Shown here piece after piece: positions 1 to 64,000 of a DNA stretch of 64,000 bases. Origin of the DNA: an uncultured Pelagibacteraceae bacterium (GTDB lineage: Bacteria; Pseudomonadota; Alphaproteobacteria; Pelagibacterales; Pelagibacteraceae). The stretch lies in NCBI GenBank assembly GCA_902540235.1, contig CACBLI010000007.1, forward strand, positions 1-64,000, read 5' to 3'. The notes under the pieces were generated by a model that was given only the letters and a program-made list of their open reading frames with translations, did not search any database and was not told where the DNA came from. Position 1 is the stretch's first letter. Each line of letters opens with the position of its first letter. Both the position numbers and the translations under genes were made by a program.

Positions 1-139
1 TTTTTCCATATTGTCCACGTCCATGACTTTGATTTTCAGCAATTATCATTCCATACTTTAAATTTGAGTTTCGCATTATTCTTATAGCTGTATCATTCGT
101 ACTTCTTAATCTTTTAAATCTTAAAATTTTGAATTTCAT
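1..139 (-). CDS. birA: Biotin--protein ligase, N-terminal fragment (cut by window edge)
   Basis: Reading the minus strand from an ATG at 139 gives about 46 residues, including RLRSTNDTA and AENQSHGRGQYGK. These match the start of the BirA catalytic domain: the S-T-N substrate element and the GRGRxG-type biotinyl-AMP loop. The start overlaps the nuoN stop by one base (TAATG), so it is probably translated with the nuo operon, as in other alphaproteobacteria where birA follows nuoN. No N-terminal DNA-binding domain is present, so it would be a class I ligase that biotinylates carboxylase carrier protein and does not act as a repressor. The rest lies outside the window. Confidence 0.8.
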   Translation of the reverse strand, partial: MKFKILRFKRLRSTNDTAIRIMRNSNLKYGMIIAENQSHGRGQYGK

Positions 140-1557
140 TAAATGATGTTAATTCTAGAAACAACCTCTATTAGTTGACTTGGAAATATGAAGTATATCA
201 GAATTAACAATGTGGATGCAGTTAGAGAAAATTTTAACCAAAAACCATGGTCTGTATCGTATTTTTCTTTTTCCTTATCAAAATACATAATTTTAATTAA
301 TCTTAAGTAATAAAAGGCTGCTACAACTGTTGATAATAAACCTACGATCGCAAGGAAATACATTGATTGTTCAATGACTGCTTTAAAAACATAAAATTTT
401 GCGAAAAAACCTGCAAGAGGAGGAATTCCAGCCAGTGAAAATAAAATTATAAGTAATGATATAGCTAACATAGGGTGATTTTTAGATAAACCTGATAAAT
501 CCTCTATTTTTTCATAATACTGATTATTTCTCTTCAACATCAATAAACATGAAAACAATCCTAAGTTCATAAGTACATATATAATTATATAAATGATTGA
601 GCTTTGTATTCCATCATTAGTGCCTGCAGTTACACCAGCTAGAGCATAACCAACATGTCCAATAGAACTATAAGCAACAAGTCTTTTCAAATTTGTTTGT
701 CCTATAGCTGCAATAGCACCGAATAGCATTGATGCAATCGATAAAAAAATTAAAATCGTTTGCCACTGATCAATTAAATTTAAAAACGGTACATATAAAA
801 ATCTTATAAATACTGTCAGTGCTGCTATTTTTGGAACCATTGTAAAAAATAATGTTACAGAGGTTGGTGAACCTTCATAAACATCTGGTGCCCACATATG
901 AAACGGAACAGCGGAAATTTTAAACGCTAACCCCACTAAAACAAACACAATACCAAATGTCAGTGCATAAACATCTGAGTTTAATTGGCTGGCTATTACA
1001 TCAAAATTTGTAGAACCAGTAAATCCATAAATTAAAGAACAACCATACAGCAATAAACCTGAGGATAAGGCACTTAAAACAAAATATTTCAATCCAGCCT
1101 CAGAGGATTTAATTTCATCTCTATTAAATGTTGCTAATACATACAAAGCTAACGACTGAAGTTCTAGTCCCATGTAAAATACAATTAAGTCATTAGAATT
1201 AATCATAATCATCATTCCTAATACAGAACTTAAAATTAAAATTGGATATTCAATTTTAAAAATTTGAAAAGTTTTAAGATAGTTTGAAGATACGATTAAA
1301 ACCAAAAAGGCAGCCAACAAAGTAATTATCCTCATTAATGAAGATAAATAGTCAATGATAATACTGTTGTTAAACAATTTTGTTTCATTAATTCCAATAG
1401 TTTCATTGAATGTAATAACAGCAGTTACAATCAAAACTGCTAAAGAAAGACTCTGGACTAATCTTGAGCTATTTTTTTTAAAAACTCCAAATATTAGCAA
1501 AAACATTATAGATAATGAAAGGAATATTTCAGGTAACACTAATTGTAAATTTTCCAT
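139..1557 (-). CDS. nuoN: NADH-quinone oxidoreductase subunit N
   Basis: A 472-residue, almost wholly hydrophobic protein with about 14 predicted membrane segments. It is one of the three antiporter-like proton-pumping subunits in the membrane arm of respiratory complex I. The family signature is visible in the segments around KYFVLSALSSGLLLYG and LKRLVAYSSIGHVGYALAG, which hold the conserved membrane lysines and the H/Y-rich helix. Length is normal for NuoN. The gene abuts nuoM (shared base at 1557) and is the last nuo gene before birA. Confidence 0.95.
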   Translation of the reverse strand: MENLQLVLPEIFLSLSIMFLLIFGVFKKNSSRLVQSLSLAVLIVTAVITFNETIGINETKLFNNSIIIDYLSSLMRIITLLAAFLVLIVSSNYLKTFQIFKIEYPILILSSVLGMMIMINSNDLIVFYMGLELQSLALYVLATFNRDEIKSSEAGLKYFVLSALSSGLLLYGCSLIYGFTGSTNFDVIASQLNSDVYALTFGIVFVLVGLAFKISAVPFHMWAPDVYEGSPTSVTLFFTMVPKIAALTVFIRFLYVPFLNLIDQWQTILIFLSIASMLFGAIAAIGQTNLKRLVAYSSIGHVGYALAGVTAGTNDGIQSSIIYIIIYVLMNLGLFSCLLMLKRNNQYYEKIEDLSGLSKNHPMLAISLLIILFSLAGIPPLAGFFAKFYVFKAVIEQSMYFLAIVGLLSTVVAAFYYLRLIKIMYFDKEKEKYDTDHGFWLKFSLTASTLLILIYFIFPSQLIEVVSRINII

Positions 1558-3041
1558 TATATTTGACTTGCTAATTTAAAGTTATATTGATTAATTAAAT
1601 CTGAGATAGATACTTCAATTGTATTAATTAGGGGATCTGGGTAAAATCCAAAAAATAGTGTTGGCACAGCCAAACAAGATAAAATAAATAGCTCGGATCT
1701 ATTTAAATCAAACATCTGTCTCAAATTAGTATTTACTAGTTTACCAAAAACAACTCTTTTATATAACCAGAGCATGTATGCGGCACCAATAATTACTCCT
1801 ATACTCGCAATCACAGCTACCAAGAAATTATCCTTAAATGCACCCATTAAAATTAAGAATTCCCCAACAAAACCACTCGTTCCTGGCAAACCTAGAGCTG
1901 CTAGAGTAAATAACATAAATAAAATGGAATATTTTGGAATAATACTCACGATTCCACCATACGTGTTTATGAGTCTCGAATGCATTCTGTCATAAACAAC
2001 GCCAACACACAAAAAGAGCGCTGCAGAAACTAATCCATGACTAATCATTTGAATAATACTTCCCTCAATTCCTTGCTGCTGAATTGTAAAAATTCCTAAA
2101 GTAACATAACCCATATGTGCTACTGATGAATATGCGATTAGCTTTTTCATGTCTTCCTGCATTAATGCAATGAAAGATGTAAAAATAATTGCAATTACAC
2201 TTAAAGTATAAATCAATGGAGTAAAAATTTCTGATGCAGTAGGAAATAATCCAAGAGAAAATCTGATAAAACCATAGCCAGCCATTTTTAATAATATAGC
2301 AGCTAATAAGACAGACCCAGCAGTAGGTGCTTCAACATGAGCATCTGGTAACCAGGTGTGGACGGGCCACATAGGAGTTTTAACTGCAAAAGAACTAAAG
2401 AAAGCTAACCATAAAAGATTTTGATACTTAATGTCAATTCCAGAATTATAAAGTTCGACCACATCTGTGGTTCCGTTCAACCAATATATTGTAATTATAG
2501 CCACCAGCATTAATACTGAACCAAGCAAAGTATACAAAAAAAATTTGAACGCAGAATAGACTCTTCTAGCACCACCCCATATTCCAATTATTAAAAACAT
2601 TGGAATCAAACCTGCTTCAAAAAATAAGTAAAAAATAACAAGGTCTAATGAGCAGAATACACCTATCATGAAAGACTCCATAATAAGAACAGCTATCAAA
2701 AATTCACTTAGTCTTTCTTTAATTGAGTTATTAACAGATATAATACAAAGAGGTGTGATGAATGTTGTTAATAAAATAAATAAAATCGAAATTCCATCAA
2801 CGCCTACTTTATAGTTTATAAAATCTTCAATCCAAATTCTCTCCTCAACAAATTGAAAATTAGAAGTTGATGGATCAAATAATATCCACAAATAAATAGA
2901 TAAAAAAAAATTTACAGCTGAAGTAAATAAAGCAACATACTTGGTAGTAAAATTATTTTTTTTATTACCTCTAGTAAAAAATAAAAATAAAGCTCCGATT
3001 GATGGTAATAAAATCAGAGAAGAAAGAATAGGAAAGTTCAT
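1557..3041 (-). CDS. nuoM: NADH-quinone oxidoreductase subunit M
   Basis: A 494-residue polytopic membrane protein, the second antiporter-like proton-translocating subunit of complex I. Visible hallmarks are FFEAGLIPMFLIIGIWGG (conserved membrane Glu), PMWPVHTWLPDAHVEAPT and MKKLIAYSSVAHMGYVTLG, which carry the proton-channel Lys and His residues. Length fits the family. It overlaps nuoN and nuoL by a single base on each side, so translation along the operon is tightly coupled. Confidence 0.96.
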   Translation of the reverse strand: MNFPILSSLILLPSIGALFLFFTRGNKKNNFTTKYVALFTSAVNFFLSIYLWILFDPSTSNFQFVEERIWIEDFINYKVGVDGISILFILLTTFITPLCIISVNNSIKERLSEFLIAVLIMESFMIGVFCSLDLVIFYLFFEAGLIPMFLIIGIWGGARRVYSAFKFFLYTLLGSVLMLVAIITIYWLNGTTDVVELYNSGIDIKYQNLLWLAFFSSFAVKTPMWPVHTWLPDAHVEAPTAGSVLLAAILLKMAGYGFIRFSLGLFPTASEIFTPLIYTLSVIAIIFTSFIALMQEDMKKLIAYSSVAHMGYVTLGIFTIQQQGIEGSIIQMISHGLVSAALFLCVGVVYDRMHSRLINTYGGIVSIIPKYSILFMLFTLAALGLPGTSGFVGEFLILMGAFKDNFLVAVIASIGVIIGAAYMLWLYKRVVFGKLVNTNLRQMFDLNRSELFILSCLAVPTLFFGFYPDPLINTIEVSISDLINQYNFKLASQI

Positions 3042-4954
3042 TATTTTACGATTAGAAAAGTTAATAAAGCAGAAAAACCAAGCAACATCACAAAAGCATA
3101 TTGATATATATACCCACTTTGAAATTTGTTAGCTCTTACTGAAAATTTTTTAATCATTGTGGAAATACCATCTGGACCAAAACCATCAATAATTTTAATA
3201 TCAAAAAACTTCCATAAAAATAAACCAAGCTTTTTTGATGGTTTAACAAATAAAACATCATAAAGTTCATCAAAGTACCACTTATTTAATAAAAAATGGT
3301 AAAGAGGTTTATTAATATTAGCAATTTGCTCAGATAAACTTTTGTTCTTTAAAAATAAATAATACGATAATGGAATAGACAAAGTGACTAAAATGGGAGT
3401 GAGTAATAAAAACCATAATGGAGGATGGTCAGTGCTTAATGGTTTTAAGAAAAATATTGAATCACGCCAAAAATTATTCTGTCCCTCATAACCTATAAAT
3501 AGTTCTTTAAATAAAAAACCTGCAAATAAAGCACCAATTGACAATAAAAATAAAGGTATCAGCATTACGATGGGTGACTCGTGTGTTTCATCTAACTTTA
3601 TTTCTTTATTATTATATTCACCATGAAAAGTTTTAAAAATTAATCTCCAAGAATAAATTGATGTAAGAAAAGCTGTAAAAATTCCAATTCCAGCAGCATA
3701 ATAGCCAGCTGTATTTCCTCTTAAATAAGCAAATTCTATTATTGCATCTTTGGAGTAAAAACCTGACAAAAACGGAAAGCCAGTTAAAGCTAAAGTTCCT
3801 ATTATCATCAGTGAATAAGTGTATGGAAGTTTTTTCCAAACTCCACCCATATAATTAATATTTTGTTCATCTTTAAAGGCATGAATAACTGAGCCAGATC
3901 CTAAAAATAAAAGAGCTTTAAAGAATGCGTGAGTGAATAAATGAAACATAGCAACATTATATGCACCCACCCCTGTAGCAAAAAACATGTAACCCAGTTG
4001 ACTACAAGTAGAATACGCAATAATCTTTTTAATATCATTTTGTACCAAAGCCACTGTTGCAGCAAAAAAAGCAGTGCTCATTCCAACAACTGTTATGACA
4101 TTCAATGCTAATTCAGAGTATTCATAAATTGGTGAACACCTTACGACTAGAAAAACTCCAGCTGTAACCATTGTAGCTGCATGTATTAAAGCGGAAACAG
4201 GTGTTGGGCCCTCCATAGCGTCTGGCAACCAAGTATGAAGTAAAATTTGTGCTGATTTACCCATTGCACCAATAAATAAAAGTAAGCAAATCAAATCTAC
4301 TGAATTAAATTTGATACCTAAAAATAATAAATTTTTATCAGTAATATTTGAAATTTGATTAAAAACCTCTGAATAATTTACTGTTCCAAACAGATAAAAA
4401 ATTAAAAATATTCCAAGTGCAAAACCAAAATCACCTACTCTATTCACAACAAATGCTTTTATTGCAGCTTTATTAGCTGACTCTTTTTTGAACCAGAAAC
4501 CTATTAAAAAATATGAGCAAAGACCAACACCTTCCCAACCAAAAAATAATTGTATAAAATTATCTGATGTAACTAACATCAACATTGCAAACGTAAATAA
4601 AGATAAATAAGCCATAAATCTTGGTTTATGTGGATCATGGGACATATATCCAATTGAATAGATGTGAACTAATGCTGAGACTGATGTAACCACAACCAAC
4701 ATGACAGAAGATAATGGATCAATTTTCATTGACCAATTTACCTCTAGAGATCCAGAGCTTATCCAGGTCGCAATAATTATATTTTCTTGATATTGATTTA
4801 TAATGACTTCATAGAAGACTAAAGATGAAAATATAGCTGATATTGATACCAGTAAGCTTGTGATAATTTCTGAATTTCTATCTCCAATAAATTTTCCAAA
4901 GAATCCAGAAATAATTGAAGCTATCAATGGTAATGCTATTATTGAAATTTCCAT
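3041..4954 (-). CDS. nuoL: NADH-quinone oxidoreductase subunit L
   Basis: A 637-residue membrane protein, the distal antiporter-like subunit of complex I, which also supplies the long lateral amphipathic helix. The N-terminal Oxidored_q1_N region (about residues 65-115) is followed by FGWEGVGLCSYFLIGFW, the channel segment LLHTWLPDAMEGPTPVSALI and KKIIAYSTCSQLGYMF. The C-terminal 100 residues contain the lateral helix and a final membrane anchor. The gene sits 1 bp from nuoK. Confidence 0.96.
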   Translation of the reverse strand: MEISIIALPLIASIISGFFGKFIGDRNSEIITSLLVSISAIFSSLVFYEVIINQYQENIIIATWISSGSLEVNWSMKIDPLSSVMLVVVTSVSALVHIYSIGYMSHDPHKPRFMAYLSLFTFAMLMLVTSDNFIQLFFGWEGVGLCSYFLIGFWFKKESANKAAIKAFVVNRVGDFGFALGIFLIFYLFGTVNYSEVFNQISNITDKNLLFLGIKFNSVDLICLLLFIGAMGKSAQILLHTWLPDAMEGPTPVSALIHAATMVTAGVFLVVRCSPIYEYSELALNVITVVGMSTAFFAATVALVQNDIKKIIAYSTCSQLGYMFFATGVGAYNVAMFHLFTHAFFKALLFLGSGSVIHAFKDEQNINYMGGVWKKLPYTYSLMIIGTLALTGFPFLSGFYSKDAIIEFAYLRGNTAGYYAAGIGIFTAFLTSIYSWRLIFKTFHGEYNNKEIKLDETHESPIVMLIPLFLLSIGALFAGFLFKELFIGYEGQNNFWRDSIFFLKPLSTDHPPLWFLLLTPILVTLSIPLSYYLFLKNKSLSEQIANINKPLYHFLLNKWYFDELYDVLFVKPSKKLGLFLWKFFDIKIIDGFGPDGISTMIKKFSVRANKFQSGYIYQYAFVMLLGFSALLTFLIVK

Positions 4955-4955
4955 T

Positions 4956-5267
4956 TTATCCTTTTAATTTATCTATTTCCTCTACTCGAATAGTTCCAGA
5001 ATTTCTAAAATAAACTACTATAATTGCCAAACCAATTGCAGCCTCGGCTGCGGCAACAGTTAATATGAATAATGTGAATACCTGGCCAGATAAATCTCCT
5101 AAATATATGGAGAAAGAAACTAAATTTATATTAACTGCTAATAATATAAGCTCTATACTCATTAATATTACAATAATATTTTTTCTATTTAAAAAAATTC
5201 CAATTATTCCGATACTAAAAATAACCGCTCCTAAAGTTAAATAATGTCCTAGACCTATTTCAATCAT
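4956..5267 (-). CDS. nuoK: NADH-quinone oxidoreductase subunit K
   Basis: About 103 residues with three membrane helices. It is the small complex I subunit whose two buried glutamates (in the [11 protein letters not shown] and [13 protein letters not shown] segments) lie on the proton path linking the quinone site to the antiporters. I start it at the ATG at 5267, which gives the family N-terminus M(I)EIGLGHYL. The longer ORF adds 15 residues that read over the nuoJ tail. The chosen start overlaps the nuoJ end by 8 bases. Confidence 0.94.
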
Positions 5268-5892
5268 CAATTTTAACTCCTTTGTTTGGAGCAACTTCAA
5301 GAACTTCAACACCTTCAGTTCTCTCTCTTGAAATTTGTTTCAAATAACTTTGTTTTTTTACACCTTCTCTTTGTCGAAAAGTTAGAACAATGGCACCGAT
5401 CATAGCTATTAAAAGAATCATTCCACTTATTTGAAAAACGTGAATATAATCAGTATAAAGTATTAGTCCTAAAGAATGAGTATTACTCTCCACTTTTGTG
5501 ATTGATAAATTTGTTGGATTAAATAATTCAGGTTTATATTTCCATCCGCCAATAACAATTATTAATTCAAAAAAAATAATTACACTTATTATTAAACCTA
5601 CAGGTATATGACCAGAGCTCTCTTTTGAGATAAACCATTGATTTTTTTGTTGAGCAACATTTAACATCATCACCACAAATAAGAATAATACTGCTACCGC
5701 ACCGACATAAACGATTAGCATTATCATTCCTAGAAACTCTGCACCTATCATTATAAAAAGACAAGAAATACTTATAAAATCAAGAATTAAAAAAAAAACT
5801 GAATGCACAGTATTTTTTGAAACAGTAACCATTATAGCTGAAATGACTGCAATTATAGAAAAAATATAAAAAAATATTGCATGTGCAATCAT
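5260..5892 (-). CDS. nuoJ: NADH-quinone oxidoreductase subunit J
   Basis: A 210-residue protein with five membrane helices. It is the complex I subunit with the pi-bulge helix involved in coupling quinone reduction to proton pumping. The conserved helix reads [20 protein letters not shown], followed by MMLN. The last 40 or so residues are a polar tail ([10 protein letters not shown] onward). It lies 3 bases downstream of nuoI and overlaps nuoK. Confidence 0.94.
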
Positions 5893-5895
5893 AAA

Positions 5896-6381
5896 CTATC
5901 TATATGGGTTATCTGACTTGATATTTGCAGCTAAAATATTTTCCCATCTATCTCCATTGTCAAGGAGTTTTTCTTTTGTGTAATAAAGCTCTTCACGAGT
6001 TTCAGTAGAAAATTCAAAGTTTGGTCCTTGAACTATTGCATCTACTGGACAAGACTCTTCACATAAACCACAATAGATGCATTTCATCATATCAATGTCA
6101 TAACGAGTAGTTTTTCTACTTCCATCAGACCTTTGCGAAGATTCTATTGTAATTGCTTGAGCAGGACAAACAGCCTCACATAATTTACAAGCTATACATC
6201 TTTCCTCACCATTAGGGTACCTTCTCAATGCATGTTCACCTCTAAATCTTGGACTGATTTTCCCCTTTTCAAACGGGTAATTGATTGTTTTTTTTGATTT
6301 AAAAAGTTCCTTAATTGCAATTAACAACCCACTTATAAAATCGATCATTAATATTGTTTTAAAAAATCTAGATATTTTCAT
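5896..6381 (-). CDS. nuoI: NADH-quinone oxidoreductase subunit I (two 4Fe-4S)
   Basis: A 161-residue ferredoxin-like subunit of complex I that carries clusters N6a and N6b, which pass electrons towards NuoB and the quinone. Both CxxCxxCxxxCP motifs are intact: [12 protein letters not shown] and [12 protein letters not shown]. An amphipathic N-terminal helix (residues 1-25) would dock on the membrane. Length matches alphaproteobacterial NuoI. It is adjacent to nuoH with no gap. Confidence 0.97.
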
Positions 6382-7380
6382 TTAAATTGTTGGTAAAAGA
6401 TTAAAATAGAAGAGATAACTTGCTGTCAAAACAACATAAGTAAGTGATAATGGCAAAAATATTTTCCAACCTAATCTCATAAGCTGATCATATCTATATC
6501 TTGGCACAATAGCTTTTACTAATGCGAAGAGTATAAATAGAAGTAATATCTTAAAAATTAACCAAATAGCACCAGGTATCATGTTAAACGGGAAAAAGTT
6601 AACTGGCGATAACCATCCGCCTAAAAATAATATTGACCCTAAAGCACACATTAATAAAATATTTGCATATTCTCCTAACCAAAACATTGCATACATCATA
6701 CCAGAATACTCCGTTTGATAACCAGCAACTAATTCAGCTTCTGCCTCAGGCAAATCAAAGGGAGGTCGATTTGTTTCTGCTAATGCAGAAATAAAAAAAA
6801 TAACAAACATTGGGAATAAAGGAATAACAAACCACATATTTTTTTGAGCTATCACAATATCATTCAAATTTAATGAACCAACACATAGCAAGACATTTAT
6901 TATAATTATACCAATTGAAACTTCGTAAGATACCATTTGTGCCGCAGATCTTATTGCTCCTAAAAAAGGATATTTTGAATTTGATGCCCATCCTCCCATT
7001 ATAATTCCATACACACCAAGAGATGAAACTGCGAAAATATAAAGAATACCAACATTAATGTTTGCTAAAACACTGCTCTCACTAAATGGAATAACTGCCC
7101 AAGCTGTTAAAGCTAGGGTCATAGTTATAATAGGGGCAAGTATAAATATGACTTTATTTGAGCTTGCTGGAATAATTATTTCTTTAAATATGTATTTAAG
7201 AGCGTCAGCTAATGATTGAAGTAAACCAAAGGGACCAACGACATTGGGTCCTTGTCTTTTTTGAACAAAAGCCCACACTCTTCTATCTAGCCATACTATC
7301 ATAGCGACAGAGACTAAAACAGGTACCAATAAAAATAATATTTTATAAGTTTCTTGAAAAATAATATTCAAATATTCCAT
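6382..7380 (-). CDS. nuoH: NADH-quinone oxidoreductase subunit H
   Basis: A 332-residue protein with eight membrane helices that forms much of the quinone-binding chamber of complex I. The family signature [20 protein letters not shown] and the acidic cytoplasmic loop [20 protein letters not shown] are both present, including the charged residues implicated in coupling. It lies 3 bp after nuoG and directly before nuoI. Confidence 0.97.
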
Positions 7381-7383
7381 TAA

Positions 7384-9417
7384 TTAACCTTCGGTACCAG
7401 TTTTTTTAAAATCTAGTTTTGAGTTGTTACATTCAAGCATTGTTTTTGATGATCGTGCAATGACATTTGAAAAATAATAATCTTTAAAATCAATTTTTAA
7501 AATCTCATTAACAAAATTATCCTCATTTTTTTTATAATTAAGATCAGAAGTTAGTTGCTCTTGTTTTATTTTAAGATAATTAAACATACTACTCTCAAGT
7601 TCATCTTTATCATTAAAAAGTTTCCTTTTATTCATAATTTCTGCAAGATCATTGATAATTTGCCAATCTTCTTTTGCATCACCTGGTGGATATGAGGCTT
7701 TGTATGCTTTTTGAATTTTACCCTCTAAATTGGTATAATGACCTGATTGTTCTGTAAAAGCTGCACCTGGTAAAATTATGTCTGCAATTTCAGCACCATT
7801 ATCGCCATGACTACCCAGATAAATTATAAACTCGTCTTTCTTTTTAAAATCTAAGTTATCTTGACCAGCTAAGAAAATAATTTCAAACTTATTCTTATTA
7901 AGATCATCTAAAATTGTACCACTATTATCAATCAAATCTAAGTCTAAATTTCCAACTGTTGATGCATCAACCGATAACAAATTTAAAGGACTCCAATCTT
8001 GTGTAAATTTATTATTTTTAGACAAAAACTCTTCTAAAGAATTAAATAAATAATTTGCTGATTTTAACTTTTGAAAGGACTCTCCAAGAATAATCATTGG
8101 ATTTTTTGAATTAATAATTTCTCCAGATATTTCATGATTATTATCAATAATATCTTTGATAGTTTTAGTGTTTCCATCTAAACTTTGATATTCGTAAGTT
8201 AATTCACCAATATTATTTAAAGAGATAATCTTTGTATTATTATTCACAAATGCTTTTCGTATTCTAGCATTAAGCATTGTTGCTTCAAATCGTGGATTTG
8301 TGCCAATTAATAAAATTAGATCTGCTTTTTCAATACCGTTTATTGTAGAATTAAATAAATAATTTTCTCTTTTTGAATTATTTATTAATCTTTTTTTTGG
8401 TCTAAAATCATATTTATTAGTATTAATTGTTCTTTCTAAAAATTCTTTGAAAATAAAACTTGTCTCCATATTTGTAAGATCTCCCACAAAACCACAAATT
8501 TTGTCTTTATCAGTATTCTCTACTTTAGATTTGATAATATTATAAACCTCTTTCCAAGAGGCTTTTTCAAATTTTTTATTATATTTTATATAAGGTGTAT
8601 CTAATCTTTGATTAAGCAATCCATCACATGCGTATCTTGTTTTATCTGAAATCCATTCTTCATTAATATCTTCATTAATAATTGGCAAAACTCTTTTAAC
8701 TTCCCAATCATATGTATCAACTCTGATATTTGATCCAACAGCATCCATTACATCAATTGTTTCGGTTTTTTTTAATTCCCATGGTCTTGCCTCAAATACA
8801 TAAGGTTTAGATGTAAGAGCTCCAACTGGGCAAAGATCAATTACATTTCCAGATAGTTCAGATTGAACTGATTGCTCCAAATACGTGGTTATTTGCATAT
8901 CTTCACCTCTTCCGATTGCACCTAACTCAGGAACACCAGCCACTTCAGTTGCGAACCTTACACAACGTGTACAATGAATGCATCTAGTCATCTGAGTTTT
9001 AATCAATGGGCCCATATTCTTATCTGGTACTGCTCTTTTATTTTCTCTAAATCTAGATTTATCTATTCCATAAAACATCGATTGATCTTGAAGATCACAT
9101 TCTCCTCCTTGATCACAAACAGGACAGTCCAGAGGATGGTTTGCTAATAAAAACTCCATAACACCTTTTCTTGATTTCTCGATTTTGGGCGTATTAGTTT
9201 TTATTACCATTCCATCTGCTGCTGGCATTGCACAAGATGCTATTGGCTTTGGAGACTTTTCCATTTCAACTAAACACATTCTACAATTACCCGCAATTGA
9301 TAATTTTTCATGATAACAAAATCTTGGTATCTCTGCTCCAGCTTTCTCACAAGCTTGAAGAACAGTAAGTCCTTCTTCAACCTCGACTTCAATATCGTTT
9401 ACTTTTAACTTAAGCAT
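7384..9417 (-). CDS. nuoG: NADH-quinone oxidoreductase subunit G
   Basis: A 677-residue peripheral-arm subunit that carries several Fe-S clusters of the electron wire from FMN. It has an N-terminal 2Fe-2S domain ([15 protein letters not shown] and following), the His/Cys motif [18 protein letters not shown], the 4Fe-4S motif [10 protein letters not shown], and [14 protein letters not shown] molybdopterin-oxidoreductase-like domain follows, which in complex I has no cofactor. The C-terminal part is short and divergent compared with E. coli NuoG, as is usual for alphaproteobacteria. It overlaps nuoF by 8 bases. Confidence 0.95.
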
Positions 9418-10738
9418 TTTTATCTAATAAGTGTTGATCTACTAAATAAGGAATATTCTTATTTTCTTTTACAATTGGATCAAATTTATTCCTCTTTTTA
9501 ATCTCATCCTTAAAATGTCGTAATAAACCTTGAACAGGCCATGATGATCCTTCACCAAAAGCACAAATTGTATGACCTTCAATTTGCTTTGTTACATCGC
9601 TTAACATTTCAATTTCATCTTTTGATGCTTCCCCTTTTGCCATTCTCTCCAGCATTCTCCACATCCAACCAGAGCCCTCTCTACAAGGTGTGCACTGTCC
9701 ACAACTTTCATGTTTATAAAATCTAGCAATTCTAGCCATGCATTTTATTATGTCTTGATCTTTATTTATAACAACTACACCTGCTGTACCTAATCCACTT
9801 TTTTCTGCCGCTAAAGTGTCAAAATCCATTGTTAATGTTTCACATTTATCTTTTGGTATTAACGGCATTGATGATCCACCTGGAATTACAGCTTGTAAGT
9901 TGTCCCAACCACCAATAACACCACCAGCATGAACCTCTATTAACTCTTTTAAGGGAATATTCATTTCTTCCTCAACATTACAAGGATTATTGACATTTCC
10001 AGAAATACAAAAAATTTTTGTGCCTGTATTTTTTTCTCTTCCTAAAGATGCAAACCATTTTCCACCTCTTCTAAGTATTGTAGGAACTACCGCTATTGTC
10101 TCGACATTATTTATTATTGTTGGGCAACCATAAAGACCAATTAATGCTGGAAAAGGTGGTTTTAATCTTGGTTGGCCCTTTTTTCCTTCTATACTTTCTA
10201 GCAATGCAGTTTCCTCACCACAAATATAAGCACCAGCACCATAGTGAATATAAATATCTAAATCCCATCCAGTTCCAGCTGCATTTTTACCCAATAATTT
10301 TTTTTTGTACGCTTCATCAATTGCTGCCTGAAGTTTTTGTCCATCTACAAAATATTCTCCTCTTATATAAATATAACAAACGTGTGCCTGAATTGCATAA
10401 GAAGCTATCAAACAACCTTCAACTAATTTATGTGGTTCGAATCTCAAAATATCTCTATCTTTACAAGTTCCTGGCTCTGACTCATCACCATTTATCACTA
10501 AGTAATGAGGTCTGGACCCAACATCTTTAGGTGCAAATGACCATTTAAGACCTGTTGGAAAACCAGCTCCACCTCTTCCTCTAAGTTGAGACTCTTTAAT
10601 TTCATTTATTATCCAATCCCTACCTCTATTAATTATTTCTTTAGTGTTGACCCAATCACCCCTTTTTTGTGATGAATCTAAGTCCGGACCTAAATCATTA
10701 TATAAATTTTGAAAAATTCTATCTTTATCTTTAAGCAT
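9410..10738 (-). CDS. nuoF: NADH-quinone oxidoreductase subunit F (FMN/NADH binding)
   Basis: A 442-residue catalytic subunit that oxidises NADH and holds FMN and the N3 4Fe-4S cluster. Visible signatures are the NADH-binding loop [14 protein letters not shown], the FMN segment [19 protein letters not shown], and the cluster ligands [15 protein letters not shown], with a later Cys in TICAFG. Length fits the family. It overlaps nuoE by 8 bases and nuoG by 8 bases. Confidence 0.97.
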
Positions 10739-11339
10739 TTTTTAAATCCATTAATGTTTTTCTATTGTTTTCTGGTTCATTGTTTACCCTGCCTCTATAT
10801 GAGCCAGGCATCGGTTTTTCTCCATTTAGTATTTTATCTAAAATTTCTAAAGTTTTTTCTTTATCAAGATCTTCGAAATAATCATCATTGATTTGCATCA
10901 TAGGAGCATTAACACATGCCCCTAAACACTCAACTTCCATCCAAGAACAGCTTTTATCATTTGAGAGTTCACGCTCATTCTCAGAAATTTTTTCTTTACA
11001 TGCCTCAACAAGTTTATTTGCTCCTCTTATCATACATGGAGTGGTAGTACACACCTGGACAAAATATTTACCTACAGGTGATAAATTATACATACTATAG
11101 AAAGTGGCAACTTCATAAACCTTGATATATGGCATCTCTAAAAATTTTGCGATATACTTCATTGCTGCCAAAGGTATCCAATTATCATTTTGTTTTTGAG
11201 CTATGTATAATAATGCCATTACTGCACTTTGTTGTTTCCCTGATGGATACTTAGCAATAATATTTTTTGCTACTTCTAATGACGAAGAATTAAACTCAAA
11301 ATTATCAGGTTGATTTTTTGCTGGTTTCTTTAAACTCAT
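10731..11339 (-). CDS. nuoE: NADH-quinone oxidoreductase subunit E
   Basis: A 202-residue thioredoxin-fold 2Fe-2S subunit (cluster N1a) that pairs with NuoF in the NADH dehydrogenase module. The four cluster cysteines are in CTTTPC and [10 protein letters not shown]. The conserved N-terminal helix region [17 protein letters not shown] is present. It overlaps the end of nuoD by 4 bases. The C-terminal tail after PGSYRGR is variable in the family. Confidence 0.95.
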
Positions 11340-12511
11340 CTATCAACCTCTCCAAAAACTATATCAAGAGAGCCGAGTACGGCAGGAACATCGGCTAACA
11401 TATGACCTTTTATTAAATAGTCCATTGATTGTAAATGTGAAAACCCTGGGGCTCTAATTTTACATTTATAAGGTTTACTTGACCCATCAGAAATTAAATA
11501 TACTCCAAATTCACCCTTTGGTGCCTCAACAGCAGTATAAATTTCATCTTTAGGCACACGATAACCCTCTGTAAATAATTTGAAGTGATGAATTAAAGCC
11601 TCCATTGATTGTTTAATTTCAGCTTTTGATGGAGGAGATATTTTTCCATCAAAGGTTTTGATAGGTCCTTTTTCCATTTTTGCTAGGCACTGCTTAATAA
11701 TTGAAACACTCTCTTTCATTTCCTCAATTCTACACAAGTATCTATCATAACAATCGCCATTTTTACCAACAGGAATTTTAAATTCCAATAGATTATAACA
11801 ATCATATGGTTGTGATTTTCTAAGGTCCCATGGAATACCTGACCCTCTAATCATCACACCACTGAAAGAATAATCGAGCGCATCCTCTTTTGAAACTATT
11901 CCAATATCGACATTTCTTTGTTTAAATATTCTATTATCAGTTAAAAGATTTTCTAAATCATCAATTATTTTTGGGAAGGTCTCACAAAATTTTGCAATAT
12001 CTTTTTCTAAACCAGCAGGTAAATCTTGATGGACACCACCGGCTCTAAAGTAATTTGCATGTAATCTTGATCCAGAGGCACGTTCATAAAAAGTCATTAA
12101 TGTTTCTCTTTCCTCAAAACCCCACAATGATGGAGTTAAAGCACCCACATCTAAGGCTTGAGTAGTAACGTTCAATATATGACTTAATATTCTCCCAATC
12201 TCACAAAACATTACTCTTATATATTGAGCTCTTATTGGCACATCAATTTTTAAAATTTTCTCAATAGCCAAAGCAAAAGCATGTTCTTGGTTCATGGGTG
12301 CAACATAGTCAAGTCGATCAAAGTAAGGAACGGCTTGCATGTATGTTTTGTTCTCTATTAATTTTTCTGTTCCACGGTGCAGTAAACCAATATGAGGATC
12401 AGCTTTTTCAACAACTTCACCATCTAGTTCTAGTATCAGTCTTAGCACACCATGAGCTGCAGGATGTTGTGGACCAAAATTTAAATTTAAATTTTTAATT
12501 TTTTTTGTCAT
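11336..12511 (-). CDS. nuoD: NADH-quinone oxidoreductase subunit D
   Basis: A 391-residue peripheral-arm subunit related to the large subunit of NiFe hydrogenases that forms the quinone head-group site together with NuoB. The start [15 protein letters not shown] carries the quinone-site His. [27 protein letters not shown] and the C-terminal [13 protein letters not shown] all match the family. It is separate from nuoC, as in most alphaproteobacteria, and overlaps it by 17 bases. Confidence 0.97.
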
Positions 12512-13100
12512 TAGTCTCTGTTATCTCTTTAATATATTCTGTTCCTTCCCAAGGACTTTCATAATCAAAATTTCTATAGTTTTGCTCTAATTTTACTTGT
12601 TCATTAACAACTTTTTTTTTTTCTTCACTGTATCTTACCTCTGTATGACCAGTCAGAGGAAAATCTTTTCTAAGCGGATGTCCCTCAAAACCATAATCTG
12701 TAAGTATTCTTCTTAAATCTGGATGGTCCTTAAAGTTTACACCATACATATCAAATACCTCTCTTTCCATCCAATTAGCTGATGGAAAAATAGAAGTTAA
12801 GGAAGATATAACTTCGTTCTCGTTAATAAAATAACTTAAAATCATTCTCTGATTAAATTCATGACTTAAAAACAAATATACAATTTTAAATCTTTTAGTT
12901 TCCTCTGGGTAATCAACAACTGTAATATCAATAAGTTGTCTAAATTTAATATCTTGATCCGTTTTTATAAATAAAACTACTTCAATTAAATCTTCCTTAT
13001 CAATTTCAACATAAACTTGTTCATGTTTTACATAAGTCTTATTTATTTTTGTTGTAAGTTCTGAATTTATTTTTTTTTCTAAATCAATTAAATTTTTCAT
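12495..13100 (-). CDS. nuoC: NADH-quinone oxidoreductase subunit C
   Basis: A 201-residue 30-kDa-type subunit of complex I that stabilises NuoD and NuoB at the quinone module. The signature [20 protein letters not shown] followed by [20 protein letters not shown] is present. It sits one base downstream of nuoB and overlaps nuoD. It contains no cofactor ligands, as expected for the family. Confidence 0.95.
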
Positions 13101-13101
13101 T

Positions 13102-13617
13102 TTATCTGTTAAAAGAACCTTTGTTTCTAATTTTTTTTTGTAGTTGCATTATTCCATATAATAAAGCTTCAGCTGAAGGTGGGCACCCTGGCACATAAAC
13201 ATCAACAGGTACAATACGATCGCAACCTCTAACAACAGAATAGGAATAATGATAATAACCTCCGCCATTAGCACAACTTCCCATCGATATAACATATCTA
13301 GGTTCAGGCATTTGATCATAAACTTTTCTTAATGCCGGTGCCATCTTATTTGTTAGAGTTCCTGCAACAATCATAACATCGGACTGTCTTGGTGATCCTC
13401 TTGGAGCAGCGCCAAATCTTTCAAGATCATATCTTGGCATTGCAGTCTGCATCATTTCCACTGCACAACAAGCAAGCCCAAAGGTCATCCAATGTAAAGA
13501 GCCAGATCTTGACCAATTAATTAAATTTTCTAAAGAAGTTGTGATGAAACCGTTCTTACCAAAATCTTCTGCAAGTTTTTTAAACTCATCAGGAACTTTA
13601 TCTAATTTGTTATTCAT
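13102..13617 (-). CDS. nuoB: NADH-quinone oxidoreductase subunit B (cluster N2)
   Basis: A roughly 171-residue subunit carrying the terminal 4Fe-4S cluster N2, which reduces quinone. Ligands are visible as the tandem Cys in [10 protein letters not shown], the Cys in [10 protein letters not shown] and the Cys in [15 protein letters not shown] prefer the ATG at 13617 ([12 protein letters not shown]). The longer ORF up to 13659 only reads back over the nuoA tail and adds 14 atypical residues. Confidence 0.96.
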
Positions 13618-13628
13618 TTTAAAAAATT

Positions 13629-13997
13629 TTATTCCCAGTCTAATGCACCTTTTTTCCATTCATAAATAAACCCAATTGTTAGTATGAATAAAAAAATCAT
13701 CATTGACGTAAAACCTAAAATACCGATATTTCCCAAAGAAATTGCCCAAGGAAATAAAAATGCAATTTCAAGGTCAAAAATAATAAAAAGTATTGCAACA
13801 AGATAAAATCTTACATCAAATTCCATTCTTGAGTCTTGAAATGGTTCAAAACCACATTCGTAAGCTGATAACTTTTCAGGATCTGGATTTTTTGGAGATA
13901 AGATGAAATTAATAACTATAAAAGCACAGCTTAAACCTAACGCTATAATTAAGAACAATATTATTGGTAAATAATCTTTTAAAAAATCCGCAGTCAT
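13629..13997 (-). CDS. nuoA: NADH-quinone oxidoreductase subunit A
   Basis: A 122-residue protein with three membrane helices, the first gene of the nuo operon. The family motif [20 protein letters not shown] is complete, including the Cys of the switch loop near the quinone site. About 105 bp separate it from tRNA-Asp upstream. This gap is AT-rich and should contain the operon promoter, but I could not pick one convincing -35/-10 pair. Confidence 0.95.
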
Positions 13998-14102
13998 GGT
14001 CGAATATATATCATTTTTTATAGCCAGATGAAGTGGTGTTAGGTCACATTCTTCAAAATATACGGCTTAATTCATAAATATTATTAGCCGTTTGCAGGAA
14101 AG

Positions 14103-14179
14103 TGGCGGGAGTGAAGGGACTCGAACCCTCGACCTATCGCGTGACAGGCGATCGCTCTAACCAACTGAGCTACACCCCC
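14103..14179 (-). tRNA. tRNA-Asp (GTC)
   Basis: A 77-nt cloverleaf on the minus strand. The 7-bp acceptor stem GGGGGTG/CACTCCC has one G-T pair. The anticodon arm ATCGC-CTGTCAC-GCGAT gives anticodon GTC. The T loop TTCGAGT is standard, and CCA is encoded at 14103-14105. It lies between nuoA and tRNA-Val in the same direction. Confidence 0.97.
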
Positions 14180-14193
14180 ACTTTTGATTCTTT

Positions 14194-14269
14194 TGGTGGG
14201 CAGTAAAGGACTCGAACCTTTGACCCCCTCGGTGTAAACGAGATGCTCTACCAACTGAGCTAACCGCCC
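14194..14269 (-). tRNA. tRNA-Val (TAC)
   Basis: A 76-nt cloverleaf on the minus strand. Acceptor GGGCGGT pairs with ACTGCCC, anticodon arm TCTCG-TTTACAC-CGAGG gives anticodon TAC, the T arm is AAAGG-TTCGAGT-CCTTT, and CCA is encoded. It sits 14 bp upstream of tRNA-Asp, so the two are probably co-transcribed. Confidence 0.97.
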
Positions 14270-14345
14270 TTAACCAAAAATATTGTCTTATATCTATTAG
14301 TACAACAAGGTCAAGTTCAATTAATTATTAAAAATGGCTAAAAAA

Positions 14346-15020
14346 TTATTTTTTAACAATAAAATTAAAACCACTACATTGTTTAAGATTTTTTTCATTA
14401 TTTGAAAGCTTATCTAAATAAATGTTAATATTTGTTTTTTCCATATATTTTTTCCATCTACCTGCAAACATCATATTGAATGATGATGATATTCTTCCCC
14501 TAACAGGATACAGCTCAACATAGTTAAAATCTTTGAATAAATAAGCTAAAGCATCTTTTGAAAATCTAAAGTAATCTTGAAATTTTAAATCTGAAGGTGC
14601 ATGATAATAAAAAAGATATGGCACATATCCGTAAATTTTTCCATTTTCCTTTAGCATTTTTTTTAAATTTGAAACTGCTTTAAATGGATCATAAACATGT
14701 TCAAGGATAGCTATACAAATAATTTTGTCGTACTTATTTTCTAATTCTGTTACCTCAGAACATATATCACATACTATATCCGGATATGATCCGAAATCAT
14801 TAACGTCTAAAGTCTCTATATTTTTGCAAATAATCTTTTCATGTTTATCTCTCATTGCTTTACCAATATCTAAAACCTCATCTTTGATATCGATGTCTTC
14901 AAGAATACGATCTCTAAAATCTTTATTATTTTCTAAATAAAAATTATTAATTTTTAATTTTTCAATTAAAGCAATGAGTTTATTATTAGTTTCTAAAGGC
15001 TTTCCGATTATTTTTTTCAT
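14346..15020 (-). CDS. Class I SAM-dependent methyltransferase, substrate unknown
   Basis: A 224-residue protein with a Rossmann methyltransferase layout: DEVLDIGKAMRDK resembles motif I (residues about 47-60), followed by CDICSEVTELENKYDKIICIAILEHVYDPFKAV, a motif of the UbiE/Methyltransf_11 type in which the last Asp/Glu-His follows the central strand. Motif I lacks the usual GxGxG, so cofactor binding may be unusual. It stands alone between tRNA-Val and lon. Related SAR11 proteins occur in surface-polysaccharide regions, but nothing here fixes the substrate. Confidence 0.7.
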   Translation of the reverse strand: MKKIIGKPLETNNKLIALIEKLKINNFYLENNKDFRDRILEDIDIKDEVLDIGKAMRDKHEKIICKNIETLDVNDFGSYPDIVCDICSEVTELENKYDKIICIAILEHVYDPFKAVSNLKKMLKENGKIYGYVPYLFYYHAPSDLKFQDYFRFSKDALAYLFKDFNYVELYPVRGRISSSFNMMFAGRWKKYMEKTNINIYLDKLSNNEKNLKQCSGFNFIVKK

Positions 15021-15088
15021 ATATTAAGACAATAACACAAATGATATATAAAAATCTTACAAAAAATTATGAACTATGAAATATTTAA

Positions 15089-17467
15089 TTATTGTATACT
15101 AGCCTGAGATTTATCGTCTTTTTTGGTTAAATCAACCTCAACCCAATCTGTTTTTTTTAGTTCTTTTGTTAAAGCAATTTTCAAAACTTCATCTGCATAT
15201 TCAATCGGTGTGATTTTAATCTCATCAGTAATCTTTTTTGGCATATCCACTAAATCTTTTTCATTTTCTTTTGGAATTAAAACTTCTTTAATTCCAGCTC
15301 TGTGAGCTGCCAATAATTTTTCTTTTAATCCACCAATCTGAAGGACTTGTCCTGTGATCGTAACTTCACCCGTCATTGCAATATCCTTTTTTACTGGGAT
15401 ATTTGTTAAAGACGATACTATAGAAGTGACCATACCAATCCCAGCGGATGGTCCGTCTTTAGGAGTTGCTCCCTCTGGAACATGTATATGAAAATCTTTT
15501 TTTTCAAATGAAGGAGGTATTATTCCATATTCTAAACATTTCGATCTCACAAAAGACTTTGCTGCTTTGACCGACTCTTGCATTACATCACCAAGTTTTC
15601 CTGTGATTTGCATTCTGCCTTTGCCTGGCATTGTGACAGTTTCAATTTTTAAAATTTCACCCCCATATTCTGTCCAAGCTAAACCAGTTACTATACCTAC
15701 TCTATTTTCACTTTCTAATTCACCAGACTTATATTTTGCTACACCGAGAAAATCTTGGAGATTTTTTTTCTCTACTACTACCTCTTTTTTTTCTCCCGAA
15801 ACAATTTTTTTTACAACCTTACGAGCAACTTTTGAGATTTCTCTCTCTAAATTTCTAACACCAGACTCCTTTGTATAATTTCTGATTATTTCTTTAATAA
15901 CATCATCCCCAAGCTTCATTTCTTGATCTTTGACGCCATTATCTTTTATCTGCTTTGGTAATAAGTATTTATTTGCAATATTTAGTTTTTCATCTTCAGT
16001 ATATCCTGCCAATCTAATCACCTCCATTCTATCTAGTAATGGAGGTAAAATATTTAATGTGTTTGCAGTAGTGACAAACATTACATCTGATAGATCATAA
16101 TCAACTTCCAAATAATGATCATTAAAGTTTGTGTTTTGCTCTGGGTCTAACGCCTCAAGCAAAGCAGACGAGGGATCTCCCCTATAATCGTTTCCGATTT
16201 TATCTATTTCATCTAAAAGTATAAGTGGATTTTTAGTTCCAGCTTTTTTCATCATTTGGATTATCTTGCCAGGTAATGATCCTATATAGGTTCTTCTATG
16301 TCCTCTAATTTCAGCTTCATCTCTCATGCCACCAACCGACATTCTAACAAATTCTCTATTTGTAGCTTTGGCAATAGATTTTCCTAAGGAAGTTTTGCCA
16401 ACACCAGGGGGTCCTACTAAACACAGAATAGGTCCTTTTATTTTGCCCATTCTTTTTTGAACAGCTAAAAATTCGATTATTCTTTCTTTAATTTTTTCTA
16501 ATCCAAAATGATCTTTGTCTAAAATATTGAGGGCTTTATTCAAATCAATATCAACTTCACTTTTTTTAAACCATGGCAAATCTATCATCCAATCAAGATA
16601 GTTTCTCACAACTGTAGCTTCTGCTGACATGGGACTCATGTTTTTTAACTTCTTCAATTCTTGAAGACATTTTTTTTCAATATCTTTAGGCATTTTAGCT
16701 TTTAGAATAGATTTATTTAGATTTGCACTTTCATCTTTACCGTCTTCAATTTCGCCAAGTTCTTTTTGGATCGCTTTGAGTTGTTCGTTTAAATAATACT
16801 CTCTTTGGGTTTTTTCCATTTGAGTTTTAACTCTACCTCTAATTCTTTTTTCAACACCAATAATACTTGTTTCATTTTCCATGATCTTAATTATTAAATT
16901 AAGTCTTTTCTTAATATCTAAAGTTTCAAAAATTTGTTGTTTTTCTGAAATAGAAGCTGACAAATGTGAAGCTATATTATCACCAATCTGAGATGGATCT
17001 TTTAATTGCTTTATGTTGTTTATAGTATCGCTAGAAATTTTTTTATTTATTGATGTTAATTTTTCTAATCTTCTTAAAGCTGTAACAGCTAATGGGTAAA
17101 GATCCTCATCTTTTTCATTTTCATCTTTAGCATGTGAATAATCACAAGTTATAAAATTTTCATTGTCATTAAATTCAAGAATTTTTACTCTCTTCATACC
17201 CTCAACTAAAACCTTTACTGTCCCATCTGGAAGTTTTAAAAGTTGTAAAATATTACCTTCACAACCTTGTAAAAAAATATCATTTTTCTTAGGGTCATCA
17301 ATTTCTGAATTTTTTTGTGTTACTAGAATAATTTTCTTCTCTTTCTTCATCACCTCGTTGAGTGCTGAGATAGATTTATCTCGCCCAACAAACAAAGGAA
17401 TTACCATACTTGGAAATACTACAATATCTCTCAAAGGTAATAGCGGTAATGTAAATTTGATATCCAT
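15089..17467 (-). CDS. lon: ATP-dependent Lon protease
   Basis: A 792-residue cytosolic AAA+ serine protease that degrades misfolded and regulatory proteins. Domains in order are the N-terminal substrate-binding LAN domain (LPLLPLRDIVVFPSMVIPL), a coiled coil around residues 180-240, the AAA+ module with Walker A GPPGVGKTSLGKS and Walker B LILLDEIDKIG, and the C-terminal protease domain with the catalytic Ser in PKDGPSAGIGM and the catalytic Lys further on. Length is typical. It is the last gene of the tig-clpP-clpX-lon run; the 60-bp gap to clpX holds no clear terminator. Confidence 0.97.
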   Translation of the reverse strand: MDIKFTLPLLPLRDIVVFPSMVIPLFVGRDKSISALNEVMKKEKKIILVTQKNSEIDDPKKNDIFLQGCEGNILQLLKLPDGTVKVLVEGMKRVKILEFNDNENFITCDYSHAKDENEKDEDLYPLAVTALRRLEKLTSINKKISSDTINNIKQLKDPSQIGDNIASHLSASISEKQQIFETLDIKKRLNLIIKIMENETSIIGVEKRIRGRVKTQMEKTQREYYLNEQLKAIQKELGEIEDGKDESANLNKSILKAKMPKDIEKKCLQELKKLKNMSPMSAEATVVRNYLDWMIDLPWFKKSEVDIDLNKALNILDKDHFGLEKIKERIIEFLAVQKRMGKIKGPILCLVGPPGVGKTSLGKSIAKATNREFVRMSVGGMRDEAEIRGHRRTYIGSLPGKIIQMMKKAGTKNPLILLDEIDKIGNDYRGDPSSALLEALDPEQNTNFNDHYLEVDYDLSDVMFVTTANTLNILPPLLDRMEVIRLAGYTEDEKLNIANKYLLPKQIKDNGVKDQEMKLGDDVIKEIIRNYTKESGVRNLEREISKVARKVVKKIVSGEKKEVVVEKKNLQDFLGVAKYKSGELESENRVGIVTGLAWTEYGGEILKIETVTMPGKGRMQITGKLGDVMQESVKAAKSFVRSKCLEYGIIPPSFEKKDFHIHVPEGATPKDGPSAGIGMVTSIVSSLTNIPVKKDIAMTGEVTITGQVLQIGGLKEKLLAAHRAGIKEVLIPKENEKDLVDMPKKITDEIKITPIEYADEVLKIALTKELKKTDWVEVDLTKKDDKSQASIQ

Positions 17468-17527
17468 ATGCTAAATATGGATATTAAATAAAATATTGCA
17501 ATAGATTTTTATGACTTATTAAGGATA

Positions 17528-18799
17528 TTAAGCCGCTGTTGTTTTACTAGATTTAACTGAGCTCGAATCACCTTTTGAATGAATCAATATTGGCTCTGAA
17601 AGTCCTTTTGCAGAATTCGCATCAACAATTATCTCTTGAATATTTTCCATTCCTGGTAATTCATACATGGTTTTCAATAAAATGTTTTCCATTATTGCTC
17701 TTAAACCTCTAGCTCCAGTTTTCTTCTTGATTGCTTTTGTAGCAATTTCTTTTAAAGCATTTTCTTTAAAAGTTAATTTAACTCCATCCAATTTAAACAA
17801 TTCTTGAAATTGTTTTGTTAAGGAATTTTTTGGTTCTTGAATTATTCTAATTAAAGATTTAATGTCTAAATCCTCTAATGTCGCAATCATTGGAAGTCGT
17901 CCGATAAATTCAGGTATTAAACCATATTTTAATAAATCCTCTGGCTCTAATGCTTTCATCCACTCACCCGTTTTCTTATCTTGAGTATTTTTAACATCAG
18001 CACCAAATCCAATTGATGTACCTTTGTCTCTTTGCGAAATAATTTTTTCTAAACCTGCAAAAGCTCCACCACAAATAAATAAAATATTTGTAGTATCCAC
18101 CTGTAAAAATTCTTGCTGAGGATGTTTTCTTCCACCTTGAGGAGGAACACTTGCAATTGTACCTTCCATAATTTTAAGTAACGCCTGTTGAACGCCTTCG
18201 CCTGAAACATCTCTTGTTATAGATGGGTTTTCTGACTTTCTACTAATTTTATCTACTTCATCAATATAAACAATTCCTCTTTGAGCTTTTTCTACATTGT
18301 AGTCAGCTGCCTGTAAAAGTTTTAATATAATATTCTCAACATCTTCACCAACATAACCCGCTTCAGTTAAAGTTGTTGCATCAGCCATTGTAAAAGGTAC
18401 GTCAAGTATTCTTGCTAAAGTCTGTGCTAGTAAAGTTTTTCCACAGCCTGTTGGTCCCACAAGAAGAATATTCGATTTTGAGAGTTCGACATTTTTACTT
18501 GTTTTATTCTCATAATTTAGTCTTTTGTAATGATTGTGAACTGCAACAGAGAGAACTTTTTTTGCATGTCCTTGACCAATTACATAATCATCTAAAACTG
18601 TACAAATTTCTTTTGGAGATGGCAACCCATCCTGGTGTTTCACAAATGTATCTTTGTTCTCCTCTTTGATAATATCCATACAAAGCTCAACACACTCATC
18701 ACATATGAATACTGTAGGTCCAGCAATAAGTTTTCTGACTTCATGTTGGCTTTTTCCACAAAAGGAACAATAAAGAATATTTTTATTATTTGTGCTCAT
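17528..18799 (-). CDS. clpX: ATP-dependent Clp protease ATP-binding subunit ClpX
   Basis: A 423-residue AAA+ unfoldase that feeds substrates to ClpP. The N-terminal zinc-binding domain uses [11 protein letters not shown] and CDECVELC. Walker A is [13 protein letters not shown], Walker B is [10 protein letters not shown], and the ClpP-docking loop equivalent follows EFIGRLP. Length is normal. It is directly downstream of clpP with an 87-bp gap, the standard order. Confidence 0.97.
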
Positions 18800-18886
18800 A
18801 ATTTTAAACGAATCAATACTAATACTTTATTATAAAGGAGTTTGTGTTATCAAGTTCTATTATTAGTTGTTACAATATGTAGTGTT

Positions 18887-19498
18887 TTAAGATCTTTTCT
18901 CAACAACTTCATCTACCAATCCAAAGTCCTTTGCAACAGCAGCTGTCATAAAATTATCTCTTTCAAGAGCAGATTTTATTTCTTCAACTGATTTACCTGT
19001 ATGTTTTGAGTAAATCTCATTCAATCTTTTTTTTAAATCTAAAACCTCTTTTGCATGAATTTCAATATCTGTGGCCTGCCCTTGAAAACCGGCTGAGGGC
19101 TGATGAACCATAATTCTAGAATTTGGTAATGAAAATCTTTTACCTTTACTACCTGCAGCCAATAAAAAAGACCCCATTGATGCAGCTTGACCAATGCATA
19201 AAGTTGAAATTTCTGGTTTGATATATTGCATTGTATCATAAATACCTAAACCTGCTGTTACTAACCCGCCTGGACTATTTATATAAAAATAAATTTCTTT
19301 TTTAGGATCCTCAGCTTCCAAAAACAAAAGTTGTGCAGTTACTAATGAAGCAACGTTATCATTAATTTGACCAGTTAAAAAAATTATTCTTTCCTTTAAA
19401 AGTCTAGAATAAATATCATAGGCTCTTTCACCTTTGTTAGATTGTTCAACAACCATAGGGACAAGAGTGTTCATGTGTTCAGCAATTTTTGTTGTCAT
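18887..19498 (-). CDS. clpP: ATP-dependent Clp protease proteolytic subunit
   Basis: A 203-residue serine peptidase that forms the tetradecameric chamber used by ClpX. The catalytic triad is visible: Ser in [14 protein letters not shown], His in [14 protein letters not shown], and Asp in the later segment around [13 protein letters not shown] short propeptide precedes [16 protein letters not shown]. It lies 32 bp downstream of tig in the conserved order tig-clpP-clpX-lon. Confidence 0.97.
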
Positions 19499-19530
19499 AA
19501 GTTGATTCGTTTTACTTATACAACTTGTGC

Positions 19531-20955
19531 TTACTTTTTGCTAACTTTTTTTGTTTTAGGTTTTGATTTAGCTGTTTTTACTGAAGTTTTTTTGGTAGGA
19601 GATTTTTTTGCTTCTACTTTTTTATTATTTGAATCTTTTTTCTCATTTAAGACATTATTCTCTGTTTTTTGTGACTCCTTCAAAATTTTTTCAGCCTCAT
19701 CTTTTGTGACTTCTTTTAAGCTCCCTTTTGCTTTTTCTTTGATAGCAGATATGATTTTTTCTTCATAAACGGTGCCCCTTAAACTTGCCAAGGCTGATTT
19801 ATTTTTTTGATAAAAATCCATTACCATTTTTTCTTGCCCAGGCATCATTCTTATTTGTTTTTGTACTTCTGCTTGTAATTCTTGCTCTGTAACACTAATT
19901 TTATTTTGTTCGCCAAATTCATTGAGTATTAAACCTACTTTAATTCTTTTTTTTGCAACTTCTTCAAAATTCTTTTTACTTTTTTTTGCATCTTCTTCTT
20001 TCATGCCTTGCGAAAGTATCTTTACTTCTTCTCCAATTAAATTTTCTGGAATCTCGTTTACTTTAAATTTCTCTATTTCCTTTAAAATTTGATTTTTTGA
20101 GAGTCTATCTAATGAATTTTTATACTCATCGTTTATTTGTTTAGATATCAGCGACTTTAAATCTTTTAAATTTTTTGCTCCTAAATTTTTTGCAAATTCA
20201 TCATCTATAACTACTTTTTCAGGATGTTTGATTAAAGTAATCTTACAATTAAACTTCGCTTTTTTATTTACTAAATCTTTTTCTGGAAAGTTTTCTGGTA
20301 AAATAGCTTCAACTAGTTTTTCGTCACCTTTTTTTACACCAATTAATTGTTTATCAAAACCCTTTAAAAACAAATCTTTGCCTAATGTTAATTGTGTATT
20401 CTTGCCTTCATCTCCTTTAAATGGCTTGTCATCAACTGTTGCTTTGTAGTCAAATATTACTAGGTCTCCCTCTTTGGCTTTACTATCTTGGGGAGACTCT
20501 TTGAAATTAGGTTGATTTTTTGCAATTTCATTTATTCTTTTATCAGTTTCTTTTTCATCAATTTTAACTTTGTATTCGTTAAATTTAATGTTCTCTATAG
20601 ATTTAATCTCAACTTTAGGAAGTTCTGTTACAGAAATTATATATTCAAGTTCTTTGTCTTCCCCGTAGGTTTTAAGATCTAATTTTGGTTGTCCAGCAGG
20701 TTTAATTTTATTTTCCTCTAATGCCTTCGTTGAAGTTTCTTTAATAACCTTATCTAAAACTTCACCAAAGACAGCCTTACCAAATTGTCTTTTTAGAATT
20801 TCTTTAGGAACTTTGCCTGGTCTAAAACCTTTTAAATTAACTGTTCCTTTTATTTCCTCATATTTCTCGTCCATGTAATTACTCATGGTTTTCTTATCAA
20901 CGAATACTTTAAGATCTTTGTTTAAACCTTTTTTATTTTCTACAGTTACTTTCAT
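19531..20955 (-). CDS. tig: Trigger factor, ribosome-associated chaperone
   Basis: A 474-residue chaperone that binds nascent chains at the ribosome exit. It has the N-terminal ribosome-binding domain with the signature [11 protein letters not shown], a PPIase (FKBP-like) domain around residues 155-245 ([18 protein letters not shown]), and a helical C-terminal chaperone domain. The last 40 residues are a Lys/Thr/Ser-rich, disordered tail. The ATG is only 13 nt from the encoded CCA of the tRNA-Leu 3' half, and there is no good Shine-Dalgarno in that gap. In the original chromosome, tRNA-Leu and tig were probably one transcription unit, now interrupted by the prophage. Confidence 0.96.
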
Positions 20956-20968
20956 AAATTTTATTAAG

Positions 20969-21023
20969 TGGTAGGGCGAAAAGGACTCGAACCTTCACAG
21001 ATTGCTCTATTGGTTCCTAAGAC
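20969..21023 (-). pseudogene. 3' half of host tRNA-Leu (TAG), attL side
   Basis: On the minus strand this holds the anticodon loop CTTAGGA, the 3' anticodon stem ACCAA, a variable arm, the T arm GAAGG-TTCGAGT-CCTTT, the acceptor strand TCGCCCT, and an encoded CCA at 20969-20971. The 5' half is missing: sequence beyond 21023 is phage. The matching 5' half is 36.6 kb away at 57668-57706. Joined together they give a perfect anticodon stem TTGGT/ACCAA and a near-perfect acceptor stem, so this is a tRNA gene split by integration. Confidence 0.9.
21015..21023. repeat. attL core (9 bp)
   Basis: TCCTAAGAC here is repeated at 57668-57676 (attR). After one mismatch the next four bases AACG also match. 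The core covers the tRNA-Leu anticodon loop and the first stem bases, the usual position of a tyrosine-recombinase overlap region in a tRNA target. A third copy lies inside the phage tRNA-Leu at 21172-21180, because that tRNA has the same anticodon loop. Confidence 0.85.
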
Positions 21024-21125
21024 TAACGTATCTTACAAAACCTTTAACTACCAACACTCCTTTCTTCACCCATTGTATCAATGAATACAGTTTTGTATCC
21101 ATCATTGTATCCATTCTTTGACCAA

Positions 21126-21209
21126 TGGTAGGCGAGAGAAGACTCGAACTTCCACCTCTTTCGAGACCAGTTCCTAAGACTGGCGTGTCTACCGTTCCAC
21201 CACTCGCCC
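21126..21209 (-). tRNA. Phage-carried tRNA-Leu (TAG)
   Basis: A complete 84-nt class II tRNA. Acceptor is GGGCGAG/CTCGCCT with a G-T first pair, the D arm includes GGTAGAC, the anticodon arm CCAGT-CTTAGGA-ACTGG gives anticodon TAG, a long variable arm TCTCGAAAGAGG is present, the T loop is TTCGAGT, and CCA is encoded. It lies about 100 bp inside the left prophage end, next to the integrase. Its sequence differs clearly from the split host tRNA, but it reads the same codon, so it can replace the gene destroyed by integration. Confidence 0.95.
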
Positions 21210-21229
21210 AGAACATTGACAATTTGGAA

Positions 21230-21257
21230 GTTATACTCATCATTCTCTTTACTTCAA
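21230..21257 (-). promoter_or_regulatory. Probable sigma70-type promoter of the phage tRNA-Leu
   Basis: On the minus strand TTGAAG (21252-21257, overlapping the last integrase codons) is followed after 16 bp by TATAAC (21230-21235), and the tRNA 5' end is 21 bp downstream of the -10. This would let the host RNA polymerase make the replacement tRNA in the lysogen independently of phage regulation. It could also supply transcription into tig. Assigned by eye only. Confidence 0.5.
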
Positions 21258-22526
21258 CACCTTTCTACTATTGTGACCAATCAAAGGTGATACTTCAGCT
21301 TTTTTAGCTTTAACTTTCTTGTATTCCTCTAATTTAGTTATAGCAGTTTCAAGCACCTCATTTGTACTATGCGTGTAGTACTGAAGTGTAGTCTCAATAG
21401 ACTTATGTCCTGCTAAATGCTGAACTGCTTTTGGACTTACATCAGCTTCTACTAACCTAGTAATAAAAGTGTGTCTTGTTGAGTAAGGTGTATACTCATC
21501 ATTTAATCCTGATACTTTGATATACTTATACCAGTTATGTCTTAAAGAAGATTTAGATATAGGAAAGAAACGGTTGCCTACATTCTTCATAGCAACTTCA
21601 CGTCTTCTTTTTAATATCTCCATACATCTTTCAGTTAAAGGTATAGTAGACCATTTACCAGTTTTAGGTCTTTTGAAGACTAAATGTTTTTTACCAAAAT
21701 CAATTTGTTCTGGTGTTATTCTATTTAGTTCTCCATCGTGACGTACACCTGTATCTAGTGCAAAAACTATCACATCATAAAAATAACCATCTTCGTACTT
21801 CTGAATGGTTTTTAATAATGTTTGTTCTTCTGCAATTGATAAGGCAGGTTTAGGTTTACTCTCAGCACGTCTCTCATCTTGTATCCCATAGTTTTTAGCA
21901 CTTGGGTCAATACAATCATCAAGACTAAACAGTCTTTGTTTAATTGCAAATTGAGTTAGTTGCCTTAACAAACCTAATCGTTTGTTCACGGTATTAGTGC
22001 TACAAGAATTATAATTATTCATTCTCTTTTGTGCTGAATGAACAATCGCCCATTTCTTAAAGTCAGCTAAAGTAAATACATCGTGAAAATCTTTAAGTTT
22101 AGGATTTAAGTTTTCCCTGTCCTTAAAGAAAGCCAATATATCTTTAGCATAACTAGCAACAGTTTCACCGTGCTTTCCTTTCCAAGTATCCAATCTAACT
22201 AGGTCTTGATAAAGATTATTGATATATGCTTCACCCTTAATCTTTACATTATCAGTCAGAAGGAAACTTCTGTTTGCTAAACGGTCTTTCATTTGAGACT
22301 TCACCTTGATTGCTTTACCAAGTGCTTCCTCAAACTTCTCCAACTGTTTAGCGTCAGACATTGTATTATCAATATCTAACTTTACGGTTTCAGTCATACG
22401 CTTCGACTTCTTCTCACCGTTTACGTGGTACTCTTTATACTTAGATACCCATAAAGAATTATCACGCCTTAAAGTTATACCTTTCGGTAATGCTTCAAGG
22501 ATTTTTGCTTTTACTGCTTGTCTCAT
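21249..22526 (-). CDS. int: Tyrosine-recombinase integrase
   Basis: About 425 residues. Integrates and excises the phage at tRNA-Leu. The C-terminal catalytic domain shows the R of DTGVRHDGELN, the H-x-x-R box as STRHTFITRL, then HLAGHKSIETTLQYYTH with the nucleophilic Tyr. An N-terminal SAM-like core-binding domain lies around residues 110-210. I start at ATG 22526 because it has a strong Shine-Dalgarno (AAGGAG) inside the end of the preceding gene and overlaps its TGA as ATGA. The longer ORF to 22589 only reads back over that gene. The next feature downstream is the phage tRNA and the att site. Confidence 0.95.
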   Translation of the reverse strand: MRQAVKAKILEALPKGITLRRDNSLWVSKYKEYHVNGEKKSKRMTETVKLDIDNTMSDAKQLEKFEEALGKAIKVKSQMKDRLANRSFLLTDNVKIKGEAYINNLYQDLVRLDTWKGKHGETVASYAKDILAFFKDRENLNPKLKDFHDVFTLADFKKWAIVHSAQKRMNNYNSCSTNTVNKRLGLLRQLTQFAIKQRLFSLDDCIDPSAKNYGIQDERRAESKPKPALSIAEEQTLLKTIQKYEDGYFYDVIVFALDTGVRHDGELNRITPEQIDFGKKHLVFKRPKTGKWSTIPLTERCMEILKRRREVAMKNVGNRFFPISKSSLRHNWYKYIKVSGLNDEYTPYSTRHTFITRLVEADVSPKAVQHLAGHKSIETTLQYYTHSTNEVLETAITKLEEYKKVKAKKAEVSPLIGHNSRKVLK

Positions 22527-22951
22527 ATTTTTATACTCCTTGCAGTTTTTAGTTGGTTCTCTATCTTCAACTTCGGCACATCTTTCCAATCTGACGTAGT
22601 TCCGATAAAGAGTTTTTGAAGTCTTCTTCCTGTTGGTGTTAATTTAATCCAACTTAATCTTCTATTCTCGAATGGATTTACAACTCTTTCTACAAAACCA
22701 AGAGTATGTAAATCACTTACATTTCGAGATATTGAAGACAAGGAAATCACAACTCCAAAAAACTTGTGATACCATTCTCTTATAACCTGAGTGTTTAATT
22801 CTTGACCATCAGGTAAACAAGAGAGTGTCTTAAATGTTAAGACCAATTGTAATGGAATACCATTACCAAAAGTCTTCGCCTTAGACTTTGCTACTTCTTG
22901 CATAAACACTTTATCAAAGTGAATATTACTTGTTGTGCAACTGTAAGACAT
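22523..22951 (-). CDS. Winged-helix DNA-binding protein, candidate lysogeny regulator
   Basis: A 142-residue protein not assigned to a named family. Residues 45-110 look like a MarR/IclR-type winged helix: a helix pair around REWYHKFFGVVISLSSISRN (recognition-helix-like), then DLHTLGFVERV and a beta wing NRRLSWIKLTPTGRRL. It overlaps int by 4 bases (ATGA), so the two are translationally coupled. It is the best candidate in the prophage for a repressor or an excision-directionality factor. Function is inferred from fold-like pattern and position only. Confidence 0.6.
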   Translation of the reverse strand: MSYSCTTSNIHFDKVFMQEVAKSKAKTFGNGIPLQLVLTFKTLSCLPDGQELNTQVIREWYHKFFGVVISLSSISRNVSDLHTLGFVERVVNPFENRRLSWIKLTPTGRRLQKLFIGTTSDWKDVPKLKIENQLKTARSIKI

Positions 22952-23393
22952 TATTCTCCTTTCGATTTAACTTTATAACCTTCAACTTATCAGGACGGTT
23001 ATGAGAGAGTTTTGTCTGCGCTATCACATTTTCAATCGTAGACTTATATGGGTCGTAATGTTCAAACAATGGAATTACTTCACTGTCTTCTATTAGACCT
23101 TGTCGTCTTAGTTTATTGAAAGTGTATTGGATAACTGCGTCACCTATTTTTATTGATGAAGTCCTTTCATACTCATCATCAACTTCTACGGTTTTGCAGT
23201 AGTAAGGTAGGTCTCTAACTGCTTCAGTGTAAACTAAAGTGTTAGGATATTGGGAACGTAAGTCTGAAATATAATAATCAAAATCATCTATATCTCTCCA
23301 CAACTTACATCTTACGACCTTCCATACTTTGCAGACTACGCTACCTATATTCATAACGCACCTAGTCGAAAGTTTTACTTTATTTATAACCAT
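22926..23393 (-). CDS. Phage protein of unknown function
   Basis: 155 residues with no family I recognise. The N-terminus is rich in Cys and Val (residues 10-35), and the middle is acidic and Tyr-rich (DIDDFDYYISDLRSQYP). It overlaps the winged-helix gene by 26 bases and heads the three-gene run that ends in int. The operator-like palindrome at 23426 lies about 35 bp upstream of its start, so it may be a regulated early lysogeny gene. An alternative start at the internal Met 14 is possible. Confidence 0.55.
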   Translation of the reverse strand: MVINKVKLSTRCVMNIGSVVCKVWKVVRCKLWRDIDDFDYYISDLRSQYPNTLVYTEAVRDLPYYCKTVEVDDEYERTSSIKIGDAVIQYTFNKLRRQGLIEDSEVIPLFEHYDPYKSTIENVIAQTKLSHNRPDKLKVIKLNRKENNVLQLHNK

Positions 23394-23425
23394 ACTTAAC
23401 TCCTATTATTAAGTTATTTGTTTGC

Positions 23426-23441
23426 TTTTCACAAGTGCAAA
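23426..23441. promoter_or_regulatory. Operator-like palindrome upstream of the integrase operon
   Basis: TTTTCACAAGTGCAAA matches 15 of 16 positions of the perfect copy at 54853 (TTTGCACAAGTGCAAA). It lies just upstream of the 155-residue gene that begins the integrase run. A further partial half (CAACTTGTGG) follows at 23447-23456. Similar sites surround the phage RNA polymerase promoter region at 57526-57647, suggesting one regulator acts at both ends. Confidence 0.5.
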
Positions 23442-23549
23442 CTTTCAACTTGTGGATTAATTGCAATTTAGACTCAATATAAACTGCGTAAAAATAGATA
23501 AAAATTAATCTCGGTTTCCTATCTATTGTTCGTCACAACCCAAAAGCGA

Positions 23550-23720
23550 TTACTCTAAATCGTCTTCAGGTGTTTGATACAAGACTACCTTGTGTTCTAT
23601 CTTAGGTCTCTTGCTCAACTCACTTACAGTTTGAGATAATGCTTTCGCTAACTTATCCTTACCTTGTGTGTCGAGCATATGACCGAACTCAGGTAGTTCT
23701 TTGACTACTTGTATAATCAT
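23550..23720 (-). CDS. Small phage protein of unknown function (56 aa)
   Basis: ATG at 23720 preceded by AGGA at a suitable distance. The 56 residues are charged and probably helical (GKDKLAKALSQTVSELSKRP), with an acidic C-terminus (TPEDDLE). It follows the 82-residue gene by 8 bases and is probably translated from the same mRNA. It has no recognisable family. The 150 bp between its stop and the 155-residue gene hold the operator-like palindrome. Confidence 0.55.
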   Translation of the reverse strand: MIIQVVKELPEFGHMLDTQGKDKLAKALSQTVSELSKRPKIEHKVVLYQTPEDDLE

Positions 23721-23728
23721 TCCTATCC

Positions 23729-23977
23729 TTAGTTGAGGTGCTTACTAGCACTCTCTTTTGCTTCTGCTTTTATTTCGTCAAATTCTTTTTGTGAAACAAA
23801 TGCAACACCTCTCGTATGAGCCGTTTCGTGTAGGTGATTTATAGCAATTGCAAGTATAGGTAATGGCTTGATTAAGTTTTTCTTATCAGGACTAATCTCC
23901 ATACTTATATCAAACATACGTTGCCATAAGTCCTGAGGAATTTTTAAAGTTTCCGTCTTTTCTTTTTGTGCTTTCAT
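23729..23977 (-). CDS. Small phage protein of unknown function (82 aa)
   Basis: 82 residues, mostly helical by composition and Lys/Glu-rich at both ends (KAQKEKTETLKIPQDLWQRM at the start, EFDEIKAEAKESASKHLN at the end). The central PILAIAINHLHETAHTRG could be a helix-turn-helix but is too weak to call. A candidate phage promoter lies about 115 bp upstream (24091-24103). Confidence 0.55.
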   Translation of the reverse strand: MKAQKEKTETLKIPQDLWQRMFDISMEISPDKKNLIKPLPILAIAINHLHETAHTRGVAFVSQKEFDEIKAEAKESASKHLN

Positions 23978-24090
23978 TGCACTCCTAACAAATTAATCTT
24001 TCTGGTTAAGGAATAGTTCCAACGAATAGAAAGAAGTAAAGGTTCGCACTTGATTATTTAAAAACAAGTCTTATCTGTCATTGCAACAAA

Positions 24091-24103
24091 ATAAGTGGAA
24101 CTC
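24091..24103 (-). promoter_or_regulatory. Candidate phage RNA-polymerase promoter
   Basis: On the minus strand GAGTTCCACTTAT. It shares the GTTCCACTTA core with the sites at 54838 and 48059, all three in front of phage genes. The CCACT-TA core resembles the CACTATAG part of T7-family promoters. It lies in a 250-bp non-coding gap upstream of the 82- and 56-residue genes. A half operator-like sequence (CAAGTGCGAA on the minus strand) sits at 24043-24052. Confidence 0.4.
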
Positions 24104-24163
24104 ATTCCTGCGATTTACTTAATCACAAAAATAATATTATTCAATTGGTGCAACCCATAATTT

Positions 24164-24213
24164 AATCCGAACACAAATCGGATTGTCACTTTTTATCCGA
24201 ACTGACTTCGGAT
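24164..24213. repeat. Two tandem hairpins built from the same half-repeat
   Basis: AATCCGA/TCGGATT (24164-24184, 7-bp stem, 7-nt loop) and ATCCGAA/TTCGGAT (24195-24213, 7-bp stem, 5-nt loop) stand 10 bp apart, so the hexamer ATCCGA occurs four times in alternating orientation. They lie just past the stop of the 367-residue gene. On the plus strand the second hairpin is followed by TTTTGTT; on the minus strand it is not followed by a T run. It may be a transcript-end or protein-binding element. Confidence 0.6.
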
Positions 24214-24230
24214 TTTGTTCTACGTGAAAC

Positions 24231-25313
24231 TTAAATCAAACCTTTGGAATTTGTTTGAGATAAAAATTCTAAGTAAGTTTCGAACTCACCATCTGCAATT
24301 TCTTTTTTCTTTGTTGCTCTTGCAGTAAATATTTTAATCCACTTTTTAAATTGTTCGTGAAATCTTTTATAGTCCTTCCAATCGTAATTATATTGTTTAC
24401 TCCATTCCTTTCTTGCTTTGGAATTGAAGAACATTGTCTGCGTATACTTAGCAGGTTTTTTATCTTCGACTGCTTTGAGCCATAAGTTTACAAGCGTTTC
24501 ACCTGCAATTCCTGCCATTATATTATTATTAGTCTTATAATGCTTGGCTCTCTTGGCTATATAATCTATCACACTTTCCAGTAGTTCTTGATGAAGCATA
24601 CCAACGCTTTCTGCTATAGCTACTGCGTCCTGATAAGATATAGTAAAGTAGTCTTCATATAGCTTACCTTCCTTCTTCATCTTAGCCATCTTTATCACCA
24701 TATCTACTGGGTCTTTAATCTTGTGTCTGTCGCAGAAACTATTCAGTCCGTGATTAGCTACTGATATATCTTCTCCTTGTAAATGCGCCTTCAGTCTATT
24801 TATCTGTTGCTTAACTTTGGCTTTACTTGGTGTAGGAGAAAGCAAACCCATTGGATATAAGTCATCACTTACTTTACCCATCTGTATCATCTGACCTGAC
24901 AGATTAAATGGATTACCTTGTTGTCTTATTTGCTCTCCAAGTTTCTGGTATGCCTGTTCCATTTCATACATTGCTCTTGGTTTGATTGCGTTCTTTAATT
25001 TATCCAATGCGTCTTGTTGTTTCTTTAACCAGACCTTGTATATCTTGTTTGACTTCTTGTAATTGATAACTCTTTGTTCATTTTCTGCAGACAATAGTTT
25101 ACCTTCAAAGTAAAACATCTTGTCTCTCTTTTGAGTGGTAGCAATCCAGTGTGTCTGTTTAAGTGACAATGGTTTTGTATGGTACTCTAGCTTTACACTG
25201 CTATCTATTTTAACTGTAGGTCTACCAAGAAATATATCTAGTCTTCTCTCTAAATCCTTTTGTCTATCTTCAGTCTTTTGTTTTAATGTTTTCTTTTTTA
25301 ATAACTTAACCAT
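24231..25313 (-). CDS. Phage protein of unknown function (360 aa)
   Basis: About 360 residues, basic and strongly helical, with no membrane segments or catalytic motif I can name. The start MVKLLKKKTLKQKTEDR at 25313 is preferred over the ORF start 21 bases upstream because of its typical basic N-terminus. Features include many Lys-rich helices, the segment YYTISYQDAVAIAESVGM-like in the middle (residues about 225-240), and HYKTNNNIMAGIAGETL. It is isolated between two structured non-coding gaps, on the packaging side of the integrase genes. Confidence 0.6.
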   Translation of the reverse strand: MVKLLKKKTLKQKTEDRQKDLERRLDIFLGRPTVKIDSSVKLEYHTKPLSLKQTHWIATTQKRDKMFYFEGKLLSAENEQRVINYKKSNKIYKVWLKKQQDALDKLKNAIKPRAMYEMEQAYQKLGEQIRQQGNPFNLSGQMIQMGKVSDDLYPMGLLSPTPSKAKVKQQINRLKAHLQGEDISVANHGLNSFCDRHKIKDPVDMVIKMAKMKKEGKLYEDYFTISYQDAVAIAESVGMLHQELLESVIDYIAKRAKHYKTNNNIMAGIAGETLVNLWLKAVEDKKPAKYTQTMFFNSKARKEWSKQYNYDWKDYKRFHEQFKKWIKIFTARATKKKEIADGEFETYLEFLSQTNSKGLI

Positions 25314-25339
25314 ACTGAACTGTAAGTACCACAAAGTTC

Positions 25340-25567
25340 CTGAAGTTTCAAAACAGATAATGAGAGAGATAATACGAAATAATTTTTTGAAAGAAAAAAT
25401 CTACAAAAAAGTCTGTCGGTAGTCTAGAAGACTAACGTAAATCAAAACTATCACTCGGTTTCCTGCAGAAAAATTGTATATTGGATACAATACAGGGTAG
25501 TACCCCCATTTATTTTTGCTATAGGGTCGAGGGGGTAAAAAAAATTTTGTGTATATACGTGAACTTG
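25340..25567. other. Structured non-coding region of the prophage
   Basis: No plausible gene in about 230 bp. It contains the att-like site (25414-25439), a perfect 7-bp inverted repeat ATTGTAT-ATTGG-ATACAAT (25473-25491), GGGTA-G-TACCC (25495-25505), and TACCCCC paired with GGGGGTA across 23 nt (25501-25537). These GC-rich tracts stand out in an AT-rich genome. In the packaged phage this is where a genome end, packaging site or replication origin could lie, but nothing proves it. Confidence 0.55.
25414..25439. repeat. Second att-like site inside the prophage
   Basis: TGTCGGTA-GTCTAG-AAGACTAACGTA matches the reconstructed attP TGTCGGTA-TCTCCT-AAGACTAACGTA at 20 of 26 positions with identical spacing; all six differences are in one central block. 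The two flanks are the sequences that border the crossover in attP (57658-57665 and 21019-21030). The central difference replaces the Leu anticodon-loop sequence. Confidence 0.55.
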
Positions 25568-25831
25568 TCAGATTTTTTCGTCAAAACTTTTTAAGTCAAA
25601 GAACTTATCAAACATTGAGTACTCTACGGCATAACCTAAAAAGTCATTAGCGTACTTCAGTATAAACTCTCTAGCCATTTTAGATTTAACTTCTGGTGAA
25701 ACTTTGAGTTTCTTTCTTGGAAAATCTGCCTGAACAATAAATTCTTTTATTATTTTCTCTACATTCTTTTTACTTTTATTCTTTGAAAAAAGAGCTTTAA
25801 GATAGATTACCTTTGGTTCTTTGTGGTTCAT
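25568..25831 (-). CDS. Small phage protein of unknown function (87 aa)
   Basis: 87 residues, very Lys-rich (NKSKKNVEKIIKEF, FPRKKLKVSPEVKSKMAREF) with an acidic, aromatic C-terminus (EYSMFDKFFDLKSFDEK). No recognised family. It is the first gene after the candidate promoter at 25924 and the last before the structured non-coding region. Confidence 0.55.
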   Translation of the reverse strand: MNHKEPKVIYLKALFSKNKSKKNVEKIIKEFIVQADFPRKKLKVSPEVKSKMAREFILKYANDFLGYAVEYSMFDKFFDLKSFDEKI

Positions 25832-25896
25832 AACTTTATTTACTATAAGATATACTCATAGTCAGATGTTGTTGGTTGCACTTATATAAGGATAAA

Positions 25897-25920
25897 GATT
25901 AACTATAGTTTAACTATAGT
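25897..25920. repeat. Tandem repeat of TTAACTATAG
   Basis: Two adjacent copies of TTAACTATAGT-like sequence in the gap between the 87- and 78-residue genes, immediately downstream (minus strand) of the candidate phage promoter at 25924. Each copy reads ACTATAGTTAA on the minus strand, so each carries an ACTATAG element similar to the initiation region of T7-type promoters. The purpose is unknown. Confidence 0.5.
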
Positions 25921-25923
25921 AGT

Positions 25924-25944
25924 ATCCTAATAGTGGCACTTAAT
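25924..25944 (-). promoter_or_regulatory. Candidate phage RNA-polymerase promoter
   Basis: On the minus strand TTAAGTGCCACTATTAGGATA. It has the CCACT core of the other candidate sites (24091, 48059, 54838) and, with CACTATTAGG, comes closest of all to the CACTATAGGG start region of T7-family promoters. It lies in a gap about 95 bp upstream of the 87-residue gene. Confidence 0.45.
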
Positions 25945-25957
25945 TAAAAAATCAAAA

Positions 25958-26194
25958 TCAAACAACTTTAAGAGCATTTCTAACCATAGAAGCTATTTTC
26001 TTACTATACTTTGCTCTAGTTCTGTTTTTTCTTTTCTTTGCAGTCGTCCTTGCGTACTCTTTAGAGGACAATCTGTTTATTACGCTTTCTGGTAAATACC
26101 TTTCACCAGTGACACTAGATTTTTTACCTGATTTAGTTCTCCATTTTTGAGCCGACCAGTTCTTCAAATCTTTTTGAGGTTGTTTAAGTGACAT
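25958..26194 (-). CDS. Small basic phage protein (78 aa)
   Basis: 78 residues, strongly basic, with the segment KNWSAQKWRTKSGKKSSVTG and a C-terminus KKRKNRTRAKYSKKIASMVR. Similar small lysine-rich proteins next to the terminase are a regular feature of marine T7-like phages. Function is unknown; nucleic-acid binding during packaging is a guess from charge. Its ATG overlaps the stop of the next upstream gene by one base (TAATG). Confidence 0.65.
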   Translation of the reverse strand: MSLKQPQKDLKNWSAQKWRTKSGKKSSVTGERYLPESVINRLSSKEYARTTAKKRKNRTRAKYSKKIASMVRNALKVV

Positions 26195-26367
26195 TAGCTT
26201 TTATATCCACCACCTGCTTTTTTATATGCTTTCGCTAGTGCTTGTGCTTTTCTTGCACTCCATTTACCACTAGCAGTACCATAAGAAGCACTATTGAGTA
26301 TTCTACTGAATATACGCTTTCTCAAAGTAGGTTTGGTATAATTACCTGATTTATTTACTGTACTCAT
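26194..26367 (-). CDS. Small basic phage protein next to terminase (57 aa)
   Basis: 57 residues from ATG 26367, ending at the TAA at 26194-26196. The C-terminal half SASYGTASGKWSARKAQALA is followed by a Lys/Gly-rich end (KKAGGGYKS). It overlaps the terminase stop by 4 bases on one side and the 78-residue gene by 1 base on the other, so it is clearly part of the operon. A conserved-looking but unnamed marine podophage protein. Confidence 0.7.
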   Translation of the reverse strand: MSTVNKSGNYTKPTLRKRIFSRILNSASYGTASGKWSARKAQALAKAYKKAGGGYKS

Positions 26368-28031
26368 ATTATTTTAATCCAACTGTTTTCTGTTTTATCT
26401 CCAAAATATTTCTCTATTTCAGCATTAAGTAAGTCTTCTTTTCTTTGTTTATATGAAAGTTCTTGGTCTTTAGCTAAATGCTGAACCCAATGATGACAAG
26501 CAACCTGAAGACAATCAATTCTGTCATCGTGTGGCAATGAATGTATTTCTTTTTGTAATCTACTTATTTGGTAGAAAAGCTGATACTTCAATGCGCTTTC
26601 CTGAGGGTACAACATATTAGTACCTTCATAGTCTTTTTTGATTACTGTTTTATCTACAATAATTCTATGCTGAGATATTAGAGGTTCTAATGTATCTAAT
26701 ATCCTTCTATGTTTATTAGAAGTCTGTCTAACCATTTCTGTAGTACAAGGATATTCTTTAATTAAATAAGGTTTTAATAATGCTTCAAACATTCCTTGAC
26801 CAAAGTTTTCTTCTATTAAAATCTTATTAACTTTATTCTTCTTAGCTACTTCTACTAATTTAGATAATGTATGTTCTGAATAACCACTATTGAAACCACC
26901 AATATCTACTAAATAAATATTACCATTTAAGAATTTAGTGACACAATAAGCCGTTTCGTCAGAACCTTTACCAGAAGGGTCAATTGCCATTACTGTAGAT
27001 ATATAAGGCAACCACTGACCTTGTACTTCCATAGGTCTATAATAAGCGTCTCCTTGTAGTCCTACGTTAGGTAAATCGTTATGTTGTAATTCAGGAGAAC
27101 TAGCCCAAATAACTTTTTCTGGTGCGTTCTCAGGATTTAAATTCATAACTGATAAATCTGATAGTTTTAGTGGAAACTTGTTTAGGTCACTCAACGTAGT
27201 ATCAAGCTGATACTGCATATTAAAACCTAGTCTTCCATAACTAGCTTCTCTTTCTAATAAATCTTTTTCATCAAATCTTGATGGGTCTGTAGGTTTACCA
27301 ATTAATTCTATATTCCAAGTATTATTAATTATAGGCGCAAGATTAGAACCATAAGACTTTATTTGTTTCTCACTAGGGTATCTAGCAGTCCAATATCTAA
27401 TCTTATAACCTCTCTCTTGAAGTTTATTATAAATACTTTGTTCTGTTTGTGGTGTACCTAAATATATAATTCTAGAAGTGTCAGGTTTAATTACTGCTTC
27501 AAATTCTTTAATAGCTTCAGATAACTTGTCTCTCATAAACTGAGTTTGAGTATTTCCTGAAGTTTCTACATCATCAGCTACAACTAAGTCTGCACGTGAA
27601 CCTGTAATTTGAGAAGTAATACCTAATGACTTAACTGTTGGTTGTTGCGAAGCAGAAGCCGTATTTACATCAAAACTAATCTTTGACTGTCTTTGGTCGT
27701 CTTTAGGATATAGATGTTGAAGCAATGGCATTTCGTGAAGTAATCTTAAACAGAAAGTACTAAAGTCATCGGCTCTATTCTTTGAAGCAGATACAACAAG
27801 TATATTAATGTTTGGATTAAGTAAGATACGCCATAAAACATAACTTGCAGTTATCCAACTCTTTCCTACACCTCTAAAAGCACTAATAATTATTCTACTG
27901 TCTCCATTAGCAATATAGTCAGCTATATCGTATTGAACTTTAGTAGGTTGAGGTAAATTTAAATGCTTCCAAGTGATGTATAGAAAATTCCTAAAGTCAG
28001 TTATTTTTGACAGGATTTTTTCGTTTTTCAT
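26364..28031 (-). CDS. terL: Terminase large subunit
   Basis: A 555-residue DNA-packaging motor of T7 gp19 type. The ATPase half has Walker A in SAFRGVGKSWITA and Walker B as LVVADDVET. The C-terminal nuclease half has MAIDPSGKGSDETAY (first metal-binding Asp), IEENFGQGMFEALL, and SLPHDDRIDCLQVACHH (last Asp pair). It works with the small subunit encoded just upstream, which it overlaps by 35 bases, and docks on the portal. Length is normal for the family. Confidence 0.95.
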   Translation of the reverse strand: MKNEKILSKITDFRNFLYITWKHLNLPQPTKVQYDIADYIANGDSRIIISAFRGVGKSWITASYVLWRILLNPNINILVVSASKNRADDFSTFCLRLLHEMPLLQHLYPKDDQRQSKISFDVNTASASQQPTVKSLGITSQITGSRADLVVADDVETSGNTQTQFMRDKLSEAIKEFEAVIKPDTSRIIYLGTPQTEQSIYNKLQERGYKIRYWTARYPSEKQIKSYGSNLAPIINNTWNIELIGKPTDPSRFDEKDLLEREASYGRLGFNMQYQLDTTLSDLNKFPLKLSDLSVMNLNPENAPEKVIWASSPELQHNDLPNVGLQGDAYYRPMEVQGQWLPYISTVMAIDPSGKGSDETAYCVTKFLNGNIYLVDIGGFNSGYSEHTLSKLVEVAKKNKVNKILIEENFGQGMFEALLKPYLIKEYPCTTEMVRQTSNKHRRILDTLEPLISQHRIIVDKTVIKKDYEGTNMLYPQESALKYQLFYQISRLQKEIHSLPHDDRIDCLQVACHHWVQHLAKDQELSYKQRKEDLLNAEIEKYFGDKTENSWIKII

Positions 28032-28218
28032 CGAATGGTAATTCTTCTAATAGTTTTCCTAGTGGGTTATCTTCTGTTGGAACTGCGTCTATTCCATTGT
28101 CTCTTAAAAACTGTCTAGCTACATTTAAATCTGCAGATTTTGCTTTTGGGTCTTTTACTCTCTTTAATAGTTCTTGTGCTAAAACTCCGTGTAATTCTTT
28201 TAATTTACTATCACTCAT
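27997..28218 (-). CDS. terS: Terminase small subunit (T7 gp18-like)
   Basis: A 73-residue helical, charged protein (KLKELHGVLAQELLKRVKDP) directly upstream of and overlapping terL. Size and the pattern of an N-terminal helix followed by SADLNVARQFLRDNGIDAVP match small terminases of T7-like marine phages, which include the same N-A-R-Q-F-L-R-D-N-G segment. It selects phage DNA for packaging. Confidence 0.8.
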   Translation of the reverse strand: MSDSKLKELHGVLAQELLKRVKDPKAKSADLNVARQFLRDNGIDAVPTEDNPLGKLLEELPFDEKRKNPVKNN

Positions 28219-28415
28219 TGATTTCTCTCTATTCTTATAATTTTCATATCTTCATCTAATTCTGCTTTTACTTTTGAGCATATATAAAGAGCATTACTAT
28301 TTCTGGTGCTTATTCTCTTTTTCTCAATACATTTTTTGACACTAGGCATATAGGTCATTTCTATTAATTTTTGTTCTGCACCAACAAACATTAATAAAGC
28401 CATAATCTCTACCAT
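28215..28415 (-). CDS. Small phage protein of unknown function (66 aa)
   Basis: 66 residues with a hydrophobic N-terminus (residues 1-12) followed by SVKKCIEKKRISTRNSNALY and an acidic/basic C-terminus. It overlaps terS by 4 bases and its upstream neighbour by one base. The two Cys and the N-terminal hydrophobic stretch could mean a secreted or anchored accessory protein, but this is uncertain. Confidence 0.6.
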   Translation of the reverse strand: MVEIMALLMFVGAEQKLIEMTYMPSVKKCIEKKRISTRNSNALYICSKVKAELDEDMKIIRIERNQ

Positions 28416-28765
28416 TAGTGTCCACTCCCATTTCTAATTAATTTTTCTACGTCTTCTTGTAATTTTTCTATCTTCTTAGTTGCTTCATTTAATAAAACTT
28501 TTGTATGAATATTTTCATCTAGCATTGCTTGATGTTTCTCTAGAATACCTGCGTTATGCTCAATCAACATTAGCATTTCTAAATTTCTAGGTGTCTGTTC
28601 AGCTTTCTTTAATAAGTCAGCTTCCATCAATTGCTTTGAAGTTTCTAATGTATTTAATCTTTCAACAATTCCAAAGTAAGCCCACAAGCCAGAACAAATT
28701 ACAAAAATCAAAGCTACTAAATTACGAATAGGTAAACTTAGATTTGTTTCTGAATTTATTTTCAT
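28415..28765 (-). CDS. Phage membrane protein with coiled coil (116 aa)
   Basis: One N-terminal membrane helix (about residues 14-32, LVALIFVICSGLWAYFGIV) is followed by a long heptad-patterned coiled coil (residues 35-110: LNTLETSKQLMEADLL and KIEKLQEDVEKLI). This arrangement is frequent in marine podophages, in the cassette beside the terminase. The topology resembles an inner-membrane spanin, but it could equally be an adsorption or scaffolding accessory. Confidence 0.65.
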   Translation of the reverse strand: MKINSETNLSLPIRNLVALIFVICSGLWAYFGIVERLNTLETSKQLMEADLLKKAEQTPRNLEMLMLIEHNAGILEKHQAMLDENIHTKVLLNEATKKIEKLQEDVEKLIRNGSGH

Positions 28766-28995
28766 ACTTTTGCACCTACTTCTCTACATTCAAACTTAAC
28801 AACTATTTTGTTTTCGTTTATATGGTTAGTATCCCATTCTTCTAATTCAGCTAAATTTTGAAAAGTCTTTTGTGCAACACCATAACCTGCATTGATACAG
28901 TCATAGTGTGAGTTGAACTGCCAACCTGAAATAGAACTAGATGGACACTGTCCAGTACTCATACTGCACATATAGAGTATTAGTAAATATTTCAC
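28762..28995 (-). CDS. Small secreted-type phage protein (77 aa)
   Basis: An N-terminal signal-like segment (MKYLLILYMCSMSTGQC) precedes a small domain with Cys residues at about 9, 17, 33 and 71, and the segment FNSHYDCINAGYGVAQKTFQ. The spacing suggests one or two disulfides in the periplasm, or a lipid anchor at an early Cys. It overlaps the coiled-coil membrane gene by 4 bases. It could be the outer spanin partner of that protein; unproven. Confidence 0.6.
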   Translation of the reverse strand: MKYLLILYMCSMSTGQCPSSSISGWQFNSHYDCINAGYGVAQKTFQNLAELEEWDTNHINENKIVVKFECREVGAKV

Positions 28996-29235
28996 TTATT
29001 TAAAATTTAAGAAACCAACAATAGAAGCTACGAGAGTTCCTATAAATACTAGAACTGCTACTGCACCTTTACCTTTGGAAACGTCTTGTCTAAGAGATTT
29101 AACTTCTCTCTTTAATTCATTAATACTATCATTCAAAGTTTTCATTCTTTCAGCACATAATTTTTCGTGTGCAGAAAGTCTTACGCCTGTAGCTTGTTCA
29201 ACAAACTGTTTGGCAGTAATCTTTTTTCTTGCCAT
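28996..29235 (-). CDS. Small C-terminally anchored phage membrane protein (79 aa)
   Basis: A charged N-terminal half with a short coiled coil (LNDSINELKREVKSLRQDVS) and a C-terminal membrane helix (GAVAVLVFIGTLVASIVGFL). It shares its first base with the fibre gene upstream. It is a candidate holin or pinholin component of the lysis system, given its size and position in the late operon; an alternative is a head or tail accessory. Confidence 0.6.
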   Translation of the reverse strand: MARKKITAKQFVEQATGVRLSAHEKLCAERMKTLNDSINELKREVKSLRQDVSKGKGAVAVLVFIGTLVASIVGFLNFK

Positions 29236-30512
29236 TAGTATTGTAAGCTAACCCCTCTTATTCTAGCTTCTTTACTTCCACTAGCTTGATTAGCAAATTC
29301 TATTTTATATTTTAATTGAGTACCTGCAGTCACTGAAAGGTCATTTACTTTCGCCATTTTAATTCCAGTAGCAAAATCAGGTAAAGTAGTAAGAGTTGCA
29401 GTCGTATAGTTTGAACCATTGTCTGCTGATAATTTTAAAATAATATCTGTATTTAGTGCGTTAGTACCTGCATTGTCTTGATAAGTTATTACTGCACCCA
29501 TCTTGTTTGTTGATGGAACTGTGATTGCAACTCCCTCAAACGAGCCAGTTGCACTTACACTTGAAATTTGATTTGTTAAAGGTGTAGTTGGTGCTACGAT
29601 TGTAGACGCACCATTGTATCTTGCTGAACCTTTTTTATATCTTAATCCACCAATTTCACAATTTGGAAATTGTATTCCAGTAGTGCTGTCATTTGTCCAA
29701 GCACCACCAAGATATAAATTTGCACCTGTATTGGTATTTGTTGAGCTTGAAAGAGTTGCTTGTTGTACTCTATTATTGTTCATATAAAGATTTAAGTTAG
29801 AACCGTGAGCTTCAACACAAAAATAATACCATTGGTCAAGACTAACAGTTTCATTTGTTACTGAACCTCTACCTGCTAAATAAGTTTCTCCTTGTGGTCT
29901 TAAATAAATTTCATAATTAGAACCATTAAACTTACTCCAAAGTCTGTCACTTCCAGTTGAACCGTGAAACCAAACTTGCCAATCAATTGCAAAGTCGCCA
30001 CTAAAATTAAATGTGTCGCTATCTGTAAATCTTAAAAAATCGTTTGAAGCACCTGCCCACCTAGTAGTGTAAGTATCTAAACTTCCTGACCGAGTACCAC
30101 TAACTAAACCACCACCATCTTGATTAACCGAAACTGTGCTACCTGAAATTACATCAGAAACACTTGACGTACTAAAATCTAAAGCAAAAACAAAATCGCT
30201 ATCTGTTGTAGTACCGATTGATGAAACAAACTCACCACTATCTCTTGAAGCATTGGTTAAATTCGTAATTCCAGAACTATCTTGAAATACATCAAAGGAA
30301 GCCGAGTTAGTATTTGAAGCGTTAAGATTTTCTTGCGTGTGTACTCTTAACCCTAATGTAGAAATATCATTGACAATTTTATTATCATCAAAACTTTGTG
30401 CGTGTTGTGAAACGCTTGAAGAACTTATTCTTGCGTCTGCAAAAGTTCCTGTCGTAATTTTACTTGCGTCTATACCGTTTATTAAATCGGCAAGATTTCT
30501 ATTTCTTGACAT
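29235..30512 (-). CDS. Tail-fibre/adhesin with LamG-like domain
   Basis: 425 residues. The N-terminus (RNLADLINGIDASKITTGTF) is a repeat-like linker seen in phage tail-associated proteins. Residues about 110-300 form a concanavalin A/LamG-type beta sandwich (FSGDFAIDWQVWFHGS, SLDQWYYFCVEAHGSNLNLY, LYLGGAWTND). The C-terminal 100 residues look like a second beta domain. It probably binds surface glycans of the host, as a receptor-binding accessory of the main fibre encoded upstream. Confidence 0.75.
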   Translation of the reverse strand: MSRNRNLADLINGIDASKITTGTFADARISSSSVSQHAQSFDDNKIVNDISTLGLRVHTQENLNASNTNSASFDVFQDSSGITNLTNASRDSGEFVSSIGTTTDSDFVFALDFSTSSVSDVISGSTVSVNQDGGGLVSGTRSGSLDTYTTRWAGASNDFLRFTDSDTFNFSGDFAIDWQVWFHGSTGSDRLWSKFNGSNYEIYLRPQGETYLAGRGSVTNETVSLDQWYYFCVEAHGSNLNLYMNNNRVQQATLSSSTNTNTGANLYLGGAWTNDSTTGIQFPNCEIGGLRYKKGSARYNGASTIVAPTTPLTNQISSVSATGSFEGVAITVPSTNKMGAVITYQDNAGTNALNTDIILKLSADNGSNYTTATLTTLPDFATGIKMAKVNDLSVTAGTQLKYKIEFANQASGSKEARIRGVSLQY

Positions 30513-30542
30513 TTACTAACTCTCCTTAATTGTGATAGTTTT

Positions 30543-30794
30543 TTAGATTACTAATGTATCTGCTTCAGCTTCTGTTAATGGCTCTCCTGCTATTAACTTT
30601 GCTTTTGCATTAGCTTTTAAAGTTTCTGGGTCTATTATATTATCCATTTCAGATTTTACTTCTGTCCAAGTTGGTGCTTCGCCATCAAACATTTCATCTT
30701 TTCTTGAATTGTATTCAGCTTCATCAATTGGTGGTTCGCCAGTATAACCTTTAAAGTTATTTCTCTTTTGTACTACTATATCAAATTTTGCCAT
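30543..30794 (-). CDS. Small phage protein of unknown function (83 aa)
   Basis: 83 residues, acidic, in the tail-fibre cluster. It has an N-terminal strand-like segment FDIVVQKRNNFKGYTGEPP and a helical end (ALKANAKAKLIAGEPLTEAEADT-like, residues 58-80). It may be a fibre chaperone or assembly catalyst by position. A ribosome-binding site GGAGAAAA precedes the ATG. Confidence 0.55.
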   Translation of the reverse strand: MAKFDIVVQKRNNFKGYTGEPPIDEAEYNSRKDEMFDGEAPTWTEVKSEMDNIIDPETLKANAKAKLIAGEPLTEAEADTLVI

Positions 30795-30811
30795 TTTATT
30801 TTTCTCCTATA

Positions 30812-31516
30812 TTAAAAGTCATATTCAGTCACAATCATTGTGCTTGTAGTATTAACTAATCTGTTGTCATCACTAGATGTTGGATTTAAAACATTAAATG
30901 GTGAGCCAGTTGAAGTTGCGTGACTATGTCTAAACTGAACTGTTTTATTTCCAGTTGAACTTGCACCAGAAATATAAGCCAAAGCAGTTAAATTATGAAA
31001 GTTATTTTGTGCTGTGTAGGCATAAGCACCTCTACCTCTATAAAGTGTATTATCATAAAGAAAGTCTAATCCTACAACTCCATTATTATTGCCAAGACCT
31101 ATTATTTGAACTTCTAATCTAATTTTACTATTTGCTTTTTGTTGATTGTAAGTAAAATTAAAATAATCATAAGTTGATGATTGAGACATTGATACTCTTG
31201 TACTATTTTCAACTGCGTGGACATTTAAAGTTTTTCCACCTGAAGCGTCTTGAAATTCTAATGCTGAAGCACCAGAATTTACAGCTAATACTTGATTTGC
31301 TGTTCCGATTGAAAGTGTGCTGTCATAAATTCCACCAGAACCAGAAGCGAGTATGTTCCACTTCGTAGCGTCAGTTGGAAGATTTCCTGTTGTTGAGGTC
31401 TTTGCAACATAAGAACTGCCGTTGTAATAAACTATGTCATCTAAAACATAGGCAGTACTATTGTCGTAAGTACCTTTGAATACAGGTTTTATTTTGCCTA
31501 TATCTATTGTCGCCAT
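30812..31516 (-). CDS. Tail-associated carbohydrate-binding protein
   Basis: 234 residues. The N-terminal 55 residues (FKGTYDNSTAYVLDDIVYYN, SSYVAK) match the carbohydrate-binding module type 5/12 fold with its exposed aromatics. Residues 75-95 (LSIGTANQVLAVNSGASALEF) form a repeat typical of fibre linkers, and the C-terminal half is beta-rich like a phage receptor-binding head. It lies between two other fibre-type genes. Confidence 0.7.
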   Translation of the reverse strand: MATIDIGKIKPVFKGTYDNSTAYVLDDIVYYNGSSYVAKTSTTGNLPTDATKWNILASGSGGIYDSTLSIGTANQVLAVNSGASALEFQDASGGKTLNVHAVENSTRVSMSQSSTYDYFNFTYNQQKANSKIRLEVQIIGLGNNNGVVGLDFLYDNTLYRGRGAYAYTAQNNFHNLTALAYISGASSTGNKTVQFRHSHATSTGSPFNVLNPTSSDDNRLVNTTSTMIVTEYDF

Positions 31517-31530
31517 AATTATATTTCTCC

Positions 31531-33282
31531 TTATATTGTTGCGATTAAGTTCCCAGTAGTTCCGTCAATGCTAAATGTAAATCCACTTGCACTAAACAGT
31601 GTATCCGTAAACGAATTGTACTGAGTGTTTGTTATGTTATCTACACCTTGATTGGTTGTGATAACTTGTAGGTTATTATTAGCAGGTACTGGTGTATTCG
31701 CCTGTCCACCCATTCCTGAGTGAGAATTGCAATAGTAGTAAAGCGTTGGTGCTGAACTTGCTACGACAATCGTCACTTGGGTTGAACTGTTGTGAGTGAC
31801 ACCTGTTGTATATTCTGAACCCCCACCGTGAGTACCATCTGAAGTCGTTGAAAACTTAAATGGGTGTCCTGATGGGTAATTAAAGATATACGTATTACCT
31901 TCTGATAATTCTAATGTTTTTTGTTGTTCACCATTAATAAAATATTTATTTTGACCACCAACACTTTGAACAGTGACGGTGTAAATAACAGTTGTTGGTG
32001 TAAAACTTTTTATAAATCCATAAACTTCTGCAGAAGACGCATTAGCTAATTCAAAAGCAGTTCCACCTGAATTTACTATCAACGCTTTTCCTGCTTGTCC
32101 TGATACTGAATTTAATCCAGTACCACCTCTAGCTACTGGTAAAGTTCCTGAAGTTAAATTACCTGCTGAAAAAGAAGCAAGTGAAAACGTGCCATAAGCA
32201 ACGACTTGTAAAATATCATTAACCGAAGCACCAGAACTAAGTACAATTGACGTACCGTTTGTTGCCGTAAAATCTGAGGTATCAAGTTTGACACCATTTA
32301 AATAAATATCTGCAAAAGCAGTTCCTGAAGCGACATCATAAGTTAAAGTGTTTCCGTTAGCGTCTGCACCAGAAAACGTAGTTTGACTTGCAGTTGCTAC
32401 AAACTTAAATCTTTGTGAAGTTCCGTTTACTGAAGAACCTGCAAGTTGGTAGGACGAGCCATCAAATACTTTTAATTTTCCTGCAGTCGTATCAAAGACA
32501 AGGTCTCCTGTATCGTTGCTTGAACTTGGTACTCCTGCTTGAACTCTATATCTTTCAGCAAAACTATTTACTCCTGAAATATTGTTTGCAACAGTATTTA
32601 CATTTGCAATATCAGTACCAACTGCATTTACATTTACAATATTCGTAGCAACGGTATCAATTTCTGAAGTAGCTTCTTGTAAATCGTTTGCAGTCTCAAT
32701 AACTTTTGCAATATCATTACCTACTGCATTTACATTGGCTATATTTGTTGCAACTAAATTAATATTGGCATTGTTGGAAGCTAAAGTTGAAATTCCTGAA
32801 ATACCTGCAACTAAATTAATATTTGATTTATCACTAGGCGATAACCAAACTGTTTCTAAATAATTCTTAGTGACTGCGTCTTGTGCTGACGTTGGGTCAG
32901 CTACGTTAATAATTCTTTTATTTAAAGCGTCAAATCTATCACTATTATCTAGCTTCATTGCACTTTGACTTTCGTCATTTATTTCTTGTGCAATAAAGAA
33001 GTTTTGGTCTGCAGATTTATCTAAATCACTTTCTGTTAAAACACTTCCATCTTGGAAGTCTACTAATCTAGCGTCTGTAGGTGTTTCTCTCTTAATTAAA
33101 ACCACAACCCCATTTGCAGGATTGCTATTCATAATTACATTACTTCCTGACACTGAGAAAGCAGTTGTTGCTACTCCATCTAAAAATACTTTTACGTGAG
33201 TGCTATCTAAGAAAGCAAACGTAATTGCAAACGTAGCGTTTGAGCCGTTAGCCGTATAGCTAACTCTAGCGTTAAATGACAT
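31531..33282 (-). CDS. Tail fibre protein (T7 gp17-type N-terminus)
   Basis: 583 residues. The N-terminal 150 residues (FNARVSYTANGSNATFAITF, LIKRETPTDARLVDFQDGS, ESDLDKSADQNFFIAQEI) match the capsid-attachment domain of T7 gp17. Residues 155-240 hold degenerate repeats of the type NIANVNAVGNDIA, expected to form a triple-stranded shaft. The C-terminal part is beta-rich, with LTSGTLPVARGGTGLNSVSG (a common fibre motif) and YYYCNSHSGMGG. It determines host adsorption. Confidence 0.85.
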   Translation of the reverse strand: MSFNARVSYTANGSNATFAITFAFLDSTHVKVFLDGVATTAFSVSGSNVIMNSNPANGVVVLIKRETPTDARLVDFQDGSVLTESDLDKSADQNFFIAQEINDESQSAMKLDNSDRFDALNKRIINVADPTSAQDAVTKNYLETVWLSPSDKSNINLVAGISGISTLASNNANINLVATNIANVNAVGNDIAKVIETANDLQEATSEIDTVATNIVNVNAVGTDIANVNTVANNISGVNSFAERYRVQAGVPSSSNDTGDLVFDTTAGKLKVFDGSSYQLAGSSVNGTSQRFKFVATASQTTFSGADANGNTLTYDVASGTAFADIYLNGVKLDTSDFTATNGTSIVLSSGASVNDILQVVAYGTFSLASFSAGNLTSGTLPVARGGTGLNSVSGQAGKALIVNSGGTAFELANASSAEVYGFIKSFTPTTVIYTVTVQSVGGQNKYFINGEQQKTLELSEGNTYIFNYPSGHPFKFSTTSDGTHGGGSEYTTGVTHNSSTQVTIVVASSAPTLYYYCNSHSGMGGQANTPVPANNNLQVITTNQGVDNITNTQYNSFTDTLFSASGFTFSIDGTTGNLIATI

Positions 33283-33292
33283 ATGTTATTCC

Positions 33293-36200
33293 TTAATTAA
33301 GTCCGAATGTAGTTATCGGTTTGAGTTTTAAGATTTGTTTGTTATTTCTATTTCTAGAAATTGTTTCACTATTTGCTTTATTGTTGGCTATAGCTTTTTT
33401 CAAAGTTAGCTTTTCATTATCTACAAATAAGAAGTCTTTCTTTTCCAATTCAAATTTACTTTTTGCTTTTTGTATGTATTGATTTTGGATAAATCTTAAT
33501 CTTTCGTATTTACTGCCATTATCAGTAATACCTTTACCTATAGTTATTGGGTCTGACTTATTCTTATAACTATCAAGTTGTATTTCTGCTTCTAATGCTT
33601 GACGTAATGTCTTTCCATTAATTGTAATAGTAGAAACCAATTGGTTCATTCTATCGTATGCAGAAACTTTACCTTTTTTATATTTAGCATATTCAACTAA
33701 ATCCATAAACTTAGGTAAGACTGGTAATCCTTTTCCTAATCTAACTATTTCTTCAGCAATAATATCGCTTCGCTTTTGTGTAGTAGCTAAAGGATTAATA
33801 GCGTTCTTAATAAATCTTTTTATTCCACTATCTTTATCTTTGTGTGCTTCACCTAGTGCATTGTATCTAGGAGAAGAAGGTGTTCCCATTCCTGTCCTAT
33901 TTTTAACTTGTTCAATAATTCCTGTAGCGTCTCTATAGTATGGGTCATTAACAAATTTATAAACAATGTTTGGAACATAACTTCCTATCTTTTGAGAAAG
34001 GTATCTTTGCATTGCTCTTTCATCTTCAGTATTAAATGCTTCAACTAAATCTGCTAAACCTCTTAAATAAGTTTTACTAAAGATATTTCTTTTGACTGCT
34101 TCATAACCTGAACCTAAAAATATTTGTGCTTTCTGTCCGAAGTCTAATGGATTTTTACCACCATTCTGCAACATCATTATTTGCATATCTGCACCAAATC
34201 TTTCGATTTCTTCTTCAGTCATTTGGTCATAGACACTTACGAAGTCTACCATTATTCCAAGTAATGCACCGTATGGGTCTAGTTGTCCGAATGGTAATTG
34301 TCTTCCATCATCAAAGACATATGAATAAGGTTTGAAACCTAAATCAGATTTTTTCATTCTGATAATTTCAGCGTCTTTATAAATATCTAAATTCTTTTCT
34401 CCTACCTTACCAGTTCGACCTTGTAGTTTACCTTGTTGTGCAAGTATGTAAGCTACACTTAAAATAATACTTCCAACTGCTAATTGACCTCTTGCTTTTG
34501 CAATTGCTACTGGGTCACCACTTTTCCCTAGTATATCTCCATATCTATAAGCTAAAGCCAAAGGAGACCTGTCTGCTATTGCTTTTGCAATGTTTGTAGG
34601 TGTTTTAACGAAAGGAAAGAATTGTTTTAAATAAGGTTGAGAGTTTACTAAATCTGCAAACTTATCTGTAAATCCAACTAATTCATTAGTAAATGTATTT
34701 TCTTCAGCATATCTTAATGCTTCTTCATTTACTCCTCTTAATCCAGTTTCGTCATATCCTTGTTTGATATATTCATCTACGTATTTTTTAATATCTGTCT
34801 TTTTAGTTAAACCTAATTTTTTAGCTTCTCTAACTGCTTGTGCTTTAAGTTTACCTCTATAATTAATCTGTTTAAAAAATTCATCAGTAGCATTTAAAAA
34901 TCTTGATGGTGTTCTAACAATAGCACCACCTAAATAATCAGGAACTTCTTTTGTGACAGAAGTATCAAACTTAGAAGCACCTGCGTCTTTTGATTGTAAA
35001 ACTAATTCACCATTTCTAAAAGCAACACCTGCATATTTTAAAGAAGCAGATAAACTTTCTGCCATTCCTGCATATCTTGCTATTGCTTCTTCTGTATTTA
35101 ATTTAAATGCTTTTGCTTTATCAAGGTCATTAAATGATATTAATTCTGATATTTTACTTCCAATAGCTTCTTCCATTGGTCTCATCATTCCTATTACACC
35201 ATTAGATACTGCATTAACTAATTGTGTTTTTGGTGATGATAGCAATGCGTTAATCCATATTTCATTAGCCACATTCCACATTCTGTTTTTAAGAGCAAAG
35301 TTAAGAACTTGTCTACCTACTGTTGGATTATCGGCTCTACCTAATCTTTCAAGAAACATATCAAAACCTTTTTGTCCACCACCGAAATTTTTGTATGCGT
35401 TTCTTGCGTTTATAAATTCTTCTTCTACGTATTTAGCTTGTAAAAATTCTTCTTTAGTTAAATTAAATATTCTTAAATTTCTACCAGTTGCAGTACGAAC
35501 TCTTTTTGCATTGATTGTCATATTCTCAATCATAAACATCATAAGTTCCATATCACCTTTAGTACGGTTTCCTTTTTTGTACTGTCTTATGAATTTTGGA
35601 AATGCGTTTAGCAATGAAGTATAAGCAACTTCGTGTGCAAATATTAATGAGTTTGTATTATCAACATTATCTGCAAACTTAGCAAAATCTTGAAATACTT
35701 GGTTTACATCACCACCATAATCATTAATGGCTTTTCTTTTGACTGCTTCATCAGTCATTCTTTTTGTTAATTTTGTATTAGTAGCAGTTATAGCGTCATA
35801 GAAAGATTTAAATGTTCTAACACCTTCTATAGTTAAACCTTCATTTTTACCTGTCTTAGGATTTTTAAGTTTAAAAGTATCTAGATTAATAAATCCTTCA
35901 GGAATATTAAATGCTTCTTCTGAAGTAAGCTCACCTTTATTCCATCTTTCAAAATTATTTTTTAATCCTGATTTAACAGTATCATTTATAATTTTAATTC
36001 TTTGAGACTGATTTAATTGTTTTGTTTTAAATTTCTTTGGAAACGCTTCATCTAAAGCCGTATTAAGAATATCCATCTTTTGACTAATTGTCTGCGCTTC
36101 ATTTAATCTATCGCCTACTTCAACAAAAACATTATTAGTCTTATCTAAATATGCTTGGTCTTCTTTTGCTTGTTTAGTTTCTATTTTTCTATCTCTAATA

Positions 36201-37042
36201 GCTTTACCAAATCTAACACCTCTAAATAGTGCTTCTGCTATTGAACCTAAACCTAGACCTTCTATTGTGTTCTTAAATCTTGCTTCCCACCATTCGTCAT
36301 TTACATCAGACTTTAAATATCCAAAATAACTATCAACAGTTTCTGGTGCATATTCAGCAAGTAAATCTGTCATTCTTCCTGAATTTTCATCGAATACTGT
36401 AAAGTCTGCTAAAGCACCTTTTGCTGACGCTTGACCAAATGCACCTAGAGTTGATTTAGCTACTGGTGCTTTTGCTATTTTAAATAATTTATCTGCACCT
36501 TTAAATCCGATAACAAACTGACCAATACCTTCAACAAAATTACCAGACATACTTGTTGTATGGTCATCGTTGTCAGGATTAGTATGGTCGTAAAAGAAAC
36601 CTTTTATATTGAAAGCGTCATTGACACCTATAGCACCTGTAATTGGTGCGAGTATTCCGTATGTTGCAACTTTATCTGCTTCTTGTACTGCTTGTTTATA
36701 TGGAATGTATTCAATCAATCCATTATTAGCGTCTTTACCATATCTAAAGCCACCAAGAGTAGTCTTGTCTCCTAAAGTGTCACCTAAATCTTCTACTAGA
36801 CCTACTGCACTATTTATTGCTTTTCTTGACGCTTCATACGGTGCAACTGCAAAAGTATCAAACGCCCAATTGTTTTTTAATGCAGGTGGTAAATCGGATA
36901 ATACTCCACCTTCTGTAGGTTTATCTATAACCTTAGCTGATTGGTATTGTTCTGAATTAAATGTTTCTTGAATTTGTTGTTCTGTAGTTCCGTCAGGAAA
37001 TGAAACAAGTTCACCATTAGGTGCTTTTCTAATTATTGCCAT
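33293..37042 (-). CDS. Internal virion protein (T7 gp16-like core protein)
   Basis: The largest protein of the prophage, 1249 residues, in the position of T7 gene 16 between the gp15-like gene and the tail fibre. The start MAIIRKAPNGELVSFPDGTT and the long helical middle are typical of pelagiphage inner-core proteins. It should be ejected into the cell to build the DNA-translocation channel through the envelope. A hydrophobic stretch around residues 855-875 (QLAVGSIILSVAYILAQQG) could insert in the membrane. I see no obvious lytic transglycosylase motif of the kind found at the N-terminus of T7 gp16. Confidence 0.8.
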   Translation of the reverse strand: MAIIRKAPNGELVSFPDGTTEQQIQETFNSEQYQSAKVIDKPTEGGVLSDLPPALKNNWAFDTFAVAPYEASRKAINSAVGLVEDLGDTLGDKTTLGGFRYGKDANNGLIEYIPYKQAVQEADKVATYGILAPITGAIGVNDAFNIKGFFYDHTNPDNDDHTTSMSGNFVEGIGQFVIGFKGADKLFKIAKAPVAKSTLGAFGQASAKGALADFTVFDENSGRMTDLLAEYAPETVDSYFGYLKSDVNDEWWEARFKNTIEGLGLGSIAEALFRGVRFGKAIRDRKIETKQAKEDQAYLDKTNNVFVEVGDRLNEAQTISQKMDILNTALDEAFPKKFKTKQLNQSQRIKIINDTVKSGLKNNFERWNKGELTSEEAFNIPEGFINLDTFKLKNPKTGKNEGLTIEGVRTFKSFYDAITATNTKLTKRMTDEAVKRKAINDYGGDVNQVFQDFAKFADNVDNTNSLIFAHEVAYTSLLNAFPKFIRQYKKGNRTKGDMELMMFMIENMTINAKRVRTATGRNLRIFNLTKEEFLQAKYVEEEFINARNAYKNFGGGQKGFDMFLERLGRADNPTVGRQVLNFALKNRMWNVANEIWINALLSSPKTQLVNAVSNGVIGMMRPMEEAIGSKISELISFNDLDKAKAFKLNTEEAIARYAGMAESLSASLKYAGVAFRNGELVLQSKDAGASKFDTSVTKEVPDYLGGAIVRTPSRFLNATDEFFKQINYRGKLKAQAVREAKKLGLTKKTDIKKYVDEYIKQGYDETGLRGVNEEALRYAEENTFTNELVGFTDKFADLVNSQPYLKQFFPFVKTPTNIAKAIADRSPLALAYRYGDILGKSGDPVAIAKARGQLAVGSIILSVAYILAQQGKLQGRTGKVGEKNLDIYKDAEIIRMKKSDLGFKPYSYVFDDGRQLPFGQLDPYGALLGIMVDFVSVYDQMTEEEIERFGADMQIMMLQNGGKNPLDFGQKAQIFLGSGYEAVKRNIFSKTYLRGLADLVEAFNTEDERAMQRYLSQKIGSYVPNIVYKFVNDPYYRDATGIIEQVKNRTGMGTPSSPRYNALGEAHKDKDSGIKRFIKNAINPLATTQKRSDIIAEEIVRLGKGLPVLPKFMDLVEYAKYKKGKVSAYDRMNQLVSTITINGKTLRQALEAEIQLDSYKNKSDPITIGKGITDNGSKYERLRFIQNQYIQKAKSKFELEKKDFLFVDNEKLTLKKAIANNKANSETISRNRNNKQILKLKPITTFGLN

Positions 37043-38702
37043 TCTCTTTACTCATATTTTTTAAAGTTGTGTCTAGGTTTTCAAATACTGCACCACTACT
37101 TTGGGTTTCATTAAATTGTAATGCTTTGAATACAAAGTCACCATCAGGTTTCTTAGCAGTCTTCATTACTTCAATTATGTTTCTAAAATGATTTATAAAA
37201 GCTGTTTCAAATTCTTCTGATTGAAATTCACCATCAACCGTATACTTTTTAACATTTTCTTTATACCATCTTAACATTCTTGTATTGATATAAGTCTTTG
37301 CTTGTCCTGCTTGAAGTTTATCTCCGTAGTCAGAACTACTAGCTACAAGTGCGTCTAAACCTTTAATAGTTTCTGTAAATTCAATATTTCCAAATACAGG
37401 TTTGTCTTTAAAGTTTCTATAGTTAGGAATGTCAGAAGTAATTATTGTTGTGAATGTAGACTTTCTAATATTTCCTTTATAATAATTTTGTCTAGCAAAC
37501 TCCTCAGCTTCATCAAATTTACCTTCTTCTAAGAGTTTACCTATTTCAACCATAATAACAAGACTATCACTATTCCCACCATCAAACTTCTGGTCATTTA
37601 TAAAAGTATCAATTGCTTTTATTTCTGTATTAGTTCTAGAACTATCGTTTCGATATTCTATAATATTAAATTCATCATCTTGATTAGTTAAGAAATCATA
37701 AGTCGAAAGAAATTCTTTTTTATCTTTTGCTTCTCTTAATTTAATTTCGTTATTTAAAGTAGCTTCTTCGTTATCCAATAATAATTTTGTAAGTTCTTCT
37801 TTTTTCTTTTTAACTTTACCAATGTTTGCAATGGTATCAGTTCCACCTTGAATAAAGTCTGGTAAGTTTTCTACAATCTCTTTTGCATACTCAAAGTCTG
37901 TAGTTGTAGTGACATATGTCTCAATACCTTCAAGTATTCTGTCAGTTATATCTGAAGCGTCATAACCAACTCCTAATAATTCAGTGACTTCTTTTTGTAT
38001 CTTACTTGCTAAAAATGAATATTTATCAACACCATCATCAAATTCTCCTAATGGTGATTGGTCAAAATCTTTGAATTTCTCAAATATACCATAAATTCTA
38101 TTATCTACTTTGTTATCAAAGTCTTTTTCAAATTCTGATAATTGTGAACTTCTATGAGTATTTTCTAATATATTTCTATAAGAAGTAGTTTCTTTGAAAA
38201 AACCTTTCTCTAATTCTAATGGTGTAAAGAAACCTAAATTATTCTCTTTAATAAATTTATCTAATTCTGCTTTATAAAATTGACTAAATGCACCGTCTCT
38301 TGTGTCTTTAGCTACATTTTTATTTCTATATTCTTTACCAAGTTTATCAATAAAACTATCAGCAAATTCATTTAAACTTAATTCTTTATATTTTTCTATA
38401 TAGTAAGGATTAGCAGTTTTATCTATTGTTCCATTTTTAACTGCGTCTCTAAATTTATTTTTATTTTCTATAAAGTCTTTTTCTGCTTGTGCTTGATTAA
38501 TTTCTTTTTGTTTTAATTCTTTTGATAAAACTATTTTAGTTCCTGCGTCAGATATAAAATTATCTAATGAAGCAGTAAATTCTTTTAGTCCTGCAATTTC
38601 AGGTTCTTGTTGTGGTTTATAAAATAAATTAAAGTCTTCAGATAATACTTGTGGTAATTCTGGTTGCAGATTTAATTCTGGTTTAATTCTTCTTTTAGCC
38701 AT
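37029..38702 (-). CDS. Internal virion protein (T7 gp15-like)
   Basis: About 557 residues, charged and helical, without membrane segments. It is placed between the gp14-like and gp16-like genes, as T7 gene 15. The start MAKRRIKPELNLQPELP at 38702 is chosen because it overlaps the preceding stop by one base (TAATG) and removes three atypical residues. It would be part of the ejected core that spans the periplasm. Confidence 0.75.
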   Translation of the reverse strand: MAKRRIKPELNLQPELPQVLSEDFNLFYKPQQEPEIAGLKEFTASLDNFISDAGTKIVLSKELKQKEINQAQAEKDFIENKNKFRDAVKNGTIDKTANPYYIEKYKELSLNEFADSFIDKLGKEYRNKNVAKDTRDGAFSQFYKAELDKFIKENNLGFFTPLELEKGFFKETTSYRNILENTHRSSQLSEFEKDFDNKVDNRIYGIFEKFKDFDQSPLGEFDDGVDKYSFLASKIQKEVTELLGVGYDASDITDRILEGIETYVTTTTDFEYAKEIVENLPDFIQGGTDTIANIGKVKKKKEELTKLLLDNEEATLNNEIKLREAKDKKEFLSTYDFLTNQDDEFNIIEYRNDSSRTNTEIKAIDTFINDQKFDGGNSDSLVIMVEIGKLLEEGKFDEAEEFARQNYYKGNIRKSTFTTIITSDIPNYRNFKDKPVFGNIEFTETIKGLDALVASSSDYGDKLQAGQAKTYINTRMLRWYKENVKKYTVDGEFQSEEFETAFINHFRNIIEVMKTAKKPDGDFVFKALQFNETQSSGAVFENLDTTLKNMSKENGNN

Positions 38703-39277
38703 TATGTCCAAACTCCTGATACAGAATTAGTTTGTGCGTTCTTCTGTTTGTTGGTCATTAGACCTGCGTTCTCTTTTTGAAATTCTAAACTGTAATAAGT
38801 ATTTGCAACATTCAATGCAGACGAAGCAAATAACAATGCAGGATTAGGTGGTTGTAAATAAGTTGATTGTGCTTCTTGTCCAAACTGTATCGCTTCTAAG
38901 TTTCTTTCAAATTGAGAAACATTAATTCCTAAGTTTCTTTGTAGTGAAGCATTATAATTACCTTGAACTCTATAATAATCACCCATCAATCTTTCTTGTG
39001 AACCTGATAAAGCTAATCCTTCAGAACCTGCTATGAATTTTGCTCTAGCTACTTTAGAACGAATGTTTGCTTGAAAACCTTTTTCAGAACTTTTTGCAAT
39101 TGTTTGTCTTATCTTTAATTGTTCTGTTGCATATCTTCTAATTGCATTTGCTCTAGCAATTTCATTCTGTCTTTTCTGCGCAACGAATTGAGCTTTTTGA
39201 GCTTCTTTCGCCTGTTGGTATTGTAAGAAAGACGACCCTGCACTAGCAATTAAGAGTGCCGTTGTTGGTTCACACAT
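38702..39277 (-). CDS. Internal virion protein (T7 gp14-like)
   Basis: 191 residues with an Ala/Gln-rich helical N-terminus (SAGSSFLQYQQAKEAQKAQF) and repeated RAN/R segments, the common form of gp14-type proteins in T7-like marine phages. In T7 this protein forms the outer-membrane part of the ejection channel. It overlaps the gp13-like gene by 28 bases and the gp15-like gene by one. Confidence 0.75.
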   Translation of the reverse strand: MCEPTTALLIASAGSSFLQYQQAKEAQKAQFVAQKRQNEIARANAIRRYATEQLKIRQTIAKSSEKGFQANIRSKVARAKFIAGSEGLALSGSQERLMGDYYRVQGNYNASLQRNLGINVSQFERNLEAIQFGQEAQSTYLQPPNPALLFASSALNVANTYYSLEFQKENAGLMTNKQKNAQTNSVSGVWT

Positions 39278-39732
39278 ATTTTAATAAACTCATAAAATGG
39301 TAGTTGTAAAACTCCGTAGTTAATTTTTCGTAAAAATTTAAATCCACACCATTTGAGCCAACGTATATGTAGTTCATTTCTACAATCTACGTAGTTCCAT
39401 AATGTTGGATACTTTTGATTTAAAAAATCTATCACTTTTCTACTTTCTCGTAAGAAACTAAATCTTATGCGATAGATTTCATCTGAAGCTAATAACCAGA
39501 TAGCACCTTCTTTAGATACTCCAAACATACCGACAGGTATATTTTCAGTGTCTACAATTGTGAAACATACTTCAGAAGCAACATACCCTTTTAGTAAAAC
39601 ATTGTATGGTGTCGAACCTGAATTAGCTAATATTTCTTGAATATCTGCATATCGAAGTTTGTCTTTTAAGTAATGACAATCTTCGTGAGTAGATAAACGA
39701 AAACCATTAAATTCTTTGACTTGCAGTGACAT
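39250..39732 (-). CDS. gp13-like virion assembly protein (GNAT-like fold)
   Basis: About 160 residues. It corresponds by position and size to T7 gp13, whose family (DUF2833) has an acetyltransferase-like fold. GMFGVSKEGAIWLLASDEIY, NELHIRWLKWCGFKFLR and the final aromatic strand fit that fold. The ATG at 39732 gives MSLQVKEFNGF and is preferred over the ORF start 21 bases upstream, which reads over the tail-tube gene end. Confidence 0.7.
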   Translation of the reverse strand: MSLQVKEFNGFRLSTHEDCHYLKDKLRYADIQEILANSGSTPYNVLLKGYVASEVCFTIVDTENIPVGMFGVSKEGAIWLLASDEIYRIRFSFLRESRKVIDFLNQKYPTLWNYVDCRNELHIRWLKWCGFKFLRKINYGVLQLPFYEFIKICVNQQRHS

Positions 39733-42064
39733 AAAAACCTTGCCAACTTGCATTAATGAAGTTGCTAGGTAAGTGACTATTATTTTTTAATTTGACTGTT
39801 AATTTGTCATTTTCAGATTGGACTGCAAAAGTAAAATCTCCATCTTCTAGATTTACAGTTCCTGTTAGTCCTGAACCGACTACTGTTCCTGTAAATGTAG
39901 AATTTGAGGTACTACGTCCTACTGGTGTGACTTCTGTTGTAAAAAATCCTGTATCATTAAAACTTACAGACCAATTTCTTATCTGTAATCTTCCTTCTTT
40001 AACTGAAACTCTACTTCCACCACTATCTGCTACCTGTAAGAATTGTTGTGAGAATTGAAATTCAAATTCATATTGCTCACCAATAAAAAAGTTTTGTGCA
40101 GTTATATCTCCACTTACTACAATACTTGTTCCTGATTGTGATACTGTAGCTATTTCTTGACCTGCTTTATTTGTAGAACCAGAACGACCAACTACCTTCA
40201 TTGTATTATTTATTGCATATGGCAACGTGATAGTTGTTTGGTTTGTTCCTGCGTTATAGCTTTCTGTAATCTGAGTGTTGTTAATTTTTCTATCTAAATG
40301 AGTAAGATAACTTTCACCTGTATCTGTAAGTGCAGGAGAAACATCTATAGTTTCTAAATAAACTCCATCACTTCTTTCGTTTACAATAAATAAAGTATTT
40401 TCAATAAAATCAATATTTAAAATTTTATCTGAAGTAGAAGTACCATAAGTCCATTTATGCCACGCAGATTGAAGTCTTTTATTTTGAGCTACGTAATATT
40501 GAAATACATATAAAGCATTATCTTCATCACCTGATAAAGCTATTAAGATATTTTCAGTTGTAGAAGTAGCAAGTTTAAAAACATTAGCAGGAATAAACTT
40601 AGGCACATTAGCCGTAATATCGTCAGCTTTTTTCGTATCTGTATCAGACGCAACGAAAAACTCTCTAACCCCTGTAAAGTTTCCTTTATTAAAAGTGAAG
40701 AAGACATTAGAACCTGAGCCAACTGGTTTAACTTTTCTGTCTGCTTCGAACTCAGTCGTGACATTGATTGATATATTTCCTGCAGTTAATGTTGCACCAC
40801 CAGTCACCATAAATTGAGACTGGTCACTAAATATTAATAATTCTTCATCAAAAGATACTGCGTGTCTTAATATACTTACTTTTGTGTGAGTACTTGCAAC
40901 ATCAATTGGGTCAGTATCCAAAGTAGAAGTCACTGTTTCAGGAAAGAACTCAAAGAACTCTCCACTTCTACTCATAATAACATTTTCATCAGCTAACAAA
41001 CCTAGTCTGTTTCTATGAAAGAAAATGTCATTTAATTTTTTACCTATAAAACTTGGGTCAGGTGCAGAACTTAAATCACCACAAACTCTTGTTCCTAAAG
41101 AAGGAACATCAAACGTACTACTCGATATAGTATATTGAGAGCCGTCTATTTGTGTAAATCTGAAATTACCATCTGCAGTCCTAATTAATAAATGAGGAAA
41201 CTTAGTATTTTTAATTGTTGTAGCAGTTGAAGGTGCAACAGTTTCTTCCCATAAATCTCCGTCATATTTTACATAATAATTATCAAAGTTATTAGAAGCG
41301 TCTCCTGTCACTTCAACAACCATATTGTTGATTGCAGGTTGAGGTAAATCAGAAAAGTTTTGAACTTTATCTTTTACCACTTGTGAAGCGTCATCACCAA
41401 AACCATCAGAAGCTGATATATTTAATGTTCCTGAGGATTTAGTTATTGAAAAACTACTGTCTCCAATGTTTGCTAAAGTAATTCCTGAAGGACTTCCGAT
41501 TGCACTCTTTAATCCGTCTCGAATTGCTTTGGTATCTGTATTTGATGAAGTAAACGTAGTCGTAGTTCCATCAATTGTAATTGAGTATGGTGTGCTATCT
41601 ACACCTTGTAATACTGAATAAACTGCTTGTTCTATTTTTGCAGGACTTGTTGTTGTGTCCATTTCGCATTGAATATTTTTATTTAATACAAAAGTAAAAT
41701 CTGCAACAGTCACACAAACGAAATCATTCTTTGGGTCTGAAGAAGTTAGATATGCAGTTGCGCCTGTTTGATTTACTACAGTCTTTTGAGTTCCATCTGT
41801 TTCGTATGCTTCTATAGAACCATTTTTTATTACAACAATATATCTTTCAGCTACGTCTCTATTGATGGTATGCAAGAAAGCATTACCAAAAGTTGATGAT
41901 GATAGTTTTGCGATATAATTAGTTGGTGGTCTTTTTTTGAGACCTTCAACAACACTAGAAAAACCATTAAGTTGAGTTGTAGCTTGTGAACTTAGTCTTA
42001 ATACTTCTGGTTGTTGACTTACTCCTTGAACCAAGTTTGGTATGGTTCTAGAAACTAAAGGCAT
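39707..42064 (-). CDS. Tail tubular protein B (T7 gp12-like nozzle)
   Basis: 785 residues. The start MPLVSRTIPNLVQGVSQQPE is the family signature of podoviral tail nozzle proteins. The rest is beta-rich, with FIGKKLNDIFFHRNRLGLLA and SLDEELLIFSDQSQFMVTGG-type segments characteristic of gp12. It forms the end of the short tail. It shares one base with the gp11-like gene. Confidence 0.92.
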   Translation of the reverse strand: MPLVSRTIPNLVQGVSQQPEVLRLSSQATTQLNGFSSVVEGLKKRPPTNYIAKLSSSTFGNAFLHTINRDVAERYIVVIKNGSIEAYETDGTQKTVVNQTGATAYLTSSDPKNDFVCVTVADFTFVLNKNIQCEMDTTTSPAKIEQAVYSVLQGVDSTPYSITIDGTTTTFTSSNTDTKAIRDGLKSAIGSPSGITLANIGDSSFSITKSSGTLNISASDGFGDDASQVVKDKVQNFSDLPQPAINNMVVEVTGDASNNFDNYYVKYDGDLWEETVAPSTATTIKNTKFPHLLIRTADGNFRFTQIDGSQYTISSSTFDVPSLGTRVCGDLSSAPDPSFIGKKLNDIFFHRNRLGLLADENVIMSRSGEFFEFFPETVTSTLDTDPIDVASTHTKVSILRHAVSFDEELLIFSDQSQFMVTGGATLTAGNISINVTTEFEADRKVKPVGSGSNVFFTFNKGNFTGVREFFVASDTDTKKADDITANVPKFIPANVFKLATSTTENILIALSGDEDNALYVFQYYVAQNKRLQSAWHKWTYGTSTSDKILNIDFIENTLFIVNERSDGVYLETIDVSPALTDTGESYLTHLDRKINNTQITESYNAGTNQTTITLPYAINNTMKVVGRSGSTNKAGQEIATVSQSGTSIVVSGDITAQNFFIGEQYEFEFQFSQQFLQVADSGGSRVSVKEGRLQIRNWSVSFNDTGFFTTEVTPVGRSTSNSTFTGTVVGSGLTGTVNLEDGDFTFAVQSENDKLTVKLKNNSHLPSNFINASWQGFYVTASQRI

Positions 42065-42669
42065 TAGTAAATCCTATTACTTCTTGAAATTGTGTAAGTT
42101 TGTTCTGGTGTATCAAATATTGAATAGTCACCAGTATTTGCTTCTGCGCTTCTCAAAATAGATAACGCTTGTCTTTCATCTTCTTGTGAAAATTTGTGTA
42201 AAGTATTTGCGCCTAAAGTTCTGTCGTGAAAAACTCTAGCACTTCTTATTGTAATATATCTTTTAGCTTGTTCAGGTATTTCATTAAAAGGTAATAAATA
42301 AACTTGAACTACATCTTCAAAATCTCTATCGAATATATCTGTATTCTTTGCAAGATTATAAAGAAAGCCATCACGTTGAACTAAATCATAGTCACTTCTA
42401 GAAATTAGATTTGGGTCTAAGTCTACTCTAACTACATTAGTTGCTACTGGAATTTTGTTATTAGTATCTCTTGTTAGAGTACTTTTATAATGAGTATTGA
42501 AGTGCCAACCTGCAGATTGAACTTCTCTTGAAATTTCTGATAAAACATTTTTAGCGACTGTTCCGTCTACTGGTAAAGACCCACTTAAACTGTTTAATGG
42601 ACTTTCCCCAATTGTCGAAAGGATAACATTTACACTTTCTAACTCAGTGCTTCTTGTTGTTGTTGTCAT
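42064..42669 (-). CDS. Tail tubular protein A (T7 gp11-like adaptor)
   Basis: 201 residues. The N-terminus RSTELESVNVILSTIGESPL is the signature of the gp11 tail-adaptor family, and FNEIPEQAKRYITIRSARVF is a second family motif. It forms the dodecameric ring between portal and nozzle. Its ATG overlaps the stop of the 25-residue mini-ORF (TAATG). Confidence 0.93.
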   Translation of the reverse strand: MTTTTRSTELESVNVILSTIGESPLNSLSGSLPVDGTVAKNVLSEISREVQSAGWHFNTHYKSTLTRDTNNKIPVATNVVRVDLDPNLISRSDYDLVQRDGFLYNLAKNTDIFDRDFEDVVQVYLLPFNEIPEQAKRYITIRSARVFHDRTLGANTLHKFSQEDERQALSILRSAEANTGDYSIFDTPEQTYTISRSNRIY

Positions 42670-42746
42670 TATGGTAAAAAACTATCAAACCACTGGTCAA
42701 TCTTTTTACCTATCCATCTTCTAAATTTACAAAACCAACACGGCAT
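42669..42746 (-). CDS. Possible mini-protein between capsid and tail genes (25 aa)
   Basis: ATG at 42746 preceded by a good Shine-Dalgarno (TAGGAG, 6 nt spacing), 25 codons, with its stop overlapping the gp11-like start as TAATG. The peptide MPCWFCKFRRWIGKKIDQWF, then DSFLP, is rich in Trp, Cys and basic residues and could be amphipathic. It could be a real mini-protein or only a leader that couples translation to gp11. Confidence 0.4.
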   Translation of the reverse strand: MPCWFCKFRRWIGKKIDQWFDSFLP

Positions 42747-42762
42747 AATTATCTCCTATAAG

Positions 42763-42792
42763 ACCACTGGCGTAGTCTCCCACGCCAGTAGT
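42763..42792 (-). terminator. Strong hairpin just after the capsid gene
   Basis: ACTACTGGCGT and ACGCCAGTGGT form an 11-bp stem (one G-T pair) with an 8-nt loop, ten bases past the capsid stop. No T run follows on the minus strand. The position equals that of the T7 terminator located after capsid gene 10, which reduces transcription of downstream genes. It may alternatively act as an RNA-processing or stability element. Confidence 0.7.
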
Positions 42793-42802
42793 TATTTATT
42801 TA

Positions 42803-43756
42803 TTATGATTTGTTAATTGAAACTGCACATTCTGGTCTTAGAATGTTATGTCCAACCATCATTCTTGCTGTCATAAGCGTTCCCATTCTTCTTGGGTCAT
42901 AAGTACTTTCAAGAGTTAAATCTTTTCTCTTGATTGTTCCTATTGCACCTCTTTGAAATAGAACTGCTTGAACATCACTAGCGTTCACATTGTAGCTATT
43001 ATTAGTACCAGTAGTAGAAGCAGACGAAGTGTCTGTAAATGCGTCTACTGCAGTATTTGATTTAATAACTGGAACACCACCGATTGCAACGACAGTACCT
43101 TTGCCGAAATCACCGTTGTTCGCTGAGAAATCTCTTGAAACAAGTTTATCAACATTTGCTAATTTGTAGTAAATGTCTGGTGATACAACAATGTATCTTT
43201 CAGTTGATGGCACGTCTTTTTCATCTAGAGACTGAATACCTTCAAATAAAGAAGCGATTAAGCTATCCATATTTGTATCAGCGTCAGCGTCTACAATTTC
43301 AAGACCTGCACCAGTATCACCTGCGATATTCGCAGAAGTTCTACTAGCTTTTACAACTAATTGTAATAAGTTCGAGTCAACTCTTTTTGCGAGTGCCGAA
43401 CCCATTTCATTTGAAAAAATACTTCTAACGTCAAAATGATTTTTTAACTCATCTACTTCTGCAACGAAAGCTGAAGATATAAGCATATCATCTATGTTGA
43501 TTATTTTTTCTGTTTGTTTAACAGTTGACCCTGTTATCTCGTTTCCTGCAGTATGGTAATCAGCACTGATTTTTCCTGTGACTGGAAAACTTGCGCTTTT
43601 TCCTGACTGTATGTTTCTTACAGTAGTCATATTCATCATTTGGTTTTCTCTACCAAAAGCAGATAATACTTCACCACTGAAGATTTTTAGGAAAAGAGCA
43701 TTAGCGTCACCTGTTGCTAGGTTTTGACCTAGTCTTGTTGGTGTAGCGTTTGCCAT
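42803..43756 (-). CDS. Major capsid protein
   Basis: 317 residues of T7 gp10 type (HK97 fold). The N-terminus RLGQNLATGDANALFLKIFS and the segments GEVLSAFGRENQMM, GKSASFPVTGKISADYHTAG and AVLFQRGAIGTIKRKDLTLE are family hallmarks. It is preceded by AAGGAGAAAA at an ideal distance. A hairpin with terminator character follows, and another hairpin plus a candidate promoter precede it. No frameshift product comparable to T7 10B is evident. Confidence 0.94.
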   Translation of the reverse strand: MANATPTRLGQNLATGDANALFLKIFSGEVLSAFGRENQMMNMTTVRNIQSGKSASFPVTGKISADYHTAGNEITGSTVKQTEKIINIDDMLISSAFVAEVDELKNHFDVRSIFSNEMGSALAKRVDSNLLQLVVKASRTSANIAGDTGAGLEIVDADADTNMDSLIASLFEGIQSLDEKDVPSTERYIVVSPDIYYKLANVDKLVSRDFSANNGDFGKGTVVAIGGVPVIKSNTAVDAFTDTSSASTTGTNNSYNVNASDVQAVLFQRGAIGTIKRKDLTLESTYDPRRMGTLMTARMMVGHNILRPECAVSINKS

Positions 43757-43808
43757 AGTTTATTTTCTCCTTTTTAACTATTTATTATCTACTCATTTAC
43801 TTTCATTG

Positions 43809-43837
43809 CTAAGTTGTCACTCGTAAGTGGCTAAGTT
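43809..43837 (-). promoter_or_regulatory. Candidate phage promoter/structured leader of the capsid gene
   Basis: CTAAGTT occurs twice (43809-43815 and 43831-43837) around CACT-CGTA-AGTG. On the minus strand this gives TTAGCCACTTACGAG, with the CCACT-TA core of the other candidate phage promoters, about 70 bp upstream of the capsid start. A strong promoter is expected here by analogy with T7 phi10. The match is weaker than at the other sites. Confidence 0.35.
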
Positions 43838-43851
43838 AGATTTTAATAAGT

Positions 43852-43876
43852 ACACCCCTCTTATGAGAAGTGGTGT
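43852..43876 (-). terminator. Hairpin upstream of the capsid transcription unit
   Basis: On the minus strand ACACC/GGTGT extended by CTTCT/AGAGG around loop CATA, with one unpaired A, directly followed by ACTTATTAAAA. It overlaps the last codons of the 40-residue Cys-rich ORF. It may end transcripts from the small-protein cluster or mark an RNase-processing point before the capsid mRNA. Confidence 0.5.
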
Positions 43877-43999
43877 TCACTTGTTAAATCTTTTGGACAT
43901 TACTTTCCAAAATTCTTCTTCAGTTAATCTTTTCTTTCTTTTCTTTGTTTTGCATTTACACTCTTTGCATTTACATTTCTTTTTATATTTTTGTTCCAA
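43877..43999 (-). CDS. Possible Cys-rich mini-protein (40 aa, TTG start)
   Basis: TTG start at 43999 inside the end of the 88-residue gene, GAGG about 11 nt upstream, and 40 codons. The peptide has a tight CKCKECKC cluster in a Lys/Arg-rich context and ends in LTEEEFWKVMSKRFNK. Four closely spaced cysteines suggest metal binding. The unusual start codon lowers confidence. Confidence 0.4.
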   Translation of the reverse strand: MEQKYKKKCKCKECKCKTKKRKKRLTEEEFWKVMSKRFNK

Positions 44000-44249
44000 G
44001 TTTCCAAGACCTCAAAGCCCAATATACTGGTGATAGATTTTTTTGACCTTTTACTTTATCTAACAATGCACCGTGTCGTGCCATAAAAGATTTTCTATTA
44101 CTGTCTGAACTTCGTTTTATTTTCATATTTGGGTCACCAAATCTGACTGTCTTGATATTACCTGTTGATTTATCTTTGACGTAAACTTTAAACTTTTTAC
44201 TTCCTGTATTATCTCTAATAATTTTATTTAAAGGTTTTTTATCTTCCAC
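43983..44249 (-). CDS. Small phage protein, DUF6321-like (88 aa)
   Basis: 88 residues from a GTG start. The segment FKVYVKDKSTGNIKTVRFGD then MARHGALLDKVKGQK and WALRSWKLG resembles a widespread phage-encoded family of unknown function (DUF6321 by memory). Compact beta-plus-helix, basic, lying just before the capsid transcription unit. Confidence 0.7.
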   Translation of the reverse strand: MEDKKPLNKIIRDNTGSKKFKVYVKDKSTGNIKTVRFGDPNMKIKRSSDSNRKSFMARHGALLDKVKGQKNLSPVYWALRSWKLGTKI

Positions 44250-44394
44250 CTCTATTTGCCTTTTTAAAAGTTCTCTTTTTACTTTTATTCATAGAAGAAA
44301 ATTTAGGTCTCTTTTTTGAGATACTTGTTTTTTTAAATCTACTTCTAGTTTCGTGTTCTATCTTATTAAGAAGACTATTCTTCTTTTTTGCCAC
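44239..44394 (-). CDS. Small, very basic phage protein (51 aa, GTG start)
   Basis: GTG at 44394 with AGGA 8-9 bases upstream. The 51 residues include NSLLNKIEHETRSRFKKTS and SKKRPKFSSMNKSKKRTFKK. It overlaps the 88-residue gene by 11 bases and follows the 49-residue gene directly. It is one of four consecutive tiny Lys/Arg-rich products in the head-gene region. Likely nucleic-acid contact, function unknown. Confidence 0.55.
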   Translation of the reverse strand: MAKKKNSLLNKIEHETRSRFKKTSISKKRPKFSSMNKSKKRTFKKANRGGR

Positions 44395-44544
44395 CTACTT
44401 TCCTGCAATTTTAAGTGCCTGTCGGTGTGCAAATTTAAAAGACTTACCTTTATTCATTAATGAGTTCATCAAAGCCATATGCTTTTTTGAGTGATGAACA
44501 CTATGTTTTTTCAAGGTAGCTTTTTGTTTATCTGTAAGTGCCAT
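44395..44544 (-). CDS. Small basic phage protein (49 aa)
   Basis: ATG at 44544, 49 residues: MALTDKQKATLKKHSVHHSK, then KHMALMNSLMNKGKSFKFAH and a basic end. A His/Lys/Met-rich helical peptide whose pattern recurs in marine T7-like phages near the head genes. The stop is directly before the GTG of the next small gene. Confidence 0.65.
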   Translation of the reverse strand: MALTDKQKATLKKHSVHHSKKHMALMNSLMNKGKSFKFAHRQALKIAGK

Positions 44545-44545
44545 A

Positions 44546-44644
44546 TTAGTACATCTTTAGCTTTTTCTTTTTAGCCATAGCAATTGCAGATTGTTGTTTT
44601 TTGCTTTTGCTTTTACCTTTTTTGTTTTTCTTTTTTCCGTACAT
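44546..44644 (-). CDS. Very small Lys-rich phage protein (32 aa)
   Basis: ATG at 44644, overlapping the holin-like gene stop by one base (TAATG), with 32 residues of which about half are lysine (KKKNKKGKSKSKKQQSAIA, then MAKKKKLKMY). It ends 1 base before the next small gene. The composition is unusual even for this AT-rich phage. Confidence 0.5.
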   Translation of the reverse strand: MYGKKKNKKGKSKSKKQQSAIAMAKKKKLKMY

Positions 44645-45009
44645 TATTTTTTCCCCTTTATGTTTTTAAGAGTAGACATTCCAAAACTTCCTGAAAATAC
44701 AATAAGGACTGCCCACCAAAATTCAGTTGGTGCTGATTTAAGTATTTCAAAACCTTTCATCATATAAGGTTGAGAAAATGGTAGAAAAGTAAAAATAAAA
44801 ATAGCACTAATTAAAAGAGTTAATATTTCATCTTTAATTGAGTGTTCTTGTTGTCTTACTTGTTCAACAGAAACAGTTTTTACTGCTTCAATTTCTTTTG
44901 CTCTAATTATTTTATCTTTCTCCATTTTATGATTTATTCCATCTATGACTTTAGAACCAATCATTCTAGTCAATGGATTTTTCAAAACTGGTAAAATAAA
45001 ATTAAGCAT
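44644..45009 (-). CDS. Holin-like membrane protein
   Basis: 121 residues with a charged N-terminal half containing a coiled-coil stretch (residues 25-60) and two C-terminal membrane helices (ILTLLISAIFIFTFLPF and FWWAVLIVFSGSFG). The arrangement matches the pseudomonad/cyanophage 3TM-type holins located among head genes of marine podophages. It would time release of the amidase encoded at 53318. Confidence 0.65.
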   Translation of the reverse strand: MLNFILPVLKNPLTRMIGSKVIDGINHKMEKDKIIRAKEIEAVKTVSVEQVRQQEHSIKDEILTLLISAIFIFTFLPFSQPYMMKGFEILKSAPTEFWWAVLIVFSGSFGMSTLKNIKGKK

Positions 45010-45226
45010 TTCTTGCTCTATTCCTTTTTATTGATGATACTCTTAAATTAGAAGGTGAGTTATTTCTTGGGTTGCTATCTTTGTGGTCTACATCTTTACC
45101 TGCAAGTTTAGCTTTACCAAGTCTCTTAGCCATTAAACGTCTAGCTATATTTCTGCTAGACCTATTCTTACGTTGTTCTGGTTTTGAGTGATAGTTTTTG
45201 TACTCACGTTTATAATTTCTTTCCAT
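45002..45226 (-). CDS. HNH-type small protein
   Basis: 74 residues, basic, with the HNH core VDHKDSNPRNNSPSNLRV: His followed by N and N at the expected spacing of HNH nucleases. No first Cys pair is present. Small HNH proteins beside portal and scaffold genes recur in T7-like marine phages and may assist packaging or attack foreign DNA. It overlaps both neighbours (8 bases with the holin-like gene, 1 base with the scaffold). Confidence 0.7.
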   Translation of the reverse strand: MERNYKREYKNYHSKPEQRKNRSSRNIARRLMAKRLGKAKLAGKDVDHKDSNPRNNSPSNLRVSSIKRNRARNA

Positions 45227-46023
45227 TAGATTACAGAACTTCTCGCTAGTTTATCTTCTACTTCTTTTCTAAACGCAGGGTCTTTACTGTATCTTGGGTC
45301 ATTCATTGCTTCAGTGACTTGTGCTACTGATTGAAAAGTATCTGTTGCAACATTTTCTGTATCACCTTCAAACAAAGATTGTTGTGGATTATCTGCAGTC
45401 ATACCTGCACGTGCCATTAGTCCAGTCACGGCTTGTTTAACTTGTTCAGTACTTCCATTATCTATTGTGTCATTGAAAGCGTCTTTTTCAGATTGTGATA
45501 AATTCTTTGCAGACCAATCTAAAAGGTTTGCATAGTTATCTTGTCCACCGACAACATTATGAATAGTTGCAACATCATTATCTGCTAGTGCTTTTTGACC
45601 TGCAATATATCCATCAACTAAATCTCTAGATAAACCCATACCTTCTAATTCAGTATAACTTTTATCTGAGAGTTCGTTGTTTTCAGTGTACTCCTCATAA
45701 TACTTATCAAGTTGTTGTACTTCCTGAGGAACTTCTTCAGTACTTTCTGCAACTTCTTCTTTCGGTGCAGACATTTTCTTTTCAAGTTCACCATATGCTT
45801 TTGCTAAATCTTCTGCAGAAGCAAATTTCTCAGGCAACCAATTAGGTCTAACTTCTTGGTCTGAGGTTTGTTTTTCTGTTTCTGGTTGAGATATATTTAC
45901 ACTCTCACCATTATTATTAACAACACCTTCATTAACATTAACACCTTGTTTGGCTAAATCTTCCTGAGATTGTTCTAATGTTTTTTCAGTATTGTCTGGA
46001 TTTATTTCAACTCTATCAGTCAT
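45226..46023 (-). CDS. Capsid scaffolding protein
   Basis: 265 residues, acidic (many Glu/Gln/Asp), helical and probably disordered at the start, located between portal and capsid genes exactly as T7 gp9. The segment NWLPEKFASAEDLAKAYGEL followed by EKKMSAPKEEV is the common signature of this family in marine podophages. It guides procapsid assembly and is absent from mature virions. Confidence 0.88.
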   Translation of the reverse strand: MTDRVEINPDNTEKTLEQSQEDLAKQGVNVNEGVVNNNGESVNISQPETEKQTSDQEVRPNWLPEKFASAEDLAKAYGELEKKMSAPKEEVAESTEEVPQEVQQLDKYYEEYTENNELSDKSYTELEGMGLSRDLVDGYIAGQKALADNDVATIHNVVGGQDNYANLLDWSAKNLSQSEKDAFNDTIDNGSTEQVKQAVTGLMARAGMTADNPQQSLFEGDTENVATDTFQSVAQVTEAMNDPRYSKDPAFRKEVEDKLARSSVI

Positions 46024-46026
46024 TTA

Positions 46027-47628
46027 TTATTCTCCTTGTAATGATACTTGCCCTTCACCATCAATTTGAGGTCTGACATTAGAATTAGCGAGTTGCTTTC
46101 CTGCTTCTATTGCTACTCTTGGGTCAGCTAGTGCCTGTTGTGCAAATTGTTGTTGTTGGGCTTGTTGTTGTTCTTGTTGGATTTGTTCGTTTGATTTAAT
46201 TAATCCCTGAGTATCAATACCGTTTGCTACTGCAAATTTCTTAATAGCGTCATCAAGATTAATATGTCTTGCAAGTGTTTCAGCACCTAAAGTACCTGCT
46301 AGGTCTGACATAAATTGAAGTAATCTCAACCTGTCACTTGCTCTACCAAGTGCTTCCATTCCAACAATGATTTTTGTTTTCACAATATCTTTTGGAAGTT
46401 CTGGTAAAAGTTTCTGTTGTCTTAACATCGCTAATTTAGTGTTGATGTAAGGCAACTGAAATTCTGTTGTTAATATTCCGTAAACGCCACCTAAAGCGTC
46501 TTGTAATTCGTTAGCTACTAATTGTACTTCTGTAGCCGTCACTCTTTCTGCTTGTCGTTGAACACTTGCATTTAAAAGAAAAGCAAACTGAAGTCTTTGT
46601 TCAATTCTATTCATTGCTTCAAACGTCACTCTAAAATCTCCAAACTTATTAGCTTGAAGAACTGAAACGTCACCTGCACTACCTTCTATGATTGCGCCAT
46701 TAGGTGCTTTAGCAATTGCACTTGCTCTAGTTGTTCCTGATGGATTTACCATTAAAAGCATTTTTGCTGAAGCTGATGAACCTTCTAATATTGCTCTTGA
46801 TAAACCTTCTAAAGATTTAAGGTCACCAAGATACATTTCTGTATGACCTCTACCGTAGTTAGCACCATCTATTCTGTTAAATCTTAATGCTAAATATGGA
46901 AGTTTATCTAAATCAAATTTTGCAGAATTAACAATCTTACCTTTTACTTCCTGCATTACAGAAAAATTATTTTTTTCTCTTTTAATACAAGTAAATAAAT
47001 TAATTATTTTTTGTTCTTCTTGAACAACATTACCTATAATTTGTGATAGTTTTTTTGGTAAAGTGTTAGGTGATAAACTTTCTTTAATAATTATTTTTAA
47101 AATTTTACCTTGTGGGTCTCTCTTAACTACATAGTTATCTAATCTATAAACTCTTAATCCATCGTCTGTTAATTTTAATAAAGCATTACCAGAAATAATT
47201 AGATGTTTTAACGCTTCATATACTGCAACCCTGTCATTGTTTCTTTCAATGCTATCCATAACTGCTTTTTCAATTTTTGCTAAACCTTGCTCAATTGTAG
47301 CTTTTTGTTGTGGGTCACCTTGAATTTGTCTGTAGACTAAATCATCAACATCTAATCTAAAGAAAGGTGCTTGTGGTGGAAATAAAGCTAACATTAATTT
47401 ACTAGCTAAATTCATTACACCTCTTGCACCAATAGCTTGATAAGGCGTTGGATATGTTGTTGCCTGATTACTACCTGCAGGTGGATATAAATATGGAATA
47501 GTTAGTTCGGCACTCTCTCTTGCTCTTTCCAGATAAATTTCTCTATCTATCTCCATCTTTTGATACTGACTTTCGATAGAAGATTTATCGTCTATGGAAG
47601 TAGAAAATCCAAACTCATATCTTTCCAT
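46027..47628 (-). CDS. Portal protein (head-tail connector)
   Basis: 533 residues of the T7 gp8 family. Motifs include YPTPYQAIGARGVMNLASKL, ALFPPQAPFFRLDVD, the helical clip/stem region, and a Gln-rich C-terminal barrel region (EQIQQEQQQAQQQQFAQQAL). It forms the dodecameric ring through which DNA enters and leaves and to which terminase binds. It shares one base with the 79-residue gene. Confidence 0.94.
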   Translation of the reverse strand: MERYEFGFSTSIDDKSSIESQYQKMEIDREIYLERARESAELTIPYLYPPAGSNQATTYPTPYQAIGARGVMNLASKLMLALFPPQAPFFRLDVDDLVYRQIQGDPQQKATIEQGLAKIEKAVMDSIERNNDRVAVYEALKHLIISGNALLKLTDDGLRVYRLDNYVVKRDPQGKILKIIIKESLSPNTLPKKLSQIIGNVVQEEQKIINLFTCIKREKNNFSVMQEVKGKIVNSAKFDLDKLPYLALRFNRIDGANYGRGHTEMYLGDLKSLEGLSRAILEGSSASAKMLLMVNPSGTTRASAIAKAPNGAIIEGSAGDVSVLQANKFGDFRVTFEAMNRIEQRLQFAFLLNASVQRQAERVTATEVQLVANELQDALGGVYGILTTEFQLPYINTKLAMLRQQKLLPELPKDIVKTKIIVGMEALGRASDRLRLLQFMSDLAGTLGAETLARHINLDDAIKKFAVANGIDTQGLIKSNEQIQQEQQQAQQQQFAQQALADPRVAIEAGKQLANSNVRPQIDGEGQVSLQGE

Positions 47629-47867
47629 TATGCACTTGGTATATTAAGACCACTCTTTGTAAGACCAGAAGTTGCTAGAGGTATTCTCAAAGTTCCTCTA
47701 CCGACCCTTCTTCTTGCTACTCTTGAAGCAACAGTTGTGTCTCTACCTTCAGCGTCTGCAGAAGTAGGTGCAACTTGTTTAGTTGTTGCGCTTGATACAC
47801 TTGGTGGTGTAGCAGGAATTGGTTCTGGTGCTGGTGGTGGCGCAGGGGCTTTTACACTTACACACAT
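47628..47867 (-). CDS. Small Pro/Ala-rich phage protein (79 aa)
   Basis: 79 residues with an N-terminal proline-rich stretch (KAPAPPPAPEPIPATPPSV) and a basic C-terminal part (VARRRVGRGTLRIPLA). Short proline-rich proteins directly upstream of the portal gene are regular in T7-like marine phages, probably as virion or connector accessories. Preceded by AAGGAGAAAACTAAT, an excellent Shine-Dalgarno that lies at the end of the upstream gene. Confidence 0.65.
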   Translation of the reverse strand: MCVSVKAPAPPPAPEPIPATPPSVSSATTKQVAPTSADAEGRDTTVASRVARRRVGRGTLRIPLATSGLTKSGLNIPSA

Positions 47868-47868
47868 A

Positions 47869-48048
47869 TTAGTTTTCTCCTTGTATTTTAAATTGTTCGA
47901 TTAAATGATTTACGACTGACCTTTGACCTGATTTGTAAAAGACTTCTTTTTCTGTATCTTTTAAATCAGCACATTTGTCAGGAAACAATTGTTCTAAATA
48001 ATTAATAAGTTCTTCACTTATTAGTGGGGTTTTTATCTTTTTTTGCAT
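47869..48048 (-). CDS. Small phage protein of unknown function (59 aa)
   Basis: ATG at 48048, 59 residues (KTPLISEELINYLEQLFPDK, then DTEKEVFYKSGQRSVVNHLI), stop 1 base before the 79-residue gene. It has the look of a conserved marine podophage protein of the portal-proximal operon. It overlaps the end of the DUF6378 gene by 35 bases in another frame. GGAG 7 bases upstream supports the start. Confidence 0.7.
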   Translation of the reverse strand: MQKKIKTPLISEELINYLEQLFPDKCADLKDTEKEVFYKSGQRSVVNHLIEQFKIQGEN

Positions 48049-48361
48049 TAGATACTCCTAAAGTGGAACTTATTTCAGACCTTTTACTTGCAATATGTCC
48101 TGCAATGGCTTGATAACCACAACCATCTACATAGTCATCAATGTTATGTTCACCTGCTTGTGACCTTGCTATTTTTAGCAAAGTCATCAGTTGAGCAACG
48201 TCTTCAGGTGTCAAAACTATCATCAGTTTTGTTTTGTTCTGTAAATACGAAGACCACAATCTAGCAATGTTTTCGTGATTAGCTACTTTATCACCGTGTG
48301 TCTTAGCACGACTGTCATTAACTAGCTTCTCGGTTTTCTTCAAAATGTCTGTAGTGTTCAT
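48014..48361 (-). CDS. DUF6378-type phage protein
   Basis: 115 residues from ATG 48361, which has GGAG upstream; the longer ORF to 48409 reads back over the exonuclease gene. The segment RAKTHGDKVANHENIARLWS, then LTPEDVAQLMTLLKIARSQA and DDYVDGCGYQAIAGHI, fits the DUF6378 family of phage proteins, which has the helical look of a MazG-like nucleotide hydrolase. Function is unproven. Confidence 0.75.
   Translation of the reverse strand: MNTTDILKKTEKLVNDSRAKTHGDKVANHENIARLWSSYLQNKTKLMIVLTPEDVAQLMTLLKIARSQAGEHNIDDYVDGCGYQAIAGHIASKRSEISSTLGVSNAKKDKNPTNK
48059..48072 (-). promoter_or_regulatory. Candidate phage RNA-polymerase promoter
   Basis: On the minus strand TAAGTTCCACTTTA followed by GGAG. 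It shares the AGTTCCACTT core with the sites at 54838 and 24091. If transcription begins at the GG, the mRNA leader of the 59-residue gene would be only about 10 nt and include the Shine-Dalgarno. It would start the structural operon (portal, scaffold). It lies inside the DUF6378 coding sequence, so chance is not excluded. Confidence 0.4.
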
Positions 48362-49133
48362 ATTTATAACTCCATAATTTAGGTTCTTGTTTTTTGTAAT
48401 CGTATTCACCTTCTCTTAGTATTCTTGCTAGTCTACTTTGGTGATATGCGTCTTCAATTGTGTATCCATTTCTTTGATACTCTTGAAGTACGGCTTCCCA
48501 CATTAAAGATATGTTTTTCTTACCATCAAGTATTCTACTTGCCTTGACTGCACCGACACCTTTACACCCAATATAACCATCTGACTTGTCGCCAGTTAAA
48601 ACCTGAGTACAAAAGTTTAAATCAGCTTTTTGCGTATCTACAAATTCAATACTGTCGTCTATGATAAAACAATGCCACGCAGGAATTGTTCTCATATCTT
48701 TGTCACCAGAAACAATGACACAATTATCTTTGTAGTCACCAGTTGCTAGTAATCCTAAAGTGTCATCACCTTCTAAGAAAGGATAACTTAATGTTTTGTG
48801 AGTTTGTTCTATCCAAAGTCTTAGTGGTTTATATGTAATTGGTTTTCTAATACCTTTTCTAAAAGACTTATAATCTAAATCTAATTGCTTTCTGTAATTA
48901 GAAACATCAGAAAATGCTATAATGCACATAGCAGAATTTGTAAGTCTCATATAATAAGCAATTGCCTGTTTCCAAAATTGCTTACATTTGTCTAAGTCAC
49001 AATGTAAAGTCCATACATCGTCTTCCCACTCAATAGTTTCTTCTAAAGCAGAAGTAATCTTATAAGCAAGTAAGTCTCCATCAACTAACATTGTTTTCTT
49101 TTTGTTAGCGTGAAACTCATTTAAGTTTTTCAT
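48318..49133 (-). CDS. 5'-3' exonuclease (T7 gp6-like)
   Basis: 271 residues of the FLAP/5'-exonuclease fold. Metal-site motifs are visible: VDGDLLAY, LEGDDTLGLLA, IVSGDKDMRTIP, and the helix-hairpin-helix-type LTGDKSDGYIGCKGVGAVKA. In T7 this enzyme removes RNA primers and degrades host DNA. It overlaps the DUF6378 gene by 44 bases and its upstream neighbour by 17. Confidence 0.92.
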   Translation of the reverse strand: MKNLNEFHANKKKTMLVDGDLLAYKITSALEETIEWEDDVWTLHCDLDKCKQFWKQAIAYYMRLTNSAMCIIAFSDVSNYRKQLDLDYKSFRKGIRKPITYKPLRLWIEQTHKTLSYPFLEGDDTLGLLATGDYKDNCVIVSGDKDMRTIPAWHCFIIDDSIEFVDTQKADLNFCTQVLTGDKSDGYIGCKGVGAVKASRILDGKKNISLMWEAVLQEYQRNGYTIEDAYHQSRLARILREGEYDYKKQEPKLWSYKYEHYRHFEENREAS

Positions 49134-49377
49134 ATATTCTCCTCATTGATTTAATTGTGGCACGTGGAAGTACGTTAGTATCTGCAAACGTAAATTCCTT
49201 ATCGTCCTTGTTTATTGAATACGAAGCAAAAGTTTTGACTGTCTTTTTGTCTTTAGAATAAACGTATGCTTCTATTACACATTCTTCAGGTGTAAATTCT
49301 TTAAGTTCTTTTTCTGATTGCCAACCACTATTTGCAGTTGGGTCTAGAAATACAATTTTATATTTTTTATATTTCAT
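49117..49377 (-). CDS. Small phage protein of unknown function (86 aa)
   Basis: About 86 residues from the ATG at 49377 (MKYKKYKIVFLDPTANSGWQ); the longer ORF reads over the nuclease gene end. The middle is acidic (EKELKEFTPEECVIEAYVYS), and it ends in a basic helix. It lies between two replication/recombination genes, overlapping both. No family recognised. Confidence 0.6.
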   Translation of the reverse strand: MKYKKYKIVFLDPTANSGWQSEKELKEFTPEECVIEAYVYSKDKKTVKTFASYSINKDDKEFTFADTNVLPRATIKSMRRIYEKLK

Positions 49378-49753
49378 ATTGCAGTAATGCTTCCTTTGGA
49401 ACGCAGTGACCTTTACTTTCCCAGTTATCGCCACCTGATTTAATTGGAAATTTCTTCATTAATTTTTTTAGAATTTTTGTTGGAATGAGAACCCAAACTT
49501 GGTCTTTACGTTCTTCTTTCCATAAACAAAAAGCAAAATAGATTGCTTTTGTGTTCATTATTCCTGAAGGTTTTCCGTTGTCTTCTATTTCAACAAAGAC
49601 ATTTCCAGTCTTTTGACAGACCCTATCTGTCTTAACTTCTACTAATTTATTATTAAATATTTCTTGAAGTTCGTTTTCTTTCTCTTGTCCGAATTTTAAA
49701 TCCAAGTCAAAATGAGGTCTTGCTTTAGTGTGTATCACTCCAATTCTGTCCAA
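49367..49753 (-). CDS. PD-(D/E)XK nuclease-like protein
   Basis: 128 residues. The order DLDLKFGQEKENELQEIF, then LVEVKTDRVCQKTGNVFVEI places an acidic helix residue, a D/E-x-K (E-V-K) and a strand in the typical PD-(D/E)XK order. A similar small nuclease is found beside the polymerase in other marine T7-like phages. It may resolve recombination intermediates or degrade host DNA. Overlaps the polymerase gene by 29 bases. Confidence 0.7.
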   Translation of the reverse strand: MDRIGVIHTKARPHFDLDLKFGQEKENELQEIFNNKLVEVKTDRVCQKTGNVFVEIEDNGKPSGIMNTKAIYFAFCLWKEERKDQVWVLIPTKILKKLMKKFPIKSGGDNWESKGHCVPKEALLQYEI

Positions 49754-51488
49754 CCTTAATCTCTCCGTCTAATGGACATCTAAAGTTAAAATGCTCTTGT
49801 GTTTTTTTGAATATTGATTTTGTGATAGTTTTGAAGTCTTCTAGTTTATCTTTATGTACTTCAAACTGTATTTCATCGTGTATATGCAAGACCTGCGCAT
49901 AATCTTTACCCCACACAAATCCTGCTTTTTCTAGTTCTTGATTTAATAATATAGTTCCTTGTTTTACTAATAAGCTACCTGCAGACTGTATTAATGTATT
50001 TAAAGAACTATGTTCTGCTCTACACATTAATTTTCTTTTATCTAAACCATTAACAAAACCAGTTCTTCTATATTTAGAAACAACTGCGTCTTTTAAAGTT
50101 TTAAGTGCAGGTAATTTTTTCTCAAAAGTATCTCTTATTCTTTTGGCTTCGTCATAAGAGACGTTAAGTATCTCACCGAGTTTTTTATTTCCCCCACCAT
50201 AAATGTAAGCATAAATAAAAGTTTTAGCTTTAGAACGTGAGGATAATCCGAGAGATTTTTGATTTTGGGAATGTATATCATCGGTAAGCAATTGTTTTTG
50301 AAAATATCCATTATCGTATACGCCCAAATAATGAGAAAGAACCCTAAGCTCGAGACCAGAAAAATCGACACCACACATAACCATATCGGTAGAAGCAGTA
50401 AATAAGGAACGAAGTTCTTTACCATATGGTAAATCGCTTGAACAAACCTGTGCAAGGTTTGGTGAGTGGTGAGTACACCTGCCAGTGACTGCCCCATTCG
50501 TAATAACTTGTCCATAAATTTTTCCTTTTTTAATTTGTTTTAAATATGCTTGGTCACCTTCTGAAAGTTGTCCAAGTCTTTTCTGTATCATCAAATATTC
50601 TGCAATAAGTTTTGCTTCAGGATAATTTAATGATTTTAATATTTTTTCACTTACTTCAGGTTTACCACCTGCAGTAAAGTCTTTTGGTTTCCACCCTAAA
50701 GTTTTTAATCTAGAAGCAATATGGTCTCTAGAGTTAGGATTGAACGTGATAGTTTTTGTAATTTTAACTGGTACTCCTGCTCTAATACCTCTTTTCTTAT
50801 TATCTCTTTTATAAGTTTTATAACCTTGTACTTCTTCCCAAGACGGAAATACTAGAGCCAACTGGTCAGCTAACTCTAGTCTCCGTTTTGTTAGGATAGA
50901 TAAAAGGTTCTCAGCAGAACTCTCATCAAAACACACACCGAACATTTCTTGTTGCCTAATCCAGTGTGCGAATTGATGTTCTAAGAGGATAGCTTCTTTA
51001 GAATAGTTTGTTTTAATTATAAGGTCGTATAATTTGTGAGTGACTTCTACGTCTCTTTCACAATAGTCTTGCATTTCAAGAGACCAAACATCAAATGTTG
51101 AATGTTCTTGATAATCACCTTTACGTAATCCTAATCGGTAGCCCCAACTTTCAAGTGAGTGTCTACCGATTAGTTTTGGTGGTAGGTTTTTAACTTTAAA
51201 ATCTAATTCTTGTCTATTTGTCCAAATCAATCTTGAACATAAAAGAGTATCTAAAATCTCTCCTTTATATTCATAATTAAATATCTTTTTAATTGCAGGT
51301 AAATCGAACCCTTGAATATTATGACCTATTAATAATGTTGCTTTCTTTAGCAACTCTAGACCATCATTCAGATTGTCAGGATTATATGAATATACCTTAT
51401 TGGTTTCTATATCCTTAAAGACAATACAATGAATAACGTCTAATTTATCTAGAAACCCATTGGTCTCTAGGTCAATTATTAGCTTCAT
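49725..51488 (-). CDS. DNA polymerase, family A (T7 gp5-like)
   Basis: 587 residues. The N-terminal 3'-5' exonuclease domain starts at IIDLETNGFLDKLDVIHCIV (the D-x-E pair), with further acidic sites at LIGHNIQGFDLPAI and DYCERDVEVTHKLY. The polymerase domain has motif A (GVDFSGLELRVLSHY), motif B (RSKAKTFIYAYIYGGG) and motif C (LHIHDEIQFEV). At the position equivalent to E. coli Pol I Phe762 there is Tyr, as in T7. It replicates the phage genome together with the primase-helicase. Confidence 0.95.
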   Translation of the reverse strand: MKLIIDLETNGFLDKLDVIHCIVFKDIETNKVYSYNPDNLNDGLELLKKATLLIGHNIQGFDLPAIKKIFNYEYKGEILDTLLCSRLIWTNRQELDFKVKNLPPKLIGRHSLESWGYRLGLRKGDYQEHSTFDVWSLEMQDYCERDVEVTHKLYDLIIKTNYSKEAILLEHQFAHWIRQQEMFGVCFDESSAENLLSILTKRRLELADQLALVFPSWEEVQGYKTYKRDNKKRGIRAGVPVKITKTITFNPNSRDHIASRLKTLGWKPKDFTAGGKPEVSEKILKSLNYPEAKLIAEYLMIQKRLGQLSEGDQAYLKQIKKGKIYGQVITNGAVTGRCTHHSPNLAQVCSSDLPYGKELRSLFTASTDMVMCGVDFSGLELRVLSHYLGVYDNGYFQKQLLTDDIHSQNQKSLGLSSRSKAKTFIYAYIYGGGNKKLGEILNVSYDEAKRIRDTFEKKLPALKTLKDAVVSKYRRTGFVNGLDKRKLMCRAEHSSLNTLIQSAGSLLVKQGTILLNQELEKAGFVWGKDYAQVLHIHDEIQFEVHKDKLEDFKTITKSIFKKTQEHFNFRCPLDGEIKVGQNWSDTH

Positions 51489-51773
51489 TTAATGTATTAA
51501 GTGAACTGTAATTTTTTCTGTACTTGGTAGTATTTCTCCTACGCCTTCAATTGCTTTTTTAATTATTGCTCTTGCTTCAGCGTCACCACACATAATTACT
51601 GGGTGGACATTGTCGTATTTAATAGCGTTATAAATAGCCATCATAATTGTACGACAAGTTTGGAAAATTAATTGTTGTTGTTCAGTATCTAACTCTACGT
51701 AATCAGGTTTATCTACTAAATAACTTAAAATAAATTTAGTTAAAGTTGCTTCATTCATCGAAGTTGCCTTCAA
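51489..51773 (-). CDS. Small phage protein of unknown function (94 aa)
   Basis: 94 residues between primase-helicase and DNA polymerase. A helical, hydrophobic middle (FQTCRTIMMAIYNAIKYDNV) is followed by a beta segment CGDAEARAIIKKAIEGVG and a C-terminal strand. It overlaps the primase-helicase by 23 bases. It might be a polymerase accessory by position, but I recognise no family. Confidence 0.55.
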   Translation of the reverse strand: MKATSMNEATLTKFILSYLVDKPDYVELDTEQQQLIFQTCRTIMMAIYNAIKYDNVHPVIMCGDAEARAIIKKAIEGVGEILPSTEKITVHLIH

Positions 51774-53361
51774 CCAAACGACCTGTATCTTTGTTCCAAA
51801 TTAAATCACAAGCAACACCAGTGTCACCTGTAAATCTATTTTTTAAAACTCTTACAGTCATTATATTGTTTTCTGTTTCCGATTGTTGGTCTCTTTCAAA
51901 ACCAATCACTGCGTCTGATAATTGTGCAAGTGAATGAGAACCCCTGAGGTGTGAAAGTGACGTTTGTATACCTTCTTCGTGTCCTGTTTTACTGTCCACT
52001 CTTTTCAAGTGTGAAACAACAAACATTCCACAATTAACTTCTTCAACTAACTTTCTAAGGTTAGTCATTAAGTTGTCGATATTACGTCTCTCATCACCCT
52101 CAGAAATTCCTGATATAACAATGGAGATATGGTCTAAGAAAATATATTTACAGTTAAGACCTTGAACCATAAATCTAATTCTATTTAGTAGGTCATCACT
52201 GTCTGAACTTCCAAAGTGGTCATAAAAGCATACCTTGTCTTTTATTTTTTCCCACGCTGAAATTAAATCTTTATCTGAAATCTTTTTTCTAACTTCTGGT
52301 ATATGTATTGGTTGGTTTACTGCAAGAGAGACTAAACCTCTTACACTTCTCTTTACGCTTTCTTCTAAAGCAATGTATCCAACTTTATTTCCTTTATTAA
52401 TTAAATCAAAAGCAAGTTCTCTACAAACTTGTGACTTACCAGTTCCTGAACCTGCACATAGTAAAACTAATTCTTTAGGTCTGATACCTGATAGTTTTTT
52501 GTTTAATCCATCAAATACATATGGAACACTTTCAACATAATCATCTTTTAATAATAAATCTTTTGTATCATTACCTTCAATAATACCTTGTGGTGTGTAA
52601 TGTTTAGCTTCAAAGATTGCGTCTATAATTTTATTACCTTTACCTTTTTGTAATAATTCACTTGCGTCTTTACCTTGAAGTTTAGCAATGAAACATTTTT
52701 TTACTGGTAAAATATTTGCACATTCAACACTAGCTTTCATTCCTGCTTCATCAGTGTCAAACATCAGGATTATCTTTTCAAATTTAGATAACCATTCTAA
52801 TTCTTGTTTTATATATTTTTTAGCTGACGCAGTTCCTGAAGGTATAGAACAAACAGGATATTTATTGGAATTTACTTTTGATACACTAAGGCAATCTAAT
52901 TCACCTTCTGTTAAAACTATTGTTCTTCCACCATCACGCCAATTTTGCTGACCGAATAAAGTAATTTTATCAGTATCACCAAGCCACTTAAAAGTTTTAT
53001 CTTGAAATCGTAGCTTTTGCGCTACCTTGTTATAATGCTTGTCATAGTAATTAGCGATTTGAACTGGTTTACCTTCATATTCGCCTTGCTGATAATCGAA
53101 TACTTTACAAGTTTCCTCGTCTATATTTCGTCTATCTAATCTATTGTAATTTCCATTTATCATATCAGTATTAATTTTTGTTTGAATTTGTTCTGGTAGA
53201 ACACCAGTTGTTTTTTGATAATCGTGGCAACCGAAACAATAAGTATGGTTCTCGTAAACTCCGAGATTGTCTCGGCTACCACAATTTTCACAAGGTGCGT
53301 GATGAAGAAACTTTTCTTCAGGATTGGTCTTCAAGTTCCATCTCCTGTAAATCAGCTTCAT
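51751..53361 (-). CDS. Primase-helicase (T7 gp4-like)
   Basis: 536 residues that combine primase and replicative helicase. An N-terminal zinc ribbon has CENCGSRDNLGV and HTYCFGCHDYQ. The TOPRIM primase domain shows VLTEGELDCLSVSKV and LMFDTDEAGMKA. The RecA-like helicase has Walker A LCAGSGTGKSQVCRELAFDL, Walker B IFLDHISIV, and the H4 segment RGSHSLAQLSDAVIGFERD. Length and order match T7 gp4A. It overlaps the amidase gene by 44 bases. Confidence 0.95.
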   Translation of the reverse strand: MKLIYRRWNLKTNPEEKFLHHAPCENCGSRDNLGVYENHTYCFGCHDYQKTTGVLPEQIQTKINTDMINGNYNRLDRRNIDEETCKVFDYQQGEYEGKPVQIANYYDKHYNKVAQKLRFQDKTFKWLGDTDKITLFGQQNWRDGGRTIVLTEGELDCLSVSKVNSNKYPVCSIPSGTASAKKYIKQELEWLSKFEKIILMFDTDEAGMKASVECANILPVKKCFIAKLQGKDASELLQKGKGNKIIDAIFEAKHYTPQGIIEGNDTKDLLLKDDYVESVPYVFDGLNKKLSGIRPKELVLLCAGSGTGKSQVCRELAFDLINKGNKVGYIALEESVKRSVRGLVSLAVNQPIHIPEVRKKISDKDLISAWEKIKDKVCFYDHFGSSDSDDLLNRIRFMVQGLNCKYIFLDHISIVISGISEGDERRNIDNLMTNLRKLVEEVNCGMFVVSHLKRVDSKTGHEEGIQTSLSHLRGSHSLAQLSDAVIGFERDQQSETENNIMTVRVLKNRFTGDTGVACDLIWNKDTGRLVEGNFDE

Positions 53362-53818
53362 CAGTCAAGCCATCTTGGAACTTATAACCCTTTACGTCTT
53401 CGTTAAGTAAATATTCTCTTACGTTAAAGTTTGGACAAGTCTTTGCTTCGTCCAACATATAATGACCGACTATTTGTGCGTCTGGGTATTTTAATAATAA
53501 TTCTTCTAAAGTTTTCTTTAATGCTTCCCATTGTTCAGCAGTAAAATTATCTTCTGGTTTTTTCCAATCTTCTTCTAAAGCACCACCAACAAGACATAAG
53601 CCATAACTGCAGTGATTATATCCTTTGACGTGAGCTTGAATAGCATTGTCTTCCCTTCCTTGTTCGACTTCACCATTTCTTCTGATTACTTTTCCATAAC
53701 CAATTTTAAGCCAACCTCTTTCTCTATGCCATCTGTCTATATCTTTAGCACCTATATCCTGACTTGGTCTCGTTTGAGAACAATGGATAACTATATATTT
53801 AGTTTCTGGTCTTGCCAT
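53318..53818 (-). CDS. N-acetylmuramoyl-L-alanine amidase / endolysin (T7 gp3.5-like)
   Basis: 166 residues of the amidase_2 family. Zinc ligands are His in YIVIHCSQTRPSQDIG, His in QIVGHYMLDEAKTCPNF (with the K-x-C that completes the T7 site) and the catalytic Tyr in RRNGEVEQGR-adjacent segments. It cleaves peptidoglycan for lysis and in T7 also inhibits the phage RNA polymerase. The C-terminal 25 residues are an acidic extension not found in T7. Confidence 0.92.
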   Translation of the reverse strand: MARPETKYIVIHCSQTRPSQDIGAKDIDRWHRERGWLKIGYGKVIRRNGEVEQGREDNAIQAHVKGYNHCSYGLCLVGGALEEDWKKPEDNFTAEQWEALKKTLEELLLKYPDAQIVGHYMLDEAKTCPNFNVREYLLNEDVKGYKFQDGLTDEADLQEMELEDQS

Positions 53819-53819
53819 T

Positions 53820-54290
53820 TTATTTTCCTTTAATTTCTATTAACCAATCTTGTGGAAAGGTTTGTTTTGTTGATTGAATACAGTGATAGCGAAATCCAAA
53901 TAATTCACACCACTTGCCATAAGTAGTTTTGGACTTCTTACCTATTTTAGTTTTTGAGTTCGAAAAAATAAATCGAATATCTAATTCTGGGTTCTGCAAT
54001 TTAATAGTCTTCATCTTTTTTCTATCTGCAGAATTAAAAGCACCTTTAGTTTCTATAATAAAAAAATTCTTTATTGGGAAATCAGGTGTATATGTTTTCT
54101 TAATTTCAGGTTGGAAGTAAGTAATCTTCATTCCTTCGTAAGTAAAATTAATCTTTTGCTTAGTTAGATAATTAAAGACTTCTTCTTCCAAACCTGATTT
54201 TAGGACAACACCACTAGAAGTCTTTACTCTCTTGAACTTCTGACGTTTCATTTGAGATAACTTCTGGTTTGGGTGTTGCTTCATAGCCAT
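53820..54290 (-). CDS. Endonuclease I, Holliday-junction resolvase (T7 gp3-like)
   Basis: About 156 residues of the T7 endonuclease I family. The active-site order is E in LKSGLEEEVFNYL, D in KKTYTPDFPIKNF, and E-x-K in FFIIETKGAFNSADRKK. The C-terminal segment KTTYGKWCELFGFRYHCI is also characteristic. It cuts branched DNA and host DNA. I prefer the ATG at 54290 over the TTG at 54329. The gene overlaps the SSB end in another frame. Confidence 0.93.
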   Translation of the reverse strand: MAMKQHPNQKLSQMKRQKFKRVKTSSGVVLKSGLEEEVFNYLTKQKINFTYEGMKITYFQPEIKKTYTPDFPIKNFFIIETKGAFNSADRKKMKTIKLQNPELDIRFIFSNSKTKIGKKSKTTYGKWCELFGFRYHCIQSTKQTFPQDWLIEIKGK

Positions 54291-54801
54291 CTTCTTTTTC
54301 AAAAAGGTTGCTATCTTTTCCCTCAACAAGTTCGATAACTTGTACTGCTTTTAATCTAGCAGTAATACCTGCGCCTAACATTGGCGTATAGTAAGATACT
54401 AAATTATAAGCGACACGCATTTTAGAACCACCCCAAATAATAGTACTCAATGGGATTGGGTTTTTCTTTGCGTCAAACAATTGGGGTTTTTGTGAAAACT
54501 TTTCTTTAGTCTTCTGGTTTACCCCAGTTGCTTTCATTTTGAATTTGAAGAAAACGTAATCGCCTTCTTCTGTATAAGGTTTCGGTGCTTTTTTAATCCC
54601 TTTACCTTTATGGTTTTGTTCAGCTAATTTAAGACTGTCATCTAAAGCTGAAGTATATAACTTCAACATTTCAGTTGCGTCTGATTTAGCGACCTTCAAG
54701 GTCACCTTATATTCACCTGCTTCGTTAAAACGAACATCAGGTTTATTTAGGTGAGGATAAATAGCTTCTCCGACAACACTTATGTTTGTTGTTGGTTGCA
54801 T
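54214..54801 (-). CDS. Single-stranded DNA-binding protein (T7 gp2.5-like)
   Basis: 195 residues of OB-fold type: FNEAGEYKVTLKVAKSDATE, PKPYTEEGDYVFFKFKMKAT and PIPLSTIIWGGSKMRVAYNL match the gp2.5 family in marine podophages. The acidic C-terminal tail ends in Phe (ETSEVQESKDF), the feature used by T7 gp2.5 to contact polymerase and helicase. It is the first gene after the RNA polymerase and has a candidate phage promoter directly upstream. Confidence 0.9.
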   Translation of the reverse strand: MQPTTNISVVGEAIYPHLNKPDVRFNEAGEYKVTLKVAKSDATEMLKLYTSALDDSLKLAEQNHKGKGIKKAPKPYTEEGDYVFFKFKMKATGVNQKTKEKFSQKPQLFDAKKNPIPLSTIIWGGSKMRVAYNLVSYYTPMLGAGITARLKAVQVIELVEGKDSNLFEKEDGYEATPKPEVISNETSEVQESKDF

Positions 54802-54837
54802 ATTATACTCCTATAATTTGGCTTCGTTTATGTAGCC

Positions 54838-54850
54838 ATAAGTGGAACTT
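54838..54850 (-). promoter_or_regulatory. Candidate phage RNA-polymerase promoter before SSB
   Basis: On the minus strand AAGTTCCACTTAT, followed by GG. This is the best-placed member of the CCACT family: it lies about 37 bp upstream of the SSB start, in the gap after the RNA polymerase gene, where T7-like phages begin middle transcription. A perfect operator-like palindrome sits immediately upstream (54853-54868). Confidence 0.5.
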
Positions 54851-54852
54851 TA

Positions 54853-54868
54853 TTTGCACAAGTGCAAA
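54853..54868. promoter_or_regulatory. Perfect operator-like palindrome TTTGCACAAGTGCAAA
   Basis: Two 7-bp arms TTTGCAC/GTGCAAA around AA, the clearest member of a repeated family (also 23426, 57576, 57632, 57526). It lies between the RNA polymerase stop and the candidate promoter for SSB. It has the size and symmetry of a binding site for a dimeric helix-turn-helix regulator. Confidence 0.55.
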
Positions 54869-54871
54869 GGT

Positions 54872-56542
54872 CTAGACGCAAAAAAAGACACTTTGCTTTA
54901 CTAAAGCTAAATCCAAGTTTCCTCTTTGAGGAATATTAGGAAATTTCTTCATATTCTTATAAGAAAGCATTTGTCTCATTTCCATCGCCCAGTTAGCAAG
55001 AACATCGTTTTCATATATTTCACAAAATGCTTCTCTTATAGCTTCTGACAACATATCTACATCAGGTGCTACACAACCAAAACTATCGTGAATTAAACTA
55101 AAGTTAGTCACTCCTTTTTGTTTAGCTTTAACAACTGCTAAATGTAAAACACTAGCGTCAAGAGAATGTATAAAGTTAGGACAAATAGATTGTGCAGTTT
55201 TTCTTTTATCAATTACATCAGTATCTGATTGTATAGATAATTTAATTATACTGTCTCCCATCTTAGTCTTCACCCTTTTGCTTTCTTTTTTATAACACAT
55301 CATTTGTACTGGAAATCCTAAAGGTGTTGTCCAAGTCACTGGTAAGTTTTCTGAAGCAACTAATCGAGATACTTTTTTCAAAAAATCCATAATCTCTTTT
55401 GCACCAACTATTACATCATTAATACTTGACCAAACAATTGGTTGAAGAAAGTTAGTAGCTTTAAATAAATCATTACCGAAGTTATGTTGTACTCCACGTT
55501 CTTTTAATTCTTTTTCAACGTGGTCTTGTAGATATTGCCTACAAGAATATTGAGTTAAAGAATATGGTAAACACATTACAGGTTTCTTACATAGCTTTCT
55601 GTCTACACCATAATCTAACCACTTCTTAGCTAATGGGTCAGGATTTACTTCTAATTTTTCTATCACTTTTTCAGATACGGTTCTGTAAACATCTTCTGGT
55701 TTATTTGATGGAATTAGATTAGTAGCTTTACCACCTATTTCGTCTCTCATCATTGCTGAATAATGTTGTAAACCAGAATTACTACAGTCTGATTGTATTG
55801 GTAGTGTAGTAATAAAACTAGCGTCAAAGTCTGTTTCTGCAAAGTCTTTGAGTTCAAAACACCAAGCAAGAAAACAAAAAGATTTATCAGCTTGTGACCA
55901 ATAAGTATCTTCTAGTGGGTTCTTTGCACAATTTATAAATCGTTGCATATTATCTTTAACCCAATCTAATCTTGTTTGAATGTCTTCTTTATCTACTTCT
56001 CCAAATAATCCTGCACCTGCGATTGCAAAACTATCAAAACTACTATTTTCTTTCATTTGTTTTCCATACTTAAATTTAAGTAATGCTCTAGAATAGTCAG
56101 CACCTTGTGGAGATAACATTGCAGGTTTTGGATAACCTCTTGACCTAAAGTCTATTTGGTGAGGAAAGAAGAAAGACCTATCTTTTAATAAATTAGCTTC
56201 TTCAAGAATTTGTCTTACCTGTATATATTTAGATTTTGATTTAGCTTGTTCTTTGTAAATATTAGACGCTTCTCTTTTCCATCTAACTAAACTCTCCTTA
56301 TTGGTAGCTATATCTATTGGTTTGACTGGAAGTTCCATACTTTGAGGATTTACTGGTAGCTTTCCCAAAGTCACATCTTTTTTAATTAATGTTTCTATGA
56401 CATCTAAAACAGGTTTATTTATAACCCATTCAGTTTCCTGCATAATATTTATGCTATCGTAAAGGTCTTTCATTTCGTGACCTCTATTTTTAAGTTCTTC
56501 TAAGTATCTTCTGTTTGACGCTTTTACTAAATTATAGTGCAT
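54872..56542 (-). CDS. Phage RNA polymerase, C-terminal catalytic part
   Basis: 556 residues from ATG 56542, holding the full palm, fingers and thumb of a T7-type single-subunit RNA polymerase. Catalytic elements are intact: first Asp in PIQSDCSNSGLQHYSAMMRD, the O-helix with Lys and Tyr in RKLCKKPVMCLPYSLTQYS (equivalents of T7 K631 and Y639), and the second Asp in FSLIHDSFG. The end is a hydrophobic foot (KQSVFFCV). The start has GAGG 6 nt upstream and overlaps the end of the N-terminal ORF by 11 bases in the +1 frame. It would be made as a separate subunit or joined by frameshifting. Confidence 0.9.
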   Translation of the reverse strand: MHYNLVKASNRRYLEELKNRGHEMKDLYDSINIMQETEWVINKPVLDVIETLIKKDVTLGKLPVNPQSMELPVKPIDIATNKESLVRWKREASNIYKEQAKSKSKYIQVRQILEEANLLKDRSFFFPHQIDFRSRGYPKPAMLSPQGADYSRALLKFKYGKQMKENSSFDSFAIAGAGLFGEVDKEDIQTRLDWVKDNMQRFINCAKNPLEDTYWSQADKSFCFLAWCFELKDFAETDFDASFITTLPIQSDCSNSGLQHYSAMMRDEIGGKATNLIPSNKPEDVYRTVSEKVIEKLEVNPDPLAKKWLDYGVDRKLCKKPVMCLPYSLTQYSCRQYLQDHVEKELKERGVQHNFGNDLFKATNFLQPIVWSSINDVIVGAKEIMDFLKKVSRLVASENLPVTWTTPLGFPVQMMCYKKESKRVKTKMGDSIIKLSIQSDTDVIDKRKTAQSICPNFIHSLDASVLHLAVVKAKQKGVTNFSLIHDSFGCVAPDVDMLSEAIREAFCEIYENDVLANWAMEMRQMLSYKNMKKFPNIPQRGNLDLALVKQSVFFCV

Positions 56543-57500
56543 TTTTAACCTCATCTGGTTTGTTTTCGTGATTGTGTTTTCTTCCGTAATATCCACCAAC
56601 AAAAGGATTATATTCCCATTTTCTAGGTGGCATTAACATTGGAAGGTATTTAGGTTGAAGTGCTTCATTCTTGATATTGAAATTCCTAATCTCGTCTATG
56701 ATTTTTCTAGTAGCTTCAACATAAGTGACTGTCTTGAATTTATTTAGCTTTCTATTCTGGTGTTTTACTAAACCCAGTTTTTCTAGAAAACCAATCATCT
56801 TAACTCCAAGATGAAGTCTCCCTTCCTTGCCCCAATCGTCAAACTCCAGTTGGTTTTTATTAATCATATAAGTCCAAACTTTATGCTTATATTGATACCT
56901 ATTTACCTTCTGAGGTATGTTCTTTCCTGCAAGTCTTTTATATATCCTATTATAATTTTCTTTATCTCTATCCTTGAACATCGTTATTCTAGCTTCCATC
57001 ATCAAGCCAGTTCCTATCTTAATAGCTAGTTTATTCATTGTGGTTTCATTGCTGATACCATCAATTGTATTCTTCAAAACTATCAACGAACAGGTATCCC
57101 AAACTGTATGTTCTTTAGAAAGAAATACACCTTTATCAAAAGCTGATTTTGGTAGACATTGACACAATAATTTTAGTGCAGTCATTCGATTACCTGCGCC
57201 ACCATCTTCCATAGTCTTAATATCGCCATTAATTAATAAGGACAGTTTAGTTATATATTTCTGTTGTAATACTAGACCGTGAAGTGTTGTGCTTTCTTGA
57301 CCTTTAGCAATAGCGTCTTTTACGGTCTTTCTGAAACGGTCTATACCACCTTGTAGCATAGCGTCTTCAAATTCTAATTCTTCTTGAATACGTTTTGTAT
57401 AATCTGAATTATCTTTAAACTTGCCACCTACGCCTACTTTGACAAGTTCTTGTAATTGTAATTGTAGGTCTTGTTGTTGTTGATTTAATATATCGGACAT
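56532..57500 (-). CDS. Phage RNA polymerase, N-terminal part
   Basis: 322 residues that match the N-terminal domain of T7-type RNA polymerase: helix-rich start, HLGVKMIGFLEKLGLV (aligns with the T7 segment HVGVRCIEMLIESTGMV) and PPRKWEYNPFVGGYYG near the end (aligns with T7 PPKPW...GGGYW). After GGYYG it continues 16 residues and stops. The catalytic remainder is in the overlapping downstream ORF. This is the first phage gene after the right attachment site, about 200 bp from the host tRNA promoter. Confidence 0.88.
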   Translation of the reverse strand: MSDILNQQQQDLQLQLQELVKVGVGGKFKDNSDYTKRIQEELEFEDAMLQGGIDRFRKTVKDAIAKGQESTTLHGLVLQQKYITKLSLLINGDIKTMEDGGAGNRMTALKLLCQCLPKSAFDKGVFLSKEHTVWDTCSLIVLKNTIDGISNETTMNKLAIKIGTGLMMEARITMFKDRDKENYNRIYKRLAGKNIPQKVNRYQYKHKVWTYMINKNQLEFDDWGKEGRLHLGVKMIGFLEKLGLVKHQNRKLNKFKTVTYVEATRKIIDEIRNFNIKNEALQPKYLPMLMPPRKWEYNPFVGGYYGRKHNHENKPDEVKNAL

Positions 57501-57657
57501 TTAGTGAACATTTCTCCATTTATTTATTGCAGAAGTGCAGGATACAGTAGTTTTGATACAATTTGATACAAGACTATCGCACAAGTGCAAAGATTGATTT
57601 TTTAAAAAAACACAAGCAACACAATAGTAATTCGTCACTTGTGCAATGAAGAAGAAG
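57501..57657. promoter_or_regulatory. Right-end control region of the phage RNA polymerase
   Basis: Non-coding. It holds operator-like sites at 57526-57541 (12/16), 57576-57591 (14/16) and 57632-57647 (12/16), two direct repeats of TTTGATACAA (57552-57561, 57562-57571), and a hairpin CACAAG/CTTGTG followed on the minus strand by seven T (57604-57643) that could be a weak terminator. I see no single convincing sigma70 promoter here. The region must contain the phage early switch, because it lies between the integration site and the RNA polymerase start. Confidence 0.6.
57604..57643 (-). terminator. Weak terminator-like hairpin before the phage RNA polymerase
   Basis: CACAAG (57638-57643 on the minus strand) pairs with CTTGTG (57611-57616) across a 21-nt loop, followed by a run of seven T on the minus strand. 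The long loop makes it weak. It could stop transcripts that enter the prophage from the host tRNA-Leu promoter. It overlaps one of the operator-like sites. Confidence 0.35.
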
Positions 57658-57667
57658 TGTCGGTATC

Positions 57668-57706
57668 TCCTAAGACCAACGCGTCTACCAATTCCGCCAT
57701 CGCCCC
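57668..57706 (-). pseudogene. 5' half of host tRNA-Leu (TAG), attR side
   Basis: On the minus strand this gives the 5' acceptor strand GGGGCGA, the D arm with GGTAGAC, the 5' anticodon stem TTGGT and the loop CTTAGGA, then turns into phage sequence. The sequence beyond (GATACCGACAC...) cannot complete a T arm or acceptor. Joined to 20969-21023 it rebuilds a complete tRNA-Leu. The 9-bp att core is 57668-57676. Confidence 0.9.
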
Positions 57707-57720
57707 ACAAATTTAGTGGT

Positions 57721-57749
57721 TTTATATAGTATTGAAACTATTTGTCCAA
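57721..57749 (-). promoter_or_regulatory. Promoter of the disrupted host tRNA-Leu
   Basis: On the minus strand TTGGAC (57744-57749), 17 bp, TATAAA (57721-57726), then the tRNA 5' end 15 bp further. This is close to the sigma70 consensus with ideal spacing. In the original chromosome it would drive tRNA-Leu and probably tig. In the lysogen it points across attR into the phage RNA polymerase. Confidence 0.7.
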
Positions 57750-57758
57750 CGAGAATTA

Positions 57759-57788
57759 TTGTAAATTATAATAAATTTCCTCTATAAT
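57759..57788 (+). promoter_or_regulatory. Promoter of the DUF1289 gene, leaderless
   Basis: TTGTAA (57759-57764), 18 bp, perfect TATAAT (57783-57788). The expected start of transcription, about 7 bases after the -10, falls on the A of the ATG at 57795. The mRNA would therefore have little or no leader. Confidence 0.6.
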
Positions 57789-57794
57789 ATTAAT

Positions 57795-58046
57795 ATGATT
57801 GTTTCTCCATGTATAAGTATTTGTAAAACAGATCCAAAATCAGGATATTGTTATGGTTGTGGAAGAACTAATGAGGAAAAAAAAATTTGGAAACTTGAAG
57901 AAACATCAGATCAATGGAAAAAAGATAACTTAGATATTATTAAAAAAAGACTATCTGGGTGGCAATTAAAAAGTTTTGAAGAATCCTATACATATAAAAT
58001 TGAAAATGGTATTTCTTTATTCAAAAAAAATTTAAAAAATGAGTAA
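57795..58046 (+). CDS. DUF1289 family protein
   Basis: 83 residues. The N-terminus SPCISICKTDPKSGYCYGCG carries the four-cysteine pattern (C-x3-C-x8-C-x2-C) of the DUF1289 family, and TNEEKKIWKLEETSDQWKKD matches the conserved helix with E-x-x-x-W. These small cytosolic proteins probably bind a metal or Fe-S centre; their function is unknown. First host gene right of the prophage, facing away from it. Overlaps the next ORF by 8 bases. Confidence 0.85.
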   Translation: MIVSPCISICKTDPKSGYCYGCGRTNEEKKIWKLEETSDQWKKDNLDIIKKRLSGWQLKSFEESYTYKIENGISLFKKNLKNE

Positions 58047-58212
58047 AACTTCAATAGTAATAATCATATACATTGTAGGACTTATCTTTGGAGCATTGTT
58101 TCTTAAAATTTGGAGCGCAGATACAAGTGTTTTTAAAGGACTTTTGGGTCTCGGTTGGACGGCTTTGCTTTTAATAGGCTTATTTTTTGCTGAGAAACAT
58201 GAAAAAAATTAA
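58039..58212 (+). CDS. Small membrane protein, two helices (57 aa)
   Basis: 57 residues from ATG 58039, inside the end of the DUF1289 gene. Two membrane helices (IVIIIYIVGLIFGALFL and FKGLLGLGWTALLLIGLFF) flank a short polar loop, and the end is charged. It overlaps the next gene by 14 bases, forming a tight three-gene run. Conserved-type small SAR11 protein without known role. Confidence 0.65.
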   Translation: MSKTSIVIIIYIVGLIFGALFLKIWSADTSVFKGLLGLGWTALLLIGLFFAEKHEKN

Positions 58213-58621
58213 TTTTTTAATATTTTTTTTCTTTATTTCTCTCCCAATACAACAACTAAAATCAGAAATAATTATTATGAGTAAGTGTGATGATAAACAA
58301 GATGAATTTTTAAAAAATGAGTATGTAATTAATCTTGATGAATTAACAATGACGAGAAATTACGTTTACAAAGAACAAACTTTTAAAAAACATAAAAGAA
58401 CAGATTTAAGCGTAAAAAAAGCTAATACCTACATTACTAATATATATGAAGAAGATGGAAAGATATTAACTCTCAAACATGGTTACCCTCAATTTTACAC
58501 TCAAATTTTAATTGAAAAAGGTAAATCAGAAATTTTTATGAAGTCAGTTTTAAACAATGAGAAAGGCCTATCAAAAATTTCTACATGTAAAAAAGTAGAA
58601 AAATTTGAAAAAGAAAGCTAA
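58199..58621 (+). CDS. Secreted protein of unknown function (140 aa)
   Basis: About 140 residues from ATG 58199. An N-terminal signal peptide (KKINFLIFFFFISLPIQQLK) precedes a polar, Lys-rich, beta-type domain with three Cys (CDDKQDEF and ISTCKKV). It should be periplasmic. The ORF start at 58187 (TTG) would only lengthen the n-region. Last gene of the DUF1289 run. Confidence 0.65.
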   Translation: MKKINFLIFFFFISLPIQQLKSEIIIMSKCDDKQDEFLKNEYVINLDELTMTRNYVYKEQTFKKHKRTDLSVKKANTYITNIYEEDGKILTLKHGYPQFYTQILIEKGKSEIFMKSVLNNEKGLSKISTCKKVEKFEKES

Positions 58622-58743
58622 TTTTTTTTTTTATTCTTATTAATGTTTCTTTTTCTCGAATTAAAACGATTATTTGTAATATTGCTTCTATGTTTAGCAT
58701 AGGCCTGCTTTTGTGCTTGTTTCATTGCTCGTTTAGATGACAT
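58618..58743 (-). CDS. Possible small basic protein (41 aa)
   Basis: ATG at 58743, 41 codons: SSKRAMKQAQKQAYAKHRSN followed by an Asn/Arg/Lys-rich end. It is convergent with the secreted-protein gene (3-base overlap at the ends) and lies 6 bp downstream of the histidine phosphatase. Highly basic; it may be nucleic-acid- or ribosome-associated. The poly-Lys end depends on a run of 11 A, so sequence accuracy matters. Confidence 0.45.
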   Translation of the reverse strand: MSSKRAMKQAQKQAYAKHRSNITNNRFNSRKRNINKNKKKN

Positions 58744-58749
58744 AATATT

Positions 58750-59307
58750 TTAATAATTTGTTTTAAAAGTACCTATTATATTAAATTTTTTATCCGAAAT
58801 AACAATTTCTCCAGATGATGGTGCATAATTCAAAGCCTCAGAAATTACAACATAATGAGTAACTAACACTAAATTTTTTTTGCTTTTAAAGTTTTTGATA
58901 TACTTTCTCAAATCTAACATTTGAGAGTTTTTGTTTTTGGCAAACTTTGAGCTATAAAATGAATTCAAGAAATTTTTGGTCTCAAAACTTCCAAAAGCTA
59001 AGCTAGAAGTATCTTTACACCTACACCATTCACTTGAGATTACTTTCTCTATTTTGATTTTATTCTTTCTAAAAAATTCCCCAATATTTTTAGCTTGATT
59101 TTTACCTTCATTACTTAAATTTCTTTGGGTTGAACAATCGTTTAAATTGAAATTATTTGGATCACCACCTCCAGGTGCATATGCGTGTCTTATAAATATT
59201 AATTTTCCACCATCCTCAAGTTCACTAACAAAATTTTTATCTAAATCTGCTTTAACAGAACTAGTTAAGGATATAAATATAAATATAAAAATTTTTATAA
59301 ATTTCAT
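58750..59307 (-). CDS. Histidine phosphatase family protein, exported
   Basis: 185 residues. A signal peptide (residues 1-20, KFIKIFIFIFISLTSSVKA) precedes a phosphoglycerate-mutase-like domain with the catalytic RHAYAPGGGDP and the second His in LVLVTHYVVISEAL. Arg and Glu of the core (SSEWCRCKDTS) are present. It probably acts on a phosphorylated compound in the periplasm. Divergent from the UDG gene with only 3 bp between starts. Confidence 0.8.
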   Translation of the reverse strand: MKFIKIFIFIFISLTSSVKADLDKNFVSELEDGGKLIFIRHAYAPGGGDPNNFNLNDCSTQRNLSNEGKNQAKNIGEFFRKNKIKIEKVISSEWCRCKDTSSLAFGSFETKNFLNSFYSSKFAKNKNSQMLDLRKYIKNFKSKKNLVLVTHYVVISEALNYAPSSGEIVISDKKFNIIGTFKTNY

Positions 59308-59310
59308 TTT

Positions 59311-59991
59311 ATGGATATTAGATTAAGCAATTTAAATAAAACAATAATTAATTGTAAGAAATGTCCAAGATTAGTAAAATTTGTAAATAAAGTAAGTAAT
59401 GATAAAAGAAAACAAAATAGAGATGAAATTTACTGGGGAAAACCTGTGCCGGGTTTTGGAAATTTGAATTCAAAATTAGCAATTATTGGTCTGGCACCAG
59501 CAGCTCATGGTGGTACGAGAACTGGCAGAGCTTTTACAGGGGATAAATCTGGTGATTTTTTATTTAAATGTTTATTTCAAGCAGGAATTTCTAATTTACC
59601 ATTCTCAAAACATTTAAATGATAACTTAAATTTAAAATCTACCTATATTACCAATATTCTTAAATGTGTTCCTCCTCAAGATAAACCATTGATCAAAGAG
59701 ATAACAAACTGTTCTAATTTCTTTGATCAAGAAATTTTATCCTTAAAAAAACTTAAAGTGGTAGTCACCTTAGGTAAAGTAGCCTTTGATAATTGTATAA
59801 AATTATATAAACAAAAATTTAATATTAAAAAAAAATTCATTTTTAAACACGGCAAAAAACAATTATTACCAAATGGATTGATAATATTATCGAGTTACCA
59901 CCCAAGCCCAAGAAATGTTAATACAAAATTAATTTCAACCACAATGATGGTAAATTTATTCAAAAAAGCAAAAAAACTTGCTAACTTTTAA
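59311..59991 (+). CDS. Type-5 uracil-DNA glycosylase
   Basis: 226 residues of the UdgB family, which removes uracil (and other deaminated bases) from DNA. Fe-S cysteines are in NCKKCPRLVKF, ILKCVPPQDKP and TNCSNFFD. Motif 1 is IIGLAPAAHGGTRTGRAFTG and the C-terminal catalytic motif is SSYHPSPRNVNT. In an AT-rich genome with high C-deamination load this is a plausible main repair enzyme. Overlaps the convergent thioesterase gene by 11 bases. Confidence 0.9.
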   Translation: MDIRLSNLNKTIINCKKCPRLVKFVNKVSNDKRKQNRDEIYWGKPVPGFGNLNSKLAIIGLAPAAHGGTRTGRAFTGDKSGDFLFKCLFQAGISNLPFSKHLNDNLNLKSTYITNILKCVPPQDKPLIKEITNCSNFFDQEILSLKKLKVVVTLGKVAFDNCIKLYKQKFNIKKKFIFKHGKKQLLPNGLIILSSYHPSPRNVNTKLISTTMMVNLFKKAKKLANF

Positions 59992-60403
59992 TTGTATCAC
60001 AAAAATATGGTTTAAATTTTGAATAGATTTCCTCTGGTATTTTTTTTGGTTTGCCTTTTGTATCTACAAATACCAGCTGAATTTGCGCATCTACAATTTT
60101 GTCATTACCTCTTGTAATGATTTGACTCATTGAAAAAGATGTTTTGCTAATAGATTTTACAAAAGATCTAATTGTTAACTCATCTTCCAGATAAGCAGAC
60201 TTTTTGTATTCTATGTTACAAGATCTAACAATAATTAATGACTCAAAATCATCTTTTACTTTTTTATTACTATAACCAATTGAATACAAAGCCTCTGTCC
60301 TCGCTCGCTCAAGAAACTTTAAATAATTTGCATAATAAACTACTCCTCCTGAGTCCGTATCTTCATAGTATACTTTTAATTTGTGAAAGAAATTGTCGTG
60401 CAT
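59981..60403 (-). CDS. ybgC: Acyl-CoA thioesterase, YbgC/hotdog family
   Basis: 140 residues of the 4-hydroxybenzoyl-CoA thioesterase-type hotdog fold. The active-site Asp is in YYEDTDSGGVVYYANYLKF, followed by LERARTEALYSIGYS. In many bacteria this gene heads the tol-pal operon and hydrolyses short acyl-CoA or acyl-ACP. No tol genes are seen on this side, so it stands alone here. Confidence 0.88.
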   Translation of the reverse strand: MHDNFFHKLKVYYEDTDSGGVVYYANYLKFLERARTEALYSIGYSNKKVKDDFESLIIVRSCNIEYKKSAYLEDELTIRSFVKSISKTSFSMSQIITRGNDKIVDAQIQLVFVDTKGKPKKIPEEIYSKFKPYFCDTIKS

Positions 60404-60460
60404 TATTGGATTATATCAAAAAATTTTATATTTCATACAATCTAAGGTATAAGATTTAAC

Positions 60461-60601
60461 ATGAATATTTTTGTGATTTGGTTGGTAATGGTAGTAGCGT
60501 GGAATTTTGGCTACCCACAAGCAAGTCCTTTAGAAGATGTTATCGTTGCAGTTATTCTATCTTTATTTAATCTCTGGTTAAAAAAATACCTAAAATTTTA
60601 A
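60461..60601 (+). CDS. Small membrane protein (46 aa)
   Basis: 46 residues: an N-terminal membrane helix (NIFVIWLVMVVAWNFG), a short loop YPQASPLEDV, and a second helix (VIVAVILSLFNLWLKKYL). Its stop lies directly next to the stop of the convergent DUF3047 gene. Tiny double-helix proteins like this are common in streamlined SAR11 genomes. Role unknown. Confidence 0.6.
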   Translation: MNIFVIWLVMVVAWNFGYPQASPLEDVIVAVILSLFNLWLKKYLKF

Positions 60602-61252
60602 TTATTTTTCAGAAAAATAAATATTTTGGAAGTATGCAATTGATTTCATTTTTGAGTTATCGGTATCAGACATTATAGCAACTCCGTCCAATTCTTTTAC
60701 ATCTAAGTTATGAAATCTTTTAAAATCCTCTTTTACGTTAGCCTTAACAGTTACCCATTCATTCATATTTTTTTTTGTACTAGCCAACACATTATCTATT
60801 GATTTTTTTGTGTAGGGACTTGGCCAATTTAACCCGACATCATTATTACTAGAAAAAACGTAATTTATAGCTCTATTAGAAAGAGGAGTGGCGCCTGTTT
60901 TTTTAATGACAAAAACTCTAGCTGCATAATCATGTCCTTTTTTTGAATTTTCTTTAATTCCATTTAAATCTTGTTCAATTTTCCAAGTAATGTTGATAAA
61001 GGGAGTTTTATTTAGATCAATAATTATCTCTTTACCAAGACCAGAAGCAGCGTTATTAGCCTCTGATTTCAAAAAATTTCCATTTTCATTTTTTCCAACA
61101 GAATAAATTGTTTTATTATCAGCACCTCTTACTTTTCTAACTTGTAGTTGTGAGAGTTCGGTTTCTGTAAAATCAAAGACTTTTATTTCAGATGCTAAAG
61201 AAAAATTAATTGCAAGAATTGAAATGACAAAAGTTTGTGTAAAAAATTTCAT
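60602..61252 (-). CDS. DUF3047 family protein, exported
   Basis: 216 residues. Signal peptide at the start (KFFTQTFVISILAINFSLAS), then a beta-rich domain with PFINITWKIEQDLNG, HDYAARVFVIKK, NRAINYVFSSN and VAIMSDTDNSKMKSIAYFQN. These segments are typical of DUF3047, a periplasmic beta-sandwich family resembling carbohydrate-binding modules. Substrate unknown. Confidence 0.8.
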   Translation of the reverse strand: MKFFTQTFVISILAINFSLASEIKVFDFTETELSQLQVRKVRGADNKTIYSVGKNENGNFLKSEANNAASGLGKEIIIDLNKTPFINITWKIEQDLNGIKENSKKGHDYAARVFVIKKTGATPLSNRAINYVFSSNNDVGLNWPSPYTKKSIDNVLASTKKNMNEWVTVKANVKEDFKRFHNLDVKELDGVAIMSDTDNSKMKSIAYFQNIYFSEK

Positions 61253-61326
61253 AAAAAAATTGTTAATACATTATTTTGACAAAATTTAAACATTCAAAAT
61301 TCAACATTTAGTTCTACATTTAGAAT

Positions 61327-61452
61327 ATGAAGACAATTTCGATATTTTTATTACTTATTTACTGGTCAATAATGATTTTTGCGCCAGTTATGTCAAAAGA
61401 TCTCAAATTTAGTAGAGCAAAGTTAAGCAATGTAAAGGTAGTTAACCTATGA
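61327..61452 (+). CDS. Possible small secreted peptide (41 aa)
   Basis: ATG 61327, 41 codons. A hydrophobic, signal-like N-terminus (KTISIFLLLIYWSIMIFAPV) is followed by a short basic tail (SKDLKFSRAKLSNVKVVNL). It ends 8 bp before the stop of the convergent SDR gene. It resembles small exported ORFs common in SAR11, but proof of expression is lacking. Confidence 0.45.
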   Translation: MKTISIFLLLIYWSIMIFAPVMSKDLKFSRAKLSNVKVVNL

Positions 61453-61460
61453 TACCAAAG

Positions 61461-62213
61461 TTAATACGTTGAACGGCCACCACTGATATCAAACACTGCA
61501 GCAGTTGAAAAGGTATTTTCCTCTGATGAAAGCCAACAAATTAACGATGTAAATTCTTCAACTTCTAAAAATCTTCCTCTTGGAACCTTAGAAAGCATCC
61601 TCTGCACATGCTCTTTACTCATTTGGTTTAAAATGCGAGTTTTTGCTCCAGCCGGCGTTACAGCATTTACTGCAATATTTTTATCAGCAAGTTCCTTTCC
61701 TAATGATTTTGTAAGTCCAATAGCTCCAGCTTTTCCGGCGCTATATGCGCTCGCATTAGCATTTCCATCTTTTCCAGCAACAGATGCTACATTAACAATC
61801 CTTCCATAATTGTTTTCAATCATATTAGGCACTACCGCTCTGCAACAATTAAAAGTCCCAAATAAATTAACTTCTATGATCTTATTCCACGTTTCTACGT
61901 CATATTTCCACAATGGAGCCGTTGGTCCAGTGATGCCAGCGTTATTAATTAGTATATCTATTTTTGAATTACTTAAAATTTTTGAGGCGGCCTTTTCAAC
62001 ATCTTTATAAACTGAAACATCAACAATATCTGAAGTCAAATTAACATTGTCAGCATCTTTTTTTGTTTTATCTAATACTTTGTCGTCAATATCCCATATA
62101 ACAACTTTAGCACCCGAGTCTAAGAATCTTTTGGTAATATCAAGACCAAAACCTTGTGCTCCTCCAGTAATAAGAGCAGTTCTGTTTTCAAAGTTATATT
62201 GATTTTTTTTCAT
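61461..62213 (-). CDS. Short-chain dehydrogenase/reductase (FabG-like)
   Basis: 250 residues of the classical SDR family. NAD(P)-binding motif TGGAQGFGLDITKRF, acidic residue at the end of the second strand (VVIWDID, favouring NAD), NNAGITGPTAP, and the catalytic Ser/Tyr/Lys in NVASVAGKDG and SAYSAGKAG. The C-terminal SSEENTFSTAAVFDISGG is typical. It follows the NCS1 permease by 9 bp, so it likely acts on an imported compound and is probably not the fatty-acid-synthesis FabG. Confidence 0.88.
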   Translation of the reverse strand: MKKNQYNFENRTALITGGAQGFGLDITKRFLDSGAKVVIWDIDDKVLDKTKKDADNVNLTSDIVDVSVYKDVEKAASKILSNSKIDILINNAGITGPTAPLWKYDVETWNKIIEVNLFGTFNCCRAVVPNMIENNYGRIVNVASVAGKDGNANASAYSAGKAGAIGLTKSLGKELADKNIAVNAVTPAGAKTRILNQMSKEHVQRMLSKVPRGRFLEVEEFTSLICWLSSEENTFSTAAVFDISGGRSTY

Positions 62214-62222
62214 TGAGTTAAA

Positions 62223-63683
62223 TTAATCTTTTGCTAGCAAATAATACACGATAGCTGCAATAAATGCTCCCATAATCCATGAATATGATTGTAAAAACAT
62301 TAAATTAGAATTCCAAATTGTAGATGCTGCAAAAATAAAACCTAAAATTAACGAATAAACTGCCTTTAAATGCCATCCACCTGAATAGTAATAAATCCCA
62401 TTTTTATCTAATGAATAAATATCTTTATTATTAAGTTTATTTTTTTTGATAAAATAATAATCACAAATCATCAGTCCAAATAATGGACCAAAAAAAGCTC
62501 CTAGGGTATCTATTATTGATAAAATTCCAATTTGACTTAAAAAAGTTAACCAGAAAACTCCAAGGAAAAAACCAAAAAATCCAATTATATAGCTTGCACC
62601 TTTTAACGATATTGATGAAGGAGTAAAATTTATTAATGTATATTGCGATGGTATAAAATTTGCGATCAAATTTGTCGATGCAGATGCAATAATAATAAAA
62701 ATTAGCACTAAAATTGTAACTAAGAGATTGTTCATTTTACCTATTATGTCAGTTGGGTTAGTAAGAATTCTTGACAAATTTTGTGCATCTTGTTTTATCA
62801 AAGCATCTGCACCACTAACAATAAATAAAGCCAAAAAAGAAAAAACAACCAAATTAAGTATTAAACTTAGATTTCCCTTTTTTAACTCACCCTTATTTTT
62901 TACATGACGGGAAAAATCTCCATAACTTAAAATAATTATAGAAAAATAAGCAAACACAGTGCCTGCAACAGTAAGTAGAGGTATAAAGTTTTTTTGATCA
63001 AAAAAATTATAATAATTTACTGATTGTAAAAATGCTTGAGAAGAAATTTTTACATCATTTAATAAAACAATTAAAAAAAACATAAAAATTCCTAAATAAA
63101 CAGCTATTGCTGAAAATTTTATGATTTTTCTATTAAACACCATACCGACACTAAATAAAGATACTTGTATAAGAATTGAAAGTGTAATTGAAATCCAATC
63201 AATTATATTTAGACCTAAAAAAAATAATAAAAAGATATCTTGATTAAGCAAAGATGAATCGATTGAAAAAATTAATATTCGTACCAAATAAACAAATGCT
63301 TTTGACAAAAAGTATGTTTGTATTCCAAACATAAAAACGCCAACTAGAGTTCTTATCAAACCAAAATATTTTGCACCTTTAACACCTAAAGAAGATCTCA
63401 ATAAAACTACAAAAGGTAATCCAAATTTTTGTGAAGGCTCCCCAATTAAGTTTGAAAAAAAATAAACTAACAATGAACCTATTAGTGTACCAAAAAAAAC
63501 AACAAAAGTGTTTAAATCATAGACAACATATAAAGAGGCAATTAAGGAAAAACCAATTACACTTTGTATATTGACGCCCCAAAAATAAAATAAATCTTTC
63601 CAATCCCAGTTTTTATTATTTGGATTGACAGTGACTAAATCCCAATTAATGAGTGATTTATCTGAATTTTTAAGTTGACTCAC
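62223..63683 (-). CDS. NCS1-family nucleobase/allantoin permease
   Basis: 486 residues with about 12 membrane helices. The N-terminal part (NWDLVTVNPNNKNWDWKDLF, then FYFWGVNIQSVIGFSL) and FGLPFVVLLRSSLGVKGAKY match the NCS1 purine-cytosine/allantoin/hydantoin permease family (Transp_cyt_pur). It couples substrate uptake to Na+ or H+. It is placed between a TRAP transporter gene and an SDR gene in one operon; the substrate cannot be read from the sequence. Confidence 0.85.
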   Translation of the reverse strand: MSQLKNSDKSLINWDLVTVNPNNKNWDWKDLFYFWGVNIQSVIGFSLIASLYVVYDLNTFVVFFGTLIGSLLVYFFSNLIGEPSQKFGLPFVVLLRSSLGVKGAKYFGLIRTLVGVFMFGIQTYFLSKAFVYLVRILIFSIDSSLLNQDIFLLFFLGLNIIDWISITLSILIQVSLFSVGMVFNRKIIKFSAIAVYLGIFMFFLIVLLNDVKISSQAFLQSVNYYNFFDQKNFIPLLTVAGTVFAYFSIIILSYGDFSRHVKNKGELKKGNLSLILNLVVFSFLALFIVSGADALIKQDAQNLSRILTNPTDIIGKMNNLLVTILVLIFIIIASASTNLIANFIPSQYTLINFTPSSISLKGASYIIGFFGFFLGVFWLTFLSQIGILSIIDTLGAFFGPLFGLMICDYYFIKKNKLNNKDIYSLDKNGIYYYSGGWHLKAVYSLILGFIFAASTIWNSNLMFLQSYSWIMGAFIAAIVYYLLAKD

Positions 63684-63708
63684 TTAAACAATATAAAACT
63701 TTATTATT

Positions 63709-64000
63709 CTACTGTCCATATAGGAGAGTTGGTAACCAAAGTGCAATTTTCGGAAAAATGATAATTAATATCAAACCAAAAACTTGTAGAACCATAAATT
63801 GCATCATTCCATAATAAATATCTTTAAGATCCCATTCAGGAACAACCCCCTTTAAAAAATAAGCTGAAAGAGCAACTGGAGGAGATAACCAGGCGGTTTG
63901 TAAGTTGACAGCCACTAATATTGCAAACCAAGTTAAATTAAAACCTAATGCCTCAATTAGTGGTAATATAATTGGTACAATAATCATTACTATAGGCACC
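63709..64000 (-). CDS. TRAP transporter large permease (DctM-type), C-terminal part
   Basis: The last 96 or so residues of a polytopic membrane protein, cut by the window end. PIVMIIVPIILPLIEALGFN and FAILVAVNLQTAWLSPPVAL, then ALSAYFLKGV and the final LVLQVFGLILIIIFPKIALWLP, match the C-terminus of the DctM/TRAP large subunit. It imports organic acids or related solutes driven by an ion gradient, using a periplasmic binding protein. Located 25 bp upstream of the NCS1 permease. Confidence 0.88.
   Translation of the reverse strand, partial: VPIVMIIVPIILPLIEALGFNLTWFAILVAVNLQTAWLSPPVALSAYFLKGVVPEWDLKDIYYGMMQFMVLQVFGLILIIIFPKIALWLPTLLYGQ

Follow-up and report, generated by a model that had tools for sequence, protein, structure and literature searches.

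A leucine tRNA gene of a SAR11 host is broken by a prophage that carries its own version of the same tRNA. The DNA analyzed here (hereafter, the window) is a 64,000-nucleotide stretch of contig CACBLI010000007.1 from an uncultured Pelagibacteraceae bacterium. Five lines of evidence are directly observed: the anatomy of the locus, the empty site in relatives, the free attP, the copy number in relatives, and the recurrence of the arrangement in other lysogens. The lysogen would depend on the phage tRNA, which probably binds the cell to its virus. On the sequence evidence, we regard it as very likely that this T7-like SAR11 phage lysogenizes its host in a tRNA-dependent manner. Earlier work has already described dependence of this kind, including in SAR11.

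Anatomy of the split tRNA gene and the prophage

The integrated T7-like (pelagiphage-type) prophage spans positions 21015 to 57667 (36,653 bp, one core copy counted). Its PHROGs matches comprise structural proteins (terminase, major head, head-tail adaptor, tail, and internal virion protein) together with DNA polymerase, primase/helicase, a T7-like RNA polymerase, amidase, and integrase. The RNA polymerase is encoded on the minus strand in two parts: an N-terminal open reading frame (ORF) of 322 aa (56532 to 57500; phrog_414 profile positions 3 to 260) and a C-terminal ORF of 576 aa (54872 to 56602; profile positions 258 to 814). The 446-aa tyrosine integrase (21249 to 22589, minus strand; phrog_1, E = 6.2e-45) has relatives among the pelagiphages and shares an HTFITRL block with the pelagiphage integrases aligned to it.

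Two halves of a host tRNA-Leu(TAG) gene flank this element on the minus strand, as originally predicted: the 3′ half at 20969 to 21023 (attL side) and the 5′ half at 57668 to 57706 (attR side). Each includes one copy of a 9-bp repeat, TCCTAAGAC on the plus strand, at 21015 to 21023 and 57668 to 57676, respectively. This core, GTCTTAGGA, corresponds to tRNA nucleotides 30 to 38, the anticodon region of the host tRNA, and the strand-exchange points can be placed within it but no more finely. The downstream neighbor of the split gene (19531 to 20955, minus strand) we take to be tig, encoding trigger factor, a name that comes from the first reading of the sequence rather than from a family search; tRNA-Leu(TAG) lies upstream of tig in 80 related loci. 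When the two flanks were joined, ARAGORN called one 85-nt tRNA-Leu(TAG), identical to the tig-adjacent gene in 12 of these loci, and it found a tRNA-Leu(TAG) at that site in 80/80. Because of these two results, chance is an implausible source of the match, and the proposals that the halves belong to one gene and that relatives hold it intact beside tig are both borne out.

Host-phage identity is confined to 9 bp, and the target is not restored, unlike in classical tRNA-integrating phages. Neither ARAGORN nor Rfam/Infernal called a tRNA at either junction of the window, which agrees with the claim that the phage arms rebuild the tRNA at neither end. Upstream of the host gene, an TTGGACAA element followed by an A+T-rich stretch is conserved in the aligned relatives. 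A probable promoter of the split gene (TTGGAC-15-TATATA; 57723 to 57749, minus strand), which was read by eye, now reads into the prophage; it is missing from the output of our promoter scanner, which demands a spacer of 16 to 18 where this one has 15. In the region from attR to the RNA polymerase gene, the scanner found no terminator, and a candidate stretch at 57570 to 57640 was dropped because it folded no better than shuffled sequences (z = −0.52).

The predicted attP has two arms, both read here on the minus strand. The arm on the tRNA/integrase side (21024 to 21125) contains the arm-type-like heptamer TTGTATC three times (21073, 21093, and 21105, in plus-strand letters), and the arm on the RNA polymerase side (57501 to 57667) contains it twice in reversed form (GATACAA; 57555 and 57565). 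Together the arms make up 0.42% of the window and hold 5 of its 19 copies of these putative arm-type heptamers, both strands counted (binomial P = 1.5e-8). The same attP is present uninterrupted in virome contigs L137 and L138, whose DNA is closely similar and continuous through both arms.

The phage tRNA, its copy number, and other lysogens

An intact tRNA-Leu(TAG) of 84 nt with an encoded CCA lies just inside the left end of the prophage (21126 to 21209, minus strand), separated by 39 bp from the stop codon of the integrase gene upstream of it. ARAGORN and Infernal (RF00005, 53.5 bits) both identify it, and our assignment of the gene as a tRNA is based on these two programs; in free-energy folding, its minimum-energy structure was not a cloverleaf and was no better than shuffles (z = −0.54). 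It shows 73% identity to the host gene, shares the TAG anticodon, and retains the 9-bp core, but it differs from the host gene in the anticodon stem; the prediction of a complete and clearly different tRNA-Leu at this place was thus correct. An exact 48-nt piece of it had no match in the viral contigs. The original prediction had also given this tRNA its own promoter. A plausible candidate exists (TTGAAG-16-TATAAC, scoring 9 of 12), and a TTGAAR-16-TATAAC/G match at this place is common to the window, L137, L138, and L152. However, the mean best promoter score over 32 distinct upstream sequences, that of the window and 31 taken from virome loci, was 8.4 versus 8.0 in shuffles, and because statistical support across relatives is thus absent, we do not accept the promoter as shown. 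The consensus scanner likewise found no minus-strand promoter site upstream of the phage tRNA.

Apart from the phage copy, no intact tRNA-Leu(TAG) was found in the assembly, which is an incomplete draft (22 contigs, 90.17% complete). Since the assembly yields only 19 tRNA matches, compared with 33, 32, and 30 in three near-complete relatives, the lack of a second copy is argued mainly from relatives. Across 76 genomes of the genus, that of the window included, the intact tRNA-Leu(TAG) pattern matched once in 67, not at all in nine, and twice in none, consistent with the expectation of one gene per anticodon. A genome of another genus (G085) has two matches. The other tRNA-Leu genes found have the anticodons TAA, CAA, and GAG. 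In 21 window ORFs taken as host genes, CTA occurs 64 times and CTG 23 times among 7,657 codons.

Four more lysogens (G044, G209, G213, and AG-904-G11) have the same anatomy, the first three belonging to a genus other than that of the window. In all four, attL runs in the order phage tRNA, arm, host 3′ half; the integrase precedes the tRNA in G044, in G209 (as colinear DNA), and in AG-904-G11 (as an open frame), and in G044 and G209 the attR could be read as well, carrying the 5′ half of the respective host gene. In G044, both prophage ends carry GTCTTAGAA, which is also present in nine of the 11 native genes from that genus. No intact native tRNA-Leu(TAG) was found in G044, G209, or G213, whereas all 11 genomes of their genus chosen as controls have exactly one.

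Proposed mechanism, alternatives, and implications

We propose that the host's single tRNA-Leu(TAG) gene is the target: integrase-driven recombination between attP and its anticodon region would cut that gene in two and rebuild it at neither end. The lysogen would then read CTA and CTG with the phage tRNA-Leu(TAG), presumably expressed and charged. Excision would restore the host gene and remove the phage tRNA in one step; given this single-step exchange, and if the tRNA is essential, a lysogen should not survive losing the phage tRNA by any route other than precise excision.

The alternative with the most weight, though still improbable, is that the phage tRNA serves lytic growth, by supplying codons or evading host tRNA cleavage, and matches the split tRNA only incidentally. 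Lytic roles have been proposed for phage tRNAs, as PMC10865867 mentions, and the tRNA is also retained in the isolated phages HTVC025P, HTVC011P, HTVC041P, and Eyrgjafa. Against an incidental match, the tRNA behind a related integrase is tRNA-Leu(TAG) in all 43 virome loci that have one, and in 42 of them it is followed by an attP core that corresponds to this tRNA's anticodon region, the remaining locus stopping 26 nt past the tRNA; five further loci with a related integrase have neither tRNA nor attP core behind it. A second role for the phage tRNA besides lysogeny may nevertheless exist. In three loci, a variant loop, CTTAGAA, is present in both the phage tRNA and attP. Stem nucleotide 28 differs between attP and phage tRNA in 18 of 21 distinct pairs, but the same nucleotide also sets attP apart from TCGGT, the stem most often seen in hosts (59 of 80 loci), and avoidance of self-integration through this position was therefore kept as a lead only. 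Marginally less probable again is that neither copy is needed and no bond exists, another tRNA-Leu copy or wobble by tRNA-Leu(GAG) covering CTA and CTG. The incompleteness of the assembly and its low tRNA count leave room for this reading; the genus, with no double match in 76 genomes, and the three other-genus lysogens that lack the native copy seen in every control speak against it. By the decoding rules, moreover, tRNA-Leu(GAG) should not read CTA or CTG.

It is very unlikely that the phage arm and the host 3′ half together form a functional tRNA at attL, in the manner of classical tRNA integration. ARAGORN did call an 89-nt tRNA-Leu(TAG) across the attL of G209, but Infernal did not, finding the phage tRNA alone in all four lysogen loci and in the prophage region of the window, and we rejected rebuilding for this reason; in the window, ARAGORN made no such call either. 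By eye, the likeness of the arm to a tRNA 5′ half accompanies an inverted repeat around the core. An assembly artifact joining phage and host at their common 9-bp word is the remotest of the alternatives: a draft in 22 contigs might invite it, but both junctions lie within one contig, the separate assemblies of the other four lysogens have like junctions with their own host halves, and the free attP of the viromes predicts the junctions.

If dependence holds, SAR11 prophages at the tRNA-Leu(TAG) locus cannot simply decay, and lineages in which the phage tRNA is inactivated, with no precise excision, should disappear. Such lysogens can be sought simply in single-cell genomes, as a split tRNA-Leu(TAG) next to tig. 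In some SAR11 genomes, the tRNA-Leu(TAG) at the native site is of the phage type. It is conceivable, though we think it doubtful, that in some lineages a prophage-derived tRNA displaced the native one in situ, downstream of the host promoter. If so, a phage gene would now serve permanently as a housekeeping gene, and attB would have been altered in its anticodon-stem part, possibly conferring resistance to integration; phage-type tRNAs at native loci, if phage derived, would mean that the exchange can become permanent. A narrow literature search for reports of host tRNA genes being replaced by phage tRNAs found no paper, which says little.

Comparison with known systems

The arrangement in the window would add to tRNA-dependent lysogeny a clear natural example from beyond the actinobacteria, in a highly abundant group of marine bacteria, and it comes with an empty site, a free attP, and several further lysogens. 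Such lysogeny has been proven in mycobacteriophages, Fionnbharth among others (Guerrero-Bustamante and Hatfull 2024, PMC10865867). As that report describes them, the common core is about 10 bp, so that no tRNA is rebuilt, the disrupted host tRNA is essential, and lysogeny requires the phage tRNA; plasmids made from these phages are reported to integrate efficiently only when they carry it. Fionnbharth resembles our prophage in its tyrosine integrase, its short common core within a host tRNA gene, the lack of rebuilding, and a phage tRNA of the same isotype; the discussion of the report further attributes to its phages a lambda-like integrase and paired arm-type sites that flank the core, for which the enriched heptamers in our prophage, three on one side of the core and two on the other, would be putative counterparts. 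The two differ in that Fionnbharth concerns tRNA-Lys(TTT) in an actinobacterium and has genetic proof, while ours concerns tRNA-Leu(TAG) in SAR11 and is argued from sequence alone. Neither "pelagi" nor "SAR11" occurs in the main text of that paper.

A group of Rhizobium phages represented by vTRX32-1 (PMC8631192) is, like our prophage, Autographiviridae related, with a core (12 bp in their case) inside tRNA-Leu; according to its description, the phage tRNA-Leu is presumed to replace that of the host. Its authors state that this tRNA lacks the 12-bp motif, whereas the phage tRNA in the window keeps the 9-bp core. A further contrast is a pelagiphage-like genome from a metagenome, reported to share 46 identical bp with a host tRNA-Leu (PMC3861242).

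The closest named integrases (39.1% identity) are those of the Pelagibacter phages Eyrgjafa and Gjalp (Fussvirus). Eyrgjafa, like our prophage, has a tRNA-Leu(TAG) behind its integrase, and the authors predict both phages to be temperate, with a putative integration site deduced from the tRNA (PMC8163748). The same arrangement as in the window, with tRNA-Leu(TAG) beside trigger factor as the site, was described in SAR11 phages by Chen et al. (2019, PMC6811365). As presented there, uv-Fonsiphage-EPL, HTVC025P, and HTVC011P are, like ours, T7-like SAR11 podoviruses with their own RNA polymerase that use this site, and their own tRNA-Leu is said to replace the lost function. The window integrase is 33% identical to that of HTVC025P and 31% identical to that of HTVC011P. 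Compared with uv-Fonsiphage-EPL as given in that report, our prophage has a core of 9 rather than 11 bp, a length of 36.7 rather than 39.4 kb, and a host that is, judging from the nearest loci, a marine Pelagibacteraceae bacterium rather than a freshwater Fonsibacter.

The split host tRNA gene and its empty site

ARAGORN recognized one tRNA-Leu gene in the window (anticodon TAG, 21126-21209, minus strand), together with a tRNA-Asp and a tRNA-Val at ~14.1 to 14.3 kb. A second tRNA-Leu(TAG) gene is present as two halves, the 3′ half at 20969-21023 and the 5′ half at 57668-57706. Because both halves contain the same 9-bp core (21015-21023 and 57668-57676; TCCTAAGAC on the plus strand, GTCTTAGGA in the tRNA, nucleotides 30 to 38), they delimit one integrated unit of 36,653 bp at 21015-57667. 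Joining the 400-base flanks yielded a single 85-nt tRNA-Leu(TAG) in ARAGORN, with the TTGGT/ACCAA anticodon stem that the original prediction had described.

We then examined relatives at tig, the host trigger factor gene adjoining the split tRNA. Of 511 loci from a trigger factor scan of the genome collection, we kept the best 80, all titled Pelagibacteraceae or Pelagibacterales. Each contained one tRNA-Leu(TAG) upstream of tig (ARAGORN): the 85-nt host-type gene in 75 (12 identical to the joined window gene, 63 at 95 to 98%), an 84-nt phage-type gene resembling the prophage's own copy in 4, and the phage tRNA itself in L065, a lysogen. The window's DNA to either side of the prophage aligned colinearly with L027, the locus with the closest tig, at 91.2% over 5.5 kb and at 98.2% over 3.9 kb. 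The intact tRNA genes at these loci and the colinear flanks of L027 thus indicate that the two halves are contiguous in uninfected relatives, as predicted, and the observation of a split host gene accompanied by a prophage copy is confirmed.

Copy number and other lysogens

We ran a pattern for intact tRNA-Leu(TAG) over 247 family genomes. In the window's genus (76 genomes, including its own), 67 had one match, nine had none, and zero had two. Of the nine, three (L142, L143, L144) have an intact but variant tRNA-Leu(TAG) next to tig; in two (L145, L150), a contig end cuts tig short and no tRNA is present; and four lack a tig match. Outside the window's genus, the pattern often misses for sequence reasons, and G085 (genus g5) had two matches. 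The prediction that the lysogen has no other host tRNA-Leu(TAG) stood insofar as the phage gene was the sole match in the window's genome; however, the silence of this assembly regarding a second copy is weak evidence, since it has 19 tRNA matches, versus 33, 32, and 30 in three near-complete relatives. Among the remaining tRNA-Leu genes detected, the anticodons are TAA, CAA, and GAG. In 21 window open reading frames (ORFs) taken as host genes, with 7657 codons in all, CTA occurs 64 times and CTG 23 times.

Four other lysogens were detected. In G044 (integrase 88% identical), we read both attL (host 3′ half with phage tRNA and integrase) and attR (host 5′ half), and the right end was 97.4% identical over 5.3 kb. 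In G209 (L204, L205), the right end was 99.9% identical over 6.2 kb, the phage tRNA was that of the window, and an alignment of 10.1 kb running from the prophage into tig had 94.1% identity. Only attL was read in G213, and AG-904-G11 (L065) has attL together with a related 452-codon open frame. G044, G209, and G213 belong to genus g4, not the genus of the window's host, and their junctions hold g4's own tRNA halves. The pattern found no intact native gene in these three genomes and exactly one match in 11/11 g4 control genomes picked for completeness of at least 92%; G209 and G213 are ~80% complete, and their native locus itself was read as split (attL side only in G213). Given the near-identical right end and shared tRNA of the prophage in G209, the window's phage type appears to lysogenize across SAR11 genera.

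Related phages and the free attP

In a PHROGs search of the 20 longer prophage proteins, we identified a large terminase, tail fiber, internal virion protein, tail protein, major head protein, head-tail adaptor, and head assembly protein, as well as an exonuclease, DNA polymerase, primase/helicase, single-strand binding protein, amidase, integrase, and a T7-like RNA polymerase split over two ORFs. Four of the 20 matched nothing, and the sole match of a fifth was to a family of unknown function. Among named phages, the Pelagibacter phages Gjalp and Eyrgjafa had the nearest integrases (39.1% identity), followed by HTVC025P, HTVC041P, and HTVC011P. In four of six records examined with ARAGORN (Eyrgjafa, HTVC025P, HTVC041P, and HTVC011P), a tRNA-Leu(TAG) follows the integrase; the AP013543 locus stops 40 bases past the integrase match, and Gjalp has a run of N behind the integrase. 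This run of 100 N (L009, MT375524.1, 5338-5437) falls exactly between two copies of CTTAGGA, one in the tRNA loop and one in the attP core, as if the repeat had tripped the assembly.

A seven-integrase profile retrieved 53 virome loci, of which we left out three weak partial matches with no tRNA nearby (L200-L202) and two ending at most 13 bases from the integrase match (L165, L166). A tRNA-Leu(TAG) was present in 43 of the remaining 48, starting 34 to 337 bases past the integrase match, and an attP core followed it in 42; the other, L177, has just 26 bases left. Many of the 43 are near-copies, representing 22 distinct pairs of 20-nt attP/tRNA stretches. The loop variant CTTAGAA occurs alike in attP and phage tRNA in L167, L168, and L174. 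The five other loci (L160, L161, L162, L164, L169) represent related virome phages that have neither a tRNA (ARAGORN) nor a core behind the integrase. In L169, the core word occurs once, within the integrase match; in L160 and L162, the two of the five displayed, a polymerase-like gene directly follows the integrase.

Virome contigs L137 and L138 (integrases 89 and 92% identical over matched parts) carry the uninterrupted order integrase, tRNA-Leu(TAG), arm, core, other arm, and RNA polymerase start, and their arms closely match both ends of the window prophage. The arms hold five TTGTATC heptamers (three on one side and, inverted, two on the other) that look like candidate arm-type integrase sites; the window has 19 copies in all, and the arms make up 0.42% of its length (binomial p 1.5e-8). 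By eye, the attP core is framed by an imperfect inverted repeat (AGTGTTGGTA ... TACCGACACT) in L137 (2790-2860) and at both window prophage ends. Integration separates the phage RNA polymerase gene from the integrase/tRNA side and places it downstream of the probable host tRNA promoter (57501-57750), with no terminator-like site found between them in that interval. The tRNA-Leu(TAG) alleles of the window (21126-21209) and of L137, L138, and L108 clearly differ between similar flanks, despite 88 to 92% identical integrases, which suggests that the tRNA has been exchanged among phages.

Phage-type tRNA at host loci and probable tRNA-dependent lysogeny

At six native loci (L038, L139, L072, L080, L084, L140), an 84-nt tRNA-Leu(TAG) stands behind a host-type promoter; L038 and L139 have identical tig and are perhaps one genome. 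This gene is 93 to 96% identical to the tRNA of phages L153 and L158, 90 to 94% to the window's phage tRNA, and 77 to 80% to the usual host gene. No integrase was recognized by eye in the 4 kb upstream in L038, L072, L080, and L084, where the frames resemble those of L027. Hosts with this gene are scattered over the tig tree, and the usual type is found in the closest relatives of L038, L072, and L084 (at 91 to 95% identity in tig nucleotides) and of L080 (at 88%). In a quick protein tree of 87 tig sequences, the short type required five changes, all forced by well-supported branches, with clustering barely above that of shuffled labels (mean 5.9; 54/500 were as low). In L072, L080, L084, and L140, the flanks hold a common cassette in which half-tRNA remnants precede tig; these degenerate stretches follow the phage-type tRNA and resemble a tRNA-Leu 5′ half in direct and inverted orientation. 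The four may therefore represent a single allele that recombination has spread. L038 is without such a remnant. The source of the native-site gene may be a phage or another SAR11 clade; the L149 gene (genus g5) is also 84 nt.

Tying together the split host gene and the prophage copy, tRNA-dependent lysogeny is the best account of the locus, in support of the original interpretation. The integrase would recombine within the anticodon region, at a short core, leaving the host tRNA gene split rather than rebuilt; the phage's own tRNA, presumed to be expressed, charged, and essential, would keep the lysogen alive until excision restored the host gene. Guerrero-Bustamante and Hatfull (PMC10865867) showed that a tRNA-defective mycobacteriophage mutant forms clear plaques, since integration turns lethal. 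The discussion of that paper calls for work beyond actinobacteriophages and names one Lactobacillus prophage; its main text does not mention "pelagi" or "SAR11." According to Chen et al. (PMC6811365), SAR11 phages have the same arrangement in the tRNA-Leu(TAG) beside trigger factor, and a related group of Rhizobium phages is likewise described in a tRNA-Leu (PMC8631192). Given these reports, the window prophage adds a case to known tRNA-dependent lysogeny and is not a new kind.
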